Assembly (NCBI GenBank): GCA_019635285.1
Contig: JAHBZS010000004.1
Coordinates: forward strand, 62,001-126,000
DNA from: Rubrivivax sp.
Lineage (GTDB): Bacteria; Pseudomonadota; Gammaproteobacteria; Burkholderiales; Burkholderiaceae_C
Length of the DNA stretch: 64,000 nucleotides
Reading direction: 5' to 3'
The notes beneath the pieces are model-generated. The model had not been told where the DNA came from. It saw nothing but the letters and a program-made list of their open reading frames with translations, and ran no database searches. Of this stretch, positions 1 to 64,000 are shown piece by piece; within the stretch, counting starts at the first letter, position 1, and each line of letters opens with the position of its first letter. The position numbers and the translations under genes were made by a program.

Positions 1-474
1 GCCGCCGACGGCTGGGTGATGGTGGCCGCGGTCACGCCGAAGAACCAGGAGGTGCTGTTCGACGTGATCGGCCACCCCGAGGCCAAGACCGACCCGCGCT
101 TCGCAACGGTCGCGGCCAAGGAGTCCAACTGGCCCGCGCTGCTCGAGCTGATCGAAGGCTGGACCCGGCAACGCAGCGGCGCCGAATGCGAAGAGCTGCT
201 GATGGCGGCCGGAGTCCCCTGCAGCCGCTACCGCAGCGTGGCCGAGGCGATGGAGGACCCGCAGGTGGCCGCGCGCGGCTTCCTGGCCGAGCTGGGCGAA
301 GGCGATGGCCGCTTCAAGTGCGCCAACCTGCCCTTTCTGCTGAGCCGCACGCCCACCCGCGCGCGCCCGCTGCTCGCCGCGCTGGGCGAACATGGCGAGC
401 AGGTGCTGCGCGAGAAGCTGGCGCTCGACGATGGGGCCATCGAGGCGCTGCAACGGCACGGGGCGCTGGGGTGA
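1..474 (+). CDS. CaiB/BaiF family (family III) CoA-transferase, C-terminal part
   Basis: The reading frame is open from the first base, so the start lies outside the window. Family III CoA-transferases move CoA between carboxylic acids through an aspartyl-CoA intermediate; the catalytic Asp and CoA-binding N-terminus are not in view. What remains is the typical C-terminal region: a segment reading DGWVMVAAVTPKNQEVL, then DPRFATVAAK, a helical stretch with PCSRYRSVAEAMEDPQ, and a final FLLSRTPTRARPLLAALGEH portion. The stop overlaps the GTG start of the downstream acyl-CoA dehydrogenase (GTGA), so the two are probably co-translated. It could supply the CoA ester for that dehydrogenase, or act as a racemase-type family member. 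Confidence 0.85.
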   Translation, partial: AADGWVMVAAVTPKNQEVLFDVIGHPEAKTDPRFATVAAKESNWPALLELIEGWTRQRSGAECEELLMAAGVPCSRYRSVAEAMEDPQVAARGFLAELGEGDGRFKCANLPFLLSRTPTRARPLLAALGEHGEQVLREKLALDDGAIEALQRHGALG

Positions 475-2705
475 AGATTCCGGACATCGACCCGGGGTTG
501 CTGCCCGGCGATGAAGAACGAGCGCTGTTGCGCGATTCGCTGCGCGGCTGGTTGCAGCAGCACTGGCCGGCGACCGGCGCCGTGAAACGCAGCGCCGACA
601 GTGCCGCAGCCACGGTGCTGTGGTCGGGCCTGGTGCAGCAGGGCCTGGGCGCGCTGGGCAGCGACCCGGTCGAAGGCGGCTTGCGCGAAGCGCTGGTGGC
701 GATGGAAGAACTCGGCCGCGCCGCGGCGCCGGCGCCGCTGGCCGGGGCGCTGCTGGCCAACCTGCTGCTGGGCCGCCTCGGTGCCCAGCTCGAATTGCTG
801 GCTCCGCTGCATCAGGGCGAGATGCGGCTGGCGGTGGCGCTGGACGGCACGCTACAGATCGACGGCAGCCAGGCCGGCGGCACGTTGTCACCGGTCGATG
901 GCGCGGCCCATGCGACGCAACTGTTGGCGCTGCTGCCACAAGGCCTTGCGCTGGTGGACCTGCGGGCCGGCGGCGCGCAGGTGGAGCCGGCGCGTGCGCT
1001 GGGGCTGGAGGGCGCCGCCGGCTGGTGCCAGCTGCGGCTGCACAACGCGCCGGCGCGCAGCGTGCCGCTGGCGCCAAAGGCCGCCGCCGCGGCGCGCCCG
1101 CTGCTGCGCCTGCTGCTGCTGGCGCGCGCGCATGGCGCGGCGCGGCGCGCCTTCGAGCTGGCCGTGGACTATGCCAAGGAGCGCCGCCAGTTCGGCCAGC
1201 CGATCGGCCGCTTCCAGGCGGTGCAGCACAAGCTGGCCAACGGCTTGATCGCACTGGAAGGCGTGCGCCTGACGCTGCACCACGCCGCGGCCGCATTTGA
1301 CCTGGGCCAGCCCGACTGGCGCTACCACGCCGCTGCCGCGCCGGCCTTCGGCGCGCAGGCGCTGCGCCAGGTGGCGCTGGAGACGCACCATGCCTTCGGC
1401 GCCATCGGCTACGCCGAGGAACACGAAGCGCCGCGCCACTTCCGTCGCGCGCACCTGGACACCCTCGTGCTGGGCGGCGCCATCGAGGCGCGGCGCGAGC
1501 TGGCGGCCTGGCTGCTGGACGACGACACCGCCACGCTGCCCGAATACGACCTGGGCGCAGCCGGCAATGCGCTGCGCCGCGAGGTGCGCGACTGGCTGCA
1601 GACACACTGGACGGGTGAGCGCAAGGCGGCCTTCGACCGCCAGCCCTTCCACGAGCGCGAGTTCGACGCCGCCTTCGCCCGCGACATCGGCCGCACCGGC
1701 TGGATCGGCCTGGCCTGGCCCCACGAGTTCGGCGGCCAGGCGCGCAGCCCGCGCGAGCAGCTGGCCTTCATCGAAGTGATGGAGCGCGCCGAAGCGCCGC
1801 GCATCGGCGCTGCAGTGCAGGCCAACGCGCTGATCATGCACGGCACGCCGGAGCAGCGCGCACGCTACCTGCCGGAGATGCTGCGCGGCGAGGCCATGCA
1901 CGGCATGGGCTACAGCGAGCCCGACGCCGGCAGCGACCTGGCGTCGCTGCGCACGCGCGCCGTGCGCGACGGTGACCAGTGGGTCATCAACGGCCAGAAG
2001 ATCTGGACCACCACCTGGTGGGGCAAGTACATGTTCCTGGCCGCGCGCACCGACGCCGACCCTGAGCAGTACAGGAAGGCGCCGCATGCCGGCATCAGCA
2101 TGTTCATCGTGCCGATGGACACGCCCGGCATCAGCGTCAAGCCGGCGACCACGATGTACGACGGCAGCTTCGCCAACATCTTCTACGACGACGTGCGCAT
2201 CCCGGCGGAGAACATCGTCGGCCCGGTGAACGGCGGCTGGAAGGTGCTGACCGACGCGCTGGCCAACGAACGCGGCACGGTCGGCGGCGGCATCGTGCTG
2301 AAGGTGGCGCATGCCTTCGACCTGCTGTGCCGCGATGTGCGCGCCGAGCCCGCGCTGCGGCGCGACCCGCTGGTGCGCGAGCGCATCGGCACGCTGGCCG
2401 CCGACATCGAGGTCGGCCGGCAGCTGATGCTGCACTGCGCCGAGCTGGCCGAAAGCGGCACCACGCCGCCGGCGCTGGGCGCGATCAGCAAGGTCTTCAG
2501 CGGCGAGCTGATGGAGCGCTTCGGCGAGACGGCGCTGGACATCCTGGGCCCGCGCGCGGCGCTGTCGCAGGGCGCGCCCGGCGCGCTGCGCAACGGCCGC
2601 TATGAGCAGAACCTGCGCCACTCGCTGATGTGGGTCATCAGCATCGGCACCAACGAGATCCAGCGTAGCCTGATTGCGCAGCGGGGATTGGGGTTGCCGC
2701 GGTGA
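471..2705 (+). CDS. Double-domain acyl-CoA dehydrogenase (two ACAD units in one chain)
   Basis: Predicted 744-residue protein, about twice the usual ACAD length of 380-420. Residues about 1-355 are a first, degenerate ACAD unit with the late helical signature RRQFGQPIGRFQAVQHKLA. Residues about 356-744 are a second unit with YSEPDAGSDLASL (FAD/substrate loop), WVINGQKIWTT and GTNEIQRSLIAQRGLG. Family members oxidise acyl-CoA to 2-enoyl-CoA with FAD. At the YEGT-type position of the catalytic Glu, the second unit reads ISIGT and the first VLGGA, so the base must lie elsewhere (helix G, as in isovaleryl-CoA dehydrogenase) or be absent. The GTG start at 471 overlaps the upstream stop. The fusion resembles the paired subunits of steroid-type heteromeric ACADs. 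Confidence 0.88.
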   Translation: MKIPDIDPGLLPGDEERALLRDSLRGWLQQHWPATGAVKRSADSAAATVLWSGLVQQGLGALGSDPVEGGLREALVAMEELGRAAAPAPLAGALLANLLLGRLGAQLELLAPLHQGEMRLAVALDGTLQIDGSQAGGTLSPVDGAAHATQLLALLPQGLALVDLRAGGAQVEPARALGLEGAAGWCQLRLHNAPARSVPLAPKAAAAARPLLRLLLLARAHGAARRAFELAVDYAKERRQFGQPIGRFQAVQHKLANGLIALEGVRLTLHHAAAAFDLGQPDWRYHAAAAPAFGAQALRQVALETHHAFGAIGYAEEHEAPRHFRRAHLDTLVLGGAIEARRELAAWLLDDDTATLPEYDLGAAGNALRREVRDWLQTHWTGERKAAFDRQPFHEREFDAAFARDIGRTGWIGLAWPHEFGGQARSPREQLAFIEVMERAEAPRIGAAVQANALIMHGTPEQRARYLPEMLRGEAMHGMGYSEPDAGSDLASLRTRAVRDGDQWVINGQKIWTTTWWGKYMFLAARTDADPEQYRKAPHAGISMFIVPMDTPGISVKPATTMYDGSFANIFYDDVRIPAENIVGPVNGGWKVLTDALANERGTVGGGIVLKVAHAFDLLCRDVRAEPALRRDPLVRERIGTLAADIEVGRQLMLHCAELAESGTTPPALGAISKVFSGELMERFGETALDILGPRAALSQGAPGALRNGRYEQNLRHSLMWVISIGTNEIQRSLIAQRGLGLPR

Positions 2706-4144
2706 GGGCGCACGACTACCCCCGCCTTGGCCTGCTCGTCGCCGGCCGCTGGATCACCGACGGCCGCGCGACTCGCCCCGTCACCGACCCCGCGAACGGC
2801 GAGACGATCGCGCAGCTTCCGCTGGCGACGGCCGCTGACATCGACGAAGCGGCAGACGCCGCAGGGCGCGCCTTCGCCGCCTGGGCGGCGACGCCGGCCA
2901 TCGAGCGTGCCGCACTGCTGCAACGCATCGCGGCGCTGATCCGGCGTGACGAATCGCGGCTGGCCGCCATCATCACCCGCGAGCAGGGCAAACGCCTGCC
3001 AGAATCGTTGCAGGAAGTGCGCAACAGCGCCGACACCTTCGAGTGGATGGCTGAGGAGGGCAAGCGCGCCTACGGCCGAACCGTACCGGCACGCCAACGC
3101 GGTGTCGACCAGATCGTCCGGCTGGAACCGGTCGGGCCGATCGCCGCATTCTCGCCATGGAACTTCCCGGCGGTACTGGCTTCGCGCAAGCTCACCACCG
3201 CGCTGGCGGCCGGCTGCACCCTGGTGCTAAAGCCGGCCGAGGAAACGCCTGGAATCCTGGTCGCCATCGCGAATCTCTGTATTGAAGCCGGCCTGCCACC
3301 CGGCGTGCTGAACCTGCTTTACGGAGAACCGGCCGAGGTCTCGTCGCGCCTGATCGAACATCACGCCATCCGAAAGATATCGTTCACCGGCTCTGTTCCG
3401 GTGGGCCGCGAACTGGCCGCCAAGGCCGGGGCGGTGCTGAAGAAGGCGACGCTGGAGCTGGGCGGCCATGCGCCGGTGATCGTCTGTGCCGACGTCGACG
3501 TGGCGCGCGTCGTCGAGTTGGCGCTGGCAGCGAAGTACCGCAATGCCGGCCAGCTGTGCATCTGCCCGACCCGCTTCTTCATTCACGACGCGCTCTACGA
3601 CCGCTTCGTCACCGCGTTCGCCGAACGTGCCGCCGCGCTGCGGGTCGGCAGCGGGTTCGACGCCCAGGTCGAGATGGGCCCGATGGCACATCCGCGCCGT
3701 GTCGATGCGATGCGAGGATTCTGTGAGGACGCGCTTGAGCACGGTGCCGGGCTGCTGTGCGGCGGCGAGCCACCCGATCGTCTCGGCTCCTTCTTTATGC
3801 CCACGGTGCTGGGCGAGATGCCCGACAACGCGGCGGCGATGCAGCAGGAGCCCTTCGGCCCGCTGGCATTGATGGCGCGCTTCGAACACCTGGACGACGC
3901 GATCGCCCGCGCCAACGCCACCGAGTACGGCCTCGCAGCCTATGCGTTCACGAAATCGCTGTCCGCCGCTCATGCCATCGAGCACGGCCTTGCAGCGGGG
4001 AACGTGAGTCTGAACACCTTCGCGCTCAGCGCGCCCGAGATGCCGTTCTGCGGCCACAAGGCCAGCGGCCTGGGCAGCGAGATGGGACTCGAAGGGCTGC
4101 GCGACCATCTGCACGCCAAGGCGGTGGTACGGGCCTTGGCCTGA
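2702..4144 (+). CDS. NAD(P)-dependent aldehyde dehydrogenase (succinate-semialdehyde dehydrogenase-like)
   Basis: 480-residue ALDH-superfamily protein that would oxidise an aldehyde to its carboxylic acid in the cytoplasm. The N-terminal domain has the PWNFP motif (AFSPWNFPAVLASRK), the cofactor loop FTGSVPVGRELA and the general-base Glu in LELGGHAP. The nucleophile is Cys286 in NAGQLCICPTR; the double Cys with one intervening residue is characteristic of semialdehyde dehydrogenases of the GabD type. The GTG start overlaps the preceding stop (GTGA). With the zinc alcohol dehydrogenase and P450 downstream it forms an apparent alkane/side-chain oxidation cassette: hydroxylation, alcohol to aldehyde, aldehyde to acid. 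The true substrate is unknown. Confidence 0.9.
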   Translation: MRAHDYPRLGLLVAGRWITDGRATRPVTDPANGETIAQLPLATAADIDEAADAAGRAFAAWAATPAIERAALLQRIAALIRRDESRLAAIITREQGKRLPESLQEVRNSADTFEWMAEEGKRAYGRTVPARQRGVDQIVRLEPVGPIAAFSPWNFPAVLASRKLTTALAAGCTLVLKPAEETPGILVAIANLCIEAGLPPGVLNLLYGEPAEVSSRLIEHHAIRKISFTGSVPVGRELAAKAGAVLKKATLELGGHAPVIVCADVDVARVVELALAAKYRNAGQLCICPTRFFIHDALYDRFVTAFAERAAALRVGSGFDAQVEMGPMAHPRRVDAMRGFCEDALEHGAGLLCGGEPPDRLGSFFMPTVLGEMPDNAAAMQQEPFGPLALMARFEHLDDAIARANATEYGLAAYAFTKSLSAAHAIEHGLAAGNVSLNTFALSAPEMPFCGHKASGLGSEMGLEGLRDHLHAKAVVRALA

Positions 4145-4151
4145 GGCTGCG

Positions 4152-5246
4152 ATGCAGGACAACGCACGGATGGAAAGCTGGCAGGTGCTGCAGTGGGGCC
4201 GGCCGCTGCAGAAGGTGCTCGGGCCTCGCCCGGAACCGAAGGGTACCGAGGTCCTGGTGCGCGTGTCGGCCTGCGGTGTCTGCCACAGCGACTTGCATAT
4301 CCGCGACGGAGCCTACGACCTGGGCGCGGGGCGTTCAATCGAACTCGGCCGTATCGGCATTCACCTGCCGCTGACCATGGGCCACGAGATCCTGGGGACG
4401 GTCGTGGCTGCCGGCCCCGACGCGCCGCCCGTCGAACCTGGCACCGAAGGGGTGGTGTTCCCGTGGATCGGTTGCGGCGCGTGCCGCCATTGCCGCGCAG
4501 GCGCCGAGATCGACTGCGAGACGCCGATCTCGCTCGGCACGCGCCGGCCCGGCGGCTACGGGCAATACCTGCTGGTACCGCACCCGCGCTACATCGTGCC
4601 CTGCCCTGGCATCGACACGCTGGTGGCCGCGACCGCGTCCTGCTCCGGCGTTACGGCCTATTCGGCGCTGAAAAAGCTGCCGCCGTGCCGCGACGGCGAC
4701 ACGCTGGTGCTGATCGGCGCCGGTGGGCTGGGCCTGGCAGCGCTCGGCATGGTGCGCAGACTGCATCCGCTGGCTCGCATTGCGGTCGTCGACGCCAACC
4801 CCGACAAGCTCCGGCTGGCCGCCGGGCAGGCCGATGCGGTGTTCGACATCGGCGCCGCCGCCAGCGGCAGTGCGCTGCGCGACTTCGCAGCCGGCGGCGC
4901 GGCGGGCGTGGTCGATTTCGTCGGCGTGCCGCAAACCTTCGACTGGGGCCTGGCCGCCCTGCGCAAGGGCGGCATGCTGGTCGTCGTCGGCCTGTTCGGC
5001 GGCGGCACCCATGTCTCGATCCCGCTGCTGCCGATGCGCAACCTGCGGATCGCCGGGTCGTACGTGGGCTCGCTGGCAGAGTTCCACGAGTTGCTCGAAT
5101 TGCTGCGGGACCCCGCGCTGCGGACCGCTCCGATCCAGACCCGCCCGGTAGACGAGATCAACGCGATCTTCGACGACATCGCGCAAGGCCGTGTCGCCGG
5201 TCGCGTGGTCGCACTGCACACGCACCCGATCCCGAAACCCATGTAG
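4152..5246 (+). CDS. Zinc-dependent alcohol dehydrogenase (MDR superfamily)
   Basis: 364-residue medium-chain dehydrogenase. The catalytic-zinc Cys lies at about residue 40 in ACGVCHSDLHIRDG, followed by GHEILGTV with the second zinc ligand. The structural-zinc lobe has four cysteines in GCGACRHCRAGAEIDC near residues 107-122. The Rossmann motif GAGGLGLAALG starts near residue 186. Both zinc sites appear complete, so an active NAD(P)-dependent alcohol oxidation is expected. ATG at 4152 is used; an in-frame ATG six codons later (MESWQVLQW) is equally plausible. It starts 7 nt after the aldehyde dehydrogenase and 9 nt before the P450, suggesting it oxidises the P450 product to the aldehyde. Confidence 0.9.
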   Translation: MQDNARMESWQVLQWGRPLQKVLGPRPEPKGTEVLVRVSACGVCHSDLHIRDGAYDLGAGRSIELGRIGIHLPLTMGHEILGTVVAAGPDAPPVEPGTEGVVFPWIGCGACRHCRAGAEIDCETPISLGTRRPGGYGQYLLVPHPRYIVPCPGIDTLVAATASCSGVTAYSALKKLPPCRDGDTLVLIGAGGLGLAALGMVRRLHPLARIAVVDANPDKLRLAAGQADAVFDIGAAASGSALRDFAAGGAAGVVDFVGVPQTFDWGLAALRKGGMLVVVGLFGGGTHVSIPLLPMRNLRIAGSYVGSLAEFHELLELLRDPALRTAPIQTRPVDEINAIFDDIAQGRVAGRVVALHTHPIPKPM

Positions 5247-5255
5247 GAGACGACG

Positions 5256-6506
5256 ATGAAGGACCCGGACCTCGACAACGCGCTGGCCAGCAACAAGACC
5301 TACGGCGACGTTGCCGTGCAGCATGCGCTGTTCTCGCGGCTACGCGCCGAAGACCCGGTGCATTGGTGCGAACCGGAAGGCTTCAGGCCGTTCTGGGCTG
5401 TCACCAAGCATGCCGACGTGATGGAGATCGAGCGATTGCAGGACAAGTTTCTCAATGCGCCGCGGTCCAAGCTCTTCAGCATCGCGTTCGAGCAGCAGAT
5501 CGCAGCGCTGATGCAAGGCAAGCCGCACCTGGTCCGCGGCCTGCCGCAGATGGACGGCACCGATCACAGGAGCTACCGCATGCTGACGCAGGCCTGGTTC
5601 CAGCCCAAGCAGGTGAAGCTGCTCGACGAACGCATCGCCGCCCTTGCGCGCCGCACCGTCGACGAGCTGGAGGCGCGCGGCCCGGCCTGCGACTTCTATG
5701 GCGAGATCGCCGTCTGGTACCCGCTGCGCGTGATCATGATGATCCTCGGCCTGCCCGCGGACGACGAGGAGCGGCTGCTGCGCATCACGCAGGCCTACTT
5801 CGGCGGCAGTGATCCGGAGGTGCAGAAGGGATCCGACCTGATCAAAGCCACACAGGACTACGTCGCCTATTTCGACGGCGTCAGCGAAGACCGGCGTCGC
5901 CGGCCGACCGACGACGTGGCGTCCTTGATCGCCAACGCGCAGGTGGATGGCCGGCCGATCGGCCACTACGAGGCCTCTTCTTACTACGTGGCCCTGGCCA
6001 GCGCGGGCCACGACACCACCAGCGCCACCGCAGCCGGCGGCGTACTGGCGCTGATCCAGAACCCCGACGAGTGGCGCAAGCTGCAGGCCAACCCCGATCT
6101 GGTGCCCGGCGCCGTCGACGAGATGGTGCGCTGGGTCTCGCCGGTCAAGCACTTCTTCCGTACCGCGACGGAGGACTACGTGCTGCGCGGGCGCGAGATC
6201 AAGGCCGGCCAGAATCTGATGATGTGCTACCCGTCGGCCAACCGCGACGAAGAGGTGTTTGCCGATCCGTTCGCGTTCCACGTCGACCGCAATCCGAACC
6301 GCCATGTCGGCTTCGGCTTCGGCGCCCATGTCTGTCTGGGCATGTTCCTGGCGAAGACCGAACTGCAGGCGCTGTTTCGCGAACTGCTCGCCCGCGTCGA
6401 CCACTTCGAGCTGGACGGCGCGCCGGCCTGGGTTCAGACCTCGTTCGTTGGTGGTCTCAAACGCCTGCCAGTACGCGTTCGGATGAAGGAAGCAGTCGCG
6501 GCCTGA
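5256..6506 (+). CDS. Cytochrome P450 monooxygenase
   Basis: 416-residue soluble bacterial P450. The I-helix oxygen-binding motif ASAGHDTTSA is near residues 247-256. A K-helix segment with VDEMVRWVSP follows, and the heme-thiolate loop FGFGAHVCLGMFLAKTEL carries the cysteine ligand at residue 360. There is no membrane anchor and no fused reductase, so an external ferredoxin and reductase are needed; none is encoded in this window. A clear ribosome binding site (GTAGGAGACGACG) precedes the ATG. It ends the + strand cassette with the alcohol and aldehyde dehydrogenases, fitting hydroxylation of an unactivated carbon of the substrate. The subfamily cannot be fixed by eye. Confidence 0.93.
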   Translation: MKDPDLDNALASNKTYGDVAVQHALFSRLRAEDPVHWCEPEGFRPFWAVTKHADVMEIERLQDKFLNAPRSKLFSIAFEQQIAALMQGKPHLVRGLPQMDGTDHRSYRMLTQAWFQPKQVKLLDERIAALARRTVDELEARGPACDFYGEIAVWYPLRVIMMILGLPADDEERLLRITQAYFGGSDPEVQKGSDLIKATQDYVAYFDGVSEDRRRRPTDDVASLIANAQVDGRPIGHYEASSYYVALASAGHDTTSATAAGGVLALIQNPDEWRKLQANPDLVPGAVDEMVRWVSPVKHFFRTATEDYVLRGREIKAGQNLMMCYPSANRDEEVFADPFAFHVDRNPNRHVGFGFGAHVCLGMFLAKTELQALFRELLARVDHFELDGAPAWVQTSFVGGLKRLPVRVRMKEAVAA

Positions 6507-6527
6507 GACCCGGCCCGAGATATGCAG

Positions 6528-7646
6528 TCAGCGGAGGAATGCCGCGTCTGAGCCGCCTTCCAGCACGGCGCCGATGTGCGGACGCAGCAGACCGCCACGG
6601 CGCGCGTCCAGCGCCTGCTCGATGCTCCAGGTGCCGGTGCGCAACATCAGTGCCGCCTTGCACTGCCAGATGCACAACATCTTGTAGGCATTGAACAGCC
6701 AGTAGGCCCGATAGTCGCGTGGCGTGCGCTGCGTCTGCTCGCACCACTGGGCGACGGTCTCGGCATCGCCGCGAAAGCCGGCCAGCCGCGACGCCGCGGT
6801 GGGACCGCCGTGCAGCACCTGCACGAGAAAGACGTGGAACAGCCAGTACGCGAGGTCGATCATCGGGTCGCCGACGACGGCCAGTTCCCAATCCAGCAAT
6901 GCGGCCGGCTCGAAGTCGCGCACGATCACGTTGCCGAAGCGGGCGTCTCCCCAGACGATGCCAGCCAGTTCCTGCTCGGGGCGGTAGGCACGCAACCACT
7001 GTTCCAGCTCACGCAGCAGCGGGTCGGCACCGTCGTCGGGCAATTGCCGCCGGCCCCAGGCGCCAAGGCGAGTCCAGTGCTCCAGATGTTGCGCGAATCG
7101 TGGCCGGCCGCGGTCAGGCCAGTCGAGTGCCTGGAGCAACGGCCCTTGCCATCGCACAGCCGCCAGGCGCTCCAGCTGCCGCAGGCAGCCGTCCCACAGA
7201 CACTGCCGTTGCCCGGGCGTCGCGTCGACGATCCAGCCCGAGTTCGCGTAGGAGGGGTTGTCGGGCGCGACCTCGCCGTCGACGCAGTCGCTGACGAAGA
7301 ACGGCCGCCCTAGCGCACCGGGGTCCGTCTCCAGCCACCGGCACGCCGCCATGCGCAGGCCCGCTGTCTGGGCAAGCTCGCTCATGAAGCTGTACTGGCG
7401 CGCCAGGTCGTAGTCCGGAAAGAGCCCGGTGCGCGCCGGAGGCAGCCGCAGGATGAGCGTCTCGCTGGCGCCGCCAGGGCTCGATACGACGACCCGATAG
7501 GTCTCGTTCGAGAAGCCGTTGGCGCGGCTGGCCTGCGTCAGGCTGGACACCGCCTTCAAGCGGCAGCCTGGTTGTCGGCGCAGCCAGCCGCCGAAGTGCC
7601 CCGCGAGTGCCGCGAGGTCGGTGTCTGGATCGTCGACGATCGCCAT
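6528..7646 (-). CDS. Phosphotransferase (APH/ACAD10-11 kinase-like)
   Basis: 372-residue aminoglycoside-phosphotransferase-fold protein. The catalytic loop reads IVWGDARFGNVIV near residue 230, with Trp in place of the usual His but the Asp and Asn kept. The metal-binding motif is LLDWELAVVGDPMIDLAYW. The class includes ACAD10/ACAD11 kinase domains and LvaA, which phosphorylate 4-hydroxyacyl-CoA so that the hydroxyl can be eliminated; real antibiotic resistance is unlikely in this context. The ATG at 7646 shares one base with the stop of the upstream AttH/CrtC-like gene (TGATG), fixing the start; the longer frame upstream is out-of-gene. It is last in a minus-strand operon with a TRAP transporter. 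Confidence 0.85.
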   Translation of the reverse strand: MAIVDDPDTDLAALAGHFGGWLRRQPGCRLKAVSSLTQASRANGFSNETYRVVVSSPGGASETLILRLPPARTGLFPDYDLARQYSFMSELAQTAGLRMAACRWLETDPGALGRPFFVSDCVDGEVAPDNPSYANSGWIVDATPGQRQCLWDGCLRQLERLAAVRWQGPLLQALDWPDRGRPRFAQHLEHWTRLGAWGRRQLPDDGADPLLRELEQWLRAYRPEQELAGIVWGDARFGNVIVRDFEPAALLDWELAVVGDPMIDLAYWLFHVFLVQVLHGGPTAASRLAGFRGDAETVAQWCEQTQRTPRDYRAYWLFNAYKMLCIWQCKAALMLRTGTWSIEQALDARRGGLLRPHIGAVLEGGSDAAFLR

Positions 7647-8791
7647 CAAAGCGGGGGCCGGGCATTGAAATGCCCAGGCCCGTCGAAGCCGTCGATCCGG
7701 CCAAAGATCGTGTACTCGAACAAGCCATGGCCACGGCAGCCATCCATTTCCATCTCGGCGAGGCAGTCGATGGGGCCGGCCAGCACCGGGTCGGTCGCAT
7801 CGACGTCGAACCGAACGAAGTCGGTCACCAACGGGCCGCGGTACTGGCCGTGAATCCACTCCAGCAGCGGCCGGTTGCCGTAGCCGGTGCCGGCTTCCAG
7901 GTACAGCGGCAGCAGCTGGCGGATCTCAAGTACGTGGTCCGGCCCTCCGGAGCGACGGAAGTGCAGGCGCGCCTGCACGACAAAGCGACGGTCGGCGCTC
8001 CAGCGCAGGATCTCCCATTCGGGTCGTCCCAGCGCCTCCGGCGCCCGGCCGTCGTGCCACAGGCGTACAGCGTCCTCGAGCGAACGTTGGCCATGTCGAT
8101 CCTCGTGCAGCTTCACGTTGACGGTGAAGCCCTCGAACTGGCACGCCATGTGTAGCCGGCGAAAGTCGGTGCTCCGGAACAGGCCGCTCAGCTCGGCGCC
8201 GCCGGCAGCCTCGGGGCCCGGCGGCTCAGGACGGCCGATCGCGCGGATGCCCCACGAGCGGTCTCGATAGCCCTTCAGCGGCACGGCGTCCGAGCTCACC
8301 CGCACGCCGTCCGGCAGGACGATCCAACCTTTGTAGACGGCGGTCTGGCAATAGCGCATCACGTCGTGCACGACACGGCCCTGGCTGCGCTGCAGCTGGC
8401 GCGGCTCCAGCTGCGGCGCGTGGCAGCCGCGAAACACCAGGTCGGCTTCGATGCCGGACGGATTCGGTGCGATCGTCAGCCGCAGCCGCTTCAGCCCTTC
8501 CAGCACCTCCAGCCGCAGCGGCCCGCACGCCATGTCGGCGCGATCGCCGAGGACACGCGAGCTGCGCAGCGTGATCTGCTCGCGCCCCACGCGCATGGAG
8601 ACGAAGCCGTCCTGCGTGCCCAGGTTGGGGTACTGGCCGAGGCCGACGATGGCAAAGAAGGCATCGTTGCAGCCGTGGACGTTGAAGTAGTGCCGGTCAT
8701 AGAAGTTCCGGTCGCTGGTGCCCACGTGACGCACCGGCTCGGCGATCTGGTGGACGAAGTGATCGTCCAGCGCGCTCAACAACGGCTCCAT
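7646..8791 (-). CDS. AttH/CrtC-like (lipocalin-type) conserved protein, paralog A
   Basis: 381 residues with no signal peptide or membrane segment, so probably cytoplasmic. It shares two blocks with the protein at 20915-22024: GLGQYPNLGTQDGF versus GLGYHPNRNVMDGF, and GPLRLEVLEGLKRLRLTIAP versus GPLSIRVIEGLKRHALTLGP. Near the middle is GYRDRSWGIR, matching the D-H-x-W-G motif region of the AttH/CrtC (hydroxyneurosporene hydratase-like) superfamily. It may correspond to the DUF7064/DUF7065 proteins, which I cannot check here. No catalytic role can be assigned; members of the fold bind hydrophobic or isoprenoid ligands. It sits between TRAP permease genes and a phosphotransferase, 2 nt after the large permease. 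Confidence 0.7.
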   Translation of the reverse strand: MEPLLSALDDHFVHQIAEPVRHVGTSDRNFYDRHYFNVHGCNDAFFAIVGLGQYPNLGTQDGFVSMRVGREQITLRSSRVLGDRADMACGPLRLEVLEGLKRLRLTIAPNPSGIEADLVFRGCHAPQLEPRQLQRSQGRVVHDVMRYCQTAVYKGWIVLPDGVRVSSDAVPLKGYRDRSWGIRAIGRPEPPGPEAAGGAELSGLFRSTDFRRLHMACQFEGFTVNVKLHEDRHGQRSLEDAVRLWHDGRAPEALGRPEWEILRWSADRRFVVQARLHFRRSGGPDHVLEIRQLLPLYLEAGTGYGNRPLLEWIHGQYRGPLVTDFVRFDVDATDPVLAGPIDCLAEMEMDGCRGHGLFEYTIFGRIDGFDGPGHFNARPPL

Positions 8792-8793
8792 CG

Positions 8794-10098
8794 TCAGGTG
8801 GCGTTCGGAAACAGCAGGTGCGGCAGCCACAGCGAGATCGCCGGCACCGCGGCGATCAGCAGAATGCGCAGCAGATCGGAGACGATGAATGGGACCACGC
8901 CGCGCACCACCGTCATCATCGGGATGTCCGGCATCACCGAACGGATGACGAACAGGTTGACGCCGATCGGCGGATGGATCAAACCAATCTCGACGACGAC
9001 AACGATCAGGATGCCGAACCACACCGGGTCGTAGCCCAGGGCCTTGATCACGGGGAAGAAGATGGGCACCGTCAGCAGGATCATCGACAGGCTCTCGAGC
9101 ACGCTGCCCAGCAGGATGTAGATGACCACGATCAGCAGCACGATGCCGAACGGCGGAAAGCCGCTGCCCTGCACCACCGCCAGCAGCGACTGATGCACGC
9201 CGGTTTGGTTGATGAATTCGCCGAAGAGCGCTGCGCCCAGCACGATCGCGAACATCATCGCCGAGGTCTTGGCGGTGTCGACCAGAATCGCGAACACCGC
9301 CTGCCAGCCGAGCCGCCGGTACCACAGCGCGAAGGCAAAGGACGCCGAGGCGCCGATGCCCGACGCCTCGATGGAAGTGAACAGCCCGCCGTAGATGCCG
9401 CCCATCACGAGGCCGAAGATCACGGCCACCGGCCACAGCGAGCGCAACAGCGCCGCGGTATCCTGCCGGCTCGTCGGCTCGGCCAGGGGCGCGATGCCGG
9501 GCTGCCGCCAGACCGACCACTGCACCGCCGCCATGTAGCCGGCGACGGCGATCACCCCAGGCACAATGCCGGCGGCGAACAGCATGCCGATGTGCGTCTG
9601 CGTCGCAATGCCGTAGATCACCATGATGATCGACGGCGGGATCAGGATGCCGAGCGTGCCGCCCGCGGCCACCGCCGCGGCCGACAGCGAATCGGCATAA
9701 CCCAGCTGGCGCATCGCCGGGATCGCGACGCGCCCCATCGTCGCGGCAGTCGCGACGCTGGAGCCGCATATAGCGCCGAACCCGCCACAGGCGACGACCG
9801 TGGCCATCGCCAGGCCGCCACGGCGGCGGCCGATGAAGGCCTGCGCGGCGCGGAACAGGTCGCCGGAGATGCCGGCACCGGCAACCAGGTTGCCCATCAG
9901 CACGAACAGCGGCAGCACGATCAACGAGTACACCAGTGTGCTGTCCTTGGTGATCGTCGCCACCATGCCCAGCGCCGGCGTCGGCCCCATCAGCCACACG
10001 TAGCCGCCGAAGCCGACCATGCCGAGGGCGGTCGCGATCGGCACCTGGAACAGGATGAACGAGAACGCGACAATGAAACCCAGACAGGCTGCAAGCAT
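8794..10098 (-). CDS. TRAP transporter large permease (DctM type)
   Basis: 434-residue, highly hydrophobic membrane protein with about a dozen predicted helices, starting MLAACLGFIVAFSFILFQVP. The DctM signatures are visible: LPLFVLMGNLVAGAGISGDL, then GAICGSSVATAATMGRVAIP, and GILIPPSIIMVIYGIATQ, the hairpin/transport core. It moves an organic-acid substrate with sodium, delivered by the periplasmic binding protein at 10588. The ATG at 10098 overlaps by one base the stop of the small permease (TGATG), which defines the start. Part of the gene order binding protein, small permease, large permease, AttH/CrtC-like protein, phosphotransferase. Confidence 0.93.
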   Translation of the reverse strand: MLAACLGFIVAFSFILFQVPIATALGMVGFGGYVWLMGPTPALGMVATITKDSTLVYSLIVLPLFVLMGNLVAGAGISGDLFRAAQAFIGRRRGGLAMATVVACGGFGAICGSSVATAATMGRVAIPAMRQLGYADSLSAAAVAAGGTLGILIPPSIIMVIYGIATQTHIGMLFAAGIVPGVIAVAGYMAAVQWSVWRQPGIAPLAEPTSRQDTAALLRSLWPVAVIFGLVMGGIYGGLFTSIEASGIGASASFAFALWYRRLGWQAVFAILVDTAKTSAMMFAIVLGAALFGEFINQTGVHQSLLAVVQGSGFPPFGIVLLIVVIYILLGSVLESLSMILLTVPIFFPVIKALGYDPVWFGILIVVVVEIGLIHPPIGVNLFVIRSVMPDIPMMTVVRGVVPFIVSDLLRILLIAAVPAISLWLPHLLFPNAT

Positions 10099-10583
10099 CA
10101 GGATGGCTCCACTTCGGCGCCGTTGTTCTGCCACGCCGAGGCGACGAAACCAAGAACCGTCAGCGCGGACGCCGCCGCCATGGCGCCGAGAATCCACGCA
10201 TAGGGCCAGTGCAACAGCGTGGTGCCATCTCCGAACTCGGCCGCGCGCAAGGCCTGCCGGCCCAGGCACCAACCGATGATGGAGAACAGCAACGCCCCGG
10301 CCAGCGCCGACAGTCTGCGCTGCAGACGCCGCACTGGTGCCGGGAATGGGATCAGGTCGACAGTGATGTGACCACCGTTGCGCGCCAGCACCGGATAGAG
10401 CAGGAAGATCATCGCGCCGAGCAGCACTTCCAGCACCTCGGTGCTCCAGGGCAGCGGCCGATTGACGACGCTGCGCAGCACCACGTCGACCAACACCAGC
10501 AGCATCAAGGCCAAGAGCAGCAGCGCGGCCGCGCCTTCCAGCCAGCCCGCCAGGCGCGCGCCGGGCCCGCCACGCGCCGCCAT
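10098..10583 (-). CDS. TRAP transporter small permease (DctQ type)
   Basis: 161-residue membrane protein with four predicted transmembrane helices. The DctQ hallmark appears as an early helix AALLLLALMLLVLVDVVLRS followed by PLPWSTEVLEVLLGAMIFL, then GHITVDLIPF before the third helix. It pairs with the 12-helix large subunit encoded immediately downstream, with which it overlaps by one base, and lies 4 nt after the stop of the binding-protein gene. It has no catalytic role of its own but is needed for a two-subunit TRAP carrier. Confidence 0.9.
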   Translation of the reverse strand: MAARGGPGARLAGWLEGAAALLLLALMLLVLVDVVLRSVVNRPLPWSTEVLEVLLGAMIFLLYPVLARNGGHITVDLIPFPAPVRRLQRRLSALAGALLFSIIGWCLGRQALRAAEFGDGTTLLHWPYAWILGAMAAASALTVLGFVASAWQNNGAEVEPS

Positions 10584-10587
10584 ATTC

Positions 10588-11637
10588 TCAGCGTCCCGCT
10601 TCGACGGCGGCGACTTCGGTGCGCAGCGCGTCCAGCAACTTCTGCGGATCAGCCACGCCCTTCTTCCTGGCCCGCTCGGCCCAAGCGACTTCCATCGGCT
10701 TGAGCGTTGTCTTCATCTCGGCCACCATCGCCGGGCCAGCAGTCTCGATGCTCTTGCCGGCCTTGCGCATCGCTTCCCAGGTGGCCTCGTTGCCGGGGCC
10801 GTAGGCCAGCCCGATGTTGCGCGCGAACACCTCGCCGCTGATCTTCATGATCGCCTCGCGGTCTTCCTTGGACAGCGAATTCCACTTTGCCTCGTTGATG
10901 GCGAGCGTCAGGATCGAGTTGGTCAACGCGCCGGGGATGATGGTCGCGAAGTTCGAGTGCTCGACCAGCTTGAAGGGAAGGATCGACTCCGGCGGCATCA
11001 CCGTGCCGTCGAGTACGCCACCGGCCATCAGCTCGTAGGTCTCGGTAGCCGGTTTCGCCACCGGTACCGCACCCAGCAAAGTCAACGCCTGCGTCGTGCC
11101 GGCGCTGTTGCTGCGGATCTTCAACCCCTTGAAGTCGGCCACCGACCGCAGCGCCCGCTTGCTGTTGAACAACTGCGGCGGAGCGACGACGAAGACCGCC
11201 AGCGGCACCACGCCCTTGTACTCGCCATACTGCGCGGTGTACTTGGTGTAGAAGCGGTGCAGCGCGGGGCCGAAGACCTCGGGCTTGTCGCCCATGAAAG
11301 GCAGTTCGCCCACTTCCAGAATATCGAAGCGGCCCGGCGTGTAGCCGTTGCTGAACACCACGATGTCGGCCTGGCCGTCGCGCGCGACGTCGAACTGGCC
11401 GGGTACGCTGCCCACTACCTTGGGCAGCGTCTCGATCTTCACGCGGCCGTTCGTGACCTTGGCGACCTCGTCCTTCCACGGGTCGATGACCTTGACGCGC
11501 ATCACCTGGCCCTCGGGGAACCAGTTCGAATGGCGCAGCACGGTCTGCGCCAGCGCCGGCGTGGCCGCGGACAGGGAGGCTGCGATCACCGTCAGCGCGG
11601 CAAGCTCGCGGCAGCGGGCACGGATATGGTCGATCAT
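10588..11637 (-). CDS. TRAP transporter substrate-binding protein (DctP family)
   Basis: 349-residue periplasmic protein with a Sec signal peptide (ALTVIAASLSAATPALAQ). The mature part starts TVLRHSNWFPEGQ, like DctP proteins. Downstream are RSVADFKGLKIRSNSAGT, which contains the ligand-carboxylate Arg region, and AGGVLDGTVMPPESILPF. It should capture a carboxylic acid for the DctQM permease encoded next. The ATG at 11637 is preferred over one four codons upstream because GGAGA lies about 8 nt before it. The upstream gap contains a small inverted repeat. The ligand is unknown, but the surrounding CoA-dependent enzymes suggest a large hydrophobic acid. Confidence 0.92.
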   Translation of the reverse strand: MIDHIRARCRELAALTVIAASLSAATPALAQTVLRHSNWFPEGQVMRVKVIDPWKDEVAKVTNGRVKIETLPKVVGSVPGQFDVARDGQADIVVFSNGYTPGRFDILEVGELPFMGDKPEVFGPALHRFYTKYTAQYGEYKGVVPLAVFVVAPPQLFNSKRALRSVADFKGLKIRSNSAGTTQALTLLGAVPVAKPATETYELMAGGVLDGTVMPPESILPFKLVEHSNFATIIPGALTNSILTLAINEAKWNSLSKEDREAIMKISGEVFARNIGLAYGPGNEATWEAMRKAGKSIETAGPAMVAEMKTTLKPMEVAWAERARKKGVADPQKLLDALRTEVAAVEAGR

Positions 11638-11652
11638 CGTTGTCTCCATTTT

Positions 11653-11717
11653 CTAAAGCGTGTTTTTAGGCGCAGGATCGAAGAACACGGCACGAGCGCC
11701 GCCGTCCTCCGTTCTTC
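11653..11717. promoter_or_regulatory. Intergenic inverted repeats upstream of the TRAP genes
   Basis: Two short inverted repeats fill the gap between the crotonase and the TRAP binding protein. CTAAA (11653-11657) pairs with TTTAG (11665-11669), a 17-bp dyad just upstream of the binding-protein start. GAAGAAC (11680-11686) pairs with GTTCTTC (11711-11717), a longer-loop stem at the crotonase stop codon. The first is suited to a regulator site, the second to a weak terminator or processing stem. Neither has a T-run. Function is inferred only from position. Confidence 0.3.
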
Positions 11718-12525
11718 ACTGCTGACCGAACTTCGGCTTGCGCTTCTCCTTGAAGGCCTGCGTCGCCTCCTTGTGGTCGGCGAGCTCGAAGGTCACCTGC
11801 TCCAGCGCCATGCTGGCTTCCAGCAGGCGGTTGACGCGGTCCTTGACGATCTGGTTGATCGACAGCTTGGTCCAGCGCGTGGCCCACACCGGGCCGTCGG
11901 CCAGCTCCTGCGCGATGGCGCGCGCGAAGGGCAGCACCTCGGCCTTGGGCTTGCAGTGGTTCACCAGGCCGATGCGCTCCGCCTCCGGGCCCTTGAGCAG
12001 CGTGCCGCGCATCAGGAATTCCTTGGCCTTGTTCACGCCCACCAGCAGCGGCCAGATCACGGTGCCGCCGTCGCCGGCCACCAGGCCCACCTTGTTGACG
12101 TGGCTGTCGCCGATGCGCGCGTCTTCGCTCATCACGGTCACGTCGCTCAGCAGCGCGTGCGTGGCCGCCAGGCCCACGCAGTCGCCGTTGATGGCGCAGA
12201 CGATCGGCTTGTCCAGGTCCAGCTGACGCGTCACCAGGCGGCGGCTGATCATCGGGTCGTGCACCTCGCCTTCCTCCAGCACGTCGCCGCCGGGCCGCTC
12301 GCTCATCGCCTTGACGTCGCCGCCCACGCTGAACCAGTCGCCGGCGCCGGTGAGCAGCACCACGTTCACGGCCGGGTCGTCGCCCAGGTCGTCCCAGATG
12401 CGGCGCAGTTCGCGAATCAGCCGCTGGTTGATGGCATTGCGCGCCTGCGGGCGGTTCAGCGTGACGGTGGCGACCTTGTTGGCGACCTCCACCTTCAGGT
12501 CGTGGTAGTCGGCGTAGCGGCTCAT
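11716..12525 (-). CDS. Enoyl-CoA hydratase/isomerase family protein (crotonase fold)
   Basis: 269-residue crotonase with NRPQARNAINQRLIREL near the N-terminus, the oxyanion-hole segment AGDWFSVGGDVKAM, and LSDVTVMSEDARIGDSHVNK. At the positions of the two catalytic glutamates of enoyl-CoA hydratase it reads LAATHAL and SHVNKVG, so both appear substituted and classical hydration is doubtful; isomerase, hydrolase or other crotonase chemistry is possible. The ATG at 12525 is chosen because AAAGGAAG lies just upstream; another ATG sits five codons earlier. It lies 11 nt after the Bug-type binding-protein gene in the same minus-strand operon. Confidence 0.85.
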   Translation of the reverse strand: MSRYADYHDLKVEVANKVATVTLNRPQARNAINQRLIRELRRIWDDLGDDPAVNVVLLTGAGDWFSVGGDVKAMSERPGGDVLEEGEVHDPMISRRLVTRQLDLDKPIVCAINGDCVGLAATHALLSDVTVMSEDARIGDSHVNKVGLVAGDGGTVIWPLLVGVNKAKEFLMRGTLLKGPEAERIGLVNHCKPKAEVLPFARAIAQELADGPVWATRWTKLSINQIVKDRVNRLLEASMALEQVTFELADHKEATQAFKEKRKPKFGQQ

Positions 12526-12536
12526 CGTGCTTCCTT

Positions 12537-13496
12537 TCATTGAGCGGAGATGTTGTTGTCGCGCACCACCTGGCCCCAGCGCGCGGAGTCGTCGGCGATC
12601 AGCGCGCCCAGTTGCTGCGCCGTCATCGGCTTGACCTCCTGGCCCAGCGCGAGCATCTTGTCCTGGTACTCCCGGGTCGCCAGGACGGTGTTGATCTCCT
12701 TGTTCAACCGCGCGATCACCTCGGACGGTGTGCCGGCGGTGGTGATCAGGCCGAACCAGGTCTCGGCGGCAAAGCCGGGCAGCACGCTGGCCGCCGCCGG
12801 CACGCCGGGGTATTGCGCATTCGGCTGCGGCGAGGTCACGGCCAGCAGCTTCAGCCGGCCGGTCTGGATGGCGTCGCGCATCGCGCCGGACATGCTGGTG
12901 ATCAGCAGCGGCACCTCGCCGGACATCACCGCGGTGGTCGTCGGCGCCTGCCCGCGGTACGGCACGTGCGTCATCTTCAGGCCGGCCGCCTTGGCGAACA
13001 TCTCGCTCGTCAGGTGGCCGAAGGAGCCGACGCCGGCCGACGCATAGGGCAGCGGGCCGGGCTGCTTCTTCGCCCAGTCGATCCAGCCCTTCAAGTCATT
13101 GACCGGAAGGTTGCCCGGGACCACCACGAACAGCGGCGCCGAGGTCACCATCGCCACCGGCGCGAAGTCCTTGACGCCATCGAAGCCGGCATCCTTCTGC
13201 ACGTGCGGCGTCACCGCGACGATGCCGCTGTTGATGAACAGCAGCGAATGACCATCGGGCTTGGCGCGCGCCACCTCGCGCGCGGCCAGCACGCCCGAGG
13301 CACCGGCCTTGTTCTCGACGATGACGGGCTGGCCCAGCGCCTTCTGCAGCGGCTCCTGCAGGCCGCGCGCCATGATGTCGGTGGTGCCGCCGGGAGGGTA
13401 CGGAATCAGCATCTGCACCGGGTGGTTGGGATAGCCCTGCGCAACGGCCAGCGTCGGCGCCGCGAGCAGCGCCAGCAGGCGCAGCCATGCCTTCAT
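12537..13496 (-). CDS. Bug/TctC-family tripartite tricarboxylate transporter binding protein
   Basis: 319-residue periplasmic protein with a clear signal peptide (WLRLLALLAAPTLAVAQ). The family motif IPYPPGGTTDIMARG starts near residue 31, followed by VIVENKAGASGVLAAREVA; both form the carboxylate-binding loops of Bug proteins. Bug genes are greatly expanded in Burkholderiales, and most lack adjacent TctAB membrane subunits, as here. It may capture the pathway substrate or act as a sensor. The start is supported by GGAGACATC directly before ATG. It is flanked by an acyl-CoA dehydrogenase and a crotonase in one apparent operon, unlike the TRAP binding protein further downstream. Confidence 0.93.
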   Translation of the reverse strand: MKAWLRLLALLAAPTLAVAQGYPNHPVQMLIPYPPGGTTDIMARGLQEPLQKALGQPVIVENKAGASGVLAAREVARAKPDGHSLLFINSGIVAVTPHVQKDAGFDGVKDFAPVAMVTSAPLFVVVPGNLPVNDLKGWIDWAKKQPGPLPYASAGVGSFGHLTSEMFAKAAGLKMTHVPYRGQAPTTTAVMSGEVPLLITSMSGAMRDAIQTGRLKLLAVTSPQPNAQYPGVPAAASVLPGFAAETWFGLITTAGTPSEVIARLNKEINTVLATREYQDKMLALGQEVKPMTAQQLGALIADDSARWGQVVRDNNISAQ

Positions 13497-13527
13497 GATG
13501 TCTCCTTCGTTTTGATGTTTGGCGCGC

Positions 13528-14667
<1,140 letters not shown>

Positions 14668-14725
14668 GCCGTGAGCGTAAGGCGCGCGGCGCGGCGAACC
14701 AAGGCCTCCACGCGGCACAGCATCT

Positions 14726-15236
14726 ATGCATCCGGCGCCACGCTGCCGGCGTGGCGCAGAGGGCAGCATCGCTGCCATGGACTGCGCACGGCTGATGGCC
14801 GACCTGGGCGCCGACGTGGTGAAGGTCGAGCCTTCCGAGGGCGACGACATGCGGCTGCGCCAGCCGTTGCGCGCTGCGCCGGACGGCAGCCGCCACAGCG
14901 CCCCTTCTGCCAGCTGAACGCCGGCAAGCGCAGCATCGCGCTGGATCTGAAGCAGCGGCACCGGTCAGGTGGTTGACGTGGCGTTGATGGAGTCGATGCT
15001 CGACCTGCTGATCTACGAGCTGCAGGAGGCGCAGTTTCCGGTGCCGGACGCACGCCCGACCTGCGGCCCGGTGGCGGCGCTGGACGGCGACGTGCCGATC
15101 TTGCCGATCACGCAGCGCAACGTCGACGCCCAGGCCGACGTCACCGCGCTGCCCGAGCTGCGCTACGACACGCGCTTCGCCACCGTGCATCGGCGCCGAC
15201 CGCGCGGACCTGCTGCGCGACTGGCTCGACCGCTGA
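14726..15236 (+). pseudogene. Decayed CaiB/BaiF family CoA-transferase
   Basis: Fragments of a family III CoA-transferase survive in different frames. [20 protein letters not shown] (the conserved N-terminal [11 protein letters not shown] block) begins at 14777. [13 protein letters not shown] follows near 14915, and QVVDVALMESMLDLLIYELQ near 14967. A C-terminal piece ends YDTRFATV, and a frame-shifted tail RADLLRDWLDR ends at the TGA at 15234. The central catalytic-Asp region, about 100 or more residues, is missing. At about 510 bp against the usual 1.1-1.2 kb this is a remnant, not a working gene. It fills most of the 650-bp gap between the acyl-CoA dehydrogenase at 14667 and the ligase at 15318; the rest of that gap holds only the operator at 15275. 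Confidence 0.8.
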
Positions 15237-15274
15237 TGGCGCGGGAAATCCCCAGTAGATGACCATGCATATCA

Positions 15275-15286
15275 TTCACTACCGTA
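15275..15286. promoter_or_regulatory. Operator copy 1 (TTCACTACCGTA)
   Basis: Matches 9 of 12 positions of the recurring palindrome TACGCTAGCGTA. It is located 31 nt upstream of the acyl-CoA ligase start at 15318, within the likely promoter. It shares its left half TTCACTA with the copies at 33209, 44556 and 51612. The binding protein is unknown; TetR-type control is the natural guess for a short palindrome in a fatty-acid-like regulon. Confidence 0.55.
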
Positions 15287-15317
15287 CCGTCTTCATCGCT
15301 CGAATCAAGGCCACGAG

Positions 15318-16877
15318 ATGCAGGGCACCCGCTTCCTGATGCAGGCCGTCGCCTGCCAGCCGCACCGTACCGCCACCGTCTGCAACGGCCGGCGCCGCAG
15401 CTGGAAGGAGGTCGGCGGCCGCGTGCCACGCCTGGCCGGCGCGTTGCGCGCGCTGGGCATTGCCGACGGGCGCTTCGTTGCCGCGCTGGCGATGAATTCA
15501 GACCGCTACATCGAGCTGTTCTTCGCCGTGCCGTGGGCCGGCGGCGCATTTGCACCGCTGAACATCCGCTGGTCGGTGGAAGAGAACGTCTACGCGCTGA
15601 CCGATTCGAAGGCTTCCGTGCTGTTCGTCGACGACAGCTTCCTCGATCAGAGTCTGGAGCTGAAGCGCCGTCTCGACTGGGTCGAGCACCTGGTCTGGAT
15701 CGGCGAAGCGCCCTGCCCCGACGGCCTGCTCGACTACGAAACGCTGATCGCCGCGCACGAGCCGCTGCCCGATGCCGGCCGCAACGGCGAGGACCTGTGG
15801 GTCATCTTCTACACCGGCGGCACCACCGCGCACCCCAAGGGCGTGATGATGAGCCACCGCGGCCTGTTCGTCGCCACGCTGGGCTATCTGGCCTGGCTGC
15901 CCGACATCGAGGACCTGAGCTTCGTCTACGTCGCCGGCTACTTCCATTTCGCCGGCGCCAGCGCCCTGCTGTACATCACGCTGGCCGGCGGCACGCATAT
16001 TCCGCTGCCGAAGTTCGACCCGGTGCTGGTGATGGAGGCGATCGCCGAGCACAAGGCCACCAATGCGGTGCTGGTGCCGACGATGATCAACCTGCTGATC
16101 CGGCACCCGGACTTCGAGCATTACGACCTGTCGAGCCTGCGCACCTGCGTCTACGGCGGCAGCCCGATGCCCGAGGCGCTGATCACCGAGGCGATGCGCA
16201 AGCTGCCCACCTGGCGCTTCTTCCAGGTCTTCGGCATGACCGAGACCGGCGGCTTCGCCACCATCCTGCGCTGGCGCGACCACCTGACCAGCGGCCCGAA
16301 GGCGAAGCGCCTGCGCTCGGCCGGCCAGCCGGCGCCGGGCAACGAGGTGAAGGTGCTGCTGGCCGACGGCAGCGAGGCGCCGCCCGACACCCTGGGCGAG
16401 ATCGTCGTGCGGAGCAGCATGCTGATGAACGGCTACTTCAACAACCCGGAGGCGACCGCCGCGGTGCTGAAGGACGGCTGGATGCATACCGGCGACGCCG
16501 GCACGATGGACGAGGACGGTTACCTCTACGTGGCCGACCGCATCAAGGACATGATCGTCACCGGCGGCGAGAACGTCTATTCGATCGAGGTCGAACGCGT
16601 GCTCTTCCTGCACCCCGCCGTGCGCGAGGCCGCGGTGATCGGCATCCCCAGCGCGCAATGGGGCGAAAGCGTGCATGCGGTGGTCGTGCCGAAGGACGGC
16701 ATGCGCGTCAGCGAGTCCGAGCTCGATGCGCACTGCCGCGCGCACATCGGCGGCTACAAGGTGCCGCGCAGCTACGAGTTCCGCAGCGACCCGCTGCCGG
16801 TCACACCCGTCGGCAAGGTGCGCAAGAACGTGCTGCGCGATCCGCACTGGGTGGGTCGCGAACGCAAGATCAGCTGA
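15318..16877 (+). CDS. Acyl-CoA synthetase (AMP-binding, ANL superfamily)
   Basis: 519-residue adenylate-forming ligase. The phosphate-binding loop FYTGGTTAHPKGVMMSHRG is at about residues 164-182, the ATP-binding motif FGMTETGGFA follows, and the hinge region reads YVADRIKDMIVTGGENVYS. The C-terminal lysine motif is TPVGKVRKNVLRD. It activates a carboxylic acid to acyl-CoA through acyl-AMP, presumably the substrate entering this pathway. It is first in a three-gene + strand unit with an ABC binding protein and an acyl-CoA dehydrogenase. An operator-like palindrome lies just upstream, so it probably belongs to the shared regulon. Substrate chain or ring type is not deducible. Confidence 0.92.
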   Translation: MQGTRFLMQAVACQPHRTATVCNGRRRSWKEVGGRVPRLAGALRALGIADGRFVAALAMNSDRYIELFFAVPWAGGAFAPLNIRWSVEENVYALTDSKASVLFVDDSFLDQSLELKRRLDWVEHLVWIGEAPCPDGLLDYETLIAAHEPLPDAGRNGEDLWVIFYTGGTTAHPKGVMMSHRGLFVATLGYLAWLPDIEDLSFVYVAGYFHFAGASALLYITLAGGTHIPLPKFDPVLVMEAIAEHKATNAVLVPTMINLLIRHPDFEHYDLSSLRTCVYGGSPMPEALITEAMRKLPTWRFFQVFGMTETGGFATILRWRDHLTSGPKAKRLRSAGQPAPGNEVKVLLADGSEAPPDTLGEIVVRSSMLMNGYFNNPEATAAVLKDGWMHTGDAGTMDEDGYLYVADRIKDMIVTGGENVYSIEVERVLFLHPAVREAAVIGIPSAQWGESVHAVVVPKDGMRVSESELDAHCRAHIGGYKVPRSYEFRSDPLPVTPVGKVRKNVLRDPHWVGRERKIS

Positions 16878-16895
16878 ATCACTGGAGACGAGACC

Positions 16896-18080
16896 ATGAC
16901 GAAGAAGGGCATTCTGGCAACGCTGACGCTGGCCGCGGCGTTGCATGGCGGCGCGATCGCGCAACAGACCATCAAACTGGGCGTGATCAGCATCGACGCC
17001 GGCCCGCTCGCCGTGAGCACCGGTGCGATCGTCGACGGCGCCACGCTTGCCGTCGAGATGCTGAACGCGAAGGGCGGAGCGCTCGGCCGCAAGTACGAAC
17101 TCGTGGTCCAGGGCCACGATGGCCCGCCCGCAGGCGCGATCGCTGCGGCAACCAAGCTGGTGCGTCAGCAGGGCGTGTCCTTCTTTACCGGCATCAGCCC
17201 GTCCGGCAACTCGCTGGCGGTCAGCGCCAAGCTGGCCGACCTGGACGCGCTGTACCTGGACGCCACGGCGGCCAGCGACGACCTCACCGGCAAGAACTGC
17301 AACCCCAACTACTTCCGTGTCGGCATCAGCGACTCGAGCCAGGTGCAGGTGTGGCGCGAACTGGCGCAGCGCCACGGCGCCAAGACTTTCGACCTGCTGA
17401 TGGCCGACATTGCCGCGGCGCGCGACGCCACCAGGCGCTTCGTCGCCGTGCTGCCGGGCATCGGCGGTACCGTCGGCAAGGAGATCTACGCGCCGCTGAA
17501 CACCACCGACTTCGGCGGGCAGATCGCCCAGCTGCAGGCCAAGCCGGCCGATTCGCTGGTGATGTACATGCCCGGCTCGGCCGGTATCGCGCTGTCCAAG
17601 CAGCAGGCGCCCTTCGGCCTGTTCGACAAGTACAAGCTGGTGATGAGCGCTTCGATGGTCAACGAGATCCTGATCGCCGGCCAGGCCGACACCACCGCTG
17701 GCGTGTGGTCGTCGCAGAGCTACTTCTGGTCGCTGCCCGGGGACACGAACGCCGAGTTCGTCAAGGCCTTCGAGGCGCGCTTCAACCGCAAGCCCAGCTA
17801 CCTGTCCGCCGACGCGTACATCGCCTTCATGCTGGCGCACGAGGCCATCCAGAAGGCCAAGTCCACCGACGTCGCCGCGGTGCGCAGCGCGCTCAACGGC
17901 CTGAAGTTCGACACGCTCGTCGGCCCGGTGGAGATGCGCGCCGCCGACCACCAGCTGGTGCGGCCGCTGGTCGTGGTGCAGGCTGTGAAGGCGGCGCCGG
18001 GCAAGGGCGAGATCGCGCTGCGCTCGGTGGAGCCGGCGGCGCGCATCACGCTGCCGCCCAGCGCCGAATGCAAGATGTAG
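16896..18080 (+). CDS. ABC transporter substrate-binding protein (Liv/branched-chain type)
   Basis: 394-residue periplasmic binding protein with a signal peptide (ILATLTLAAALHGGAIAQ), mature start QTIKLGVISIDAGPL, and the type I periplasmic fold. It is a paralog of the binding protein at 31987: both contain FGLFDKYKLV, an EMRAADH-type block near the C-terminus and a terminal PPS/PAS-ECK motif. No permease or ATPase gene is adjacent, so it may share the LivHMGF proteins encoded at 28649-31967. GGAGACGAGACC precedes the ATG. Placement between a CoA ligase and an acyl-CoA dehydrogenase suggests it binds the aromatic, alicyclic or side-chain acid degraded here rather than an amino acid. Confidence 0.92.
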   Translation: MTKKGILATLTLAAALHGGAIAQQTIKLGVISIDAGPLAVSTGAIVDGATLAVEMLNAKGGALGRKYELVVQGHDGPPAGAIAAATKLVRQQGVSFFTGISPSGNSLAVSAKLADLDALYLDATAASDDLTGKNCNPNYFRVGISDSSQVQVWRELAQRHGAKTFDLLMADIAAARDATRRFVAVLPGIGGTVGKEIYAPLNTTDFGGQIAQLQAKPADSLVMYMPGSAGIALSKQQAPFGLFDKYKLVMSASMVNEILIAGQADTTAGVWSSQSYFWSLPGDTNAEFVKAFEARFNRKPSYLSADAYIAFMLAHEAIQKAKSTDVAAVRSALNGLKFDTLVGPVEMRAADHQLVRPLVVVQAVKAAPGKGEIALRSVEPAARITLPPSAECKM

Positions 18081-18082
18081 CC

Positions 18083-19246
18083 ATGGGCACGGAGCCCGAG
18101 CTGGCGCGCCACCTGGCGCAAGCGCGCGATTTCAGACAGTGGGCCGACGGCCATGCGGACGAGATCGAGACCACGCAGGCGCTGCCCACGGCGCTGAGCG
18201 CGCGCCTGCGCGAACTGGGCTACTTCGGCATCACCATCCCACGCGGCTACGGCGGGCTTGGTCTCGGGCTCGTGGGCTATGCCGAGATCATGGCCGAGCT
18301 GTCGAAGGCCCACGCCGCCATCGGCGGCCGCGTGGCGCTGAACAACATGGTGGCCTCGCAGGTGGTGCTGCTGGGCGGTACCGAGGTGCAGAAGCAGCGC
18401 TTCCTGCGCCCGATGGCCACTGGCGAAGCGCTGGCGGCCTTCGCGCTGACCGAACCCGGAGCCGGCTCCGACGCCGCCGGCGTGAGCACGCGCGCGTCGC
18501 GCGATGGCGACCATTGGGTGATCGACGGCATGAAGCACCTGATCATGCATGCGCCGATTGCCGACCTGGTGACCGTGATCGCCAGCACTGAACCCGAACG
18601 CGGCGCGAAGGGCCTGAGCGCCTTCGTCGTGCCCCGCGGCACACCCGGCTTGCGGCAGGCGCCGGCACAACGGCCGATGGCGTCGCGCACGACGGTGGGC
18701 GAACTGCATTTCGAGGGCTGCCGCGTCCCCGCCGACCACCTGATCGGCGCGCCCGGCAAGGGCTTCTCGCTGGCCATGCGGGCGCTGGACATGACGCGGG
18801 TGGGCGTAGGCGCCTATGCCGTCGGCAGCGCGGAGCGCGCGCTGGAGCTGAGCGTGCACCATCTGCAGGGACGCCGCCAGTTCGGTCGCCCGCTGGCCGA
18901 GCAGCAGGGCCTGCAGTGGATGCTGGCGGAGATGGCCACCGACATCGCCGCGGCGCGGGCGCTGCTGCGCAGCTTGGCCGCGAAGATGGATGCCGGCGAG
19001 CCAGCTTCCGCCGACGCGGCGATGCTCAAGCTCTTTGCCTCGGAGATGTGCGGCCGCGTCGCCGACAAGGCGCTGCAGCTGCACGGCGGCATTGCCTACC
19101 TGCACGACCACCCGATATCGCGCATCTACCGCGACGTGCGGCTGTGGCGCATCGTCGACGGCACGTCCGAGATCCAGAAGACGGTCATCGCCCGCGAACT
19201 GCTGGCGGCGGACCAGATGCCGTCCGGCACCCCATACGCCGGTTGA
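18083..19246 (+). CDS. Acyl-CoA dehydrogenase
   Basis: 387-residue ACAD with LTEPGAGSDAAGVSTRAS, HWVIDGMKHL, GRRQFGRPLAEQQGLQWML, LQLHGGIAYLHDHPISRIYR and IVDGTSEIQKTVIAREL. The residue at the usual catalytic Glu of the YEGT motif is Asp (VDGT), which may still act as base or signal that the base comes from helix G. The ATG at 18083 lies 2 nt after the stop of the binding protein; another in-frame ATG at 18068 would overlap that stop. Third gene of the ligase, binding protein, dehydrogenase unit, so it is probably the first oxidation step for the acyl-CoA made by the ligase. Confidence 0.92.
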   Translation: MGTEPELARHLAQARDFRQWADGHADEIETTQALPTALSARLRELGYFGITIPRGYGGLGLGLVGYAEIMAELSKAHAAIGGRVALNNMVASQVVLLGGTEVQKQRFLRPMATGEALAAFALTEPGAGSDAAGVSTRASRDGDHWVIDGMKHLIMHAPIADLVTVIASTEPERGAKGLSAFVVPRGTPGLRQAPAQRPMASRTTVGELHFEGCRVPADHLIGAPGKGFSLAMRALDMTRVGVGAYAVGSAERALELSVHHLQGRRQFGRPLAEQQGLQWMLAEMATDIAAARALLRSLAAKMDAGEPASADAAMLKLFASEMCGRVADKALQLHGGIAYLHDHPISRIYRDVRLWRIVDGTSEIQKTVIARELLAADQMPSGTPYAG

Positions 19247-19261
19247 CCCCGGCGCCTCGCC

Positions 19262-20035
19262 TCACCGCGGCTGGCGGCGCAGCCTGGCCAGCCGCGTGTC
19301 AATCTCCTCGCGGCTCACGCCCAGGTTCGCGGCCCGCGCCGCGTCGCGCTCGAACACCAGCGCCTCGGCCAGCGGCCGCCCCGCCTCTTCGTCGAGCAGC
19401 TTCTTGTAGGCCACCACGCCTTCGGGCACGTTGGCCAGCATCTGCCGCGCCAGCGCCTGCGCCTCGGCCATCAGCTGCGCAGGCGGCACGACGCGGTTGA
19501 CCAGGCCCCAGGCCAGGGCCTCGTCGGCGTCGAAGAAGCGGCCGGTCAGCGCCAGCTCCTTGGCGCGGTGCGAGCCCAGGCGCTGTTGCATGCGCACCGA
19601 GCCGCCCCATCCGGGCAACAGGCCCACCTTGGCATGCGTGTCGGCGAAACGAGCGTCGCTGGCGGCGACGAGCAGGTCGCAGGCCAGCGCAATCTCCAGC
19701 CCGCCGGTGATGGCCAAGCCGTTGATCGCGCCGATCACCGGGCCGCTGAACTGCTGCAGCGCGGCCACGGCGTTGAATTCCCAGGCGGCAGCCGCCGGCG
19801 CCGCGCTCCATTCGTCGAGGTCCAGTCCTGCGGTGAAGGCGCGGCCGGTGCCGGTGAGGATCAGCACACGTACCGCCGCGTCGGCCTCGAGCGCCGCCAC
19901 CGCCTGCTGCAGCTCGCGGCGCAGCGCGATCGACAGCGTGTTCAGCTTGTCCGGCCGGTTGAAGGCGACGGTGGCGAAACCTTCGTCGCTGCGCTCGACA
20001 CGCAGCGTCTCGTAGGCGGCCTCGCAGGCGGCCAT
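19262..20035 (-). CDS. Enoyl-CoA hydratase/isomerase family protein
   Basis: 257-residue crotonase. FNRPDKLNTLSIALRREL, TGTGRAFTAGLDLDEWS (oxyanion hole) and NGLAITGGLEIALACDLLVA are visible. The first catalytic Glu (GGLE) is present. The second position falls in DTHAKVGLLPGWGGSVRMQQ and is His/Ala rather than Glu, a subclass seen in many beta-oxidation clusters, so exact chemistry is uncertain. The ATG at 20035 overlaps by one base the stop of the preceding crotonase (TGATG); a GTG one codon earlier is less likely. It ends convergently 15 nt from the acyl-CoA dehydrogenase at 18083. Confidence 0.88.
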   Translation of the reverse strand: MAACEAAYETLRVERSDEGFATVAFNRPDKLNTLSIALRRELQQAVAALEADAAVRVLILTGTGRAFTAGLDLDEWSAAPAAAAWEFNAVAALQQFSGPVIGAINGLAITGGLEIALACDLLVAASDARFADTHAKVGLLPGWGGSVRMQQRLGSHRAKELALTGRFFDADEALAWGLVNRVVPPAQLMAEAQALARQMLANVPEGVVAYKKLLDEEAGRPLAEALVFERDAARAANLGVSREEIDTRLARLRRQPR

Positions 20036-20832
20036 CACGCGCCCCTGAACGCCGGCTTGCGCCGCTCGACCATCGCCGCGATGCCTTCCTGCGCGTCGGC
20101 GCTGCCGGCCACCCGCGCCAGCGTCAGCGCCTCGTCCTCGAGCTGCGCGGTCAGCAACCCGCCCCCGGCCGCAGCAAACAGCCGCTTGATCTGCCCATAG
20201 GCCACGGTCGGACCGTCGGCCAGCCGCTGCGCCAGCGCGCGGGCCTCGTCCTGCAGCCGGTCGTCAGCCACCACGCGGTCGGCCAGGCCGGCCTGCAGCG
20301 CCTCGGCGCTGCTGAGCACCTCGGCCAGCAGCACGAAGCGCCGGGCCCGGGCCACGCCCATGCGCGCCGTCAGCGTCAGGCTGGAGCCCGAATCGCAGCT
20401 GAAGCCCAGCTGCGCGAAGGCCGAGCCGAAGCGCGCCGACTCGCCCGCCAGCACCACGTCCGCGCCGGCCAGCAGCGCCACGCCGCCGCCCATCGCGAAG
20501 CCTTGCACCGCGCACACCACCGGCACCGGCAGCTGCCAGAAGCGCTGCAGCCCCATGTGCAGGTTGGCCGTCCATTCGCGCACCAGCGGCCCCAGCTGGT
20601 CGCGCACCGGGTAGAAGCTCTTCAGGTCGCCGCCGTAGCTGAAGTTGGCGCCTGCAGCCTGCAGCAGCACGGCGCGCACGCCGCCGGCGTCGTGCCGGTC
20701 CCACAGCGTGGCAGCCACGGCCTTGAAATCGCGCGTGAAGTCGCCGTCGAAAGGGTTGCCACGCGCCGCCTGCGTCAGCGTGACGAGCGCCAGCGCGCCC
20801 TGCATCTCGAGTTGAACAGCGGGATCGCTCAT
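20035..20832 (-). CDS. Enoyl-CoA hydratase/isomerase family protein
   Basis: 265-residue crotonase beginning MSDPAVQLEMQGALALVTLT. The oxyanion-hole loop GANFSYGGDLKSFY and GFAMGGGVALLAGADVVLAG are present. Both canonical catalytic glutamates appear replaced (GGGVALL and SAFAQLGFS), pointing to an isomerase, a thioester hydrolase or a non-standard hydratase rather than a textbook hydratase. It is first in the two-crotonase minus-strand unit. Its start lies 82 nt from the divergent AttH/CrtC-like gene, and the intervening region holds a near-perfect copy of the recurring palindrome. Confidence 0.85.
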   Translation of the reverse strand: MSDPAVQLEMQGALALVTLTQAARGNPFDGDFTRDFKAVAATLWDRHDAGGVRAVLLQAAGANFSYGGDLKSFYPVRDQLGPLVREWTANLHMGLQRFWQLPVPVVCAVQGFAMGGGVALLAGADVVLAGESARFGSAFAQLGFSCDSGSSLTLTARMGVARARRFVLLAEVLSSAEALQAGLADRVVADDRLQDEARALAQRLADGPTVAYGQIKRLFAAAGGGLLTAQLEDEALTLARVAGSADAQEGIAAMVERRKPAFRGA

Positions 20833-20871
20833 GGTCTTCAGGGTCCGTGCGGGTTGTGAATCGCTCGACTG

Positions 20872-20883
20872 TACGCTACCGTA
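20872..20883. promoter_or_regulatory. Operator copy 2 (TACGCTACCGTA)
   Basis: Matches 11 of 12 positions of TACGCTAGCGTA and extends to the 14-bp near-palindrome GTACGCTACCGTAC (20871-20884). It lies in the divergent promoter region between the crotonase starting at 20832 (-) and the AttH/CrtC-like gene at 20915 (+), 39 and 31 nt from the two start codons, so one bound protein could control both directions. Confidence 0.6.
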
Positions 20884-20914
20884 CGACTTCCGACATCCAG
20901 GATTGCCCGCAACC

Positions 20915-22024
20915 ATGCTGACCCCGCAGGACGATCTCATCGGCCACCAGCTGCCGACCACCTTCGACCAGATCGACAACAGCGACCCGGCGTGGATGGA
21001 GCGGCTGTGGTACACCGGCCACCCGGTGCCCGGCAGCGACGTGATCTTCGACATCGGCCTGGGCTACCACCCGAACCGCAACGTGATGGACGGCTTCGCC
21101 GGCGTGGCGGTACCGGGGCGGCAGTGGAACTTCCGCGCCAGCCGCCGGCTGCGCCCGGACCCGCTCAATACCACCATCGGGCCGCTCTCGATCCGCGTGA
21201 TCGAAGGCTTGAAGCGGCATGCGCTGACGCTGGGACCCAACGACTCCGGCCTGCGCTTCGAACTGGAGTTCCATGCCACGCTCAACCCGCACGAGGAAGC
21301 CGGCCACCTGCGCCGGCGCGACGGCCGGGTCACCGAGCACATGTACCGCGCCCAGCAGATGGGGCGCTACACCGGCTGGCTGGAGTTCGACGGCCGGCGC
21401 ATGGAGGTGGACAGCTGGCTGGGCCAGCGCGACCACAGCTGGGGCGTGCGCGCGGAGATGCGCAGCGACGAGACCCACCCGCCGCTGACCTACTACCCGC
21501 CGTTCTTCTTCTGCTGGACCACGGCGCAGTTCAAGGACTACGGCCTGGTGATCTTCCTCAAGGAGCGCGCGCCCGGCGACGTCATCTACCTCAGCGGCGA
21601 GATCGTGCGGCCGCTGGGCCAGCGGGCCTCGGGCCGCGACCAGCTGGTCGCGGTGCAGCACGACGCCAAGTGGCTGGCCGACCCGCTGGGGCAGAGCCTG
21701 GACCAGGCCAACTTCGATCTGACCTTCGCCAGCGGCGAACGCCGCACGGTGCAGGTGCGCGCGCTGCCGGCGCGGTACTACCTGAAAGGCGGCCTGTACG
21801 GTGGCCTGGACGGCTGGTTCCACGGCGACGACAAGGGCAAACTGTTCGCCGCCCACGACCAGTGGGACCTGCAGGATCCGGCCACGCGCCGCAAGCTGCG
21901 CACGCTGGCCGACCAGGTGATCGAGGTGCGCGACGGCGACCAGGTGGGCTACGGCATCATCGAATACGGCGTCGCCAAGGGCTATGCCAAGTACGCCGAG
22001 GTGCAGGAGCATCCGGCGATCTGA
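20915..22024 (+). CDS. AttH/CrtC-like (lipocalin-type) conserved protein, paralog B
   Basis: 369 residues, no signal peptide. It contains FDIGLGYHPNRNVMDGFAG, GPLSIRVIEGLKRHALTLG and, in the centre, FDGRRMEVDSWLGQRDHSWG, the AttH/CrtC-type DHxWG region. Aligned blocks with paralog A (7646-8791) are extensive; paralog C (27549-28568) shares the GRR-EVD-DHSW segment. Family members with known activity act on isoprenoids (CrtC hydratase) or lipids; nothing here identifies the reaction. The start is set at ATG 20915, because the frame upstream crosses the operator palindrome at 20872 and is unlikely to be coding. It is followed 11 nt later by a Crp/Fnr regulator. Confidence 0.7.
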   Translation: MLTPQDDLIGHQLPTTFDQIDNSDPAWMERLWYTGHPVPGSDVIFDIGLGYHPNRNVMDGFAGVAVPGRQWNFRASRRLRPDPLNTTIGPLSIRVIEGLKRHALTLGPNDSGLRFELEFHATLNPHEEAGHLRRRDGRVTEHMYRAQQMGRYTGWLEFDGRRMEVDSWLGQRDHSWGVRAEMRSDETHPPLTYYPPFFFCWTTAQFKDYGLVIFLKERAPGDVIYLSGEIVRPLGQRASGRDQLVAVQHDAKWLADPLGQSLDQANFDLTFASGERRTVQVRALPARYYLKGGLYGGLDGWFHGDDKGKLFAAHDQWDLQDPATRRKLRTLADQVIEVRDGDQVGYGIIEYGVAKGYAKYAEVQEHPAI

Positions 22025-22035
22025 AACACCGCCCC

Positions 22036-22755
22036 ATGCGCAGGCCGCTCCATCATTCGAGCCCCGGGACCTCCGCCGATGCCGGCGAGGGTACGCTCGA
22101 ACCATTCGGCATGTTTCCGGTGGAGGTCGCCCAGACCCTGCGACGCCACGCCGTGCACCGCTGCTGGCGCGACGGCGATGTGGTGCTGCCAGCGGACCGC
22201 GTCGTGCCGTGGATCCTGACGGTGGTGCGCGGCATGCTGCGCATGGCGGCGACCCTGGAGGACGGCCGCGACGTGTTCTTCCGCTGGCACGGCCCGGGCG
22301 AGATGGCTGGCATGATTTCCGCCATCGCGGACCTGCCGCTGCCGGTGGACGCCGTGGCGCACGACCGCTGCGAAACGCTGCACGTCGAGCGCGAACTGCT
22401 CGTGGACATGATGCTGCGGGACGGCGGCGTGGCGCTGGCGGTGACGCGGCTGAACGCGCGTCACACCTACGACACCGTGAACCTCGTGCGCATGAACCAT
22501 GAGTCGTCGCTGAACGCCCGCGTGCTTGGCGTGCTGCGGCATCTGGCGGTGGTCAACGGTACGCGCGAGGCGCCTGGCGCGATGGCGCTGCCGGTTTCGC
22601 AGCGCGACATCGCCGCGGCGCTCGGCGCGTCGCGGCAGCGCGTCAATGCCGAGCTGAAAGCGCTGGAGCAGGCCGGGCTCATCCGACTTGGCTACAACCG
22701 GATCATCCTGTTCGAACCCGCTGCCCGCGCGCCGGCGGCCGTGCTGACGCACTGA
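22036..22755 (+). CDS. Crp/Fnr-family transcriptional regulator
   Basis: 239-residue predicted DNA-binding protein. Residues about 25-130 form a cyclic-nucleotide-binding-like beta-roll containing WILTVVRGMLRMAATLEDG and FFRWHGPGEMAGMISAIADL. The C-terminal winged helix-turn-helix is VSQRDIAAALGASRQRVNAE followed by LKALEQAGLIRLGYNRI. No cysteine cluster for an iron-sulfur centre is apparent, so it is more Crp-like than Fnr-like; the ligand is unknown. ATG 22036 is used, though MFPVEVAQTL at 22111 could be the true start. Its position just before a phosphotransferase/TRAP unit suggests local control of uptake. It is the only regulator of its class in the window. Confidence 0.88.
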   Translation: MRRPLHHSSPGTSADAGEGTLEPFGMFPVEVAQTLRRHAVHRCWRDGDVVLPADRVVPWILTVVRGMLRMAATLEDGRDVFFRWHGPGEMAGMISAIADLPLPVDAVAHDRCETLHVERELLVDMMLRDGGVALAVTRLNARHTYDTVNLVRMNHESSLNARVLGVLRHLAVVNGTREAPGAMALPVSQRDIAAALGASRQRVNAELKALEQAGLIRLGYNRIILFEPAARAPAAVLTH

Positions 22756-22759
22756 GCCT

Positions 22760-22773
22760 GCGGCAAAAGCCGC
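22760..22773 (+). terminator. Short hairpin after the Crp/Fnr gene
   Basis: GCGGC-AAAA-GCCGC begins 4 nt after the regulator stop codon. It makes a five-pair GC stem with a four-base loop, but no T-run follows, so it is at best a weak or Rho-assisted terminator. The next gene begins about 100 nt downstream; the interval probably also holds that gene's promoter. Confidence 0.3.
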
Positions 22774-22870
22774 GTACGCGACCTTTCGGCGCTTGGAAGT
22801 CCCCAGCACGCAAGACGCGCAGCGGCGCTTAGTCTGGTGGCATTCGCATTCGCTGCCACACGCTTCGAGC

Positions 22871-24097
22871 ATGCCACCCGCCCTGATGCCCTGGACGGTC
22901 ACCGAACAGGATCGCGACCACCCCTCCGACACGCTGATCGAGCGCCTGCGGAGCCAGTTCCCTACCGAGCGCGAGGTCGACGACAACCTGACGCGCAAGA
23001 TGCGTCATCGCACCGGCCCGGCGTTCACCGGCGTCAGCTTCGAGGCGATGACCGGCTACATCGCCGCGCTGCTGAAGGACCACGTGCGCGGCGACTTCAC
23101 CATCGCCGAGCAGCGCTGGCTGTCGGGCGGTGCCTCGAAGATCCAGATGGCCTTCACCCTGGACTGGGACGAGCCCGGCGTCGGCCGCCAACGCGCCCGG
23201 CTCGTGGCGCGCATGGAGCCGGCCGAATCGCTCAATTCGACCAGCCGGCGGCGCGAGTTCGAGCTGCTGCGCGCCTTCGCCGGCGTGATCCCGGTGCCGC
23301 GCGTCTACTGGGTCGACGCCGACGGCCGCTGGTTCCCCGAGCCGGCCCTGATCTATGCCTTCGCCCCCGGCAGCACCAAACCGCGCACGGCCACCGGCAA
23401 GGTTGCGGGCATTGGCACGAACTTCGGGCCGGCACTGCGCGAGCAGCTGAAGCCGCAGTTCGTCGATGGCCTCGCGCGCATCCATGCCTTCGATCCCGAC
23501 AGTGCCGCCTTCGCATCGTTCGACCGGCCGGCAGTCGGCAGCACGCAGAGCGCGCTGTGGCAGCTCAATCGCGCGCGGCGCATCTGGGAGGAGGACCGCG
23601 GCGAGGACCTTCCGTTGCTCGAGGTGGCAGCAAACTGGCTGGAGCGCAACCTGCCGTCGCTGGACCGCGTGAGCGTGGTTCACGGCGACTATCGCAGCGG
23701 CAACTTCCTCTTCGACGAAACCACGGCCCGGATCACTGCCATCCTGGACTGGGAGCGCGGCTACCTCGGTGACCGCCACCGGGATCTCGCCTGGACCACG
23801 GCCGAGCAGTACGGACACTGGAGCGAGGACGGCAGGACTTTCCTGGCCTCGGGCATTGCGCCGGTCAGCGAACTGCTCGAACGCTACGAGGCAGCTTCCG
23901 GGCTGCGCGTGGATGCGGCCAAGCTGCGCTACTACCGGCTCTTCAACTGCTACCAGATCGTGGTCACCGCACTGGGCTCGTCGTATCGCGTGGTGCGGTT
24001 GGGCAAGACGCACCAGGACATCCTGATCGCCTGGGTCGAGGCAGCAGCCTACGGCGCGATGGAAGAACTGCGCGAAGAGATGGAAAGGACGCTGTGA
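22871..24097 (+). CDS. Phosphotransferase (APH/ACAD10-11 kinase-like)
   Basis: 408-residue APH-fold protein. The catalytic loop is VVHGDYRSGNFLF near residue 275, with His, Asp and Asn present, and the metal-binding motif is ILDWERGYLGDRHRDLAWTT. The N-terminal extension of about 90 residues (SDTLIERLRSQFPTEREVDD) is longer than in the other phosphotransferases of this window. ATG 22871 is chosen; the frame upstream has no family similarity. The stop overlaps the start of a small helical protein (TGATG), a gene pairing that recalls LvaA-LvaB of levulinate degradation, where the kinase needs a small partner. The substrate is probably a hydroxyacyl-CoA rather than an antibiotic. Confidence 0.85.
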   Translation: MPPALMPWTVTEQDRDHPSDTLIERLRSQFPTEREVDDNLTRKMRHRTGPAFTGVSFEAMTGYIAALLKDHVRGDFTIAEQRWLSGGASKIQMAFTLDWDEPGVGRQRARLVARMEPAESLNSTSRRREFELLRAFAGVIPVPRVYWVDADGRWFPEPALIYAFAPGSTKPRTATGKVAGIGTNFGPALREQLKPQFVDGLARIHAFDPDSAAFASFDRPAVGSTQSALWQLNRARRIWEEDRGEDLPLLEVAANWLERNLPSLDRVSVVHGDYRSGNFLFDETTARITAILDWERGYLGDRHRDLAWTTAEQYGHWSEDGRTFLASGIAPVSELLERYEAASGLRVDAAKLRYYRLFNCYQIVVTALGSSYRVVRLGKTHQDILIAWVEAAAYGAMEELREEMERTL

Positions 24098-24624
24098 TGG
24101 CTGACCGCAACGACGGAGCGCTGCAGGCTGCGATCAAGGCACTGGAACATGCGGTGATGCCGGCATTGGATCCAGCCGATCCGCTGGCCGGCGAACAACT
24201 GCGGCTCGTCATCGGCTACCTGAGGCTGCTGCGCGACCGTCTGGCGCAGATCGACGATCGTGCCCGCTTCGAACTGCAGCACTACCGGTCGCTGGCCAGC
24301 GCGCTGCGTGACGAGGCCCGCAGCGAAGGCGGCGAGGTGGCCGCGCGCTTCGAGACAGCCCTCGCGCTGGCAGAACGGGCCGGACGGCCCGCGGAGCGGC
24401 GCGAAGCCACGGCCGCACTGGCCGCTGCGGTGAGCGGCCTGGTCCGCTGTGCGGCCACGGCCGTGCCGGAGCGCCGCCGCCGCATCGAACACACCGTGGC
24501 CAGCCAGTCACGGCGTTGGGTGGACGCGCAGCGCGCCTGGTTTGCGCCGCTGGGGTTCGAACTGCGGCCCGATCAGCTGCCCGCGTTGGCACAAGCGCTC
24601 GCACCGGCCGAGCTGCGCGCCTGA
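24097..24624 (+). CDS. Small helical partner protein of the phosphotransferase (LvaB/DUF6285-like)
   Basis: 175 residues, almost entirely predicted helix and rich in Ala, Arg, Leu and Glu, with no signal peptide. Its first part (LEHAVMPALDPADPLAGEQL, then RLVIGYLRLLRD) aligns with the start of the small protein at 33322-33792 (LRAEVLTRLDDDFARGQV, then FGVINLLNTFKV). Both are encoded next to a phosphotransferase. The pattern fits the small LvaB-type/DUF6285 proteins found beside such kinases, but I rest this on gene order and a short alignment. The ATG overlaps the kinase stop by one base; a GTG one codon earlier exists. No enzymatic motif is visible. Confidence 0.65.
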   Translation: MADRNDGALQAAIKALEHAVMPALDPADPLAGEQLRLVIGYLRLLRDRLAQIDDRARFELQHYRSLASALRDEARSEGGEVAARFETALALAERAGRPAERREATAALAAAVSGLVRCAATAVPERRRRIEHTVASQSRRWVDAQRAWFAPLGFELRPDQLPALAQALAPAELRA

Positions 24625-24652
24625 GGGCCTGGAACTGCGACATGGAGCATCC

Positions 24653-26509
24653 GTGAGCACGATGGCCGACGCCTCCGCGCAGCGGGCCGACGTAGCCACG
24701 CCGTCACTGCGGCTGCTGCGCGCCGCGCTCGAGTGGCCGGTGGCGGCGCTCATCGTCGCCGAGGTGGCCATCCTGCTGGCGGGCGTGGTTTCGCGCTACC
24801 TGCTGCACAGCCCCCTCGGATGGACCGACGAGTTGGCGGGCGTTCTGCTGCTGTGGATCGCCATGCTGGGTGCGACCATCGCCTTCCTGCGCGGCGAACA
24901 CATGCGGTTGAGCTTCGTGGTGGAGCGCCTGCCCGACGGCTGGCGCCAGCGCGCCGAGACACTGGGTCTGCTGCTGTCGCTCACCTTCCTGGTCTTCATC
25001 GCGCCGCCGGCCGTGATGTTCGCGGTGCACGAACATCCGATCACCACCCCGGCGCTCGGCATTCCCAACAGCGTGCGCGCCGCTGCCATGCCCGCGGGCA
25101 TGCTGCTGATGGCGCTGATCGCGCTCGGACGGCTGTGGCGGCGGGCCGCTCCGGCGCAGGTCTTGGCTGCCTTGGCGGTGATCGGCATCGGCGCCGCCGC
25201 GCTAGCGTTGAGCGCTCCCTGGCTCAAGTCCATCGGCAGTTCCAACCTGTTGATCTTCTTCGCCGCCGGCGTCAGCCTGATGCTGCTGCTGGGCGTACCG
25301 ATCGGCTTCGCCTTCGGCGTGGCCACGATGGCCTACGTGAGCTTCGCGACCCGCGCGCCGCTTCAGGTGATCGTCGGGCGCATGGACGAAGGCTCGTCGC
25401 ACCTCATCCTGCTGGCGGTGCCGCTCTTCGTACTGCTGGGAGGGCTGATGGACATCGCCGGCCTGGCGCGCGCAATGGTTGCCTTCCTTGCTGCCCTCGT
25501 CGGCCATCTGCGCGGCGGGCTGAACTACGTGCTGCTGGGCGGCATGTACCTGGTATCCGGCATCTCGGGCTCGAAAGTGGCCGACATGGCGGCGGTGGCA
25601 CCGGTGCTGTTCCCGGAAATGAAGAAGCGCGGCCAGAAGCCGGGCGAGATGGTGGCGCTGCTGGCCACTTCGGGCGCGATGGCCGAGACCATTCCGCCCA
25701 GCCTGGTGCTCATCACCGTCGGCTCGGTCACCAGCGTCTCCATCTCGGCCCTGTTCACCGGCGGCCTGGTGCCCGCGCTGGTAGTGGCGCTGGCGCTGGC
25801 CGGCGTGGCCTGGTGGCGATCGCGCGGCGACGATCTCTCGGGCATCGCCAAGGCATCCCGTTCGACGGTGCTGCGCTGCCTGCTCATCGCCCTGCCCGCC
25901 TTGTCGCTCCCGGTAGTCATCCGGCTGGTGGTGACCGAAGGCATCGCCACGGCCACCGAGGTGTCGACCATCGGCATCGTCTACACGGTGCTGCTGGGCG
26001 TGCTGGTGTACCGCCAGTTCGACTGGCGGCGCGTCTTCGGCCTCGTGGTCGACGCGGCGTCGATCTCGGGGGCGATCCTCTTCATCATCGGCGCCGCCAG
26101 CGCCATGGGCTGGGCGCTCACGCAGTCGGGCTTCTCCACTCAGCTGGCACAGGCCATGGCCGCCGTGCCGGGCGGTCGCTGGGGCTTCCTCGCCCTGTCC
26201 ATCGTGGCCTTCGTGGTGCTCGGCAGCGTGCTCGAAGGCATCCCGGCGCTGGTGGTGTTCGCGCCGCTGCTCTTCCCCATCGCCCACGGCTACGGCATCC
26301 ACGAGGTGCAGTACGCGATGGTGGTCATCCTGGCCATGGGCATTGGCGTGTTCGCACCGCCGGTGGGCATCGGCTTCTTCATCGCCTGCGCCATCGGCAA
26401 GGTACCGCCTTCCGAGGCGATGCGGCCCATGTGGCCCTACATCGGCGCCCTGATCGCAGGCCTGCTGCTGGTGGCCGCCGTGCCCTGGCTCTCGACCGGC
26501 TTCCTGTAG
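24653..26509 (+). CDS. Fused TRAP transporter permease (DctQ-DctM)
   Basis: 618-residue integral membrane protein. Residues about 20-160 form a DctQ-like four-helix unit (VAEVAILLAGVVSRYLLHSP, then GWTDELAGVLLLWIAMLGA). Residues about 190-615 form a DctM unit (GVPIGFAFGVATMAYVSF, VPLFVLLGGLMDIAGLARAM, GSKVADMAAVAPVLFPEMKK and AETIPPSLVLITVGS). Fused QM permeases are known in TRAP systems; the window's other TRAP carrier has separate subunits, so the two are not recent duplicates. GTG at 24653 is preceded by GGAG; ATG 24662 is the alternative. Its binding protein follows 18 nt later. Confidence 0.92.
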   Translation: MSTMADASAQRADVATPSLRLLRAALEWPVAALIVAEVAILLAGVVSRYLLHSPLGWTDELAGVLLLWIAMLGATIAFLRGEHMRLSFVVERLPDGWRQRAETLGLLLSLTFLVFIAPPAVMFAVHEHPITTPALGIPNSVRAAAMPAGMLLMALIALGRLWRRAAPAQVLAALAVIGIGAAALALSAPWLKSIGSSNLLIFFAAGVSLMLLLGVPIGFAFGVATMAYVSFATRAPLQVIVGRMDEGSSHLILLAVPLFVLLGGLMDIAGLARAMVAFLAALVGHLRGGLNYVLLGGMYLVSGISGSKVADMAAVAPVLFPEMKKRGQKPGEMVALLATSGAMAETIPPSLVLITVGSVTSVSISALFTGGLVPALVVALALAGVAWWRSRGDDLSGIAKASRSTVLRCLLIALPALSLPVVIRLVVTEGIATATEVSTIGIVYTVLLGVLVYRQFDWRRVFGLVVDAASISGAILFIIGAASAMGWALTQSGFSTQLAQAMAAVPGGRWGFLALSIVAFVVLGSVLEGIPALVVFAPLLFPIAHGYGIHEVQYAMVVILAMGIGVFAPPVGIGFFIACAIGKVPPSEAMRPMWPYIGALIAGLLLVAAVPWLSTGFL

Positions 26510-26527
26510 TTCCATAGAGGAGACACC

Positions 26528-27535
26528 ATGACCCTGCCACGCCGCACCCTCATCGCCGCAACGGCCGCCGCACCGCTGCTGGCGCTTCAACCCAGGATCG
26601 CGCGCGCCGCCGAGTTCGAATTCAAGTGGGGCTGCTTCGCTCCACCCGACCATCCGTTGAGCAGCAACGCCGTGGAGGCAGCGCGGCGCATCGGCGAGGA
26701 GTCGAAAGGCCGCGTGGCCATCAAGTACTTTCCCGCCAGCCAGTTGGGCGGCGATACCGACATGCTGTCGCAGCTGCGCTCCGGCGCACTGGACCTGTAC
26801 ACCACCTCGGCATCGTTCCTCACGACGCTCAACCCGTCGGTCGGCCCCAGCGCGCTCGGCTTCGCGTTCAAGGACTACGCGACGATCTGGAGCGCGGTCG
26901 ACGGCGAGCTCGGCCAGGTGGCACGGAAGGCGGCCGCTGCCGTCAATATCCATGTCTTCGAGAAGTACTGGGACCTGGGCTTCCGCACCGTGTCGACCGG
27001 AACCAAACCGGTGGTCGTGCTGGCGGACATCCAAGGCCTGAAGATCCGGGTGCCGGTGCTGCCCATGCTTTTCGGCATGTTCAAGGCGCTGGGTGCGGCG
27101 CCGGTGAGCATGAACTTCTCCGAGCTCTACACCTCGCTGCAGACCCGGCTGGTCGAAGGGCAGGAGAACCCGCTGGTGAACGTGTGGGCCGCCAAGCTCT
27201 ACGAAGTGCAAAAGTTCGTCGCGCTGACCAATCACAGCTGGGAAGGCATGCTGATCGCGGCCAACCGCAGCAGCTTCATGGCGCTGCCTGCCGACATCCA
27301 GGACATCATCAGCCGCAACATCAACGCGGCCGGGCTCAAGGAGCGCGAGGACATGCGCAAGCTCAACCTCGACGTGCAGGCCAAGCTGGAAGCCGCCGGG
27401 CTGAAGTTCAATCCCGTGGACATCGCGCCTTTCCGCGAGAAGCTCAGGCAGGCCGGCTACTACGCCGAATGGCGCGCCAAGATGGGCAACGAGGCCTGGG
27501 CCGCGCTGGAAAAGTACACCGGGCCGCTGGCCTAG
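26528..27535 (+). CDS. TRAP transporter substrate-binding protein (DctP family)
   Basis: 335-residue periplasmic protein. The N-terminus MTLPRRTLIAATAAAPLLAL has a twin-arginine-like RR pattern before a hydrophobic segment and an Ala-rich cleavage region (ARAAEFEFKWG). DctP features include FPASQLGGDTDMLSQLRSG, ADIQGLKIRVPVLPMLFGMF and QTRLVEGQENPLVNVWAAK, the ligand-pocket segments. GAGGAGACACC precedes the ATG. It delivers its ligand to the fused permease just upstream. It is only distantly similar to the binding protein at 10588, so the two TRAP systems may take up different acids. Confidence 0.93.
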   Translation: MTLPRRTLIAATAAAPLLALQPRIARAAEFEFKWGCFAPPDHPLSSNAVEAARRIGEESKGRVAIKYFPASQLGGDTDMLSQLRSGALDLYTTSASFLTTLNPSVGPSALGFAFKDYATIWSAVDGELGQVARKAAAAVNIHVFEKYWDLGFRTVSTGTKPVVVLADIQGLKIRVPVLPMLFGMFKALGAAPVSMNFSELYTSLQTRLVEGQENPLVNVWAAKLYEVQKFVALTNHSWEGMLIAANRSSFMALPADIQDIISRNINAAGLKEREDMRKLNLDVQAKLEAAGLKFNPVDIAPFREKLRQAGYYAEWRAKMGNEAWAALEKYTGPLA

Positions 27536-27548
27536 GGAGGATCGGTCC

Positions 27549-28568
27549 GTGATCACTGCCAAGGACTCCGAGTTCCATCCCGTCAAGCGCGAGAACTGGC
27601 GCTGGGCCGAGACCACGCCGCTCAGCTTCTCCGTGCCTTCGGCGGGCATTCTGGGCAACATTTACATCGCAGCCCGGCCCAACCTGGGTGTCGCGCTGTC
27701 GTCGGTGGGCATCGTGCAGGGCTTTCGCTTCCAGCCCTACGAGGTGGACTTCAGCGACGCGCAGATGCATCTGCCCTGTCCCGCGAACTTCACCGACTAC
27801 GAGCTGGCCAGCGGCCTGCGTGTCAAGGTCGTCGAAGCGCCGCGGCGCTATCACTTCCAGTACGCCTACCGGCTCGACGGCAGCTGCTCGCTGGACCTGC
27901 AGTTCCGCGGCCTGCATGAACCCTTCGACGCCGCCGACCCGATGCACAACCCGCTGCTGCAGACCGATGCCGGCAAGCGCTACGACGAACGCCTGGGCAC
28001 GCAGTGGGGCAACCCCGACACCGGCGGCGACCCGAGCGGTCACTTCGAGCTGATCGGCCACATCACCGGCCACCTGGAACTGCGCGGCCGGCGCTACGAG
28101 GTCGACTGTTACGACTGCGTCGATCACAGCTGGAGCACGCGCACCGAGACCAGCAAGCGTGCCGTGAGCTGGATCTCCGCCGTCTTCGGTGAGGACTATG
28201 GTCTGCATCTGGCCATGCTGCTCGACCAGCGCAACGGCCGTACCGTCTACGAGAGCTTGCGCAACGGCTATGTGATGCAGGACGGACAGGTGCACGGGCT
28301 GGTTTCCGCCACGGTCGAGGCGCGTCATTCGCACCACTGCCCGATGACCTGCCGCATCGTTGCCGTCGATGTCACGGGCCGGCGGCACGAGGTGACGGGC
28401 AGCGCGATCGCGGTTCACCCCTGGTACAACTACAACCCATCGCACTGCGCATTCCAGTCGCTGATGAGGTGGCACACGCCCGACGGACGCACTGGCCACA
28501 GCGAGATGGCCGACATCTACGGCCTGGAGTACCTCGCGGCCCAGCGCGCCGGCACCAGTGCCGGATGA
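27549..28568 (+). CDS. AttH/CrtC-like (lipocalin-type) conserved protein, paralog C
   Basis: 339 residues, cytoplasmic by lack of signal peptide. It contains LELRGRRYEVDCYDCVDHSW, the same block as FDGRRMEVDSWLGQRDHSWG in paralog B, and SLDLQFRGLHEPFD, comparable to ADLVFRGCHAP in paralog A. The N-terminal 100 residues differ from both paralogs (SFSVPSAGILGNIYIAARPN). GTG start at 27549, supported by GGAGG 8 nt upstream and 13 nt from the TRAP binding-protein stop. As with paralog A, it lies in a TRAP transporter operon that also encodes a phosphotransferase. Function unknown; binding or modification of a hydrophobic substrate is a reasonable guess. Confidence 0.68.
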   Translation: MITAKDSEFHPVKRENWRWAETTPLSFSVPSAGILGNIYIAARPNLGVALSSVGIVQGFRFQPYEVDFSDAQMHLPCPANFTDYELASGLRVKVVEAPRRYHFQYAYRLDGSCSLDLQFRGLHEPFDAADPMHNPLLQTDAGKRYDERLGTQWGNPDTGGDPSGHFELIGHITGHLELRGRRYEVDCYDCVDHSWSTRTETSKRAVSWISAVFGEDYGLHLAMLLDQRNGRTVYESLRNGYVMQDGQVHGLVSATVEARHSHHCPMTCRIVAVDVTGRRHEVTGSAIAVHPWYNYNPSHCAFQSLMRWHTPDGRTGHSEMADIYGLEYLAAQRAGTSAG

Positions 28569-28648
28569 ACGAGTGATGGCGCATCGGGGGCCGGCATCCC
28601 CGGACCGACGGGCCGGTGCGGCGCGCCCGGCGGCTGGACAGCACGGAA

Positions 28649-29344
28649 TCAGAACGCCAGCGCCGCCCGGTGCTGCTCAGTATCGATGGCGTCGGTGCGG
28701 CCACGGTCGATGATCTCGCCCTTGGCCATCACGACGAAGCGCTGCGTCGTGCGCCGTACCAGGTTCAAGTGCTGCTCGACGATCAGCACGCCGGTGCCCG
28801 CATCGCGGATCTTGTTGAAGGTGGCCACCAGTTCGTCGACCAGCACGGGCGACAGCCCTTCGGTCGGTTCATCGAGCAGGATCACCTTCGGGTTGCCCAG
28901 CAGCGCGCGGCCCACGGCCAGCATCTGCTGCTGGCCGCCGGACAGCGCGGTGCCCATGCGCTGCCGGCGCTCCAGGAGGATCGGGAACAGCTCGAAGACG
29001 CGCTGCAGCGTCCAGTGCCCCTTGCGTCCGCTGGCGGCGCCGAGCAGCAGGTTCTCCTGCACCGTCAGGTGCGGCAGGATCAGCCGCCCCTGCGGGCTGA
29101 CGCTGACGCCGTGCTTCGGCGCGGCATAGGCGGGCAGCTTGTCGACGACCACGCCGCCCACCGTGATGCTGCCGCCCTTGAGCGTGGTGCCGCCGAAGAA
29201 GCTGTTGATCAGGGTGGACTTGCCGGCGCCGTTCTTGCCCACCACGGCCACCGATTCGCCTTCGTCCACGTCGAGGTCGATGCCGCGCAACACCACGGAC
29301 TTGCCGTAGCCGGCGGTCAGCCCGCGGATCGAGATGAAGCTCAC
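28649..29344 (-). CDS. livF: Branched-chain-type ABC transporter ATP-binding protein (LivF)
   Basis: 231-residue ATPase. Walker A VGKNGAGKST is near residue 36, the signature is LSGGQQQMLAVGRAL, and Walker B is VILLDEPTEGLSP. The TEGLSP and HLTVQENLLLG segments are typical of LivF. The start is GTG at 29344 (VSFISIRGLTAGYG), preceded by GGAGGG; upstream ATG codons in the same frame encode sequence that does not resemble the family. It lies 58 nt after the LivG gene and is last in the unit SBP-LivH-LivM-LivG-LivF. Together they import a carboxylate, likely a pathway substrate given the regulon operator at the head of the operon. Confidence 0.92.
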   Translation of the reverse strand: MSFISIRGLTAGYGKSVVLRGIDLDVDEGESVAVVGKNGAGKSTLINSFFGGTTLKGGSITVGGVVVDKLPAYAAPKHGVSVSPQGRLILPHLTVQENLLLGAASGRKGHWTLQRVFELFPILLERRQRMGTALSGGQQQMLAVGRALLGNPKVILLDEPTEGLSPVLVDELVATFNKIRDAGTGVLIVEQHLNLVRRTTQRFVVMAKGEIIDRGRTDAIDTEQHRAALAF

Positions 29345-29402
29345 TGGCTTGCCCTCCGCACTGCGTGCTCCGGGACGGGCGCCTGGGAACGGCCAGGCGC
29401 GC

Positions 29403-30101
<699 letters not shown>

Positions 30102-30102
30102 G

Positions 30103-31095
30103 TCAATGGCGCCTGAACAACTTGAGCACGAAGCCCATCGCGCCCTGCGGGAAGGCGGAGATCATCACGACGACCGCAATGCCGGTGAGCAGTTCCAGGT
30201 AGCCGGTGGCACCGAAGGCGTCCTGGCCCCAGGTGTAGAGCAGCGCACCCAGCAGCGGGCCGCCGACCGTGCCGCCGCCGCCCACCAGCATGGCGACCAG
30301 CGCATGCCCGCCGGTGGCAAAGTCCAGCAGCTCCGGCGACGCAAAGGCCGAATGCAGCGCCATCAGCAGCCCGGCCACCGAGACGACGAAGCTCGACAGC
30401 ACGAAGGCCAGCAGCCGCGGCACGTAGGTGTCGAAGCCGGAGAAGCGCATGCGCTCCTCGTTGGCCTGCGTGGCGCGCAGCACCTGGCCGAAGCGCGAAC
30501 GCGAGGCGCTCCACAGCAGCCACATCACGACGCACAGTGCCACCCAGGCCAGCGGCCAGAAGCTGGCCGCCTTGCCCAGCGCGGACTGCGTCAGGCCGAG
30601 GAAGCTGCCGCTGAAGGTCATCGTCAGCCCGTCGTCGCCGCCGGTGATCGGGCGCATCACCTGCAGCGTCGACAGCGACTTCAGCATCTGCGCCAGCGCC
30701 AGCGTCAGCATCGCGAACGGCAACGGCCGCGCCCGCACGACCAGCGCGCCGACCGCTGCCGCGAAAGCCGTGCTGATCAGCAGACTCGACAACACCGCCC
30801 AGCCCAGGCCGATTCCGAAATGGGTCGTGAAGATGCCGAGCACATAGGCCGGCAGCCCGATGAACGCAGCCACGCCGAACATCACCAGCCCGCATTGGTG
30901 CATCAGGAAGCCGATACCGACCGCCGCTATGCCGAGCAGCACGCCGTTGATCAGCAGGCTCAGGTAGAAGGTGCTGCTCAGCACCGCCGGCAGGAAGCAG
31001 CCGGCGACCGCCACCGACGCAGCAAGGGCAGCCACCGGCCAGCGCGGCCGACCGGAAGGCGCGGCCGCACGGACCGTGCGCATCACGGCGCTCAT
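30103..31095 (-). CDS. livM: Branched-chain-type ABC transporter permease (LivM)
   Basis: 330-residue membrane protein with about nine to ten hydrophobic helices and the LivM-type ends: GIAAVGIGFLMHQCGLVMFG early, ATQANEERMRFSGFDTYVPR in the cytoplasmic coupling loop, and GGGGTVGGPLLGALLYTW late. The ATG at 31095 overlaps by one base the LivH stop (TGATG); a longer frame upstream is discounted for that reason. It forms the heteromeric channel with LivH. Confidence 0.93.
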   Translation of the reverse strand: MSAVMRTVRAAAPSGRPRWPVAALAASVAVAGCFLPAVLSSTFYLSLLINGVLLGIAAVGIGFLMHQCGLVMFGVAAFIGLPAYVLGIFTTHFGIGLGWAVLSSLLISTAFAAAVGALVVRARPLPFAMLTLALAQMLKSLSTLQVMRPITGGDDGLTMTFSGSFLGLTQSALGKAASFWPLAWVALCVVMWLLWSASRSRFGQVLRATQANEERMRFSGFDTYVPRLLAFVLSSFVVSVAGLLMALHSAFASPELLDFATGGHALVAMLVGGGGTVGGPLLGALLYTWGQDAFGATGYLELLTGIAVVVMISAFPQGAMGFVLKLFRRH

Positions 31096-31967
31096 CAGGC
31101 GACCCGCCCGCTGCCGAAGCCCTGCGGCCGCCACAGCAGCACGCCGAAGAGCAGCAGATACGGCGCCAGCACCGCCAGCGCCGGGAACAGCACGGTGCCG
31201 ATCACCTGGATGAAGCCGTACACCAGCGCAGCCGCGATGGCGCCGCCGATACTGCCGAGACCGCCGACGACCACCACGATCAGGCAGCTGATCAGGATGC
31301 TCGCGCCCATGCCGGGGTCCACCGACAGATACGGGCCGGCCAGCACGCCGGCCAAGCCGGCAAAGCCGACACCCAGACAGACGACCAGCAGGCTGAGGCG
31401 GTCGGTGTTGACACCCATCATGCGCGCCACGTGCGGTTGCTGGCTGACGGCGCGCGTGTGCATGCCGCTGCGCGTGAACTTGAGCCAGGCGGCCAACGCG
31501 ATGCAGGTGCCGAAGCCGACGGCGATCAGGAACAGCCGGTACGAGGGATACAGCGTGCCGAACAGATCCACCGAACCGGCCAGCACCGGCGGCGGCTCGA
31601 CCGACAGCGGAGTCGTACCCCAGATCTTGTGCACCAGCGGCCCGATGATCAGCGCCAGCCCGAAGGTGACCAGCGCCACGTCCATGTGCGAGCGCTTCTG
31701 CAGCGGCCGCAGCACCGCCAGCTCGAAAACCGCGCCCACCGCCGCCAGCAGCAACGGCACGACCAGCAGCGCCGCCCAGAACCCCAGGCTCTTGCCGACC
31801 GAATAGCCGACGTAGGCGCCGAGCATGTAGAACGCACCATGGCCGAAGTTCATCACGTCGCGCAGACCGAAGATCAGGGCCAGCCCGCTGGCGAGGATGG
31901 TCAGCAGCGAGGCCAGCGCCAGCGCGTTGGCGAACTGCGCGACGTTGAACAGGTGCGGGAAGTCCAT
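31095..31967 (-). CDS. livH: Branched-chain-type ABC transporter permease (LivH)
   Basis: 290-residue integral membrane protein with the LivH start LALASLLTILASGLALIFGL, then DVMNFGHGAFYMLGAYVGYS, the coupling region AVSQQPHVARMMGVNTDRLS, and VVVGGLGSIGGAIAAALVYG. It begins 19 nt after the binding-protein gene in the same operon. Liv-type systems in Burkholderiales carry aromatic and alicyclic acids as well as amino acids; the neighbours favour the former here. Confidence 0.93.
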   Translation of the reverse strand: MDFPHLFNVAQFANALALASLLTILASGLALIFGLRDVMNFGHGAFYMLGAYVGYSVGKSLGFWAALLVVPLLLAAVGAVFELAVLRPLQKRSHMDVALVTFGLALIIGPLVHKIWGTTPLSVEPPPVLAGSVDLFGTLYPSYRLFLIAVGFGTCIALAAWLKFTRSGMHTRAVSQQPHVARMMGVNTDRLSLLVVCLGVGFAGLAGVLAGPYLSVDPGMGASILISCLIVVVVGGLGSIGGAIAAALVYGFIQVIGTVLFPALAVLAPYLLLFGVLLWRPQGFGSGRVA

Positions 31968-31986
31968 CGGTCGCCCGTGCTCAGCG

Positions 31987-33180
31987 TCAGCTCACCTTGC
32001 ATTCCGGGCTGGCCGGCGGGTAGATCTCGGGCCCCGGCTTGACGACCTTCATCTGGAACACGTTCTTGCCGCCCGGGCCCTTGACCACCTGCGCCATGCC
32101 GTGCTGGCGGATCAGGTGATGGTCGGCAGCGCGCATCTCCACGTTGCCGAACAGGGTGTCGATCTTCAACCCTTCGAGCGCTTTGCGCACCTTCTCCGGA
32201 TCGGTGGACCCGGCCTTGACTACACCGGCGCGGTAGGTCTCCAGCGCTGCCATCATGTCGGCGTCCGTGTAGAACGGCCGGCGTTTGGCGATGCGCTCGA
32301 ACTCCTTCACGAACTGCGCATTGCGCGCGCCGGGCAGCTCCGGGGTCCAGCTCAGCGTGTTATAGACGCCCAGCACGGTGTCGCCCATCACGTCGAGCTG
32401 GAAGTCGGTGGCGAAGCCGTTGCCCAGCACCAGCTTGTACTTGTCGAACAGGCCGAACTGCCTGGACTGCTTGGCGAAGGACTGGCCGTCGCTCATGAAC
32501 AGCGTCACCACCAGCGCGTCGGTGGGCTTGGACAGCTGCGTGATGTACGTGCCGAAGTCGGCCGTCCCCTGCGGGGAGAACAGGCTTTGCTGCACGCTGC
32601 CGCCGGTGCTGCCCACCAGCTCGGTGAAGCTCTTCGAGAAGCTCTGCCCGGCGGCATAGTCCATCGAGATCAGGTTCCAGGTCTTCGCGCCGCTCGTCTT
32701 GACGAACTCCTGCATCATGCGCGTCGTCAGCGCGTCCGGCGTGTTGACGCGGAAGTAGTTCGGCGCGCAGGACTTGGTCATCAGGTCGTTGCTCTGCGCG
32801 TAGTGGTCGATCTGCAGCACGCCTAGCGACTCGAGCTTCGGCACCAGCGCCAGCGAATGCGAGCTCTGCGTCTGGCCGATGATCAGCGACACGCCGCCCT
32901 GCTGCGCCAGCTTCGTCGCCGCCGCGACGGCGGCGGCGGGCGTGCCCGAATGCGCCTGGATCACCAGCTCGAACTTGCGGCCGTTGGCACCCCCGTCGGC
33001 ATTGAGGATCTCGACCGCGGCCTTGGCGCCCGACTCCATCAGGCCGGCATAGGTGGCAAAGGGGCCGCTGTCGATCAGCAGCAGGCCCACCTTGATCGGC
33101 GCGCCGGACTGCGCCAGGACAAGGGGCGCGGCGAGCGCGAGCGAAGCGGCACACAGGGCACGGCGGACCATCGAGGGCAT
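31987..33180 (-). CDS. ABC transporter substrate-binding protein (Liv/branched-chain type)
   Basis: 397-residue periplasmic protein with a signal peptide (RALCAASLALAAPLVLAQ) and mature start APIKVGLLLIDSGPFATYAG. The ligand-pocket region includes GQTQSSHSLALVPKLESLGV and YAQSNDLMTKSCAPNYFRV. It is a paralog of the protein at 16896: both share FGLFDKYKLV and EMRAADH near the C-terminus and end with ECK-type tails. First gene of the Liv operon; a regulon operator lies 28 nt upstream of the ATG. Its ligand probably differs from that of the lone paralog, giving one importer two receptors. Confidence 0.93.
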   Translation of the reverse strand: MPSMVRRALCAASLALAAPLVLAQSGAPIKVGLLLIDSGPFATYAGLMESGAKAAVEILNADGGANGRKFELVIQAHSGTPAAAVAAATKLAQQGGVSLIIGQTQSSHSLALVPKLESLGVLQIDHYAQSNDLMTKSCAPNYFRVNTPDALTTRMMQEFVKTSGAKTWNLISMDYAAGQSFSKSFTELVGSTGGSVQQSLFSPQGTADFGTYITQLSKPTDALVVTLFMSDGQSFAKQSRQFGLFDKYKLVLGNGFATDFQLDVMGDTVLGVYNTLSWTPELPGARNAQFVKEFERIAKRRPFYTDADMMAALETYRAGVVKAGSTDPEKVRKALEGLKIDTLFGNVEMRAADHHLIRQHGMAQVVKGPGGKNVFQMKVVKPGPEIYPPASPECKVS

Positions 33181-33208
33181 CGTTTGTCTCCAGAAGATCG
33201 CCAGTTAA

Positions 33209-33220
33209 TTCACTAGCGTA
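33209..33220. promoter_or_regulatory. Operator copy 3 (TTCACTAGCGTA)
   Basis: Matches 10 of 12 positions of TACGCTAGCGTA and is identical over 12 bases to the copy at 51612. It lies 28 nt upstream of the Liv binding-protein start at 33180, in an AT-richer patch (TTAATTCACTAGCGTAATG) that stands out from the GC-rich surroundings and probably includes promoter elements. Confidence 0.6.
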
Positions 33221-33321
33221 ATGTATGAATAGGAGACTATCCGATGCCGGCCGCCTGTCAACGGTGCCAACCCCATCCTCACCTGCGTCACCGCCCCTTT
33301 CAAGGCTGCTGTGACGGCCGG

Positions 33322-33792
33322 TCAACCTTCCTTGCCGCTCGACATCTCGGCGAACAGCGGCCGCGGCGAGTGCTTCAGCTCGAGATCGACTTCGGCACGC
33401 ATGGCTTGCCGCAGCTGCGCATCGATCTGCGCACGCTGCGCTTCGGGCAACCGGGCGCCGTCGCCGTCGAGCCAGGCCGTCACCGCGGCCAGGGCCCGGT
33501 TGGCCTCGTCGCGCCGAGCCAGCAGATCGGCCACCGGCACGGGCTGCGGCAAAGGCGCGTCGGGCAGCGGCAGGTTGACCAGAGGGCGCACGCCATCCAG
33601 CGCCTGCTGCTGCGCGGCAATCTGCTCCAACAGGAAGCCCGTCGACCAGTCGGCGCGCACCTTGAAAGTGTTCAGCAGGTTGATGACGCCGAACACCTGG
33701 CCGCGCGCGAAGTCGTCGTCGAGCCGGGTCAGCACTTCGGCACGCAGCGTGGCGCACATGCCGTCGATCAGGCGGGCGAAGGAGTTGTTCAT
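33322..33792 (-). CDS. Small helical partner protein of the phosphotransferase (LvaB/DUF6285-like)
   Basis: 156 residues, helical, no signal peptide. The N-terminal part LRAEVLTRLDDDFARGQV followed by FGVINLLNTFKV aligns with the small protein at 24097-24624, which is also paired with a phosphotransferase. The rest is charged helix, with a Pro-rich link LPLPDAPLPQPVP in the middle. ATG 33792 is preceded by CGGGAGGTCAG, a strong ribosome binding site, so the longer frame upstream is rejected. It follows the phosphotransferase gene by 103 nt of repeat-like DNA and is last in its operon. A role as kinase partner, by analogy with LvaB, is inferred. Confidence 0.65.
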   Translation of the reverse strand: MNNSFARLIDGMCATLRAEVLTRLDDDFARGQVFGVINLLNTFKVRADWSTGFLLEQIAAQQQALDGVRPLVNLPLPDAPLPQPVPVADLLARRDEANRALAAVTAWLDGDGARLPEAQRAQIDAQLRQAMRAEVDLELKHSPRPLFAEMSSGKEG

Positions 33793-33799
33793 CTGACCT

Positions 33800-33895
33800 C
33801 CCGCAGGGCCGCCCCGAGGGAGGCCGCGCCCCAAGGGCCTCGAGCAGACCCGTTGCGGACCTGGGGGGCAGCGAACGAAGTGAGCGTGGGGGGCA
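33800..33895. repeat. GC-rich intergenic repeat element (REP-like)
   Basis: The gap between the phosphotransferase and its small partner holds two GC-rich inverted segments. One is GGCCGCCCCGAGGGAGGCCG. The other is the tract CAGCGAACGAAGTGAGCG flanked on each side by GGGGGG runs (33863-33868 and 33888-33893). The latter tract resembles short intergenic repeats I associate with Comamonadaceae-type genomes. It has no open reading frame; it may form mRNA hairpins that alter expression between the two genes. Confidence 0.45.
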
Positions 33896-34924
33896 TCATG
33901 ACGTTTCTATGAGCTTGTCCATCTGGCGCAGGCAGGTCGCGATCTGGCTGCCCATCGCCGGCATGCGCAGGTCGTTGAAGCGCCCTTCCTCGAAGCAGCG
34001 CGCCGCCGCCATGTGCGTGGCCGCGAGCTTCAGCAGCGAGAACACCTGGTAGTAGCGCACCGCGGCCATCGACACCTCGATGCCGGACTGCTGCGCATAG
34101 CGCCCGTAGAACAGCTCCGGTTCGGCCAGGCGGCCGATATACGGCGTGCCGCCCTTGTACATCGGCATGCTGGCCCAGGCCAGGTCCTCGTGCGGGTCGC
34201 CCAGGTGCACCAGTTCCCAGTCGAGCACGGCGGTGATGGTGCCGCCGGCCTGCAGGAAGTTGCCGGTGCGGTAGTCGCCATGCACGATGGTGACGCGCGG
34301 CGCCGGCGGGCAATGGCTCTTCAGCCAGCGCAGGCCCCAGTCGGCCAGCGGATAGGGGCGCATCTGCCAGCGCCGCACCAGCGCCTCCCAGGTCTGCACG
34401 CTGCGCAGCGCGGCGTTCTGGATGTCGACGTCGCCGGCCAGGGCGGCAATCGGCTGCGCGCGCCAGTCGACGCGGTGCAGCGCCGCCAGGCAGTCGATGA
34501 ACTGGTGCGCCAGGCGGATGCGCAGGCCTTCCTCCAGTGGCGGCTCGGTGGGCGACACCCACGGCACCACGGCCTCGCCTTCGGCCTTGTCCGAGAACAT
34601 GAACGGCGCGCCCAGGATCGTGGGGTCGTCGTCGTGCCAGAAGGCGCGCGGCACCGGCACGCCGCTGTCCACCAGCGAGCGCATCGCCAGCACCTGCGGC
34701 AAGGCGCTGTAGGGCGCGAACAGGCCGTAGTCCGGCCCCAGGCGCAGGATCAGTTCGCGCGGGCCGAGTTCATCGAGGCCGTCCACCGGCACCGCAAAGG
34801 TCAGCCAGGAGAAGCCGACCGGGAAGCGCCGGACCGCGCCCACTCGCACCGCGTGGCCGACCTGCTGCGACAGGTAGTGCTGGATGCGCGGCGCCAGCGC
34901 CGCTTCGTCGACAAGAGCCGTCAT
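33896..34924 (-). CDS. Phosphotransferase (APH/ACAD10-11 kinase-like)
   Basis: 342-residue APH-fold protein. The catalytic loop TIVHGDYRTGNFLQAGG is near residue 215, with intact His-Gly-Asp and Asn. The metal site is VLDWELVHLGDPHEDLAWAS. The N-terminal lobe has VRRFPVGFSWLTFAVPV (nucleotide loop) and LILRLGPDYG. The start overlaps the stop of a histidine-phosphatase gene by 4 nt (ATGA), so a kinase and a phosphatase are translationally coupled. The operon also contains an acyl-CoA dehydrogenase and a PECR-like reductase, the same kind of partners as in levulinate catabolism (LvaA kinase with LvaC dehydrogenase). A hydroxyacyl-CoA substrate is inferred. Confidence 0.87.
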   Translation of the reverse strand: MTALVDEAALAPRIQHYLSQQVGHAVRVGAVRRFPVGFSWLTFAVPVDGLDELGPRELILRLGPDYGLFAPYSALPQVLAMRSLVDSGVPVPRAFWHDDDPTILGAPFMFSDKAEGEAVVPWVSPTEPPLEEGLRIRLAHQFIDCLAALHRVDWRAQPIAALAGDVDIQNAALRSVQTWEALVRRWQMRPYPLADWGLRWLKSHCPPAPRVTIVHGDYRTGNFLQAGGTITAVLDWELVHLGDPHEDLAWASMPMYKGGTPYIGRLAEPELFYGRYAQQSGIEVSMAAVRYYQVFSLLKLAATHMAAARCFEEGRFNDLRMPAMGSQIATCLRQMDKLIETS

Positions 34925-35505
34925 GACAGTCTGAGGTGCGCGCTTTCGTTGACGCTGACCACGCCAAAGCGTCCGTTGCGGGCGATCAGGCGGTTGATGG
35001 AACCGTAGCCGGGGCGGAAGTGCACGATCTTCTCCAGCCCCAGCACGAAGGACAGCACGATGTTGATCGGCAGGCCGTGGGTGAAGACCGCGACGTGCGC
35101 GTCGTCGCTGCCTTCGGCCGTGCCGTGCAGCGCGTCGAGCACGGCGCGGCGGAACGCCTGCGGGTTGCCGCCGAGATAGCGCACCGGGTCGTCGAGGAAA
35201 CGCTGCCACTCGGCATCTCCCAGCCCGCGCAGCGTTTCGGTGCTGCGGTAGTGCTCGACGTCTCGGTCGGCCTCGGCCCAGCCGTCGATCGTGCGCACCG
35301 CCAGCCCCAGCCTTTCAGCCAGCGGCCGCGCGGTGTCCTGCGCGCGCTGCATCGGGCTGGCGACAATCGCCGTCACGCCCTCTTCGGTCAGCAGCGTGGC
35401 CACGGCCGCGGCCTGCCGCCGACCGTCGGCACGCAGCGGCGGGTCGTGCGGACGCTCACGGTGCCCTTCGTCCGGACGGCCATGGCGCACCAGCGTCAGC
35501 TTCAT
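34921..35505 (-). CDS. Histidine phosphatase family protein (phosphoglycerate mutase-like)
   Basis: 194-residue protein beginning MKLTLVRHGRPDEGHRERP; the RHG motif carries the phospho-accepting His at about residue 8. The second His is in VAVFTHGLPINIVLSF near residue 143, and SPMQRAQDTARPLAERL is the usual helix. All catalytic elements are there. The true substrate is unknown: candidates are a phosphorylated pathway intermediate or phosphate ester side-product from the adjacent kinase. It starts 5 nt after the SDR stop and overlaps the phosphotransferase start by 4 nt. Confidence 0.88.
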   Translation of the reverse strand: MKLTLVRHGRPDEGHRERPHDPPLRADGRRQAAAVATLLTEEGVTAIVASPMQRAQDTARPLAERLGLAVRTIDGWAEADRDVEHYRSTETLRGLGDAEWQRFLDDPVRYLGGNPQAFRRAVLDALHGTAEGSDDAHVAVFTHGLPINIVLSFVLGLEKIVHFRPGYGSINRLIARNGRFGVVSVNESAHLRLS

Positions 35506-35510
35506 GCGCG

Positions 35511-36383
35511 TCAGAGCCCGTGCTTCAACAGGTCCGGCTGCACGGCGCGATGGAAGCCCTCGAACGGCGCGTTGTTGCGGCTGGGCTGCAACTTCCAGGT
35601 GCTGGGGCGGAAGTTCGGCGTGCCACCGTCCACGCGCAGGCACGATCCGGTGATGTAGGACGCAGCCGGCGACAGCAGGTAGACGATGGCCGAGGAGATC
35701 TCGGCCTCGGTGCCATAGCGCTGCAGCGGCACGCTCGGCGGGAACTCCAGGATCTTGGCCTTGGCTTCCGGCGTGTAGGTGTCGAAGCCGCTGGAAGCGA
35801 TGCCGCTGGGCGCAACGCAGTTGACGCGCACGCCACTGGCCGCCCATTCGCAGGCCGCGGTCTCGGTCAGCGTCAGCATGCCGCCGCGCGCCGCGCCCGA
35901 ATGGGCATAGTCCGGCCAGCCGTGCCAGATGTCGGCGATGACGTTGACGATGGCGCCGCCATGCTGCTCCATCCAGCGGTTGAACACCTCGCGCATGAAG
36001 ATGAAGCCGCCGGTCAGGTTGCTGCGCACAACGGCCTCGAAACCCTTGGTGCTGATGGTCTTCATCGGCGTGCGGTACTGGCCGCCGGCGTTGTTGACCA
36101 GTGCGTCGATACGGCCGCGTTCGCGCAGCACCGCCTCGATCACGTCGACGACCAGCGGCTCCTCGCGGATATCGGCGACATGGCAGCTGGCACTGCCGCC
36201 GTCCTCTACGATCTCGGCCTGAACGGCCTGCAGTTTCTCCAGCTTGCGTCCGACCAGCGCGACATGCGCGCCCAGCGAGGCCAGCTCGTGCGCGGTGCAG
36301 CGGCCGATGCCGCTGCCGCCGCCGGTAATGATGATGGTCTGGCCGGCAAACAGCTTGGCCCTGAAGATCGACTGGTAACCCAT
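35511..36383 (-). CDS. PECR-like SDR oxidoreductase (2-enoyl-CoA reductase type)
   Basis: 290-residue short-chain dehydrogenase with the cofactor motif ITGGGSGIGRCTAHELA and VNNAGGQYRTP. The usual YxxxK active site is absent. In its place is AHSGAARGGMLTLTETAACE followed by WAASGVRVNCVAP, almost the sequence of human peroxisomal trans-2-enoyl-CoA reductase (HSGAARAGV) and related to 2,4-dienoyl-CoA reductase. It may therefore saturate or isomerise enoyl-CoA double bonds with NADPH rather than oxidise an alcohol. The C-terminus is extended by about 30 residues past GGTPNFRPSTWKL. Between an acyl-CoA dehydrogenase and a histidine phosphatase in the operon. Confidence 0.85.
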   Translation of the reverse strand: MGYQSIFRAKLFAGQTIIITGGGSGIGRCTAHELASLGAHVALVGRKLEKLQAVQAEIVEDGGSASCHVADIREEPLVVDVIEAVLRERGRIDALVNNAGGQYRTPMKTISTKGFEAVVRSNLTGGFIFMREVFNRWMEQHGGAIVNVIADIWHGWPDYAHSGAARGGMLTLTETAACEWAASGVRVNCVAPSGIASSGFDTYTPEAKAKILEFPPSVPLQRYGTEAEISSAIVYLLSPAASYITGSCLRVDGGTPNFRPSTWKLQPSRNNAPFEGFHRAVQPDLLKHGL

Positions 36384-36399
36384 GATGCGCGGCGCTCCT

Positions 36400-37563
36400 T
36401 CAGTACTGAACCGCGGCGCGGCCGATGCGCTCGCGCGCGATGATCAGCTTCATGATCTGCGCGGTGCCGTCGCCGATCTCCAGCCCCATCACGTCGCGCA
36501 TGCGCTGCTGATGCGGCAGATCCTTGCTCCAGCCATAGTGGCCGAAGGTCAGCAGGCACTGGTGGATCACGTCGAAGGCATTGCGCGGCCCCATCCACTT
36601 GCACATCGCCGCTTCCGAGGTGTGCGGCAGCCCGGCATCGCGCAGCGCCAGCGCGTGGTAGCACAGCTGCCGCACCGCGGCGATCTGCGATTCGCCCTCG
36701 GCCAGCGGAAAGCTCACGCCCTGGAACTGGCCGATCGGCTTGCCGAAGGCTTCGCGCTCCTTGGCATAGGCCCAGGCCTCGTCCAGGCTGGCCTGCGCCG
36801 CGCCGACGCACTGCAGGCCGATCAGCGCGCGGCTGTAGTCGAAGCCTTGCATGACCTGCGTGAAGCCCTTGCCCTCGCCGCCCAGGCGGTGGCTGAGCGG
36901 CACGCGCACGTCGTCGAAGAACACCGAGCCGCGGCCGATGATGGCGCTGCCGACGTCGTCGAACCTCGTGCGCGAGATGCCCTTCGTGCCTTCGTAGGGA
37001 ATGAAGAAGGCGCTGACGCCACGCGCACCCTCTTCCGCGCTGCCGGTGCGCGCGAAGATCAGGTACGCATCCGCGCGGTCGGCGAAGGTGATCGAGGTCT
37101 TCTCGCCGTTGATCACGTAGTGCTCGCCCGAAGCGTCGCTGACCCGCCGCGCCTTCAGCGTCAGGTTGCTCGCGTCGGAGCCGCCGCGCGGCTCGGTCAG
37201 GCAGATGGCCACCACCGCGTCGCCGCGCGTCATGCGCGGCACCCACTCGCGCACCACCTCGGGCGGCGCATGGCGCATCAGGATGGCCGCATTCAGCGAG
37301 ATGCCCACCGGCACCGCGCTGATGTTGAAGTCGCCGTAGGCCAGTTCCTCGGCAATCAGGCCGGTGGTGACCGAGTCGACGCCCAGCCCGCCGAACTCCT
37401 CGGGCAGATCGGTGCCGAGCAGGCCGAGCCGGCCCATCTCGGCGATCAGGCCGCGGTCGAGCACGCCGCTCTTCTCGCGCTTCTGGTAGTCGGGCAGCAG
37501 GCGCTCGCGCGCGAAGCGCCGCGCCGTCTCCTGCAGCGCCCTCTGGTCGTCGGTCAGCACCAT
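36400..37563 (-). CDS. Acyl-CoA dehydrogenase
   Basis: 387-residue ACAD starting MVLTDDQRALQETARRFARE. Signatures are LTEPRGGSDASNL, HYVINGEKTSITFAD, KEREAFGKPIGQFQGVSF, LLTFGHYGWSKDLPHQQRMR and IGDGTAQIMKLIIARERIG. The YEGT-type Glu is replaced by Asp (GDGT). It is first in the operon with the PECR-like SDR, phosphatase, phosphotransferase and small partner. If that operon works like lvaABC, this enzyme could act on the phosphorylated hydroxyacyl-CoA, as ACAD10/11-type dehydrogenases do. A perfect copy of the regulon operator lies 37 nt upstream. Confidence 0.92.
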   Translation of the reverse strand: MVLTDDQRALQETARRFARERLLPDYQKREKSGVLDRGLIAEMGRLGLLGTDLPEEFGGLGVDSVTTGLIAEELAYGDFNISAVPVGISLNAAILMRHAPPEVVREWVPRMTRGDAVVAICLTEPRGGSDASNLTLKARRVSDASGEHYVINGEKTSITFADRADAYLIFARTGSAEEGARGVSAFFIPYEGTKGISRTRFDDVGSAIIGRGSVFFDDVRVPLSHRLGGEGKGFTQVMQGFDYSRALIGLQCVGAAQASLDEAWAYAKEREAFGKPIGQFQGVSFPLAEGESQIAAVRQLCYHALALRDAGLPHTSEAAMCKWMGPRNAFDVIHQCLLTFGHYGWSKDLPHQQRMRDVMGLEIGDGTAQIMKLIIARERIGRAAVQY

Positions 37564-37600
37564 CGTCGCAGTCTCCTCGAATTCGGCGACGATGATATCT

Positions 37601-37612
37601 TACGCTAGCGTA
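37601..37612. promoter_or_regulatory. Operator copy 4 (TACGCTAGCGTA, perfect palindrome)
   Basis: A perfect 12-bp palindrome, the best copy of the set, within TTACGCTAGCGTACTT. It lies in the 57-nt gap between the acyl-CoA dehydrogenase start at 37563 and the end of the racemase gene at 37621, so it should control the minus-strand operon running to 33322. The gap is AT-rich for this genome (GATGATATCTTACG), consistent with a promoter. Confidence 0.65.
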
Positions 37613-37620
37613 CTTTCTGT

Positions 37621-38763
37621 CTAGGTATTTCCAGCAACACCTGCGGCGACGACGGCCGGCGCGGCAGCGCCCCAATCGCGCAGCACTTCGGCCTGGTGCT
37701 GCCCGGGCCACGGCGTCGGCCGGCGCAGCGAACCCGGCGTGGCGGAGAAGCGCGGCGCCGGCCCGGGGTGCCGCAAGCCGTCGAAATCATGGAAGGTGCC
37801 ACGCGCGGCCAGCTGCGGATGCGCTGGCGCCTCGTCGATCGTCAGCACCGGCGCCAGGCAGGCGTCGCGTCCGGCGGCGGCCTGCGACCAGGCGTCGCGC
37901 GTGCGCGTGCGGAACACCGCGGCGAAACGCTCCCGCATCGCGGGCCACGACGCACGCTCGTTCTGCGGTGGCAGCGTGGCCGGGTCCAGCTCCATCACGG
38001 CCAGCAGCGCGGCATAGAACTGCGGCTCGATCGCGCCCACCGCAACGTAGCGGCCATCGGCGGTCTCGTAGGTGCCGTAGAACGGCGCGCCGCCGTCGAC
38101 GATGTTCTCGCCGCGGTTCGCGGTCCAGGTGCCCTGCTGGCGATAGGCCTGGAAGGCCGACATCAGGTGCACCACGCCGTCGACCATCGCCGCGTCCACC
38201 ACTTGGCCGCGCCCGCTGTCGCGCGCAGCCAGCGCGGCCGCCAGCACGCCGACCGCCAGGTACATCGCGCCGCCGCCGAGGTCGGCCACCAGGTTCAGCG
38301 GCGGCGGCGGCGGCGCGCCCGGCGCGCCCAGGCTGCCGAGCGCGCCCGTGATCGCCAGGTAGTTGATGTCGTGCCCGGCTTCCTGCGCCAGCGGGCCGTC
38401 CTGGCCCCAGCCGGTCATGCGTCCGTAGACCAGCCGCGGGTTGCGCGCCAGGCACTGCGCCGGGCCCAGGCCCAGGCGCTCGGTGACGCCGGGGCGGAAG
38501 CCTTCGAGCAGCACGTCCGCATGCGCCACCAGGTCGAGCACCGTGTCGATGCCCTGCGGTGTCTTCAGGTCCAGCGCCACCGAACGCTTGTTGCGGTTGT
38601 AGAAGTCGAAGCGCGGCGGCTGGTCCGGCTCGCGGCCGGGCGGCAGCACGCGGTCGACGCGCACCACGTCGGCGCCCAGGTCCGCCAGCAGCGCGCCGCA
38701 GAACGGCGCCGGCCCGATCGCCGCGAGTTCGAGGATGCGAAAACCGTGCAGAGGGCCGTTCAT
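37621..38763 (-). CDS. Alpha-methylacyl-CoA racemase (CaiB/BaiF family)
   Basis: 380-residue family III CoA-transferase-fold protein. It carries the racemase hallmarks: AGHDINYLAITGAL with His131 and LNLVADLGGGAMYLAVG with Asp161, spaced as His126 and Asp156 of the mycobacterial MCR racemase. Other family blocks are [30 protein letters not shown] and GRMTGWGQDGP. It interconverts 2R- and 2S-methylacyl-CoA so that stereospecific acyl-CoA dehydrogenases can act, as in bile-acid and branched-chain fatty acid breakdown. Last gene of the long minus-strand operon starting at 44551; 11 nt after the 3-hydroxyacyl-CoA dehydrogenase. Confidence 0.9.
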   Translation of the reverse strand: MNGPLHGFRILELAAIGPAPFCGALLADLGADVVRVDRVLPPGREPDQPPRFDFYNRNKRSVALDLKTPQGIDTVLDLVAHADVLLEGFRPGVTERLGLGPAQCLARNPRLVYGRMTGWGQDGPLAQEAGHDINYLAITGALGSLGAPGAPPPPPLNLVADLGGGAMYLAVGVLAAALAARDSGRGQVVDAAMVDGVVHLMSAFQAYRQQGTWTANRGENIVDGGAPFYGTYETADGRYVAVGAIEPQFYAALLAVMELDPATLPPQNERASWPAMRERFAAVFRTRTRDAWSQAAAGRDACLAPVLTIDEAPAHPQLAARGTFHDFDGLRHPGPAPRFSATPGSLRRPTPWPGQHQAEVLRDWGAAAPAVVAAGVAGNT

Positions 38764-38774
38764 CCGATGACCTT

Positions 38775-39986
38775 TCAGGTAGAAGATGCAGCGCGCCAGC
38801 GCTGCAGCCCGGCGCTGCCGCGGGCCTGTTCGCGCAGCCAGGCCGAAGGGCGGAAGCGTTCGCCGTGGCGGTCGGCCAGTGCGTCGGCCTGCGCGACGAA
38901 GGATGCAAGGCCGAAGCGCTCGGCCCAGCCGAGCACGCCGCCTTCGGCACGCGGGTAGGCCAGGCCGAGACAGGACGCCGTGTCGGCATCGTCGGCGCTG
39001 CCGATCACGCCCTCTTCCAGGCAGCGCAGCGCCTCTATCGATTCGATCCAGCGCAGGCGTTGCGGCAGCGTGTCGGCCGCCGCCGCTGCCGGCGCGAACA
39101 GGCGCTCGAGACCCGGCCAGGGCGTGCGCACGCCGTCGGCGCCGGTGTCGTAGAAGCCGCCACCCTGGCGCCGCCCGGCCCGGCCCGCGGCCACCATGGC
39201 CGCCAGCACCGGCGCGCCCAGCGGACGGCAGCGCGACGGCGGCAGGCCGTCGGCACGGGCCTGCTCGATCTGCTGCAGGTTCAGCGCCAGCGAGATGTCG
39301 TCCAGCAGCGCCAGCGGGCCGAGCGCGCGGCCGAGTTCGCGCGCCGCGCCGTCCACCGCCGCCGGCGGCACGCCCTCGCCGACCAGCGCCAACGCCTCGT
39401 CCAGGTAGGCAGCGAAGACGCGCGAGGTGAAGAAGCCGGGGCCGTCGCGCACGGCCACCGGCACCTGTCCGAGCCGGCGCACGAAGGCCAGCGCGCCGCG
39501 CAGCGTCGCTTCGTCCGTCGCGTCGCCGCGCACCACCTCGACCAGCTTCATGCGCTCGACCGGCGAGAAGAAGTGCAGGCCGAGGAAGCGCCCGGGCCGC
39601 GCCAGCACGCGGGCCAGCCCGCTCACGGGCAGGCCGCTGGTGTTGGTGGCCAGCAGCGCGTGCGCCGGCAGTGCCGCCTCGAGGCGGGCCAGCACGGCGA
39701 GCTTCAGGGCGCGGTCCTCCGGTACCGACTCGATCGCCGCGTCGCACGCGGCCAGTTCCGCGTCGCCGCGCGCCGGCGCAACGCGCCCCAGCAGCGCGCG
39801 CGCCGCCAAGGCATCGATACGGCCACGCGCAGCCTGGCGCTCGATGGCCGCGGCAAGCCTGGCGTGGCCGGCCTCGGCCGCCGCCGCATCGCGGCCGACC
39901 AGCAGCACCTGCAGCCCGGCCGCGGCGGCCACCTGCGCGATGCCCAGACCCATCAGTCCCGGGCCGACGACGGCGATGCGCTCCAT
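38775..39986 (-). CDS. 3-hydroxyacyl-CoA dehydrogenase (stand-alone HAD part of FadB/FadJ type)
   Basis: 403-residue NAD-dependent dehydrogenase starting MERIAVVGPGLMGLGIAQVA (Rossmann). The catalytic His is in LGLHFFSPVERMKLVEVV, preceded by NTSGLPVSGLARVLARPGRF, and DGPGFFTSRVFAAYLDEAL opens the dimerisation domain. A second C-terminal helical repeat (IESIEALRCLEEGVIGSADD) follows, as in FadB/FadJ, but the enoyl-CoA hydratase half is missing. The gene at 55941 supplies the opposite half. It oxidises 3S-hydroxyacyl-CoA to 3-ketoacyl-CoA. The start overlaps the nitroreductase stop by one base (TGATG). Confidence 0.9.
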   Translation of the reverse strand: MERIAVVGPGLMGLGIAQVAAAAGLQVLLVGRDAAAAEAGHARLAAAIERQAARGRIDALAARALLGRVAPARGDAELAACDAAIESVPEDRALKLAVLARLEAALPAHALLATNTSGLPVSGLARVLARPGRFLGLHFFSPVERMKLVEVVRGDATDEATLRGALAFVRRLGQVPVAVRDGPGFFTSRVFAAYLDEALALVGEGVPPAAVDGAARELGRALGPLALLDDISLALNLQQIEQARADGLPPSRCRPLGAPVLAAMVAAGRAGRRQGGGFYDTGADGVRTPWPGLERLFAPAAAAADTLPQRLRWIESIEALRCLEEGVIGSADDADTASCLGLAYPRAEGGVLGWAERFGLASFVAQADALADRHGERFRPSAWLREQARGSAGLQRWRAASST

Positions 39987-40672
39987 CAGCGATGGAACCG
40001 CACGGCTTCGACCAGACCGGCCCGGCCCACACGCGCGCCATTGGCTTTGATCGCCTGGTCCTCGTAGCCGAAGGAGATTCCGAACAGCAGGCGGTGCGTG
40101 GCATCCAGGCCCAGATGCCGGCGCACGACGTCCGGATACAGGCCGAGCGCGCCCTGGGCACATGAACCGATGTCACGCGCGGTGAGCAGCAGCATCAGCG
40201 ACTGTGCGTACATGCCGATGTCGGCCGCCTCGCGCGTGTCGTGCGGCGCGTGCATGAAGATGAAGACGGCGTGCGGCGCGCCGAAGAATTCGTGGTTGCG
40301 CACGTAGGCCGCATGCCGACCGGCGCGGTCGTGGCGGTCCACGCCCATCGCGCCGTAAAGCTGCACCGCGGCATCGATCTGGCGCTCGCGGTAGACGCCG
40401 CTGAACTTGCCATCGGCCGGCCAGTCGGCATGGTGCGGCTCGCCGCGTTCGCCGGCTTCCACCAGCGACTCACTCAGGCGGCGCAGCGCTGCGCCCGAGA
40501 CGACATGCGGCAGCCACGGCTGCACGTTGCAGTTCGACGGCGTGCGCTGCGCGAGCTCGAAAACCTCGCGCAGCGTGGTCTCGGGCACTTCGTCCGGCAG
40601 GAAGCCGCGCACCGAGCGGCGCCGGCGCAACGCCTCGTCGACGCTGATCGCGGTGGGTTCCCGTGCGCTCAT
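39986..40672 (-). CDS. Nitroreductase-family flavoprotein
   Basis: 228-residue FMN-dependent oxidoreductase: AISVDEALRRRRSVRGFLPD (FMN phosphate-binding Arg cluster), AQRTPSNCNVQPWLPHVV, and near the C-terminus ISFGYEDQAIKANGARVGR. Members reduce nitroaromatics, quinones or enones with NAD(P)H; in a catabolic operon a role in reducing or oxidising a conjugated ring intermediate is plausible but unproven. Its ends overlap both neighbours: ATGA with the phosphotransferase upstream and TGATG with the 3-hydroxyacyl-CoA dehydrogenase downstream, so it is a built-in member of the operon. Confidence 0.9.
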   Translation of the reverse strand: MSAREPTAISVDEALRRRRSVRGFLPDEVPETTLREVFELAQRTPSNCNVQPWLPHVVSGAALRRLSESLVEAGERGEPHHADWPADGKFSGVYRERQIDAAVQLYGAMGVDRHDRAGRHAAYVRNHEFFGAPHAVFIFMHAPHDTREAADIGMYAQSLMLLLTARDIGSCAQGALGLYPDVVRRHLGLDATHRLLFGISFGYEDQAIKANGARVGRAGLVEAVRFHR

Positions 40673-41721
40673 CGGCCCGTCCTCGCCAGTGCCGCGCCGC
40701 GGCCCGCATAGGCCAGCGCGAGCTTGCGGCCCACGCGCGCGGCATCGGGCAGGAAACCGTTGCCCAGTTCACCGCGCCGAGCCACGCCGGCGCTGCCGAC
40801 CGCGCCGCGGAACATGGCGAACACCTGATGGAAAGTGCTCATGCGCTCGCTCGAGCCGGCGAGCGCGTAGTAGCGCTCCAGGTAGGCCTCCTCGGTCGGG
40901 ATGCCCAGCGCCTGCAGATCCAGCCCGAGCAGCCCGCCGTTCTCGTCGGGCGCCATGCGCCACGCCTGGCTGTTGAAGGCCACGTCGACGAGCGGATGCC
41001 CGAGCGTGGACAGCTCCCAGTCGAGCACGCCGACGACGCGGGGCTCACTGGCGTGGAACATCATGTTGGTGATGCGGAAGTCGCCGTGGCATAGCGCGAT
41101 CAGCTCGCTGTCGGGCACGCGCTCGGACAGCCAGGCCACGATGTAGTCGAGGTCGGGGTTGTCGTCATCGCCCTGGCGGAACTGCGTCCACTGTTGCGAC
41201 CAGCGGCTCAGCTGGCGCGCAAAGTAGTTGCCCGGCCGGCCGTAGTCGGCCAGGCCGAGCGCGCGGTAGTCCACGCGGTGGATCGCCGCCATCGTCTCGC
41301 CCATCGCGTCGAACAATGCGCGCCGCATCTCGCGGTCGATGCCGGGCGTGCCGAAGGAACCGAAGACGCGGCCGCGCAGCCATTCCATCAGGTAGAAAGG
41401 CGTGCCCAGCACGACGCGGTCCGCGCAGTAGTGCAGCGGCGCGGGCACCGGCACAGCGCTGCCATGCAGCGCCTGCAGCACGCGGAACTCGCGGTCGATG
41501 GCATGCGCCGACGGCGCCAGCGGGCCGGCCGGCTGCTTGCGCAGCACGGCGCTCCAGTCGCCGCGCGCCAGGAAGTAGGTCGGGTTCGACATGCCGCCTT
41601 CGGTGCGCTGCACGCTCAGCGCTTCGCGCCCGTGGCCCAGCGTCGTGCGCAGATAGGCGTCTAGCGCACCCGCATCGAAGTCGGGACCGTTCGTGCCGGC
41701 CGCCATCGCCTGCAAACTCAT
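40669..41721 (-). CDS. Phosphotransferase (APH/ACAD10-11 kinase-like)
   Basis: 350-residue APH-fold protein. N-terminal lobe QRTEGGMSNPTYFLARGDW, catalytic loop LCHGDFRITNMMFHASEPR near residue 215, and metal motif VLDWELSTLGHPLVDVAFN. This form (GGMSNPT, HGDFRxxNMMF, DWELSTLGHPLxD) is the one most like the kinase domain of ACAD10/ACAD11. The adjacent acyl-CoA dehydrogenase (4-nt ATGA overlap) makes the pair resemble a split ACAD11, supporting phosphorylation of a hydroxyacyl-CoA followed by elimination. ATG 41721 is chosen from the overlap; MAAGTNG five codons later is possible. Confidence 0.9.
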   Translation of the reverse strand: MSLQAMAAGTNGPDFDAGALDAYLRTTLGHGREALSVQRTEGGMSNPTYFLARGDWSAVLRKQPAGPLAPSAHAIDREFRVLQALHGSAVPVPAPLHYCADRVVLGTPFYLMEWLRGRVFGSFGTPGIDREMRRALFDAMGETMAAIHRVDYRALGLADYGRPGNYFARQLSRWSQQWTQFRQGDDDNPDLDYIVAWLSERVPDSELIALCHGDFRITNMMFHASEPRVVGVLDWELSTLGHPLVDVAFNSQAWRMAPDENGGLLGLDLQALGIPTEEAYLERYYALAGSSERMSTFHQVFAMFRGAVGSAGVARRGELGNGFLPDAARVGRKLALAYAGRGAALARTGR

Positions 41722-42977
41722 GCCTGCGAAGAGGTCGCCTTCTTGCCGCCGAAGCCGAACAGGTACTGCGCGACGCGGCGCATCTGGACCTCTTCCGTCC
41801 CTTCGGTGATGCGGTAGCGGCGGTGGTGGCGGTAGATGTGCTCGAAGGGCATGGCGCGGCTGTAACCCATGCCGCCATGGACCTGCATCGCGCGGTCGGC
41901 CGCCTCGCAGCACAGCCGGTTCGCGCGAAAATTGCAGATCGACACCATGTCGCTGATCTCGAGCGGATCGCGCCGCTCCATCTCCCACGCGGTGCGGAAG
42001 ATGTAGTTGCGCAGCATCTCGCATTCGGCGTACAACTCCACCAGCGGAAACTGCACGGCCTGCTTCTTCGACAGCGGCTCGCCGAAGGCGATGCGCTCGC
42101 GGGCGTACTTCGCCGCCTCGGTGATGCAGTAGCGCGCCGCGCCGGCGCTGGCCGCCGCCTGGCGGATGCGGTTCTCGTGCACGAAGCGCTGCGCCACCAT
42201 CAGGCCTTCGCCCTCCTTGTGCAGGATCGCGCTGTCGGGGACGCGCACGTCCCTCAGCTCGGTCTCCGCATGGTCGGAGGGCATGTTGAAGGTCCAGTGG
42301 TTGTACAGGACCTTGTGCCCGGGCGTGGCGGTCGGCACGATGAACGCGGTGATGCCCTTGGCGTCGCCCGGCCGGCCCGAACTGCGGGCGAACACCAGGT
42401 TGGCATGCGCTCGCGCGACCTGGCTGTTCCAGCGCTTCATGCCGTTCAACACCCAATGCTCGCCGTCTTTCGTCGCGGTCGTCTCCAGCCAGGTGGCGTC
42501 GCTGCCGTGGCCCGGCTCGGTAAGGCCGAAGCTCAGGTGCTTGTTGCCGCTGATGATGCCTTCGATGTAGCTCTTCTGCTCCGGCGTGCCGTAGGCGTCG
42601 AGCACCGGGATGATCGGGAAGTTGCCGACGATCGACGATTCGTCCTGCAGGTCGTTGTGCAGCCCCAGGCCCTTGGCGGCCAGGTGCTCGCGGATCGCCG
42701 CGATCATCAGGCTGCGGGCCCCGCCGCCGCCCGGCACCGACTTCGGCAACCCCAGCCGCAGGTGGCCGGCCTTGTCGGCGCGGCGTTCCATCTCGCTGAT
42801 CAGCTCGCGCCACTGCGGGTGCGGCCGGCCGTCGTTCTCCCAGTCGGTGCGGGCGTATTCGCGGCGGTGGTCGAAGTACTGCGGATGCTCGCGCTCCAGG
42901 GGCTTGATCTCCTTGTCGATGAAGGCGTCCAGCTCGGCCAGCTTGGCCGTGACGTCTTCGGGCAGGCGAAAGTCCAT
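41718..42977 (-). CDS. Acyl-CoA dehydrogenase (ACAD10/11-type long form)
   Basis: 419-residue ACAD beginning MDFRLPEDVTAKLAELDAFI. It has LTEPGHGSDATWLETTA, HWVLNGMKRWNSQV, KYARERIAFGEPLSKKQAV, VHGGMGYSRAMPFEHIYRHH and ITEGTEEVQMRRVAQYLFG. The catalytic Glu of the xEGT motif is present. An N-terminal insert (REYARTDWENDGRPHPQW) distinguishes it from short ACADs. ATG 42977 is chosen because GAGGAG lies just upstream; the ATG seven codons earlier overlaps that site. Overlap with the phosphotransferase gene suggests the two act in sequence. Operon partners upstream are two SDRs. Confidence 0.9.
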   Translation of the reverse strand: MDFRLPEDVTAKLAELDAFIDKEIKPLEREHPQYFDHRREYARTDWENDGRPHPQWRELISEMERRADKAGHLRLGLPKSVPGGGGARSLMIAAIREHLAAKGLGLHNDLQDESSIVGNFPIIPVLDAYGTPEQKSYIEGIISGNKHLSFGLTEPGHGSDATWLETTATKDGEHWVLNGMKRWNSQVARAHANLVFARSSGRPGDAKGITAFIVPTATPGHKVLYNHWTFNMPSDHAETELRDVRVPDSAILHKEGEGLMVAQRFVHENRIRQAAASAGAARYCITEAAKYARERIAFGEPLSKKQAVQFPLVELYAECEMLRNYIFRTAWEMERRDPLEISDMVSICNFRANRLCCEAADRAMQVHGGMGYSRAMPFEHIYRHHRRYRITEGTEEVQMRRVAQYLFGFGGKKATSSQA

Positions 42978-42998
42978 CGATTCGTTCTCCTCAGGCAT

Positions 42999-43787
42999 TC
43001 AGACCGGAATCTTCCCGTGGGGGTGCGTGCTGCTGACGCCGCCGTCGACGGCATACAGCTGGCCAGTGACGAAGGAGCTGTCGTCGCTGGCCAGGAAGGC
43101 CGCCATCGCTGCGATCTCCTCGGGCCGGCCGGCGCGCTGCAGTGGCGTCATGTGGCCGATGCGGCCTTCCTTGCCGCGCTCGCGCGCGTACTCGAAGACC
43201 TTGCGCGTCATCTTGGTTTCAACCAGCCCGGGCAGCAGCGCGTTGACGCGCACGCCGGTGCCGGCGAAGGCGTTGGCCGCCGTCTGCGCCAGGCTGTTGA
43301 CGGCGGCCTTGCTGGCGCTGTAGCTGATGGCGCCGGCATTGGCGCGCAGCGAGGCGGCCGAAGAGGTGAGGATGATCGAGCCGCGGCGCTGCTCGACCAT
43401 CACCCGCCCTGCGTGCTTGACGGCGAGCATGCAGCTCAGCACGTTGACGCGCCAGACCTCCTGCCATTCCTCGACGGTCTGTTCCAGGATGGCCGCGTTC
43501 GTGCCGGGCGTGCCGGCATTGGCGAAGAACACGTCGAGCGCGCCGAACTCGGCGACGCAGCGCTGCACCAGAGCCTGCACCGCGGCTTCGTCGGTGGCGT
43601 CGGCCTGCAGGGCCAGCGCACGCGCGCCGGCCTGGCGCGCGGCCGCCGCCGTCTCCTCGATGTTGTCCGCGCTGCGGCCGGCCACCAGCACCGCCGCCCC
43701 TTCCGCCGCGAAGCGCAACGCGCTGGCGCGGCCGATGCCGCTGCCGCCGCCGGTCACCACGCAGGCACGTCCTTCGAGTCGTCTCAT
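42999..43787 (-). CDS. SDR family oxidoreductase
   Basis: 262-residue classical SDR: cofactor motif VTGGGSGIGRASALRFA, FFANAGTPGTN in place of NNAG, catalytic Ser in SIILTSSAASLRA, and YSASKAAVNSLAQ with Tyr and Lys intact. The C-terminal DDSSFVTGQLYAVDGG is standard. It would oxidise a hydroxyl (3-hydroxyacyl-CoA or ring alcohol) or reduce a ketone with NAD(P). Overlaps the next SDR gene by 4 nt (ATGA), so the two SDRs are coupled and may form a heteromer or act on successive hydroxyls. Confidence 0.9.
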   Translation of the reverse strand: MRRLEGRACVVTGGGSGIGRASALRFAAEGAAVLVAGRSADNIEETAAAARQAGARALALQADATDEAAVQALVQRCVAEFGALDVFFANAGTPGTNAAILEQTVEEWQEVWRVNVLSCMLAVKHAGRVMVEQRRGSIILTSSAASLRANAGAISYSASKAAVNSLAQTAANAFAGTGVRVNALLPGLVETKMTRKVFEYARERGKEGRIGHMTPLQRAGRPEEIAAMAAFLASDDSSFVTGQLYAVDGGVSSTHPHGKIPV

Positions 43788-44551
43788 TGAATGCCTACCG
43801 TCCATCCGCCGTCCACCATCAGCTCGGTGCCATGCACGTAAGCCGCATCGTCGCTGGCCAGGTAGGCCACCGCCGCCGCGATGTCCTCGGGCCGGCCGAA
43901 GCGGCCCAGCGGCATCGCCGCCTCGCGCGCCGCAAGCGTCGGCGCGTCGAACTGCGCCTTCGACGCCGGCGTGCCCACCATGCCGGGAATGACGCTGTTG
44001 ACGCGGATGCGGTCCGACGCCAACTCCACCGCCGCTGCGCGCGTCAGCCCGAGCACACCGCCCTTCATCGCGGCATAGGCAATGGCATCGCTCACCGGAT
44101 GCAGCGCCGACGTGGAGCTGAGGTTGATCACGCTGCCGCCGCCGCGCCGCCGCATCTGCGGCACCGCCGCCTGCAGCGTCCACATCAGCGCCTTCAGGCC
44201 GACCGCCAGTGTCCTGTCCACCATCTCCTCGTCGATGTCCGCCAAAGGCCCGAAACGCGCCCACACCGCGTTGTTCACCAGCACGCCCACCGGCGCGCCG
44301 AAGGCCAACTCGACCTGCGCCATCGCCGCCGCCACCGCATCGCGCCGGCGGACGTCGCAGACGAAGGCGCGCGCGTCGATGCCGAGACCGCACAGCTCGT
44401 CGACCGCCGGCTTCAGGCGGCGCTCGCTCACGTCCCACGCGGCGATGCGGCCGCCTTCGCGGCCCAGGCGTTCGGCGATGGCCCAGCCGATGCCGCGCGC
44501 AGCGCCGGTGACCACGCAGACCGTTCCCTGCAGACGTTTCGTTTCCGTCAT
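43784..44551 (-). CDS. SDR family oxidoreductase
   Basis: 255-residue classical SDR starting MTETKRLQGTVCVVTGAARG (GxxxGIG motif) with VLVNNAVWARFGP, Ser in SVINLSSTSALH, YAAMKGGVLGLTRAA with the catalytic Tyr and Lys, and VHGTELMVDGGWTVG. Its N-terminus is unusual in starting only 4 nt from the regulon operator; a GTG three codons earlier would lie inside that operator, so ATG 44551 is preferred. It is first in the operon of seven genes reaching the racemase at 37621, and diverges from the quinone-oxidoreductase-like gene at 44657. Confidence 0.9.
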   Translation of the reverse strand: MTETKRLQGTVCVVTGAARGIGWAIAERLGREGGRIAAWDVSERRLKPAVDELCGLGIDARAFVCDVRRRDAVAAAMAQVELAFGAPVGVLVNNAVWARFGPLADIDEEMVDRTLAVGLKALMWTLQAAVPQMRRRGGGSVINLSSTSALHPVSDAIAYAAMKGGVLGLTRAAAVELASDRIRVNSVIPGMVGTPASKAQFDAPTLAAREAAMPLGRFGRPEDIAAAVAYLASDDAAYVHGTELMVDGGWTVGIQ

Positions 44552-44555
44552 GTCG

Positions 44556-44567
44556 TTCACTAACGTA
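44556..44567. promoter_or_regulatory. Operator copy 5 (TTCACTAACGTA)
   Basis: Matches 9 of 12 positions of TACGCTAGCGTA. It lies 4 nt upstream of the ATG of the SDR at 44551. This is the closest spacing of all copies, overlapping the region where a ribosome binding site would be. The adjacent CGAAATCCATCATAG is AT-rich. The transcript of the downstream seven-gene operon may be nearly leaderless. Confidence 0.5.
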
Positions 44568-44622
44568 CGAAATCCATCATAGTCAGCCGCAGGCGCGACC
44601 GTCTGCGGGTTTCCCCGTTGTC

Positions 44623-44636
44623 GTACGCATGTGAAC
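44623..44636. promoter_or_regulatory. CATG-centred palindrome (GTACGCATGTGAAC)
   Basis: 14-bp near-palindrome, 20 nt before the first possible start (44645) of the quinone-oxidoreductase-like gene. Its reverse complement GTTCACATGCGTAC matches GTACACATGCGTAC at 61049 in 13 of 14 positions. It shares the outer GTACG/CGTAC halves with the CTAG-centred operators but has CATG in the centre, suggesting a related or paralogous regulator. It is in the divergent region together with operator copy 5. Confidence 0.45.
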
Positions 44637-44656
44637 GATCATCTATGCTGCACGGC

Positions 44657-45685
44657 ATGAAAGCTGCCCTGCTCGAAACCCGTGGGCCCGAGGGCCTGAA
44701 GCTGCGCGATGTTCCCGTGCCCGTGCCGCACGCCGGCGAAGCGCTGCTGCGCGTGCATGCGGTGGGCCTGAACCGCGTCGACCTCTACATGCGCGATGTG
44801 GGCGTCGGCATCACACATGCTTTGCCGATCGTGCAAGGCGTCGAGGCCGCCGGCGTCGTGGCGTCGGCGCCGGAGGGCAGCGGCCTGCGCGTCGGCCAGA
44901 AAGCGGTGCTCTACAGCAATGCGTTCTGCGGCCGCTGCCGCTACTGCATGGCCGGCGACCAGCCGCTGTGCCTGCACTCGGACATCATGGGCGAGCACCG
45001 GCACGGCGCGCTGGCCGAGTTCGTCGCGATGCCGGCGTCGTGCTTCGTGCCGCTGCCCGACGATGCCGACCTGGTGGCCGCTGGCGCGCTGATGACCGGC
45101 CACCTGACGGCCTGGCGCATGCTGTTCGGCAAGCGCGCGCTGCGCGCCGGCGAGAGCGTGCTGATCGTCGGCATCGGCGGCGGCGTTGCCGTGGCCTGCC
45201 TGCAGCTGGCGCTGCGCGCCGGCGCCCGCGTCTACGTCACCAGCAGCAGCGACGCCAAGGTCGCCCGCGCCATCGCATTGGGGGCCAGCGGCGGCGTCAA
45301 CTACCGCAGCGACAAGGTGGCGGCGCGCGTTCTGGAGATGACCGGCGGCGAAGGCGTCGACATGGTCATCGACAGCGTGGGCCAGGCGAGCTGGGCCGAT
45401 TCGCTGAAGAGCCTGCGCCGCGGCGGCCGGCTGGTCACCTGCGGCGCCACCACCGGCTCGAACCCCGGCGCCGACATCCAGCGCCTGTTCATCCGCCAGC
45501 TGGAAATCTACGGCTCCACCGGTGGCAGCATGGAAGAGTTCCGCCAGCTGGTGGCGCTGTTCGCGCGCGGCGAGATCCGACCGGTGATCGACCGGCAGTA
45601 CACGCTCGACGAGGTGCACGCCGCCTTCGACCGGCTGCACGCCAGCGAACAGTTCGGCAAGATCGTCGTCACCGTGCCCACGTGA
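44657..45685 (+). CDS. Zinc-binding dehydrogenase / quinone-oxidoreductase-like MDR protein
   Basis: 342-residue MDR enzyme beginning MKAALLETRGPEGLKLRDVP. It keeps the structural-zinc cysteine lobe (CGRCRYCMAGDQPLC) and the Rossmann segment SVLIVGIGGGVAVACLQ, with AGARVYVTSSSDAKVARA downstream. The N-terminal catalytic-zinc Cys is replaced by NRVDLYMRDVG as in quinone/enoyl reductases, so it probably reduces a C=C bond with NADPH. ATG 44657 follows family length; ATG 44645 four codons earlier is possible. The stop overlaps the GTG of the hydratase gene (GTGA). Possible role: reduction of an unsaturated acyl-CoA. Confidence 0.87.
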   Translation: MKAALLETRGPEGLKLRDVPVPVPHAGEALLRVHAVGLNRVDLYMRDVGVGITHALPIVQGVEAAGVVASAPEGSGLRVGQKAVLYSNAFCGRCRYCMAGDQPLCLHSDIMGEHRHGALAEFVAMPASCFVPLPDDADLVAAGALMTGHLTAWRMLFGKRALRAGESVLIVGIGGGVAVACLQLALRAGARVYVTSSSDAKVARAIALGASGGVNYRSDKVAARVLEMTGGEGVDMVIDSVGQASWADSLKSLRRGGRLVTCGATTGSNPGADIQRLFIRQLEIYGSTGGSMEEFRQLVALFARGEIRPVIDRQYTLDEVHAAFDRLHASEQFGKIVVTVPT

Positions 45686-46566
45686 ACCTGGCCTACGTCA
45701 GCGGCCTGCGCTTCGCGCCGACCGATCAGGACTACGAGTGGCGCGACAGCCTGCTCTATGCGCTGGCGCTGGGTTTCGGCCGGGATCCGCTGCACCGCGG
45801 CGAGCTGCCCTATGTCTATGAGGCGGTGCCCGGCCGGCCACAGCGGGTGGTGCCGTCGATGGCGGTCATCCTCGGCTGGCAGCCCTTCTGGCACGACGAC
45901 CCGGCCGCGGCCATCGACTGGAAGCGCATCGTGCACGGCGAAGCGCACCTGCAGCTGCACGCGCCGCTGCCGGCCGCCGGCCGCGTGTGCACCCGGCACC
46001 GGCTGGTGCGCGTGCGGGACAAGGGCGCAGGCCGCGGCGCGGTGCTGCAGATCGACACCGAGCTGTTCGAGCGCGAACGGGGCACGCACCTAGCCACGCT
46101 GCAGAGCCTGCAGTTCCTGCGCGGCGACGGCGGCTGCGGCGACTGGGGCGATCCCGCCGCAGCGGCGCCGGTGCTGCCGGCGCTGGACGAGGACGCGGTG
46201 CCGATCGCCTGCGTGGACCTGCCCACGCCGCAGCATGCCGCGCTGCTGTACCGCATCGCCAGCCGCGACTGGATGCCGATCCATGCCGACCCCGCGATCG
46301 CCCGACAGGCCGGCTTCGAGCGGCCGATCTCGCACGGGCTCAACAACCTGGGCATCGCCTGCCGCGCGCTGCTGACGACGCTGGGCCTGGACCGGCCCGA
46401 GCGGCTGCGCTCGCTGGCGGCGCGCTTCGTCGCTCCCGGCCTGCCGGGCGATACGGTGCGCGTGGAGATCTTCCGTCGCGACGCGTTGACGCTGCAGTTC
46501 CGTGCCAGCGCGATGGAGCGCGGCGTATGCGTGCTCGACCGCGGTCTGGCGCAACTGCACGATTGA
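45682..46566 (+). CDS. Enoyl-CoA hydratase 2 (MaoC-like double hotdog, MFE-2 type)
   Basis: 294 residues covering two hotdog units, the length of the hydratase-2 domain of peroxisomal MFE-2. The N-terminal half has YEWRDSLLYALALGFGRDP and YVYEAVPGRPQRVVPSMAVI, typical of that domain. The catalytic segment in the C-terminal half reads SRDWMPIHADPAIARQAGFE. Asp and His of the GDxNPxH motif are kept, but the Asn is Met (RDWMPIH), and HGLNNLGIACRAL follows. It would hydrate trans-2-enoyl-CoA to 3R-hydroxyacyl-CoA, matching the MFE-2-like SDR at 50621. The GTG start overlaps the preceding stop by 4 nt. Confidence 0.87.
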   Translation: MNLAYVSGLRFAPTDQDYEWRDSLLYALALGFGRDPLHRGELPYVYEAVPGRPQRVVPSMAVILGWQPFWHDDPAAAIDWKRIVHGEAHLQLHAPLPAAGRVCTRHRLVRVRDKGAGRGAVLQIDTELFERERGTHLATLQSLQFLRGDGGCGDWGDPAAAAPVLPALDEDAVPIACVDLPTPQHAALLYRIASRDWMPIHADPAIARQAGFERPISHGLNNLGIACRALLTTLGLDRPERLRSLAARFVAPGLPGDTVRVEIFRRDALTLQFRASAMERGVCVLDRGLAQLHD

Positions 46567-46594
46567 TGCACGCATCGAGCAAGGCCCCACCCCG

Positions 46595-47581
46595 ATGAAG
46601 ATCTGCATCTTCGGCGCCGGCGCGATCGGCGGCTTCGTCGCCGCGCACCTGGCGCGGGTCGACGGCCTGCAGCTCAGCGTGGTGGCACGCGGTGCGCACC
46701 TGCAGGCGATCCGCGAGCGCGGTCTGCGCATGCTGTCGCCGCAGGGCGAACAGGTCGCTCGGGTGCACGCCACCGACCTCGCGGAGGAACTGGGCCCGCA
46801 GGACGTGGTGTTCATCGCGCTGAAGCAGCACCAGGTGGCAGCCGCGCTGCCGGCGCTGGCCTCGCTGCTCGGGCCGCACACCGCGGTGCTGCCGCCAACC
46901 ACCGGCATTCCCTACTGGTACTTCCACGGCCTGGGCGGGCCCCATGCGGGGCATCGGATCGACCGCCTCGACCCGGACGGCGCGCAGTGGCGCACGCTCG
47001 ATCCGGCACGCGCCATCGGCTGCGTCTACTGGACCGCGACCGAACTGGTCGAACCCGGCGTGGTGCGCCACGACGGCCACCTGCTGCGCTTCCCGATCGG
47101 CGAGCCGGACGGCCAAGTCACGCCGCGCCTGCAGGCGCTGGCGGACGCGATGAACGCAGCCGGGCTGAACGCGCCGATCGTGCCGGACATCCGCGCCTGG
47201 ATCTGGGCCAAGATGATCAGCAGCCTGTGCTGGAACCCGGTGGCCGTGCTCACCGGCGCCACGCTCGACCGGCTGACCGCCGCGCCGGGGGTGCTGGCGC
47301 TGGTGCGCCGCATGATGCGCGAGGCCGAGACGGTGGCCGAGGCGCTGGGCGTCGAGCGCTGGCCGATCAGCATCGACGAGCGCATTGCCGCGGCGCGCAA
47401 CGCAGGCGCGCACCGCATGTCGATGCTGCAGGACTGGGAGCGTGCCCGGCCGCTGGAGATCGACGTGCTGAACGCTTCGATCGAAGCGATGGCCGACCTC
47501 GCCGGCCTCGAGACGCCGACGATCGACGCCGTTTATGCCCTGTTGCGCCTGCGCGCCAGCAGCGCCTCGGCCGCGCGCTGA
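46595..47581 (+). CDS. Ketopantoate reductase (ApbA/PanE) family protein
   Basis: 328-residue NADPH-binding protein: MKICIFGAGAIGGFVAAHLA (GAGxxG), VFIALKQHQVAAALPAL, the C-terminal-domain Lys in IWAKMISSLCWNPVAVLTG, and DWERARPLEIDVLNASIEAM, the PanE substrate-loop region. The family reduces 2-oxo acids with a gem-dimethyl or bulky branch. In this operon, after an MDR reductase and hydratase 2, it more likely acts on a branched 2-oxo acid of the pathway than in pantothenate synthesis. It starts 28 nt after the hydratase and its 3' end overlaps the convergent crotonase gene by 49 bp. Confidence 0.88.
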   Translation: MKICIFGAGAIGGFVAAHLARVDGLQLSVVARGAHLQAIRERGLRMLSPQGEQVARVHATDLAEELGPQDVVFIALKQHQVAAALPALASLLGPHTAVLPPTTGIPYWYFHGLGGPHAGHRIDRLDPDGAQWRTLDPARAIGCVYWTATELVEPGVVRHDGHLLRFPIGEPDGQVTPRLQALADAMNAAGLNAPIVPDIRAWIWAKMISSLCWNPVAVLTGATLDRLTAAPGVLALVRRMMREAETVAEALGVERWPISIDERIAAARNAGAHRMSMLQDWERARPLEIDVLNASIEAMADLAGLETPTIDAVYALLRLRASSASAAR

Positions 47582-48336
47582 AGCGCGCCAGTGCCGCGGG
47601 CCAGGATCTGCGAGCGGTTCTCCAGCTCGATCGCCTGCGCCAGGCCCGGCGCCTCGAGGTTGGCCCAGGCGCCCCGCTTGGTCATCCACACCGCGAAGGC
47701 GTCGTTGGCCACGATCTCGCGCGCCGTCGCCAGCGCACGCGGCAGCAGCTGGTCGTCGGGCACGGTGGCGCTGACCAGGCCGATGCGTTCGGCCTCGTCG
47801 GCATCGACCATGCGGCCGGTGAGCAGAATCTCGAAGGAGCGCGAACTGCCGATGCAGCGCGGCAGCAGCCAGCTCACCCCCATGTCGCAGCCGGTCATGC
47901 CGACCTTGACGAAGGCGGCGTTGAAGCGCGCCGACCGTGCGGCGAAGCGGATCTCGGCGCCCAGCGCCAGCGCCAGGCCGGCCCCGTTGGCGCTGCCGTT
48001 GACGGCCGCGATCACCGGCGCGCGCAGGCCGCGCAGCTTGGTGACCAGTGCCGCGAAACGCTCCTGGCGCAGCGACCACGCAGCCGCGGCGCCCTCGTCG
48101 TCTTCGCCCGGCGCGGCCGCCGCCAGCGACAGGTCGAAGCCGGCGCAGAAGGCGCGTCCGGCGCCGGTGAGGATCAGCACCCGCAGCTGGCGCTCGGCCA
48201 CCAGCGCATCCAGACGCGCCGACAGCTCGGCCACCATGTCGTCGGACAGCGCGTTCAGCGCCTGCGGCCGGCTCAGCGTCAGCAGCGCGATGCCCGGTTC
48301 GGGCCACGTCAGCGGCAGCGTGCCCAATGCACTCAT
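47533..48336 (-). CDS. Enoyl-CoA hydratase/isomerase family protein
   Basis: 267-residue crotonase starting MSALGTLPLTWPEPGIALLT. The oxyanion-hole loop TGAGRAFCAGFDLSLAAAA and NGSANGAGLALALGAEIRFA are present. Both catalytic Glu positions are changed (GAGLALAL; then FNAAFVKVGMTGCDMG), a pattern I know from a crotonase subclass with VSWLLPRCIG-type sequence in steroid and aromatic-acid clusters; its exact reaction is not certain. Overlaps the stop of the CoA ligase gene by 4 nt, so it is translationally coupled to the ligase. The 3' end overlaps the convergent PanE-like gene by 49 bp. Confidence 0.87.
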   Translation of the reverse strand: MSALGTLPLTWPEPGIALLTLSRPQALNALSDDMVAELSARLDALVAERQLRVLILTGAGRAFCAGFDLSLAAAAPGEDDEGAAAAWSLRQERFAALVTKLRGLRAPVIAAVNGSANGAGLALALGAEIRFAARSARFNAAFVKVGMTGCDMGVSWLLPRCIGSSRSFEILLTGRMVDADEAERIGLVSATVPDDQLLPRALATAREIVANDAFAVWMTKRGAWANLEAPGLAQAIELENRSQILARGTGALQRAAEALLARRRNRA

Positions 48337-49955
48337 GTGCCCGCCGCGGCCTCGCGCAGCTTGAACTTCTGGATCTTGCCGCTGGGCGTGCGCGGCAGGT
48401 CGTCCAGGATCTCCACGCGCTCGGGCCAGTATTGTTTGGCGACCTTGCATTCGGCCATGTAGGCCTGCAGCGCCTTCAGCGACAACGCGGCACCGGGGCG
48501 CAGCACCACGAAGGCGCAGCCGCGCTCGCCGAGCCGCGCATCGGGATAGCCCACCAGCGCCGCCGCGGCCACCGCCGGGTGCTTGTACAGCAGCGCCTCA
48601 ATCTCCACGACCGGCACGTTCTCGCCGCCGCGGATCAGCACGTCCTTGGTGCGGCCGTTGATGCGGATGTAGCCCTCGTCGTCGGCGTAGGCCAGGTCGC
48701 CGGTGTCGAACCAGCCCTCGGTGTCGAAGGTCTCGATGTCCGCGCGCTTGTAGTAGCCCAGGAACATCTGCGCGCCGCGCACCAGCAGCCGCCCGGTCTC
48801 GCCCGCCGGCAGCGTGCGGCCGTCGAAGTCGACGACCTTGACGTCGACGCCGTCGAGCGTGCGACCATCGGTCGTGGCCGATTTCTCGACGGCGCGCGCA
48901 GGCTCGGTGAGCGTGCTGGACAGCGACTCGGTCATGCCCCACAGCGAACAGACCTTCAGGTCCAGCTCGCGCAGCGCGCGCTCGATCAGCACCGGCGGAA
49001 TCGGCGCGCCGCCGCACAGGAAGCTGCGCAGCTGCGTCGGCCGCGGCGCGCCGGCCGCCACCGCGTCGCAGATGTCCGACAGGAAAGGCGTGGACGCGGC
49101 GGTGAAGGTCACGCCCTCCGCAGCCATGATGCTCACGCCGCGCTGCACTTCCCAGATGTCCTGCAGCACCACCGTCGAGCCCAGGCTGATGCCCAGCAGC
49201 ATCACCGCGGCATAGCCCGTCATGTGCCCCAGCGGCGAGCAGGCCAGGAACACGTCGTCGCCGCTCAGGCCGAAGCGGCCCGCCAGCGCGCGGTTGCAGG
49301 CCAGCAGCGTGTTGTGGCTGTGCATCACGCCCTTCGGCGAGCCGGTGGTGCCGGAGGTGAACATCACCACCGCCATCGCGTCGGGCGCCAGCCGCGGCGG
49401 CCGGCTGGGTTCGACACGGTCCGGCCCCGACAGCAGCGCGTGCTCGAAGCCGTGCTCGCCGTCCTCGTCGACGACGATCACGTGCTGCAGTGCCGGCAGC
49501 TCGCGCTGCAGCGCACGCGCCATCGACGCATGGTCGAAGCCGCGGAACAACTTCGGCACCAGCAGCAGCTTGGCTTCGGCGAAGCCGAGCATGTAGGACA
49601 ACTCGCGCTCGCGGAAGATCGGCATCAGCGGGTTGACAACCGCGCCGATGCGGTTGGCCGCCATCGAGACGACGACGAATTCCCACCAGTTGGGCAGCTG
49701 CACCGCCACGATATCGCCTGCGCCGATGCCCAGGCGCTGCAGGCCGCCGGCGCAGCGCGCCACCCGATCGCCGAACTCGCGCCAGTTGAAGCGTGCCACC
49801 GCATCGCGATCGGCGCGATAGCCCACCAGCGCCGGCTTGTCCGGCGTGGCCTCGATGGCGCGCAGCAGCAGCTCGTCGAAGGCCATGTCGGCCCAGTAGC
49901 CCCCGTCGCGCATGCGGCGCGCATGCGCCGCGGGGTCGAATCGACTCACCGTCAT
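48333..49955 (-). CDS. CoA ligase, cyclohexanecarboxylate-CoA ligase (AliA)-like
   Basis: 540-residue AMP-forming ligase: P-loop FTSGTTGSPKGVMHSHNTLL at about residues 199-218, LWGMTESLSSTLTEP, the motif GYIRINGRTKDVLIRGGENV, and the C-terminal Lys in PRTPSGKIQKFKL. The general pattern (SPLGHMTGYAAVMLLG) resembles AliA/cyclohexanecarboxylate-CoA ligases. Activation of an alicyclic acid would fit the BadH/BadI homologues encoded at 54352-55935, but the assignment rests on context. The start at 49955 is backed by AGGAGAAGCGGA. Operator copy 6 lies 61 nt upstream. Confidence 0.88.
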   Translation of the reverse strand: MTVSRFDPAAHARRMRDGGYWADMAFDELLLRAIEATPDKPALVGYRADRDAVARFNWREFGDRVARCAGGLQRLGIGAGDIVAVQLPNWWEFVVVSMAANRIGAVVNPLMPIFRERELSYMLGFAEAKLLLVPKLFRGFDHASMARALQRELPALQHVIVVDEDGEHGFEHALLSGPDRVEPSRPPRLAPDAMAVVMFTSGTTGSPKGVMHSHNTLLACNRALAGRFGLSGDDVFLACSPLGHMTGYAAVMLLGISLGSTVVLQDIWEVQRGVSIMAAEGVTFTAASTPFLSDICDAVAAGAPRPTQLRSFLCGGAPIPPVLIERALRELDLKVCSLWGMTESLSSTLTEPARAVEKSATTDGRTLDGVDVKVVDFDGRTLPAGETGRLLVRGAQMFLGYYKRADIETFDTEGWFDTGDLAYADDEGYIRINGRTKDVLIRGGENVPVVEIEALLYKHPAVAAAALVGYPDARLGERGCAFVVLRPGAALSLKALQAYMAECKVAKQYWPERVEILDDLPRTPSGKIQKFKLREAAAGT

Positions 49956-50016
49956 TCCGCTTCTCCTGGGCAGGCGCCCGCCCGTCATCGACGTGACGGC
50001 GGCGGCGCCTAATTAG

Positions 50017-50028
50017 TACGCTAGCGAA
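50017..50028. promoter_or_regulatory. Operator copy 6 (TACGCTAGCGAA)
   Basis: Matches 11 of 12 positions of TACGCTAGCGTA (AATTAGTACGCTAGCGAACT in context). It is located 61 nt upstream of the CoA ligase start at 49955 and 50 nt downstream of the MarR gene end, in a local AT-rich patch. Because the two flanking genes run in the same direction, it should control the ligase/crotonase pair. Confidence 0.6.
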
Positions 50029-50078
50029 CTATACGCCTAGGGTCGAGCGGCCTGCTCAGGGTGAACCCGAGGCCGGCG

Positions 50079-50555
50079 TCAGGCCTCTTCGGCCTGCAGA
50101 TAGTCGATCAGGTTGCGCTTCATCGCGGCCAGCGTGCCGGCCGTGTGCTCGAGCTTGTCGTCGGGCAGGCCGGCCAGGATGCGTTCGTTCATCCGGTGGT
50201 TGATCTTGCGCAGGCGAGCCACCAGCTGCTTGCTCTTCGGCTCGAGGAAGACGCGGTTGACGCGCCGGTCGGTCGCATCGGCCTCGCGCCGCACCAGGCC
50301 GGACTTCTCGAGACGGTCGATCAGGCCGCCGACTGCGACCTTGCCCAGGTCCAGCTCGTCGGCGAGCTGGCTCTGGGTCATGCCGTCCTCGCGCGACAGG
50401 TAGGCCAGCACCCACCACTGCGAGCGCGTCACGTTCAACGGCTTCATGCAGCGGTCGAAGGCGCTGCGCCGCAGGCGCGACACGTCGTGGATCAGGAAAC
50501 CCAGGCGCAGTTCCCAGTCGATGTTGTGCGGTTCGTTCGGTGTGGTTGCAGGCAT
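50079..50555 (-). CDS. MarR-family transcriptional regulator
   Basis: 158-residue winged-helix protein. The recognition region is MTQSQLADELDLGKVAVGGL followed by IDRLEKSGLVRREADATDRR, the wing being DATDRRVNRVFLE. The long helices at both ends form the dimer interface. MarR proteins repress catabolic operons and release DNA on binding an aromatic or CoA-ester ligand. A 22-bp palindrome directly upstream is a likely autoregulatory site. The ATG at 50555 follows AGAGGAAATCTCGGC. The upstream SDR gene on the same strand ends 65 nt away. It may also act at the CATG-centred sites elsewhere, but this is not shown. Confidence 0.9.
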   Translation of the reverse strand: MPATTPNEPHNIDWELRLGFLIHDVSRLRRSAFDRCMKPLNVTRSQWWVLAYLSREDGMTQSQLADELDLGKVAVGGLIDRLEKSGLVRREADATDRRVNRVFLEPKSKQLVARLRKINHRMNERILAGLPDDKLEHTAGTLAAMKRNLIDYLQAEEA

Positions 50556-50594
50556 GCCGAGATTTCCTCTCCAGATCGGGAACGCCGACCCTGA

Positions 50595-50616
50595 ACAATA
50601 TACCTGCGTATATTGT
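50595..50616. promoter_or_regulatory. MarR-type palindrome (ACAATATAC-CTGC-GTATATTGT)
   Basis: Two perfect 9-base inverted arms separated by CTGC, a 22-bp dyad typical of MarR operators. It lies 39 nt upstream of the MarR start and 4 nt past the SDR stop codon. It is the most AT-rich stretch in this part of the window. Autoregulation of the MarR gene is the simplest reading. Confidence 0.7.
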
Positions 50617-50620
50617 GGGG

Positions 50621-51541
50621 CTACATAGGATCCCAGGTGAACACGTCCGAGGAACGGTCCAGCGCGTAGAAGCCCGGGCGCAGCATCGGCAGCGCCGACG
50701 CGAGGATGCCCTCCGGCGTCCAGCCATCGCCGCAGTGCGCGTTGCGCACCGGACGCGGCTGGCTGAACAGGTAGATCTCGTTGTTGCGCACGCCGAAGAC
50801 CTGGCCGCTCACGTCCTTGGCGGCGTCGGCGCACAACGCCACGACGAAGGGCGCGACCTTCGCCGGCACCAGCTTCTTCAGCCCATCGACGCGCTTCTTC
50901 TGTTCCGGCGTCTCCGCGGGAATGCTGTCGATCATCCGCGTCCAGGCGAAGGGCGCGACCGCGTTCGAGCGCACGCCGAACTTCTGCATGTCCAGCGCGA
51001 TGCTCTTCGACAGCGCCATGATGCCCAGTTTGGCCGCCGAGTAGTTGGCCTGGCCGAAGTTGCCGATCAGGCCCGAGGTGGAGCTCATGTGCACGTACAC
51101 GCCGCTGCCCTGGGCCTTGAAGTGCGGCGCGGCCGCGCGACTGACGTTGAAGCTGCCCTTCAGGTGCACGGCGATCACCGCGTCGAACTCCGCCTCGCTC
51201 ATGCGGTGGAACATCACGTCACGCAGGATGCCGGCGTTGTTGACGACGATGTCGATGCGGCCGAAGGTCTCGACCGCGGTGGTCACCATGCGATGCGCGG
51301 CATTCCATTCGGCGACCGAGCCGCCGTCCGCGACCGCCTCGCCGCCGATCGCGCGGATCGCCGCCACCACCTCGTCGCCGGGCTGCTCGCCGCTGGCCTG
51401 TCCGTCCAGCGTCGCGCCGAGGTCGTTGACCACGACCTTGGCGCCGGCTTCGGCCAGCGCCAGGCAGATGCCGCGGCCCACGCCGCGCCCGCCGCCGGTC
51501 ACCAGGGCCACCCTGCCCTCGAGAAGACGCCTGTCACTCAT
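50621..51541 (-). CDS. MFE-2-type SDR (3R-hydroxyacyl-CoA dehydrogenase-like)
   Basis: 306-residue SDR. Cofactor motif VTGGGRGVGRGICLALAEAG is followed by VVVNDLGATLDGQASGEQPG, then VVAAIRAIGG. The NDLG insertion after strand two is diagnostic of the dehydrogenase domain of peroxisomal multifunctional enzyme 2. NNAGILRDVMFHRMSE, Ser in HMSSTSGLIGNFGQ and YSAAKLGIMALSKS with Tyr and Lys are all present. It would oxidise 3R-hydroxyacyl-CoA, the product of hydratase 2 (45682). An extra C-terminal 70 residues (VRNNEIYLFSQPRPVRNAH) precede the stop. Divergent from the thiolase operon with operator copy 7 between them. Confidence 0.9.
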   Translation of the reverse strand: MSDRRLLEGRVALVTGGGRGVGRGICLALAEAGAKVVVNDLGATLDGQASGEQPGDEVVAAIRAIGGEAVADGGSVAEWNAAHRMVTTAVETFGRIDIVVNNAGILRDVMFHRMSEAEFDAVIAVHLKGSFNVSRAAAPHFKAQGSGVYVHMSSTSGLIGNFGQANYSAAKLGIMALSKSIALDMQKFGVRSNAVAPFAWTRMIDSIPAETPEQKKRVDGLKKLVPAKVAPFVVALCADAAKDVSGQVFGVRNNEIYLFSQPRPVRNAHCGDGWTPEGILASALPMLRPGFYALDRSSDVFTWDPM

Positions 51542-51611
51542 GTGTCACTCCTGTCGATGTGGGTCGCACCGCTCCGGCGCGCATCCGGGATCGCCCGGGG
51601 GTTGCATATCG

Positions 51612-51623
51612 TTCACTAGCGTA
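51612..51623. promoter_or_regulatory. Operator copy 7 (TTCACTAGCGTA)
   Basis: Matches 10 of 12 positions of TACGCTAGCGTA and is identical over 12 bases to copy 3 at 33209. It lies in the divergent region between the MFE-2-type SDR start at 51541 (-) and the HMGCS/KAS-like gene start at 51655 (+), 31 nt from the latter, so it may regulate both operons, including the ring-cleavage genes. Confidence 0.6.
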
Positions 51624-51654
51624 TCATGCAGCACAGCATCAAGCCCTGCCATCC

Positions 51655-53106
51655 ATGACGACCCGTAGTACCCACCCCGCCTGGGGCGTGCTGGCCAGCA
51701 CACGCTACCTGCCACGCCTGCGCCTGGAGCGCAGCGCCATGCTGGCCCAGCATCAATGGATGGCACCCGGCCTGCGCGGCCTGGCCAAGGGCCGGCGCAG
51801 CATGGCCAGCTGGGACGAGGACGGCGTGACGATGGCCGTCGAAGCCGGACGCCGGCTGCTGCAGGCGCTGCCCGGTACGGCGCCGCAGGAGCTGACGCTG
51901 GCCTCGACCACGCTGCCCTTCGCCGACCGGCTGAATGCCGGCGTCGTCGCCGCCGCGTTGGGGCTGCCCGAGCAGACGGCCGTGCGCGACGTCGCCGGCA
52001 GCACGCGCTGCGCGCTCACCGAGCTGGCGGCGGCCCTGCGCCAGCCGGCCGCATCGACGCGGCTGGTGCTGGCATCGGAGCGGCGCGTGCCGCGCCCGGC
52101 CAGCGCACAGGAGATGATCGCCGGCGACGGCGCCGCCGGCATCGCCGTCGGCCAGGGCCACGTGCTGGCCACCTGCGTCGGCGCGGCCTCGCTGCATGCC
52201 GACTTCGTCGACCACTTCCGCGAGACCGGCCGCGAGCACGACTACGGCTGGGAAGAACGCTGGGTGCGCGACGAGGGCTACCTGAAGCTGGCCGTCACGG
52301 CCTTCAAGCGCTGCCTCGGCGACGCCGGCATCGCCGCTGCGGACATCGCGCACTTCGTCATGCCGTCGCCGCTGCCCAAGGCCAACGAGGCGGTGGCCAG
52401 AAAGCTCGGCGTCGCGCCCGCAGCCGTGGTCTCCACCGGCCACGAGGACGGCGGCGACCTCGGCAGCGCGCAGGCGCTGGCCATGCTCGACGTGGCGCTG
52501 CGTGCGGCCGAGCCTGGCGCGCTGATCCTGGTCGGCGCGTTCTCCAGCGGTTGCGACGCGCTGCTGCTGCGCCGCACCGACCTGCCCTGCGCCGGACCGG
52601 TGCCCGAGCCCGGCAAGGCCGAGACCAGCTACCTGAAGTACCTGTCCTTCACCGGCCAGATCGAGCTCGAATGGGGCATGCGCGCCGAGATGGACAACAA
52701 GACCGCGCTCACCGCCGCCTGGCGCGACCGGCCGCGCATGGCGCGCTTCGAAGGCGGCCGCTGCGCGGCCTGCGGCACGGTGCAGTTCCCGCGCAGCGCG
52801 CTGTGCGTCAACCCCGAATGCCGCGCCGAAGGCCAGCAGCAGCCGCTGAGCCTCGCCGACACGCCGGCGCGCGTGCTGTCGCACACCAGCGACTTCCTGG
52901 CCTACACGCCGCACCCGCCCTTCCAGTTCGGGCACGTGGACTTCGAAGGCGGCGGCCGGGTGCTGATGGAGTTCGCCGACACCGATGCCGGCGAACTGCA
53001 GGTGGGCCTGCCGCTGCGCATGGTCTACCGCATCAAGGAATTCGACCGGCAGCGCGGCTTCCGCCGCTACTTCTGGAAAGCCACCCCGGTGAGAGGAGCA
53101 CTCTGA
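51655..53106 (+). CDS. HMG-CoA synthase/KAS III-like protein fused to DUF35 zinc-ribbon OB-fold domain
   Basis: 483 residues. Residues about 10-340 are thiolase-fold, like HMG-CoA synthase/ketoacyl-synthase III; the putative nucleophile Cys119 lies in AGSTRCALTELAAALRQ, and DGAAGIAVGQGHVL and VGAFSSGCDALLLR follow. Residues about 350-483 are a rubredoxin-like zinc ribbon (CAAC then CVNPEC) plus OB-fold (SHTSDFLAYTPHPPFQFGHV) of the DUF35 type. DUF35 proteins partner thiolases and stabilise or channel CoA substrates. It is directly followed (TGATG) by a thiolase, so the two likely form one complex acting in C-C bond cleavage or condensation. Operator copy 7 is upstream. Confidence 0.87.
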   Translation: MTTRSTHPAWGVLASTRYLPRLRLERSAMLAQHQWMAPGLRGLAKGRRSMASWDEDGVTMAVEAGRRLLQALPGTAPQELTLASTTLPFADRLNAGVVAAALGLPEQTAVRDVAGSTRCALTELAAALRQPAASTRLVLASERRVPRPASAQEMIAGDGAAGIAVGQGHVLATCVGAASLHADFVDHFRETGREHDYGWEERWVRDEGYLKLAVTAFKRCLGDAGIAAADIAHFVMPSPLPKANEAVARKLGVAPAAVVSTGHEDGGDLGSAQALAMLDVALRAAEPGALILVGAFSSGCDALLLRRTDLPCAGPVPEPGKAETSYLKYLSFTGQIELEWGMRAEMDNKTALTAAWRDRPRMARFEGGRCAACGTVQFPRSALCVNPECRAEGQQQPLSLADTPARVLSHTSDFLAYTPHPPFQFGHVDFEGGGRVLMEFADTDAGELQVGLPLRMVYRIKEFDRQRGFRRYFWKATPVRGAL

Positions 53107-54320
53107 TGGCCAGCGGCATCCGCGACAAGGTGGCGATCCTCGGCATGGGCTGCTCGCGCTTCGGCGAGCGCTGGGACATGGGCGCGGACGAGCTGATGCT
53201 CGAAGCCTTCAACGAAGCCCGCGCCGACGCCGGCATCGACATCAAGCAGCTGCAGGCCGCCTGGCTCGGCGTGTGCCTGGAGGAGAACAACGTCGGCAAG
53301 ACCGCCGGCCCGCTGGCCGCAGCGCTGCGCCTGCCGCGCATCGCCGCCACGCGCGTGGAGAACGCCTGTGCCACCGGCACCGAAGCGCTGCGCGGCGCGG
53401 CCTATGCGGTGGCCTCGGGCGCCTACGACTTCGTGCTCGCGCTGGGCGTCGAGAAGCTCAAGGACACCGGCTACGGTGGCCTGCCGGTGCGCACGCGCGG
53501 CGTCGCCAACGACCTGTGGTTGCCCAACAGCACGGCGCCCGGCGCTTTCGCGCAGCTGGCATCGGCCTACGCGGCCAAGCACCGCGTCGACGCCAAGGAT
53601 CTGAAGCGCGCCATGGCCCATGTCTCCGTCAAGAGCCATGCCAACGCGGCGCTGAACCCGAAGGCGCACCTGCGCAATGCCATCACCGAGGACGACGTGC
53701 TCAAGGCCGCGACCATCGCCGCGCCGCTGGGCCTGTACGACTGCTGCGGCGTCAGCGACGGCGCGGCCTGCGCGATCCTGACCACGCCGGAGATCGCCAA
53801 GGCGCTGCACCCCGACCGCGAGGTGGTGACGATCAAGGCCCTGGAGGTCTCGGTCAGCAACGGCGAGGAACAGAGCTTCAGCGGCCCGCAGGCCTGGGAC
53901 GGCGCCAGCATCCAGACCGCGCGCGAAGCCGGTGCGCGCGCCTTCGCGTCGGCCGGCGTCAGCGACCCGCGGCGGCAGATCCAGATGGCCGAGGTGCACG
54001 ACTGCTTCTCCATCACCGAAACCGTGCTGATGGAAGACCTGCAGTTCAGCGCCCCCGGCCGCGCCATCCACGACGTGCTCGATGGCGTGTTCGACCGCGA
54101 CGGCGCGCTGCCGGTACAGCCCGACGGCGGGCTGAAATGTTTCGGCCACCCGATCGGTGCGTCGGGGCTGCGCATGGTCTACGAGATCTGGCTGCAGGTG
54201 CATGGCCGCGCCGGGCAGCGCCAGCTGCCCCGCGTGGACCTGGGCCTGACGCACAACCTCGGCGGCCATCCGCACCAGAACGTCTGCGCCGTGGCCATCG
54301 TCGGCCGCCAGGGCGCGTAG
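53106..54320 (+). CDS. SCP2/SCPx-type thiolase (acetyl-CoA acyltransferase family)
   Basis: 404-residue thiolase. The nucleophile Cys88 is in VENACATGTEALRGAA, and the histidine region is MAEVHDCFSITETVLME. The C-terminal motif is KCFGHPIGASGLRMVYE with a Gly-His pair, then THNLGGHPHQNVCAVAI. This arrangement (HDCFSITE) is that of the sterol-carrier-protein-x thiolases that cleave branched 3-ketoacyl-CoA, rather than the FadA class. Encoded overlapping the DUF35 fusion protein, with which it probably forms a complex. Downstream are BadH- and BadI-like genes, so it may release acetyl- or propionyl-CoA after side-chain oxidation. Confidence 0.9.
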   Translation: MASGIRDKVAILGMGCSRFGERWDMGADELMLEAFNEARADAGIDIKQLQAAWLGVCLEENNVGKTAGPLAAALRLPRIAATRVENACATGTEALRGAAYAVASGAYDFVLALGVEKLKDTGYGGLPVRTRGVANDLWLPNSTAPGAFAQLASAYAAKHRVDAKDLKRAMAHVSVKSHANAALNPKAHLRNAITEDDVLKAATIAAPLGLYDCCGVSDGAACAILTTPEIAKALHPDREVVTIKALEVSVSNGEEQSFSGPQAWDGASIQTAREAGARAFASAGVSDPRRQIQMAEVHDCFSITETVLMEDLQFSAPGRAIHDVLDGVFDRDGALPVQPDGGLKCFGHPIGASGLRMVYEIWLQVHGRAGQRQLPRVDLGLTHNLGGHPHQNVCAVAIVGRQGA

Positions 54321-54351
54321 TCTCAAAACCCATTCGAAGGAGCAAGCTGAA

Positions 54352-55122
54352 ATGCGAGGACTGCAGGGCAAGATTGCCATCGTCACCGGTGCTGGCAGCG
54401 GCATCGGCCGCGCCATTGCCACGCGGCTGGCAGCCGAGGGCTGCGTGGTCGGCGTATTCGACATCAACGAGGCCGGCGCGGCAGAGAGCGTGAGCGCGAT
54501 CGAGGCCGCCGGCGGCAAGGCGCTGGCGGTGAAATGCGACATCACCGACTACCCCGCGGTCACGGCCGCGGTGGCCGCCTTCGAGCAGCAGGCCGGCCAG
54601 GGCACCGACGTGCTGGTCAACAACGCCGGCTGGGACACGCCGATGCCCTTCCTGAAGACCACGCCCGACTTCTGGGCCAAGGTCACGGCCATCAACTGGT
54701 TCGGCCCGCTGCACATGACGCATGCGGTGGCGCAGGGCATGGCCGCGCGCAAGAGCGGGCGCATCGTGCAGATCGCCTCGGACGCCGGGCGCGTGGGCAG
54801 CAGCGGCGAGGTGGTGTATTCCGGCTGCAAGGGCGCGACCATCGCCTTCAGCAAGGCGCTGGCGCGCGAACTGGCACGCGCCAACGTCACCATCAATACC
54901 GTCTGCCCCGGCCCGACCGACACGCCGGCGATGAGCGCCTTCGTCGGCACCGGTGAACAGGGACAGAAGATCCGCGACGCGATGGTCAAGGGCGTGCCGC
55001 TCGGGCGCATCGGCATGCCCGACGACTATCCCGGGCTGGTGGCTTTCCTGGCGAGCGACGACGCCGCCTTCATGACCGGGCAGACGATCAGCGTCTCCGG
55101 TGGTTTGACGATGCATGGTTGA
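54352..55122 (+). CDS. badH: 2-hydroxycyclohexanecarboxyl-CoA dehydrogenase-like SDR (BadH homologue)
   Basis: 256-residue SDR. Beyond the generic features (VTGAGSGIGRAIATRLAAEG, YSGCKGATIAFSK with Tyr and Lys), it has segments matching my memory of Rhodopseudomonas palustris BadH: LVNNAGWD, IASDAGRVGSSGEVVYSGCK, VCPGPTDTP and ISVSGGLTM at the C-terminus. BadH oxidises 2-hydroxycyclohexanecarboxyl-CoA to the 2-keto ester. The next gene encodes the hydrolase that opens that ring, so the pair is a recognised ring-cleavage module. The same chemistry on a related alicyclic acyl-CoA is possible. Confidence 0.85.
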   Translation: MRGLQGKIAIVTGAGSGIGRAIATRLAAEGCVVGVFDINEAGAAESVSAIEAAGGKALAVKCDITDYPAVTAAVAAFEQQAGQGTDVLVNNAGWDTPMPFLKTTPDFWAKVTAINWFGPLHMTHAVAQGMAARKSGRIVQIASDAGRVGSSGEVVYSGCKGATIAFSKALARELARANVTINTVCPGPTDTPAMSAFVGTGEQGQKIRDAMVKGVPLGRIGMPDDYPGLVAFLASDDAAFMTGQTISVSGGLTMHG

Positions 55123-55137
55123 TCAAGGAAGACAGAC

Positions 55138-55935
55138 ATGAGCAAGGACTACAAGGACATACTGTACGAAGTGCGCGACGGCGTCGTGCGCATCACCATC
55201 AACCGGCCCGAGGTCTACAACGCCTTCCGCAACCAGACGCTGGAAGAGCTGATCGACGCGCTGCACCGTGCCGACGAGGAGAAGAGCGCCAACGTGATGG
55301 TGCTGACCGGCGCCGGCGACAAGGCCTTCTGCACCGGTGGCGACCAGAAGATCCACCAGAACGAGACCGGGCTGTATGGCCCGCGCGGAACGGTCGGCAT
55401 GCCGATCGAAGAGATGCAGACCGCGCTGCGCGACCTGCGCAAGGTGTCGATCGCCCGGGTGCAGGGCTTCGCCATCGGCGGCGGCAACGTGTTCGCGACG
55501 ATCTGCGACATCACGCTGGCCAGCGAGAAGGCGGCCTTCGGCCAGGTCGGCCCGAAGGTCGGCTCGGTCGATCCCGGCTGGGGCACGGCCTATCTCGCGC
55601 GCATCGTCGGCGAGAAGAAGGCGCGCGAGATGTGGTTCACCTGCCAGCGCTACAGCGCGCAGGAGGCCAAGGAGATGGGGCTGGTCAACAAGGTGGTGCC
55701 GCACGACCAGCTCGATGCCGAGGTCGACAAGTGGTGCGCGATGATCAACGAGATGAGCCCGACCGCGCTGACCATCGCCAAGCGCAGCTTCAACGCCGAT
55801 ACCGAGACCATCCGCGGCATCAGCTTCCAGGGCATCCAGACGGTCAAGCACTTCTACCAGACCGACGAGAGCAAGGAAGGCGTCAACGCCTTCAACGAGC
55901 GCCGCAAGGCCGACTTCAAGAAGTTCGCGAGCTGA
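55138..55935 (+). CDS. badI: 2-ketocyclohexanecarboxyl-CoA hydrolase-like protein (BadI homologue)
   Basis: 265-residue crotonase of the BadI/MenB branch. It has YEVRDGVVRITINRPEVYNA, AGDKAFCTGGDQKIHQNETG, then RVQGFAIGGGNVFATICDIT, FGQVGPKVGSVDPGWGTAYL and VGEKKAREMWFTCQRYSA, all close to remembered BadI sequence. BadI hydrolyses the C-C bond of 2-ketocyclohexane-1-carboxyl-CoA, giving pimelyl-CoA. It follows the BadH homologue by 15 nt. This is the strongest functional clue in the window: the pathway handles a six-membered alicyclic ring. The substrate could carry extra substituents. Confidence 0.87.
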   Translation: MSKDYKDILYEVRDGVVRITINRPEVYNAFRNQTLEELIDALHRADEEKSANVMVLTGAGDKAFCTGGDQKIHQNETGLYGPRGTVGMPIEEMQTALRDLRKVSIARVQGFAIGGGNVFATICDITLASEKAAFGQVGPKVGSVDPGWGTAYLARIVGEKKAREMWFTCQRYSAQEAKEMGLVNKVVPHDQLDAEVDKWCAMINEMSPTALTIAKRSFNADTETIRGISFQGIQTVKHFYQTDESKEGVNAFNERRKADFKKFAS

Positions 55936-55940
55936 CCCCC

Positions 55941-57377
55941 GTGGCCGCTCCCATCACCACGGGGCTGGACGCCGACGGCGTGCTGGTCGCGACCATCGAC
56001 ATGGCCGAGCGCACGATGAACGTGTTCTCGGTCGAGCTGATGGACGCGCTGGATGCGCTGATGGACCGTGTCGACACCGACCCGGCGGTACGCAGCTGCG
56101 TCATCACCTCCGGCAAGAGCAGCTTCCTGGCCGGCGCCGATCTGACGATGGTGCGCGGTTACTGCGACAGCGCGCGCAGCGCCACGCATGCGCAGATGTT
56201 CGAGATGTGCGGCCGGCTCGGGCGCCAGTTCGTGCGTCTTGAGGCCGCGGCCAAACCCTACGTGGCGGCGCTGAACGGCCTGGCGCTCGGCGGCGGCCTG
56301 GAGCTGTCGCTGGCCTGCCGCGTGCGGCTGGTGGCCGACGACCCGCGCCTGCAGCTGGGCGTGCCCGAGGTGCGCTGGGGCCTGCTGCCGGGCGCCGGCG
56401 GCACGCAGCGGCTGCCGCGCCTGGCCGGCTTCGCGCCGGCGATGAAGATGCTGCTCACCGGCCAGCCGGTCGACCCCGCCACGGCGCAGAAGCTGGGCAT
56501 CGTCTCGGCGGTGGTGCCGCAGAGCAAACTGCTCGACGAGGCCAAGGCCGTGGCGCGCGCGCTGCACGGCACGGCCTACGACCCGGCGCTGAAGTTCAAG
56601 CATCTGGCGCAGGCCGACGTGCCGGCGCCGGGGAACGGCGTGGCCGCCGCGGTCGCGGCGCAGCACGGCGTGTCGGGCACGGACTACGAGCTCTATCCTG
56701 CCTACTCGGCCATCGTCGACAGCGTGCTCTACGGCGCGCGCCTGCCGCTGGACGAGGCCAACACGGTGGAGATGAACAACTTCCTGCGGCTGATGTTCAA
56801 CCCGGTCGCCGGCCGTATGGTGCGCACGCTGTTCCTGGAGCGGCTGCGCGCCGAAAGGGAACTGGCACCTCCCCCTGGCGTGGCCGTGGAAAGCCTGCGC
56901 CACGGGCCGATCAGCGCCGGCCGCGAAGCCTGGCAGGCCGCGCTCGGCCGCCTGAAGCTGCCGCAACAGCTGGACGCCGCGCTGCCGGCCGACACCGCCG
57001 AAGTCACCGACCGCGCCGGCGCGGTGCATCGTGCCGCACTGCGTGTCGTCGGCGAAGCGCCGGCGCCCGTCAGCGGCGCCCAGCTGGTGCTGTCGCCGGC
57101 CGGGCCCTACGGCCGCGTGCTGGAGATCGCCGGCGCCGATGACGCACAGGCTGCGGTGTTCGCGGCGCTGGCCACGCGCCTGTGGTCGCTGCCCTGGCGC
57201 ACGCCCGGGCCGGTCAGCCGGCTGGCCTCGCTGCACGGTCGCACGCTCGACGAGCAGGCCCAGGCCGCCCGCACCTGGCGGGAGGGCGACCCGGCCTTCA
57301 TCGACGTGGCGGCCTGCCTGGCCGGTACCACGCCGGCCTGGAGCGGCGGTCCGCTGACCTGGTCCGCCGATCGATGA
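55941..57377 (+). CDS. FadB/FadJ-type protein reduced to the crotonase half and linker
   Basis: 478 residues, GTG start. Residues about 5-205 form an enoyl-CoA hydratase domain with NGLALGGGLELSLACRVRL (first catalytic Glu), LGVPEVRWGLLPGAGGTQRL (second Glu), and KSSFLAGADLTMVRG; both glutamates are intact. Residues about 225-310 look like the linker of FadB/FadJ (YPAYSAIVDSVLYGARLPLD). Then, instead of an NAD-binding domain, there are about 150 residues I cannot assign (GPYGRVLEIAGADDAQ region). The missing 3-hydroxyacyl-CoA dehydrogenase part exists as a separate gene at 38775. Stop overlaps the next start by 4 nt. Confidence 0.82.
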   Translation: MAAPITTGLDADGVLVATIDMAERTMNVFSVELMDALDALMDRVDTDPAVRSCVITSGKSSFLAGADLTMVRGYCDSARSATHAQMFEMCGRLGRQFVRLEAAAKPYVAALNGLALGGGLELSLACRVRLVADDPRLQLGVPEVRWGLLPGAGGTQRLPRLAGFAPAMKMLLTGQPVDPATAQKLGIVSAVVPQSKLLDEAKAVARALHGTAYDPALKFKHLAQADVPAPGNGVAAAVAAQHGVSGTDYELYPAYSAIVDSVLYGARLPLDEANTVEMNNFLRLMFNPVAGRMVRTLFLERLRAERELAPPPGVAVESLRHGPISAGREAWQAALGRLKLPQQLDAALPADTAEVTDRAGAVHRAALRVVGEAPAPVSGAQLVLSPAGPYGRVLEIAGADDAQAAVFAALATRLWSLPWRTPGPVSRLASLHGRTLDEQAQAARTWREGDPAFIDVAACLAGTTPAWSGGPLTWSADR

Positions 57378-57823
57378 TCGACCGCAGCAAGGTTGGCTTC
57401 CAGACGATGCCCACGCAGGTGGTCATCGACGCCTGGCGCGTCAAGCTGTTCTGCCAGGCGATCGGCGAAGACGATGCGCGCTACTGGGACCCGGCGGCCG
57501 CCGCGGCAACCGGCGAGCCGGCCTGCCCGCTGCCGCCGACCTTCCTGAAAGCGGTGGAAGGCGAGCACTTCAGCAGCGCCGCGCTGATGCAGTTGCTGCA
57601 GGTGCCGCTGCTGGGCGTGCTGCATGCCGAGCAGCAGTTCGATTACCTGGCGCCGGTGCATGTCGGCGACACGGTCGAACTGAGCCGCCGCGTCGACCGC
57701 ATCTTCGACAAGAAGGACGGCGCGCTGAGCTTCATCGTCGTCGACACCGACTACCGCGTCGCCGGCCAGGCGGTGGCACGCAGTACGCAGACCATCCTGG
57801 TGCGCAACCCGGTCGCGGCATGA
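57374..57823 (+). CDS. MaoC N-terminal-type hotdog subunit (FAS1-like dehydratase)
   Basis: 149-residue hotdog protein of the MaoC_dehydrat_N kind: VVIDAWRVKLFCQAIGEDDA early, PLPPTFLKAVEG, AEQQFDYLAPVHVGDTVELS, and FIVVDTDYRVAGQAVARSTQ. It lacks the GDxNPxH catalytic motif, so it should be the non-catalytic partner, analogous to ChsH2-type subunits in steroid degradation, of the catalytic subunit encoded next. Start codon ATG overlaps the FadB-half stop (ATGA), and its own stop overlaps the next gene by 4 nt. Confidence 0.87.
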   Translation: MIDRSKVGFQTMPTQVVIDAWRVKLFCQAIGEDDARYWDPAAAAATGEPACPLPPTFLKAVEGEHFSSAALMQLLQVPLLGVLHAEQQFDYLAPVHVGDTVELSRRVDRIFDKKDGALSFIVVDTDYRVAGQAVARSTQTILVRNPVAA

Positions 57824-58200
57824 ACTGGCCCGCCGAACTGCGCCTGCACACGCCGCCGGTCACGCCGCTGCAGCTGGCGCTCTTCGCTGCCGCCTCGGGC
57901 GACCACAACCCGTTGCACCTGGACCCTGACGTGGCACGCCGCGCCGGCTTCGACAAGCCGGTGGTGCACGGCATGCTGAGCATGGCGCTGGCCGCGAAGC
58001 TGTTCACGCGCGAGTTCGGGCCGCAGGCCCTGATGCGACTGCACACGCGTTTCGTCGGCGTGGCGTTGGTCGGCGAAGCGCTGGAACTGGTGGCGACGCT
58101 GCGCGAGGCCAACGAGCAGGCCGCACACTACCTGCTGCGTGCATCGACCGAACGCGCCGAGGTCCTCAGCGGCGAGGCCCGACTGCGGTGCACAAGATGA
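57820..58200 (+). CDS. MaoC catalytic hotdog subunit (enoyl-CoA hydratase)
   Basis: 126-residue hotdog protein with the complete hydratase-2 motif ASGDHNPLHLDPDVARRAGF (Asp-His pair) followed by VVHGMLSMALAAKLFTR. It pairs with the non-catalytic subunit encoded immediately upstream (4-nt overlap) to give a two-subunit hydratase like ChsH1-ChsH2, which accommodates bulky ring-bearing enoyl-CoA. The end overlaps the CoA-transferase-like gene by 4 nt. Product would be a 3-hydroxyacyl-CoA; stereochemistry is expected to be 3R as in other MaoC hydratases. Confidence 0.9.
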   Translation: MNWPAELRLHTPPVTPLQLALFAAASGDHNPLHLDPDVARRAGFDKPVVHGMLSMALAAKLFTREFGPQALMRLHTRFVGVALVGEALELVATLREANEQAAHYLLRASTERAEVLSGEARLRCTR

Positions 58201-59438
58201 GCGCCCGGCTGATCGACGCGCTGGCGCCGGGCCTGAAGGTATGGGTGCCGACGTTGTCCAACGAATCGTCGCTGCTGGCCGACGAACTGCGGCGCGATCC
58301 CGAGCGCGCCAGCGGCGTCACCTTCGCCGGCGTGCAGTTCCCAGGCATCGACAGGACGGACTACCTGGCGCTGCACCCGCAGGCGCGGCTGCGCGGCTGG
58401 TTCATGTCGGCGGCGATGCGCCGCGGCCTGGCCGAAGGCCGCGCCGAACTGCCCAGCCAGGACTACCTGGGCATCGCCCGCCATCTGCGCGAGGACGAGC
58501 CCTACGACGTCGCGATCGCGCAGTTGAGCCTGCCCGACGCGCAGGGCTGGTGCGCGCCGGGCCTGGCCGCGGACTTCGTGCCGCTGCTGTGGCAGCGCGC
58601 GCGGCGGCGGGTGGCGCACCTCAACCCGCGCCTGCCGCGGCTGCCTTCGACCTTTCGCGTGCACGTCTCGGAGATCGACCTCGCGGTCGAGGCGGATGCG
58701 CCGCTGAACGACTTCGCCGAGCCGGCGCTTGGTGATCTGGAAAAGCGCATCGGCGCCCACGTCGCCGGCCTGGTGCGCGACGGCGACACGCTGCAGTTCG
58801 GCATCGGCGGCGTGCCGATGTCGATGGCGCATGCCCTGTGCAGCCACCGCCGGCTGCGCTTCCACGGCGGCATGCTGTCCGGCGCGTTCATCGCGCTGTG
58901 GCAGGCAGGAGCGATGGACCGCGACGCGGCCCTTCACACCGGCGTGATCCTCGGCGGGGCCGAGCTGCGCGAGTTGGCTGCGGCGCTGCCGCAACTGCGG
59001 CTGCAGGACGTGGGCTTCACGCACGACCCGGCGCGCATCGCTGCGATCCCGCGCTTCGTCGCCGTGAACGGCGCGGTCGAGGTGGACCTATTCGGCCAGG
59101 TCAATGCCGAACGCGCCGGCGGCCTGATCCAGGCCGGCGCCGGCGGCCTGCCCGCGTTTGCCCAGGGCGCACTGGCCTCGCCCGGCGGCCGCCTGGTGAT
59201 CGCGCTGCCAGCCTCGGCCAAGGGCGGCAGCGTGTCGCGCATCGTGCCCGCGCTCGGCGCGCAGAGCCTGGTGACGCTGCCGCGGCAGCTGGCCGACGCG
59301 GTGGCCACCGAACACGGCGTGGCCGAGCTGCGCGGGCTGTCGCTGCATGCGCGCGCGCAGGCGCTGATCGCCATCGCCGACCCCGCGCACCGGCCGGCGC
59401 TGGCAGCGGCCTGGAACACGATGGCGGCCAGGCTGTGA
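58197..59438 (+). CDS. Acetyl-CoA hydrolase/CoA-transferase family protein with altered active site
   Basis: 413-residue member of the Cat1/4-hydroxybutyrate CoA-transferase family: WVPTLSNESSLLADELRRD, LQFGIGGVPMSMAHALCSHR, DLFGQVNAERAGG and ATEHGVAELRGLSLHARAQA. At the site where the family reads GIHTEMFSDG, with the CoA-bearing catalytic Glu, this protein has RFHGGMLSGAF, so the Glu is Gly225. Classical transferase chemistry through glutamyl-CoA is then questionable; it may be a hydrolase, use another residue, or cleave a ring CoA ester. The start codon overlaps the preceding gene by 4 nt. ATG 58197 preferred over the GTG at 58188. Confidence 0.85.
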   Translation: MSARLIDALAPGLKVWVPTLSNESSLLADELRRDPERASGVTFAGVQFPGIDRTDYLALHPQARLRGWFMSAAMRRGLAEGRAELPSQDYLGIARHLREDEPYDVAIAQLSLPDAQGWCAPGLAADFVPLLWQRARRRVAHLNPRLPRLPSTFRVHVSEIDLAVEADAPLNDFAEPALGDLEKRIGAHVAGLVRDGDTLQFGIGGVPMSMAHALCSHRRLRFHGGMLSGAFIALWQAGAMDRDAALHTGVILGGAELRELAAALPQLRLQDVGFTHDPARIAAIPRFVAVNGAVEVDLFGQVNAERAGGLIQAGAGGLPAFAQGALASPGGRLVIALPASAKGGSVSRIVPALGAQSLVTLPRQLADAVATEHGVAELRGLSLHARAQALIAIADPAHRPALAAAWNTMAARL

Positions 59439-59444
59439 GCGCGC

Positions 59445-59490
59445 ATGGCCGCTCCAAAGCGCTCACCCCGGAGCGCGATCAGCGCGGAGG
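59445..59490. repeat. Degenerate GC-rich intergenic repeat
   Basis: The 58-nt gap before the thioesterase contains GGCCGCTCCAAAGCGCTCAC and GAGCGCGATCAGCGC. It resembles GGCCGTTCCCAAGGCGCTCG in the repeat at 61575, sharing GGCCG, TCC, AAG and CGCTC in the same order. It may be a worn copy of the same intergenic repeat family. Confidence 0.35.
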
Positions 59491-59496
59491 TTGCTT

Positions 59497-59985
59497 ATGA
59501 GCACCCTGAGCCATGCGGTTCCAGCGGGCTTCGTGCCCGTCAAGCTGGGCAGCACCTTCGCCACGCACAGCGCCGAGCTGTATGCGCGCTGGCACGACGA
59601 TCACCTGCAGGTGGGCTTCGTCGTGCAGCCGCACCAGGTGAACCCGGGCGGGCGCTGCCACGGCGGCATGCTCAGCCTGCTGGCCGACATCGTGCTGTCC
59701 TCCGCCGCGCAGTACCAGACCGCCATTCCGCGCCAGTTCCTGCCGACCATCAGCCTGCAGCTGGACTTCATGAACGGCGCGCCGCTCGGCCACTGGGTGC
59801 AGGGCGAGGCCGACATCCTGGAAGTGACGAAGAACCTGGTGTTCTCGCAGGGCACCATCCGCTGCGACGGCAAGGTGGTGGCCCGCGCCAGTGGTGTGTT
59901 CCGCCGCGGCCCGCTGCTGCCCGACACCGACAGCGACCACCTGCTGCAGCTGCCGGGCATGCCGGCGCGCGCGGCAGGCTCCTAG
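59497..59985 (+). CDS. PaaI-type hotdog thioesterase
   Basis: 162-residue hotdog protein. The family motif is NPGGRCHGGMLSLLADIVLS (HGG then Asp as the base), and LPTISLQLDFMNGAPLGHWV and LVFSQGTIRCDGKVVARASG form the second half. Such thioesterases remove dead-end or excess CoA esters and release CoA. ATG 59497 is backed by GCGGAGG 6 nt upstream. It is the last gene of the + strand ring-cleavage operon, ending 4 nt into the convergent NADPH oxidoreductase gene. Confidence 0.88.
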   Translation: MSTLSHAVPAGFVPVKLGSTFATHSAELYARWHDDHLQVGFVVQPHQVNPGGRCHGGMLSLLADIVLSSAAQYQTAIPRQFLPTISLQLDFMNGAPLGHWVQGEADILEVTKNLVFSQGTIRCDGKVVARASGVFRRGPLLPDTDSDHLLQLPGMPARAAGS

Positions 59986-60983
59986 AGCCGTATCAACCGC
60001 TTGCCCAGGTTCTCGCCGCGGTACAGCCCGGCGATTGCGTCGGGCGCCTGTTCCAGGCCATCGAGCACCTCCTCCACGTACTGCAAACGACCTTCGCGGA
60101 TCCAGCGCTGCAGGTCGGCGCGCGCCACGTCGCCATGCTGCGGGTGGTCGAAGATGACGAAGCCCTGCATGCGCGCGCGCTTGACCAGCAGATGGCGCTC
60201 CACGCGCGGCCCCAGCGGCGCCGGCTGCCAGCTCGCCACCGAGGCCGTGCCGCAGATCACCACGCGCGCACCGACGGCCAGCTGCGCCATCACCGCGTCG
60301 CTGATGGCGCCGGCCGTGTTGTCGAAGTAGACATTCACGCCGCCCTCGCAGGCGCGTTGCAGCGCCGGCTCGAAGCCCGGCGCCTTGTAGTCCAGCGCAA
60401 CGTCGTAGCCGAAGCGCTGCAGGCACAGCTGCCGCTTGGCCTCGCCGCCGGCGATGCCCACCGTGCGGCAGCCGCGGATCCTGGCGATCTGCCCGACCAC
60501 CGAGCCGACCGCGCCGGCGGCGGTGGACACCACCACCGTGTCGCCGGGCTGTGGCTGGCCGATCTCGAGCAGCCCGTAGTGCGCGGTGACGCCGTTGATG
60601 CCCATCACGCCGAGCGCGGTGGACAGCGGCAGGTCGCCGTCGTCGACGCGACGCTGGATCTGGGCCGGCTCCACCACCGCCAGCTCCTGCCAGCCGAACA
60701 GGCCGGTCACCGGCGTGCCCACCGGCCAGTCCGGGTGGTTGGACATGTCCACGTGGCCGGCGGCGAAGGCGCGCATCACGCCGCCCAGCGGCACCGGCTC
60801 GGCATAGTTGGCCACCGCGCTGACCCAGCCGCGCATCGCCGGCTCCACCGACAGCCAGCGGTTGCGCACGCGCAGCTGGCCCGGCCCCGGCAGCGGTGCC
60901 GGAACCTCGACGATGCGGAAGTGCTGCGCCTGCGGAATGCCCTCGGGCCGGCTGGCCAGGATCACCTGGCGATGGGTCTGCAT
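59982..60983 (-). CDS. NADPH-dependent MDR oxidoreductase (prostaglandin reductase/CurA-like)
   Basis: 333-residue zinc-free MDR enzyme: QVILASRPEGIPQAQHFRI at the N-terminus, RNRWLSVEPAMRGWVSA, then TAAGAVGSVVGQIARIRGC (nucleotide motif), and GVNVYFDNTAGAISDAVMAQ. This is the leukotriene B4 12-hydroxydehydrogenase/prostaglandin reductase type, which reduces enones or enals with NADPH. ATG 60983 is chosen; a TTG three codons earlier has better spacing from AAGGAG and could be the start. It is alone on the minus strand and diverges from the MaoC gene at 61111; a CATG-centred palindrome lies between. Confidence 0.87.
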   Translation of the reverse strand: MQTHRQVILASRPEGIPQAQHFRIVEVPAPLPGPGQLRVRNRWLSVEPAMRGWVSAVANYAEPVPLGGVMRAFAAGHVDMSNHPDWPVGTPVTGLFGWQELAVVEPAQIQRRVDDGDLPLSTALGVMGINGVTAHYGLLEIGQPQPGDTVVVSTAAGAVGSVVGQIARIRGCRTVGIAGGEAKRQLCLQRFGYDVALDYKAPGFEPALQRACEGGVNVYFDNTAGAISDAVMAQLAVGARVVICGTASVASWQPAPLGPRVERHLLVKRARMQGFVIFDHPQHGDVARADLQRWIREGRLQYVEEVLDGLEQAPDAIAGLYRGENLGKRLIRL

Positions 60984-61048
60984 GCTGCTCAACGAGGCTC
61001 TCCTTATCAAGGTTGGACCCGAGTTGCATTCGAGGGCCCTTTGATATA

Positions 61049-61062
61049 GTACACATGCGTAC
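61049..61062. promoter_or_regulatory. CATG-centred palindrome (GTACACATGCGTAC)
   Basis: 14-bp near-palindrome in the divergent promoter region between the MDR oxidoreductase (60983, -) and the MaoC hydratase (61111, +). It agrees with the reverse complement of the site at 44623 in 13 of 14 positions. A looser dyad GTACAC (61049-61054) with GTGTAC (61064-61069) surrounds it. It sits in an AT-rich patch (TTGATATAGTACAC). Confidence 0.5.
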
Positions 61063-61110
61063 CGTGTACATCCATACGCTGACAACAAGGACGACGAGGG
61101 GTAAACACCG

Positions 61111-61563
61111 ATGGCAGGTCGATGGTTCGAGGAGTTTGCGGTCGGGCAGGTTTTCGAGCACGAGATCCGGCGCACCGTGACCGAAGCCGACAACATGTGG
61201 TTCAGCAACGCCACCTACAACCCGGCGCAGATCCACATCGACTTCGAATACTGCAAGGCCACCGAGTTCGGCCAGCCGCTGGTCAACAGCATCTTCACGC
61301 TCGGCCTGGTGATCGGCTTGTCGGTGCAGGACACCACGCTCGGCACCACGGTGGCCAACCTGGGCATGAGCGACACGCGCTTTCCCAAGCCGGTGTTCCA
61401 CGGCGACACCCTGCGCTCGCGCACCACGGTGAAGGAACTGCGCGACAGCAAGTCGCGGCCCAACGCGGGCATCGTGACCTTCCTGCACCAGGGCTTCAAC
61501 CAGCGTGGCGAGGAGGTCTGTACCTGCACGCGCCAGGCGCTGATGTTGAGGAAGGCGGCATGA
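61111..61563 (+). CDS. MaoC-family dehydratase (mesaconyl/itaconyl-CoA hydratase-like)
   Basis: 150-residue single-hotdog hydratase: [40 protein letters not shown] (Asn-Pro-x-x-His form of the catalytic motif), and [39 protein letters not shown] is the usual C-terminal segment. It begins the last + strand operon, followed by a CitE-like lyase and acyl-CoA dehydrogenases. MaoC plus CitE-like pairs occur in itaconate and methylaspartate-cycle pathways, so a C5 dicarboxylyl-CoA substrate is possible; hydration of a longer enoyl-CoA is the alternative. Confidence 0.88.
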
Positions 61564-61574
61564 GCGCCGCCGGG

Positions 61575-61630
61575 CCGTTCCCAAGGCGCTCGCTCCCCCT
61601 CGGGGGGACGGCGCGCAGCGCCCAGGGGGT
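61575..61630. repeat. GC-rich hairpin repeat (REP-like)
   Basis: Nested inverted repeats: outer arms GGCGCT (61585-61590) and AGCGCC (61617-61622), inner arms CCCCC (61595-61599) and GGGGG (61602-61606) around TC. The motif TCGCTCCCCCTCGGGGGG is a familiar intergenic signature of Comamonadaceae-like and Rubrivivax-like genomes. It lies between co-directional MaoC and CitE-like genes, so a complete transcription stop is unlikely; it may tune expression between them. Confidence 0.55.
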
Positions 61631-61636
61631 CCACCC

Positions 61637-62506
61637 ATGAAGCTGCGCTCGATGCTGTTCGTGCCGGCCGACAGCGAACGCAAGCTCGACAAGTCGCGCA
61701 CCAGCCCGGCCGACGTGCTGATCCTCGACCTGGAGGACGCGGTCGCCGAAGCCCGCAAGCCCGTGGCGCGCACGATGGCGGCCGAGTTCATCGCCACGCA
61801 GGCCGCAGCGATCGGGCCGCGGCTGTTCGTGCGCATCAATCCGCTGGACACGCCGCTGGCGATGCCCGACCTGGCCGCGGTGGTCGTGCCCGGCCTGGCC
61901 GGCATCCTGCTGCCGAAGACGCGCAGTGCCGCCGATCTGCTGCAGCTGGGCCACGGCCTCGATGCACTGGAAGCGCGCGCCGGCCTCGAACGCGGCAGCG
62001 TGAAGATCGTGCCGGTGGCCACCGAGACGCCGCAGGCGCTGCTGAACATGCAGGGCTTCAGTGGGCCGATACCGCGCCTGGCCGGCGTCACCTGGGGTGC
62101 CGAAGACCTGTCGGCGGCCATCGGTGCCGTCTCCAACCGCGACGAGGATGGCAGCTTCTCGCCGCTGTACCAGTGGGCCGCGTCGCTGTGCCTGACCGCC
62201 GCCGCCGCTGCCGGCGTGCCGCCGATCGACACGCTGCATGCCGACTTCCGCGATGCCGCCGGGCTGGCGGCCGCCTGCCGCGCGTCGCGCCGCCGAGGTT
62301 TCCGCGGCCGCATCGCCATCCACCCCGATCAGGTCAAGACCATCAACGCCGCCTACTCGCCCAGCGAAGCAGAGATCGCGCATGCGCGCCGCATCGTCGA
62401 GGCCTTCGCTGCCCAGCCCGAGGCCGGCACGCTGTCGATCGACGGCGTGATGGTCGACAAGCCTCACCTCACGCAGGCGCTGCGCACGCTGGACGCCGCG
62501 CACTAA
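61637..62506 (+). CDS. HpcH/HpaI-CitE-like CoA ester lyase
   Basis: 289-residue TIM-barrel lyase: RSMLFVPADSERKLDKSRTS, LILDLEDAVAEARKPVARTM (metal-site Glu/Asp), KIVPVATETPQALLNMQ, and VTWGAEDLSAAIGA with another metal ligand; IAIHPDQVKTINAAY closes the barrel. Members cleave malyl-, methylmalyl- or citramalyl-CoA with Mg2+. Gene order with the MaoC hydratase suggests it splits the hydrated product, for example citramalyl-CoA to acetyl-CoA and pyruvate. The start at 61637 follows a GC-rich hairpin; no strong ribosome binding site is seen. Confidence 0.9.
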   Translation: MKLRSMLFVPADSERKLDKSRTSPADVLILDLEDAVAEARKPVARTMAAEFIATQAAAIGPRLFVRINPLDTPLAMPDLAAVVVPGLAGILLPKTRSAADLLQLGHGLDALEARAGLERGSVKIVPVATETPQALLNMQGFSGPIPRLAGVTWGAEDLSAAIGAVSNRDEDGSFSPLYQWAASLCLTAAAAAGVPPIDTLHADFRDAAGLAAACRASRRRGFRGRIAIHPDQVKTINAAYSPSEAEIAHARRIVEAFAAQPEAGTLSIDGVMVDKPHLTQALRTLDAAH

Positions 62507-62527
62507 AGCACGCCAGGAGACACCCCG

Positions 62528-63694
62528 ATGGACTTTTCCATCAGCGACGACCACCGCGCCATCCGCGACGGTGTGGCCGCGGTCGCCAAACGCTTCGACG
62601 ACGAATATTGGCTGGCGCGCGACGAGGACGGCGAGTTCCCGCGCGAGTTCCACCGCGCCATGGCCGAAGCCGGCTGGCTGGGCATCACCATGCCCACCGA
62701 CTACGGCGGCGCCGGCCTCGGCGTCACCGAAGCCGCAATCATGATGCACGAGCTGTCCAGCCACGGCGGTGGCATGGCGGCAGCCAGCACGGTGCACATC
62801 AACCTGTTCGGGCCGCATCCGATCGTCGTCTTCGGTACGCCGGAACAGAAGGCGCGCTGGATACCGCGCCTGGTGGCCGGCGAGGACCAGTGCGCCTTCG
62901 GCTTCACCGAGCCCGATGCCGGGCTCAACACCACCGCCATCAAGACCTTCGCGCAGAAGGTACCGGGCGGCTACCTGGTGCACGGGCAGAAGGTCTGGAC
63001 CAGCACCGCGCAGGTGGCCAGCAAGATCATGCTGCTGACGCGCACCACCAAGCTCGAGGACTGCAAGCGCCCGACCGACGGCATCACGATCTTCTACACC
63101 GACCTGGACCGCAGCAAGATCGAGGTGCGGCGCATTCCGAAGATGGGCCGCAAGGCGGTGGACAGCAACGCCATCTTCATCGACGGGCTGTTCATTCCCG
63201 ACAGCGACCGCATCGGCGAAGAGGGCAAGGGCTTCTCCTACATCCTGCACAGCCTGAACCCCGAGCGGCTGCTGGTGGCCAGCGAGGCCATCGCCATCGG
63301 CCAGGACGCGCTGCGCCGCGCCACGCAGTACGCGCGCGAACGCATCGTCTTCGACCGCCCGATCGGCCAGAACCAGGGCATCCAGCATCCGCTGGCCGAG
63401 CGCTGGATGGCGCTGGAAGCCGCCTGGACGATGGTGATGAAGGGCGCCTGGCTGTACGACAACCACCAGCCCTGCGGCGCGGAAGCCAACACCGCCAAGT
63501 TCCTGGGCGCGCGCGCCGGGCAGGACGCCTGCATGCAGGCGGTGCTGACGCACGGCGGCTTCGGCTATGCCAAGGAATACCACGTCGAGCGCTTGCTGCG
63601 CGAAGTGACCATCACGCGCATCGCGCCGGTCACCGAACAGCTGATCCTGTCCTTCATCGCCGAGAAGGTGCTGGATCTTCCCAAGTCCTATTGA
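62528..63694 (+). CDS. Acyl-CoA dehydrogenase
   Basis: 388-residue ACAD with FGFTEPDAGLNTTAIKTFA, YLVHGQKVWTSTAQVASKIM, RERIVFDRPIGQNQGIQHPL, LTHGGFGYAKEYHVERLLRE and ITRIAPVTEQLILSFIAEKV. The YEGT motif is replaced by APVT, so the classical Glu position holds Pro; this is a recognised subclass (IAPV then SEE/TEQ) of betaproteobacterial ACADs whose base must be elsewhere. GGAGACACCCCG precedes the ATG. It follows the CitE-like gene by 21 nt and precedes another ACAD, a pair that may form a heteromer. Confidence 0.9.
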   Translation: MDFSISDDHRAIRDGVAAVAKRFDDEYWLARDEDGEFPREFHRAMAEAGWLGITMPTDYGGAGLGVTEAAIMMHELSSHGGGMAAASTVHINLFGPHPIVVFGTPEQKARWIPRLVAGEDQCAFGFTEPDAGLNTTAIKTFAQKVPGGYLVHGQKVWTSTAQVASKIMLLTRTTKLEDCKRPTDGITIFYTDLDRSKIEVRRIPKMGRKAVDSNAIFIDGLFIPDSDRIGEEGKGFSYILHSLNPERLLVASEAIAIGQDALRRATQYARERIVFDRPIGQNQGIQHPLAERWMALEAAWTMVMKGAWLYDNHQPCGAEANTAKFLGARAGQDACMQAVLTHGGFGYAKEYHVERLLREVTITRIAPVTEQLILSFIAEKVLDLPKSY

Positions 63695-63713
63695 GCCGGA
63701 AAGGCCACCGAAC

Positions 63714-64000
63714 ATGTTCAAGCGCGAGCTCTTCAACGAGGACCACGAAGCCTTCCGCGACACCGTCCGGCGCTTCATCGAGCAGGAGATTGCCCCCAAC
63801 CACGCCAAGTGGGAGGAGCAGCAGGTGGTGCCGCGCGATCTGTGGCTGAAGGCCGGAGCCGCGGGCCTGCTGTGCTGCACCGTGCCCGAGCAATACGGCG
63901 GCGCCGGCGCCGACTACCTGTTCGACGTGGTCGTGTTCGAGGAGATGGCCCGCTCCGGCTTCACCGGGCCCGGCTTCATGATCCACTGCGACCTGGTCGC
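63714..64000 (+). CDS. Acyl-CoA dehydrogenase, N-terminal part (cut by window end)
   Basis: The first 95 residues of an ACAD: MFKRELFNEDHEAFRDTVRR, FIEQEIAPNHAKWEEQQVVP and CTVPEQYGGAGADYLFDVVV, the standard N-terminal helical domain. The FAD loop and catalytic region lie beyond the window. It begins 19 nt after the previous acyl-CoA dehydrogenase gene, in the same operon. The reading frame is open to the last base, so the gene is truncated by the window only. Confidence 0.88.
   Translation, partial: MFKRELFNEDHEAFRDTVRRFIEQEIAPNHAKWEEQQVVPRDLWLKAGAAGLLCCTVPEQYGGAGADYLFDVVVFEEMARSGFTGPGFMIHCDLV

What the first reader, a model, noticed from the sequence alone, without database searches (positions are those of the whole stretch)
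15275..51623. Seven copies of a TACGCTAGCGTA-like palindrome define a probable single regulon
Copies at 15275, 20872, 33209, 37601, 44556, 50017 and 51612 fit TWCRCTANCGWA, and every one lies in a gap 4-70 nt upstream of a start codon. Copy 37601 is a perfect palindrome; 33209 and 51612 are identical. By rough arithmetic with equal base use, that degenerate 12-mer is expected about 0.24 times in both strands of 64 kb, although the pattern was derived from these same sites. The sites cover the CoA ligases, Liv importer, racemase operon, PECR/kinase operon, MFE-2-like SDR and the ring-cleavage operon. No gene in the window encodes an obvious TetR protein, so the regulator is probably elsewhere.
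Basis: partly seen in the sequence, partly recalled or inferred. Interest (0 to 1): 0.8.

Follow-up and report, generated by a model that had tools for sequence, protein, structure and literature searches.

The report
Local MarR regulon for ring-acid breakdown
Seven copies of a short mirror-image DNA sequence mark the promoters of a gene cluster that probably breaks down ring-shaped acids, and they are most likely the landing sites of a MarR-family switch protein whose gene lies inside the same cluster.

Summary
Confirmed and extended. All seven sites are present (0 in 100 shuffles). The 4.9-Mb genome holds two further exact places, one inside a gene and one between convergent gene ends. Four of 59 same-genus genomes carry an 82-84% identical MarR, and all 14 of their exact sites lie on the MarR contig. 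A matrix from the seven sites finds 53 intergenic against 1 genic site in 33 loci of close MarR homologues. More distant homologues often sit near a one-letter variant, TATGCnnGCATA (29 of 46 loci), and motif type follows the MarR tree. The 12-mer is the core of a roughly 20-bp operator. Gene content resembles bad-ali and the Castellaniella monoterpene ring-cleavage island; the regulator is not BadR by the proxies tested. Likely mechanism: promoter-blocking repressor released by a pathway acyl-CoA. Binding by MarR is inferred from comparison; repression, ligand and substrate by analogy. New member of a known kind.

The parts
15275..15286 (+). Operator 1, TTCACTACCGTA, before the CoA ligase 15318-16877, SBP 16896-18080 and acyl-CoA dehydrogenase 18083-19246
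   Evidence: exact match; 31 nt before start; orthologous upstream regions score 13.8, 15.8 and 20.8 in the 3 genomes with the orthologue
20872..20883 (.). Operator 2, TACGCTACCGTA, between divergent 20035-20805 (-, enoyl-CoA hydratase family) and 20915-22024 (+, DUF7065-like)
   Evidence: kept in 4 of 4 genomes with the orthologues, scores 16.5-18.6
33209..33220 (-).
   Evidence: SBP Pfam PF13458; site kept in G006 and G017; in G027 before the first of two tandem SBP copies
37601..37612 (-). Operator 4, perfect palindrome TACGCTAGCGTA, before acyl-CoA dehydrogenase 36400-37563 (AliB-like), SDR 35511-36383, histidine phosphatase 34921-35505, APH kinase 33896-34924
   Evidence: kept in 4 of 4 genomes, scores 15.8-20.8; Pfam, NCBIfam
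44556..44567 (.). Operator 5, TTCACTAACGTA, between divergent SDR 43784-44560 (-, heading genes down to the CoA-transferase III 37621-38763) and alcohol dehydrogenase 44645-45685 (+, with MaoC 45682-46566)
   Evidence: kept in G017, not before these orthologues in G027 and G006, where a one-mismatch site stands before a ligase heading a neighbouring operon
50017..50028 (-). Operator 6, TACGCTAGCGAA, before AliA-like CoA ligase 48333-49955 and hydratase 47533-48336
   Evidence: kept in 3 of 4 genomes (absent in G004)
51612..51623 (.). Operator 7, TTCACTAGCGTA, between SDR 50621-51511 plus marR 50079-50555 (-) and the ring-cleavage operon starting at 51688 (+)
   Evidence: kept in 4 of 4 genomes before the 51688 orthologue, scores 15.8-20.0; in G004 the site lies directly between marR and the 51688 orthologue
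50079..50555 (-). MarR-family regulator, 158 aa, the proposed binder of the seven sites
   Evidence: Pfam MarR_2 62.7 bits, cutoff 27; SlyA-DNA complex is the best sequence and fold relative among solved structures; 82-84% homologues in the four genomes with clustered sites
51688..59438 (+). Ring-cleavage-type operon: HMG-CoA-synthase-like with OB domain (51688-53106), thiolase (53106-54320), SDR (54352-55122), BadI-like hydrolase (55138-55935), long hydratase (55941-57377), two MaoC (57374-57823, 57820-58200), CoA-transferase (58188-59438)
   Evidence: Pfam; NCBIfam; 55138 is 74.1% identical to a KH32C protein and up to 65.6% to annotated BadI
61111..63694 (+). MaoC (RipB-like), CitE-type lyase (RipC-like) and acyl-CoA dehydrogenase that follow the operon; no site of their own found in the window
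   Evidence: Pfam, NCBIfam (all below the curated cutoffs)

Best explanation
The seven 12-mers are the cores of operators for the MarR-family protein encoded at 50079-50555. The full operator is about 20 bp, roughly ATNGTACRCTAGYGTACNAT, a 5-2-5 palindrome with outer AT pairs. A MarR dimer, probably with its recognition helix (residues 72-84) in each half-site, sits on all seven promoters and on two further ones of the same contig, blocks RNA polymerase and keeps importer, CoA ligases, dehydrogenases and ring-cleavage genes off. The most likely releasing ligand is an early CoA thioester of the pathway, made by the AliA-like ligase. Since marR follows the SDR gene behind site 51612, the protein probably limits its own synthesis. 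The pathway is most likely breakdown of an alicyclic carboxylate, perhaps monoterpenoid. Shown by sequence: sites, their confinement to this contig, conservation, association with this MarR clade. Inferred: physical binding by this MarR, repression, ligand, substrate.
For: Sites. Confinement. Four same-genus genomes with an 82-84% MarR hold 14 exact places, all on the MarR contig; the 55 without it hold 36 strand matches, 0-3 each (tallied by hand). Orthologous promoters: 28 of 34 against 13 of 136. Window-only matrix at threshold 15 in 33 loci of close homologues: 53 intergenic, 1 genic, 31 of 33 loci positive. 46 loci of distant homologues: few TAC sites but TATGCnnGCATA within one mismatch, 43 intergenic and 8 genic, 29 of 46 loci. 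Motif labels need 7 changes on the MarR tree, shuffled mean 23.2. Lone marR paralogue in G017 with a one-mismatch site 64 nt before its called start. 12-bp palindrome as for SlyA, TTAGCAAGCTAA (PMC5797941 passages). Best predicted promoter overlaps the 12-mer in 95 of 109 pairs, flank-shuffled mean 80.75, largest 91. BadR, a MarR repressor of a similar pathway, responds to cyclohexanecarboxyl-CoA (PMC9795900 section 18).
Against: No binding data. In the genus the MarR and the cluster co-occur, so co-occurrence alone cannot separate them (36 of the 59 genomes examined). The loci are related, so counts are not independent. Two column-permuted matrices also gave 20 and 16 intergenic hits in close loci. 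The G017 paralogue's site scores only 11.4, below the thresholds used. The KH32C cluster, with a 52% MarR, has one moderate site (14.3) and none beside its marR. Nine of 46 distant loci carry a TAC-type site, 12 neither type. A different palindrome (50596-50615) lies between the SDR gene and marR, so marR may have its own control. In G027 and G006 the two genes of site 44556 lack it, and G004 lacks that of the ligase.
Confidence: 0.75

Rival explanations
1. Another regulator encoded elsewhere binds the sites, and the MarR in the cluster is a bystander with its own operator, perhaps the palindrome at 50596-50615.
For: The MarR always accompanies the cluster in the genus; a separate perfect palindrome lies before marR in the window; regulators elsewhere in the genomes were not surveyed.
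Against: The sites follow this MarR clade over many genera, and a sister clade sits near a one-letter variant; the lone paralogue has a one-mismatch site; the 50596 palindrome was not found in the upstream regions of 34 close homologues; CRP-like gene in none of 4 and TetR gene in 2 of 4 relatives.
Confidence: 0.15
2. The MarR binds the sites but acts as an activator or anti-silencer, as SlyA can, rather than as a plain repressor.
For: SlyA, the nearest solved relative, activates by opposing H-NS in E. coli (PMC5797941 passages).
Against: Median gap to the start codon is 61 nt in 131 pairs and predicted promoters overlap the site more than in shuffles, as expected for occlusion; BadR is a repressor.
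Confidence: 0.09
3. The repeats are a chance find or a mobile or structural repeat without regulatory role.
For: The pattern was derived from the sites themselves.
Against: 0 in 100 shuffles; flanks differ between the seven copies; conservation at orthologous promoters and 53 to 1 intergenic bias elsewhere.
Confidence: 0.01

Closest known systems
BadR of Rhodopseudomonas palustris and Aromatoleum sp. CIB (bad-ali genes, cyclohexane carboxylate)
   Same: MarR-family repressor beside AliA-, AliB- and BadI-like genes; palindromic operator with 2-bp spacer; CoA-thioester effector in BadR (PMC9795900)
   Different: Operator CAATnnATTG against TACGCTAGCGTA; two bad-ali MarR proxies are 28% and 25% identical and branch apart (100/100); seven or more promoters here against two divergent ones in Aromatoleum
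Castellaniella defragrans monoterpene island (mrc genes; three annotated MarR proteins, no role given in what I read)
   Same: Matching gene kinds: MrcD-H, (R)-enoyl-CoA hydratase, citrate lyase, acyl-CoA dehydrogenase, thiolase and CoA-transferase with a MarR gene (PMC4109377 section 5)
   Different: The C. defragrans sequences were not compared; the window has a Liv-type importer, and no ctm or ldi genes were recognised among the proteins scanned
SlyA (MarR family)
   Same: Best solved sequence and fold relative; 12-bp palindromic consensus TTAGCAAGCTAA
   Different: 28% identity in the fold alignment; other half-site; other target genes
CouR (p-coumaroyl-CoA-responsive MarR)
   Same: MarR fold; structures with p-coumaroyl-CoA (5cyv) and with DNA (6c2s) are in the match list
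   Different: 25% identity; aromatic acid pathway

Membership tests
MarR family regulator | MarR winged-helix domain | tested here: met
   Pfam MarR_2 62.7 bits, cutoff 27; MarR 51.1, cutoff 24.6
MarR family regulator | MarR fold | tested here: met
   AlphaFold model pLDDT 85.7; best PDB match SlyA-DNA 3q5f, E 5.4e-10
MarR family regulator | Dimer binding a palindromic operator | not testable with these tools
   Palindromes found; binding not measured
BadR | Sequence kinship to MarR proteins of bad-ali clusters | tested here: not met
   28% and 25% identity to the MarR of two annotated aliA/aliB/badI clusters (L145, L146); separate branch 100/100.
BadR | Operator CAATnnATTG (relaxed CAAN4TTG) | tested here: not met
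   No CAATnnATTG in the window; in 4 of 34 close loci. The relaxed form was not scanned in the window. The proxies are imperfect: no strict operator in L145 or L146, one relaxed copy in the L145 gap, none in that of L146
BadR | Cyclohexanecarboxyl-CoA as effector | not testable with these tools
   Needs protein work
Monoterpene ring-cleavage (mrc) cluster | Gene set MrcD, E, F, G, H in order | tested here: inconclusive
   SDR, BadI-like, long hydratase, MaoC, MaoC stand in this order at 54352-58200; KH32C plasmid region has the same order; C. defragrans sequences not compared
bad-ali cluster | AliA ligase and AliB dehydrogenase | tested here: inconclusive
   712.5 bits against cutoff 792.3 and 546.8 against 575.35: close, below the curated cutoffs
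   The one TetR gene tested on the contig (L014) is in 2 of 4 site-bearing relatives; other TetR genes of the genome were not examined

The most novel reading that the evidence does not exclude
An uncharacterised MarR clade controls alicyclic or monoterpenoid acid breakdown across Burkholderiales and Rhodocyclales. Its operator changed by one letter per half-site (TACGC to TATGC) along with a recognition-helix change (Val73 to Ala), so the clade is a natural series for reading how a MarR protein recognises DNA, with a regulon of nine or more promoters that travels with its cluster.
Probability: 0.35. Interest if true: 0.6.

Novelty: new member of a known kind. Interest (0 to 1): 0.45.

Why it matters
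It gives a candidate regulator and operator for a large ring-acid, perhaps monoterpenoid, pathway. In the papers that I saw (listings, open-licence library only; passages or sections of five papers) I found no description of this regulon or operator; papers under other licences were not searched. The claim is directly testable with one protein and two DNA fragments. The site also works as a membership label: it points to a beta-keto-acid cleavage gene and a second importer outside the window. The two operator types of sister MarR clades offer a test of which residues read which base.

Tried and rejected
CRP-like regulator at 22111 as binder: no match in any of 4 relatives. TetR of the contig: 2 of 4. 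BadR: rejected on identity, branch and operator, with proxies. Exact sites outside the window: not promoters. Regulon members elsewhere in the genome at one mismatch: no excess. The palindrome before marR (50596-50615): not found in 34 homologous upstream regions. Papers with the motif letters and MarR with steroid terms: nothing useful. Distant MarR loci in G069, G075, G082, G088, G094, G098: different gene neighbourhoods, no clear sites. G077 has an exact site about 6 kb from a 45% MarR, but my gene caller worked poorly there; left open.

L061, L062, L065, L069 and L094 were kept, so those calls overlap with the four-genome test. My gene caller is a simple codon-usage script; start codons are uncertain. 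Searches used wrong strands and were discarded. One search fetched ten useless bases. The promoter matrices are recalled approximations.
Full report
OBSERVATION. The seven copies are real and exact (9 strand matches at 7 places, 0 in 100 shuffles; with one mismatch: the same 7 places, shuffle mean 0.87, largest 5). The window is G000:C34:62001-126000 of a 4.9-Mb, 89-contig assembly. In the whole genome the exact pattern occurs at 9 places, 7 of them here. The two others lie inside a called gene and between two convergent gene ends. With one mismatch there is no genome-wide excess (78 strand matches against 112 for the reversed pattern), so the regulon is local. Two near-matches on the same contig are probable members. 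C34:55864 (TACACTAGCATA) is 149 nt before a beta-keto-acid cleavage gene, whose orthologue stands next to marR in G027 and G006. C34:149965 (TACGCTACCGCA) is before a second importer operon; the same site is kept in G004 and G017, and L066 has a site before its orthologue.

THE REGULATOR IS IN THE WINDOW. At 50079-50555 (-) there is a 158-aa MarR-family protein (Pfam MarR_2 62.7 bits, cutoff 27). Its gene starts 65 nt behind an SDR gene whose upstream region holds site 51612, and site 50017 lies between it and the CoA ligase. In G004 the site lies directly between marR and the divergent 51688 orthologue. Its best solved sequence and fold relative is SlyA in complex with DNA. The model (pLDDT 85.7) has HTH helices at 61-68 and 72-84 and wing strands at 88-92 and 100-104.

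CO-OCCURRENCE IN THE GENUS. Of 100 genomes searched, the own one included, 17 have some match at E up to 1e-15. Four of 59 same-genus relatives have one at 82-84% identity: G004, G006, G017 and G027; G017 also has paralogues at 72% and 52%. Those four hold 14 exact motif places (1, 4, 3, 6), all on the MarR contig. The 55 others together hold 36 strand matches, 0 to 3 each (tallied by hand). The orthologue of the 51688 gene at over 70% identity is in the same four genomes (which examined 36 of the 59), so this test does not separate MarR from cluster.

CONSERVED PROMOTERS. The cluster is rearranged among the four genomes, yet sites stand before the orthologous genes. Scoring the 250 nt upstream with a matrix made only from the seven window sites, 28 of 34 target orthologues reach 13 or more, against 13 of 136 other genes with an upstream gap of at least 50 nt (Fisher p 1.5e-16, Mann-Whitney p 2.6e-10). 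The p values are nominal: genomes are related, and divergent pairs share a site. The six misses are the SBP gene of G027 (second of two tandem copies; the first has the site), both genes of site 44556 in G027 and in G006, and the ligase in G004.

WIDER TEST. A scan of named genomes gave 232 relatives, of which the best 80 were kept. For the 34 with at least 69% identity, TNCRCTANCGWA occurs 32 times against 6 for the reversed pattern in 590 kb. For the 46 with 50-60% identity it is 3 against 3 in 818 kb. With the window-only matrix at threshold 15 and L091 dropped, the 33 close loci give 53 intergenic and 1 genic site although about 8% of the sequence is intergenic; 31 of 33 loci are positive. 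The 46 distant loci give 11 and 3, with 9 of 46 positive. Up to 60 mirrored column permutations average 1.35 intergenic hits in the close group; two reached 20 and 16, so other intergenic motifs exist there. De novo palindrome counting in the distant group ranks GTATGnnnnCATAC (34 of 46 loci) and TATGCnnGCATA (29 of 46) first, the same layout with C changed to T. At up to one mismatch TATGCnnGCATA has 43 intergenic and 8 genic places. In the close group GTACGnnnnCGTAC (20 of 33) and TACGCnnGCGTA (15 of 33) are among the 25 listed, not at the top.

TREE AND RECOGNITION HELIX. On an IQ-TREE of 85 proteins the window lies in a 35-row branch (95/91) of which 33 are TAC-type. The labels together need 7 changes, shuffled mean 23.2. 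Close loci: 32 TAC, 2 neither; distant loci: 25 TAT, 9 TAC, 12 neither. Position 73, at the start of the recognition helix, is Val in the window and all 34 close homologues and Ala in 38 of 46 distant ones. Of those 38, 24 are TAT-type, 7 TAC-type, 7 neither. Of the 8 distant Val rows, 2 are TAC-type, 1 TAT-type, 5 neither. The residue link is therefore suggestive only. A marR paralogue of G017 outside the cluster has TGTACTAGCGTA 64 nt before its called start, a weak site (matrix 11.4). The KH32C plasmid cluster, with a 52% MarR, has one moderate site (14.3) and none beside its marR.

OPERATOR. Aligning 130 oriented site-gene pairs (divergent promoters counted in both directions) shows conserved flanks: A 0.72 and T 0.78 at -4 and -3, G 0.70 at -1, C 0.65 at +12, A 0.76 and T 0.62 at +14 and +15. 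Over 131 pairs the median gap to the start codon is 61 nt. The best predicted promoter overlaps the 12-mer in 95 of 109 pairs, flank-shuffled mean 80.75, largest 91: modest support for occlusion.

PATHWAY. The ligase 48333-49955 and dehydrogenase 36400-37563 score just below the NCBIfam cutoffs for cyclohexanecarboxylate-CoA ligase (712.5 of 792.3) and cyclohexanecarboxyl-CoA dehydrogenase (546.8 of 575.35). 55138-55935 is 74.1% identical to a KH32C protein and up to 65.6% to annotated BadI. The gene kinds from 51688 on match the KH32C region. The C. defragrans table names KH32C proteins as closest relatives of MrcD, MrcE and MrcH (PMC4109377 section 5); that these are the genes of the plasmid region is inferred from order. 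A limonene paper proposes an HMG-CoA-synthase-superfamily enzyme for a branched glutaryl-CoA step (PMC12583861, passages). An alicyclic acid with a branched side chain is the best guess, about 0.5; the substrate is unknown.

COMPARISON AND VERDICT. BadR represses bad-ali genes, binds CAATnnATTG and is released by cyclohexanecarboxyl-CoA (PMC9795900: abstract, passages, sections 18 and 21). The window's MarR sits in a similar setting and probably works alike, but two bad-ali MarR proxies are only 28% and 25% identical and branch apart, and the window has no CAATnnATTG. The proxy loci lack the strict BadR operator too (one relaxed copy in L145, none in L146), so the test is imperfect. SlyA's consensus is likewise a 12-bp palindrome (PMC5797941, passages). 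This is a real, local, conserved MarR regulon with its own operator: a new member of a known kind.

Noticed in passing
window 50596-50615: A perfect 8-bp inverted repeat, CAATATAC-ctgc-GTATATTG, lies between the SDR gene and marR; not found in the upstream regions of 34 close homologues. It may be a second control of marR.
   Followed up: partly
L062, L066, L073, L078 and others: A second element, about TACNGTACNGTA, often overlaps a site with a 5-bp shift; the matching permuted matrix gave 16 intergenic hits in close and 15 in distant loci.
   Followed up: no
window 22111-22755: CRP-type regulator (cNMP-binding and HTH_Crp_2); no match in the four site-bearing relatives. Its own targets are unknown.
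   Followed up: partly
window 6528-7646, 22871-24097, 33896-34924, 40669-41706: Four APH-type kinase genes beside acyl-CoA dehydrogenases; recalled: kinase and dehydrogenase pairs act on 4-hydroxyacyl-CoA in other systems.
   Followed up: no
G000:C39:24611-26026: A second HMG-CoA-synthase-like gene (47% to 51688-53106) elsewhere in the own genome, perhaps a paralogous cluster.
   Followed up: no
L052 15907-15918 (G077:C1:25907): An exact site about 6 kb from a 45% identical MarR in a genome of another family of the order.
   Followed up: no
window 61111-62506: MaoC and CitE-type genes match the itaconate-degradation models RipB and RipC far below cutoff (133.6 of 340 and 151.7 of 375 bits), pointing to a branched dicarboxyl-CoA lower pathway.
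   Followed up: no
C34:55864 and C34:149965 (window -6136 and 87965): Two probable further operators outside the window, before a beta-keto-acid cleavage gene and a second importer operon.
   Followed up: partly
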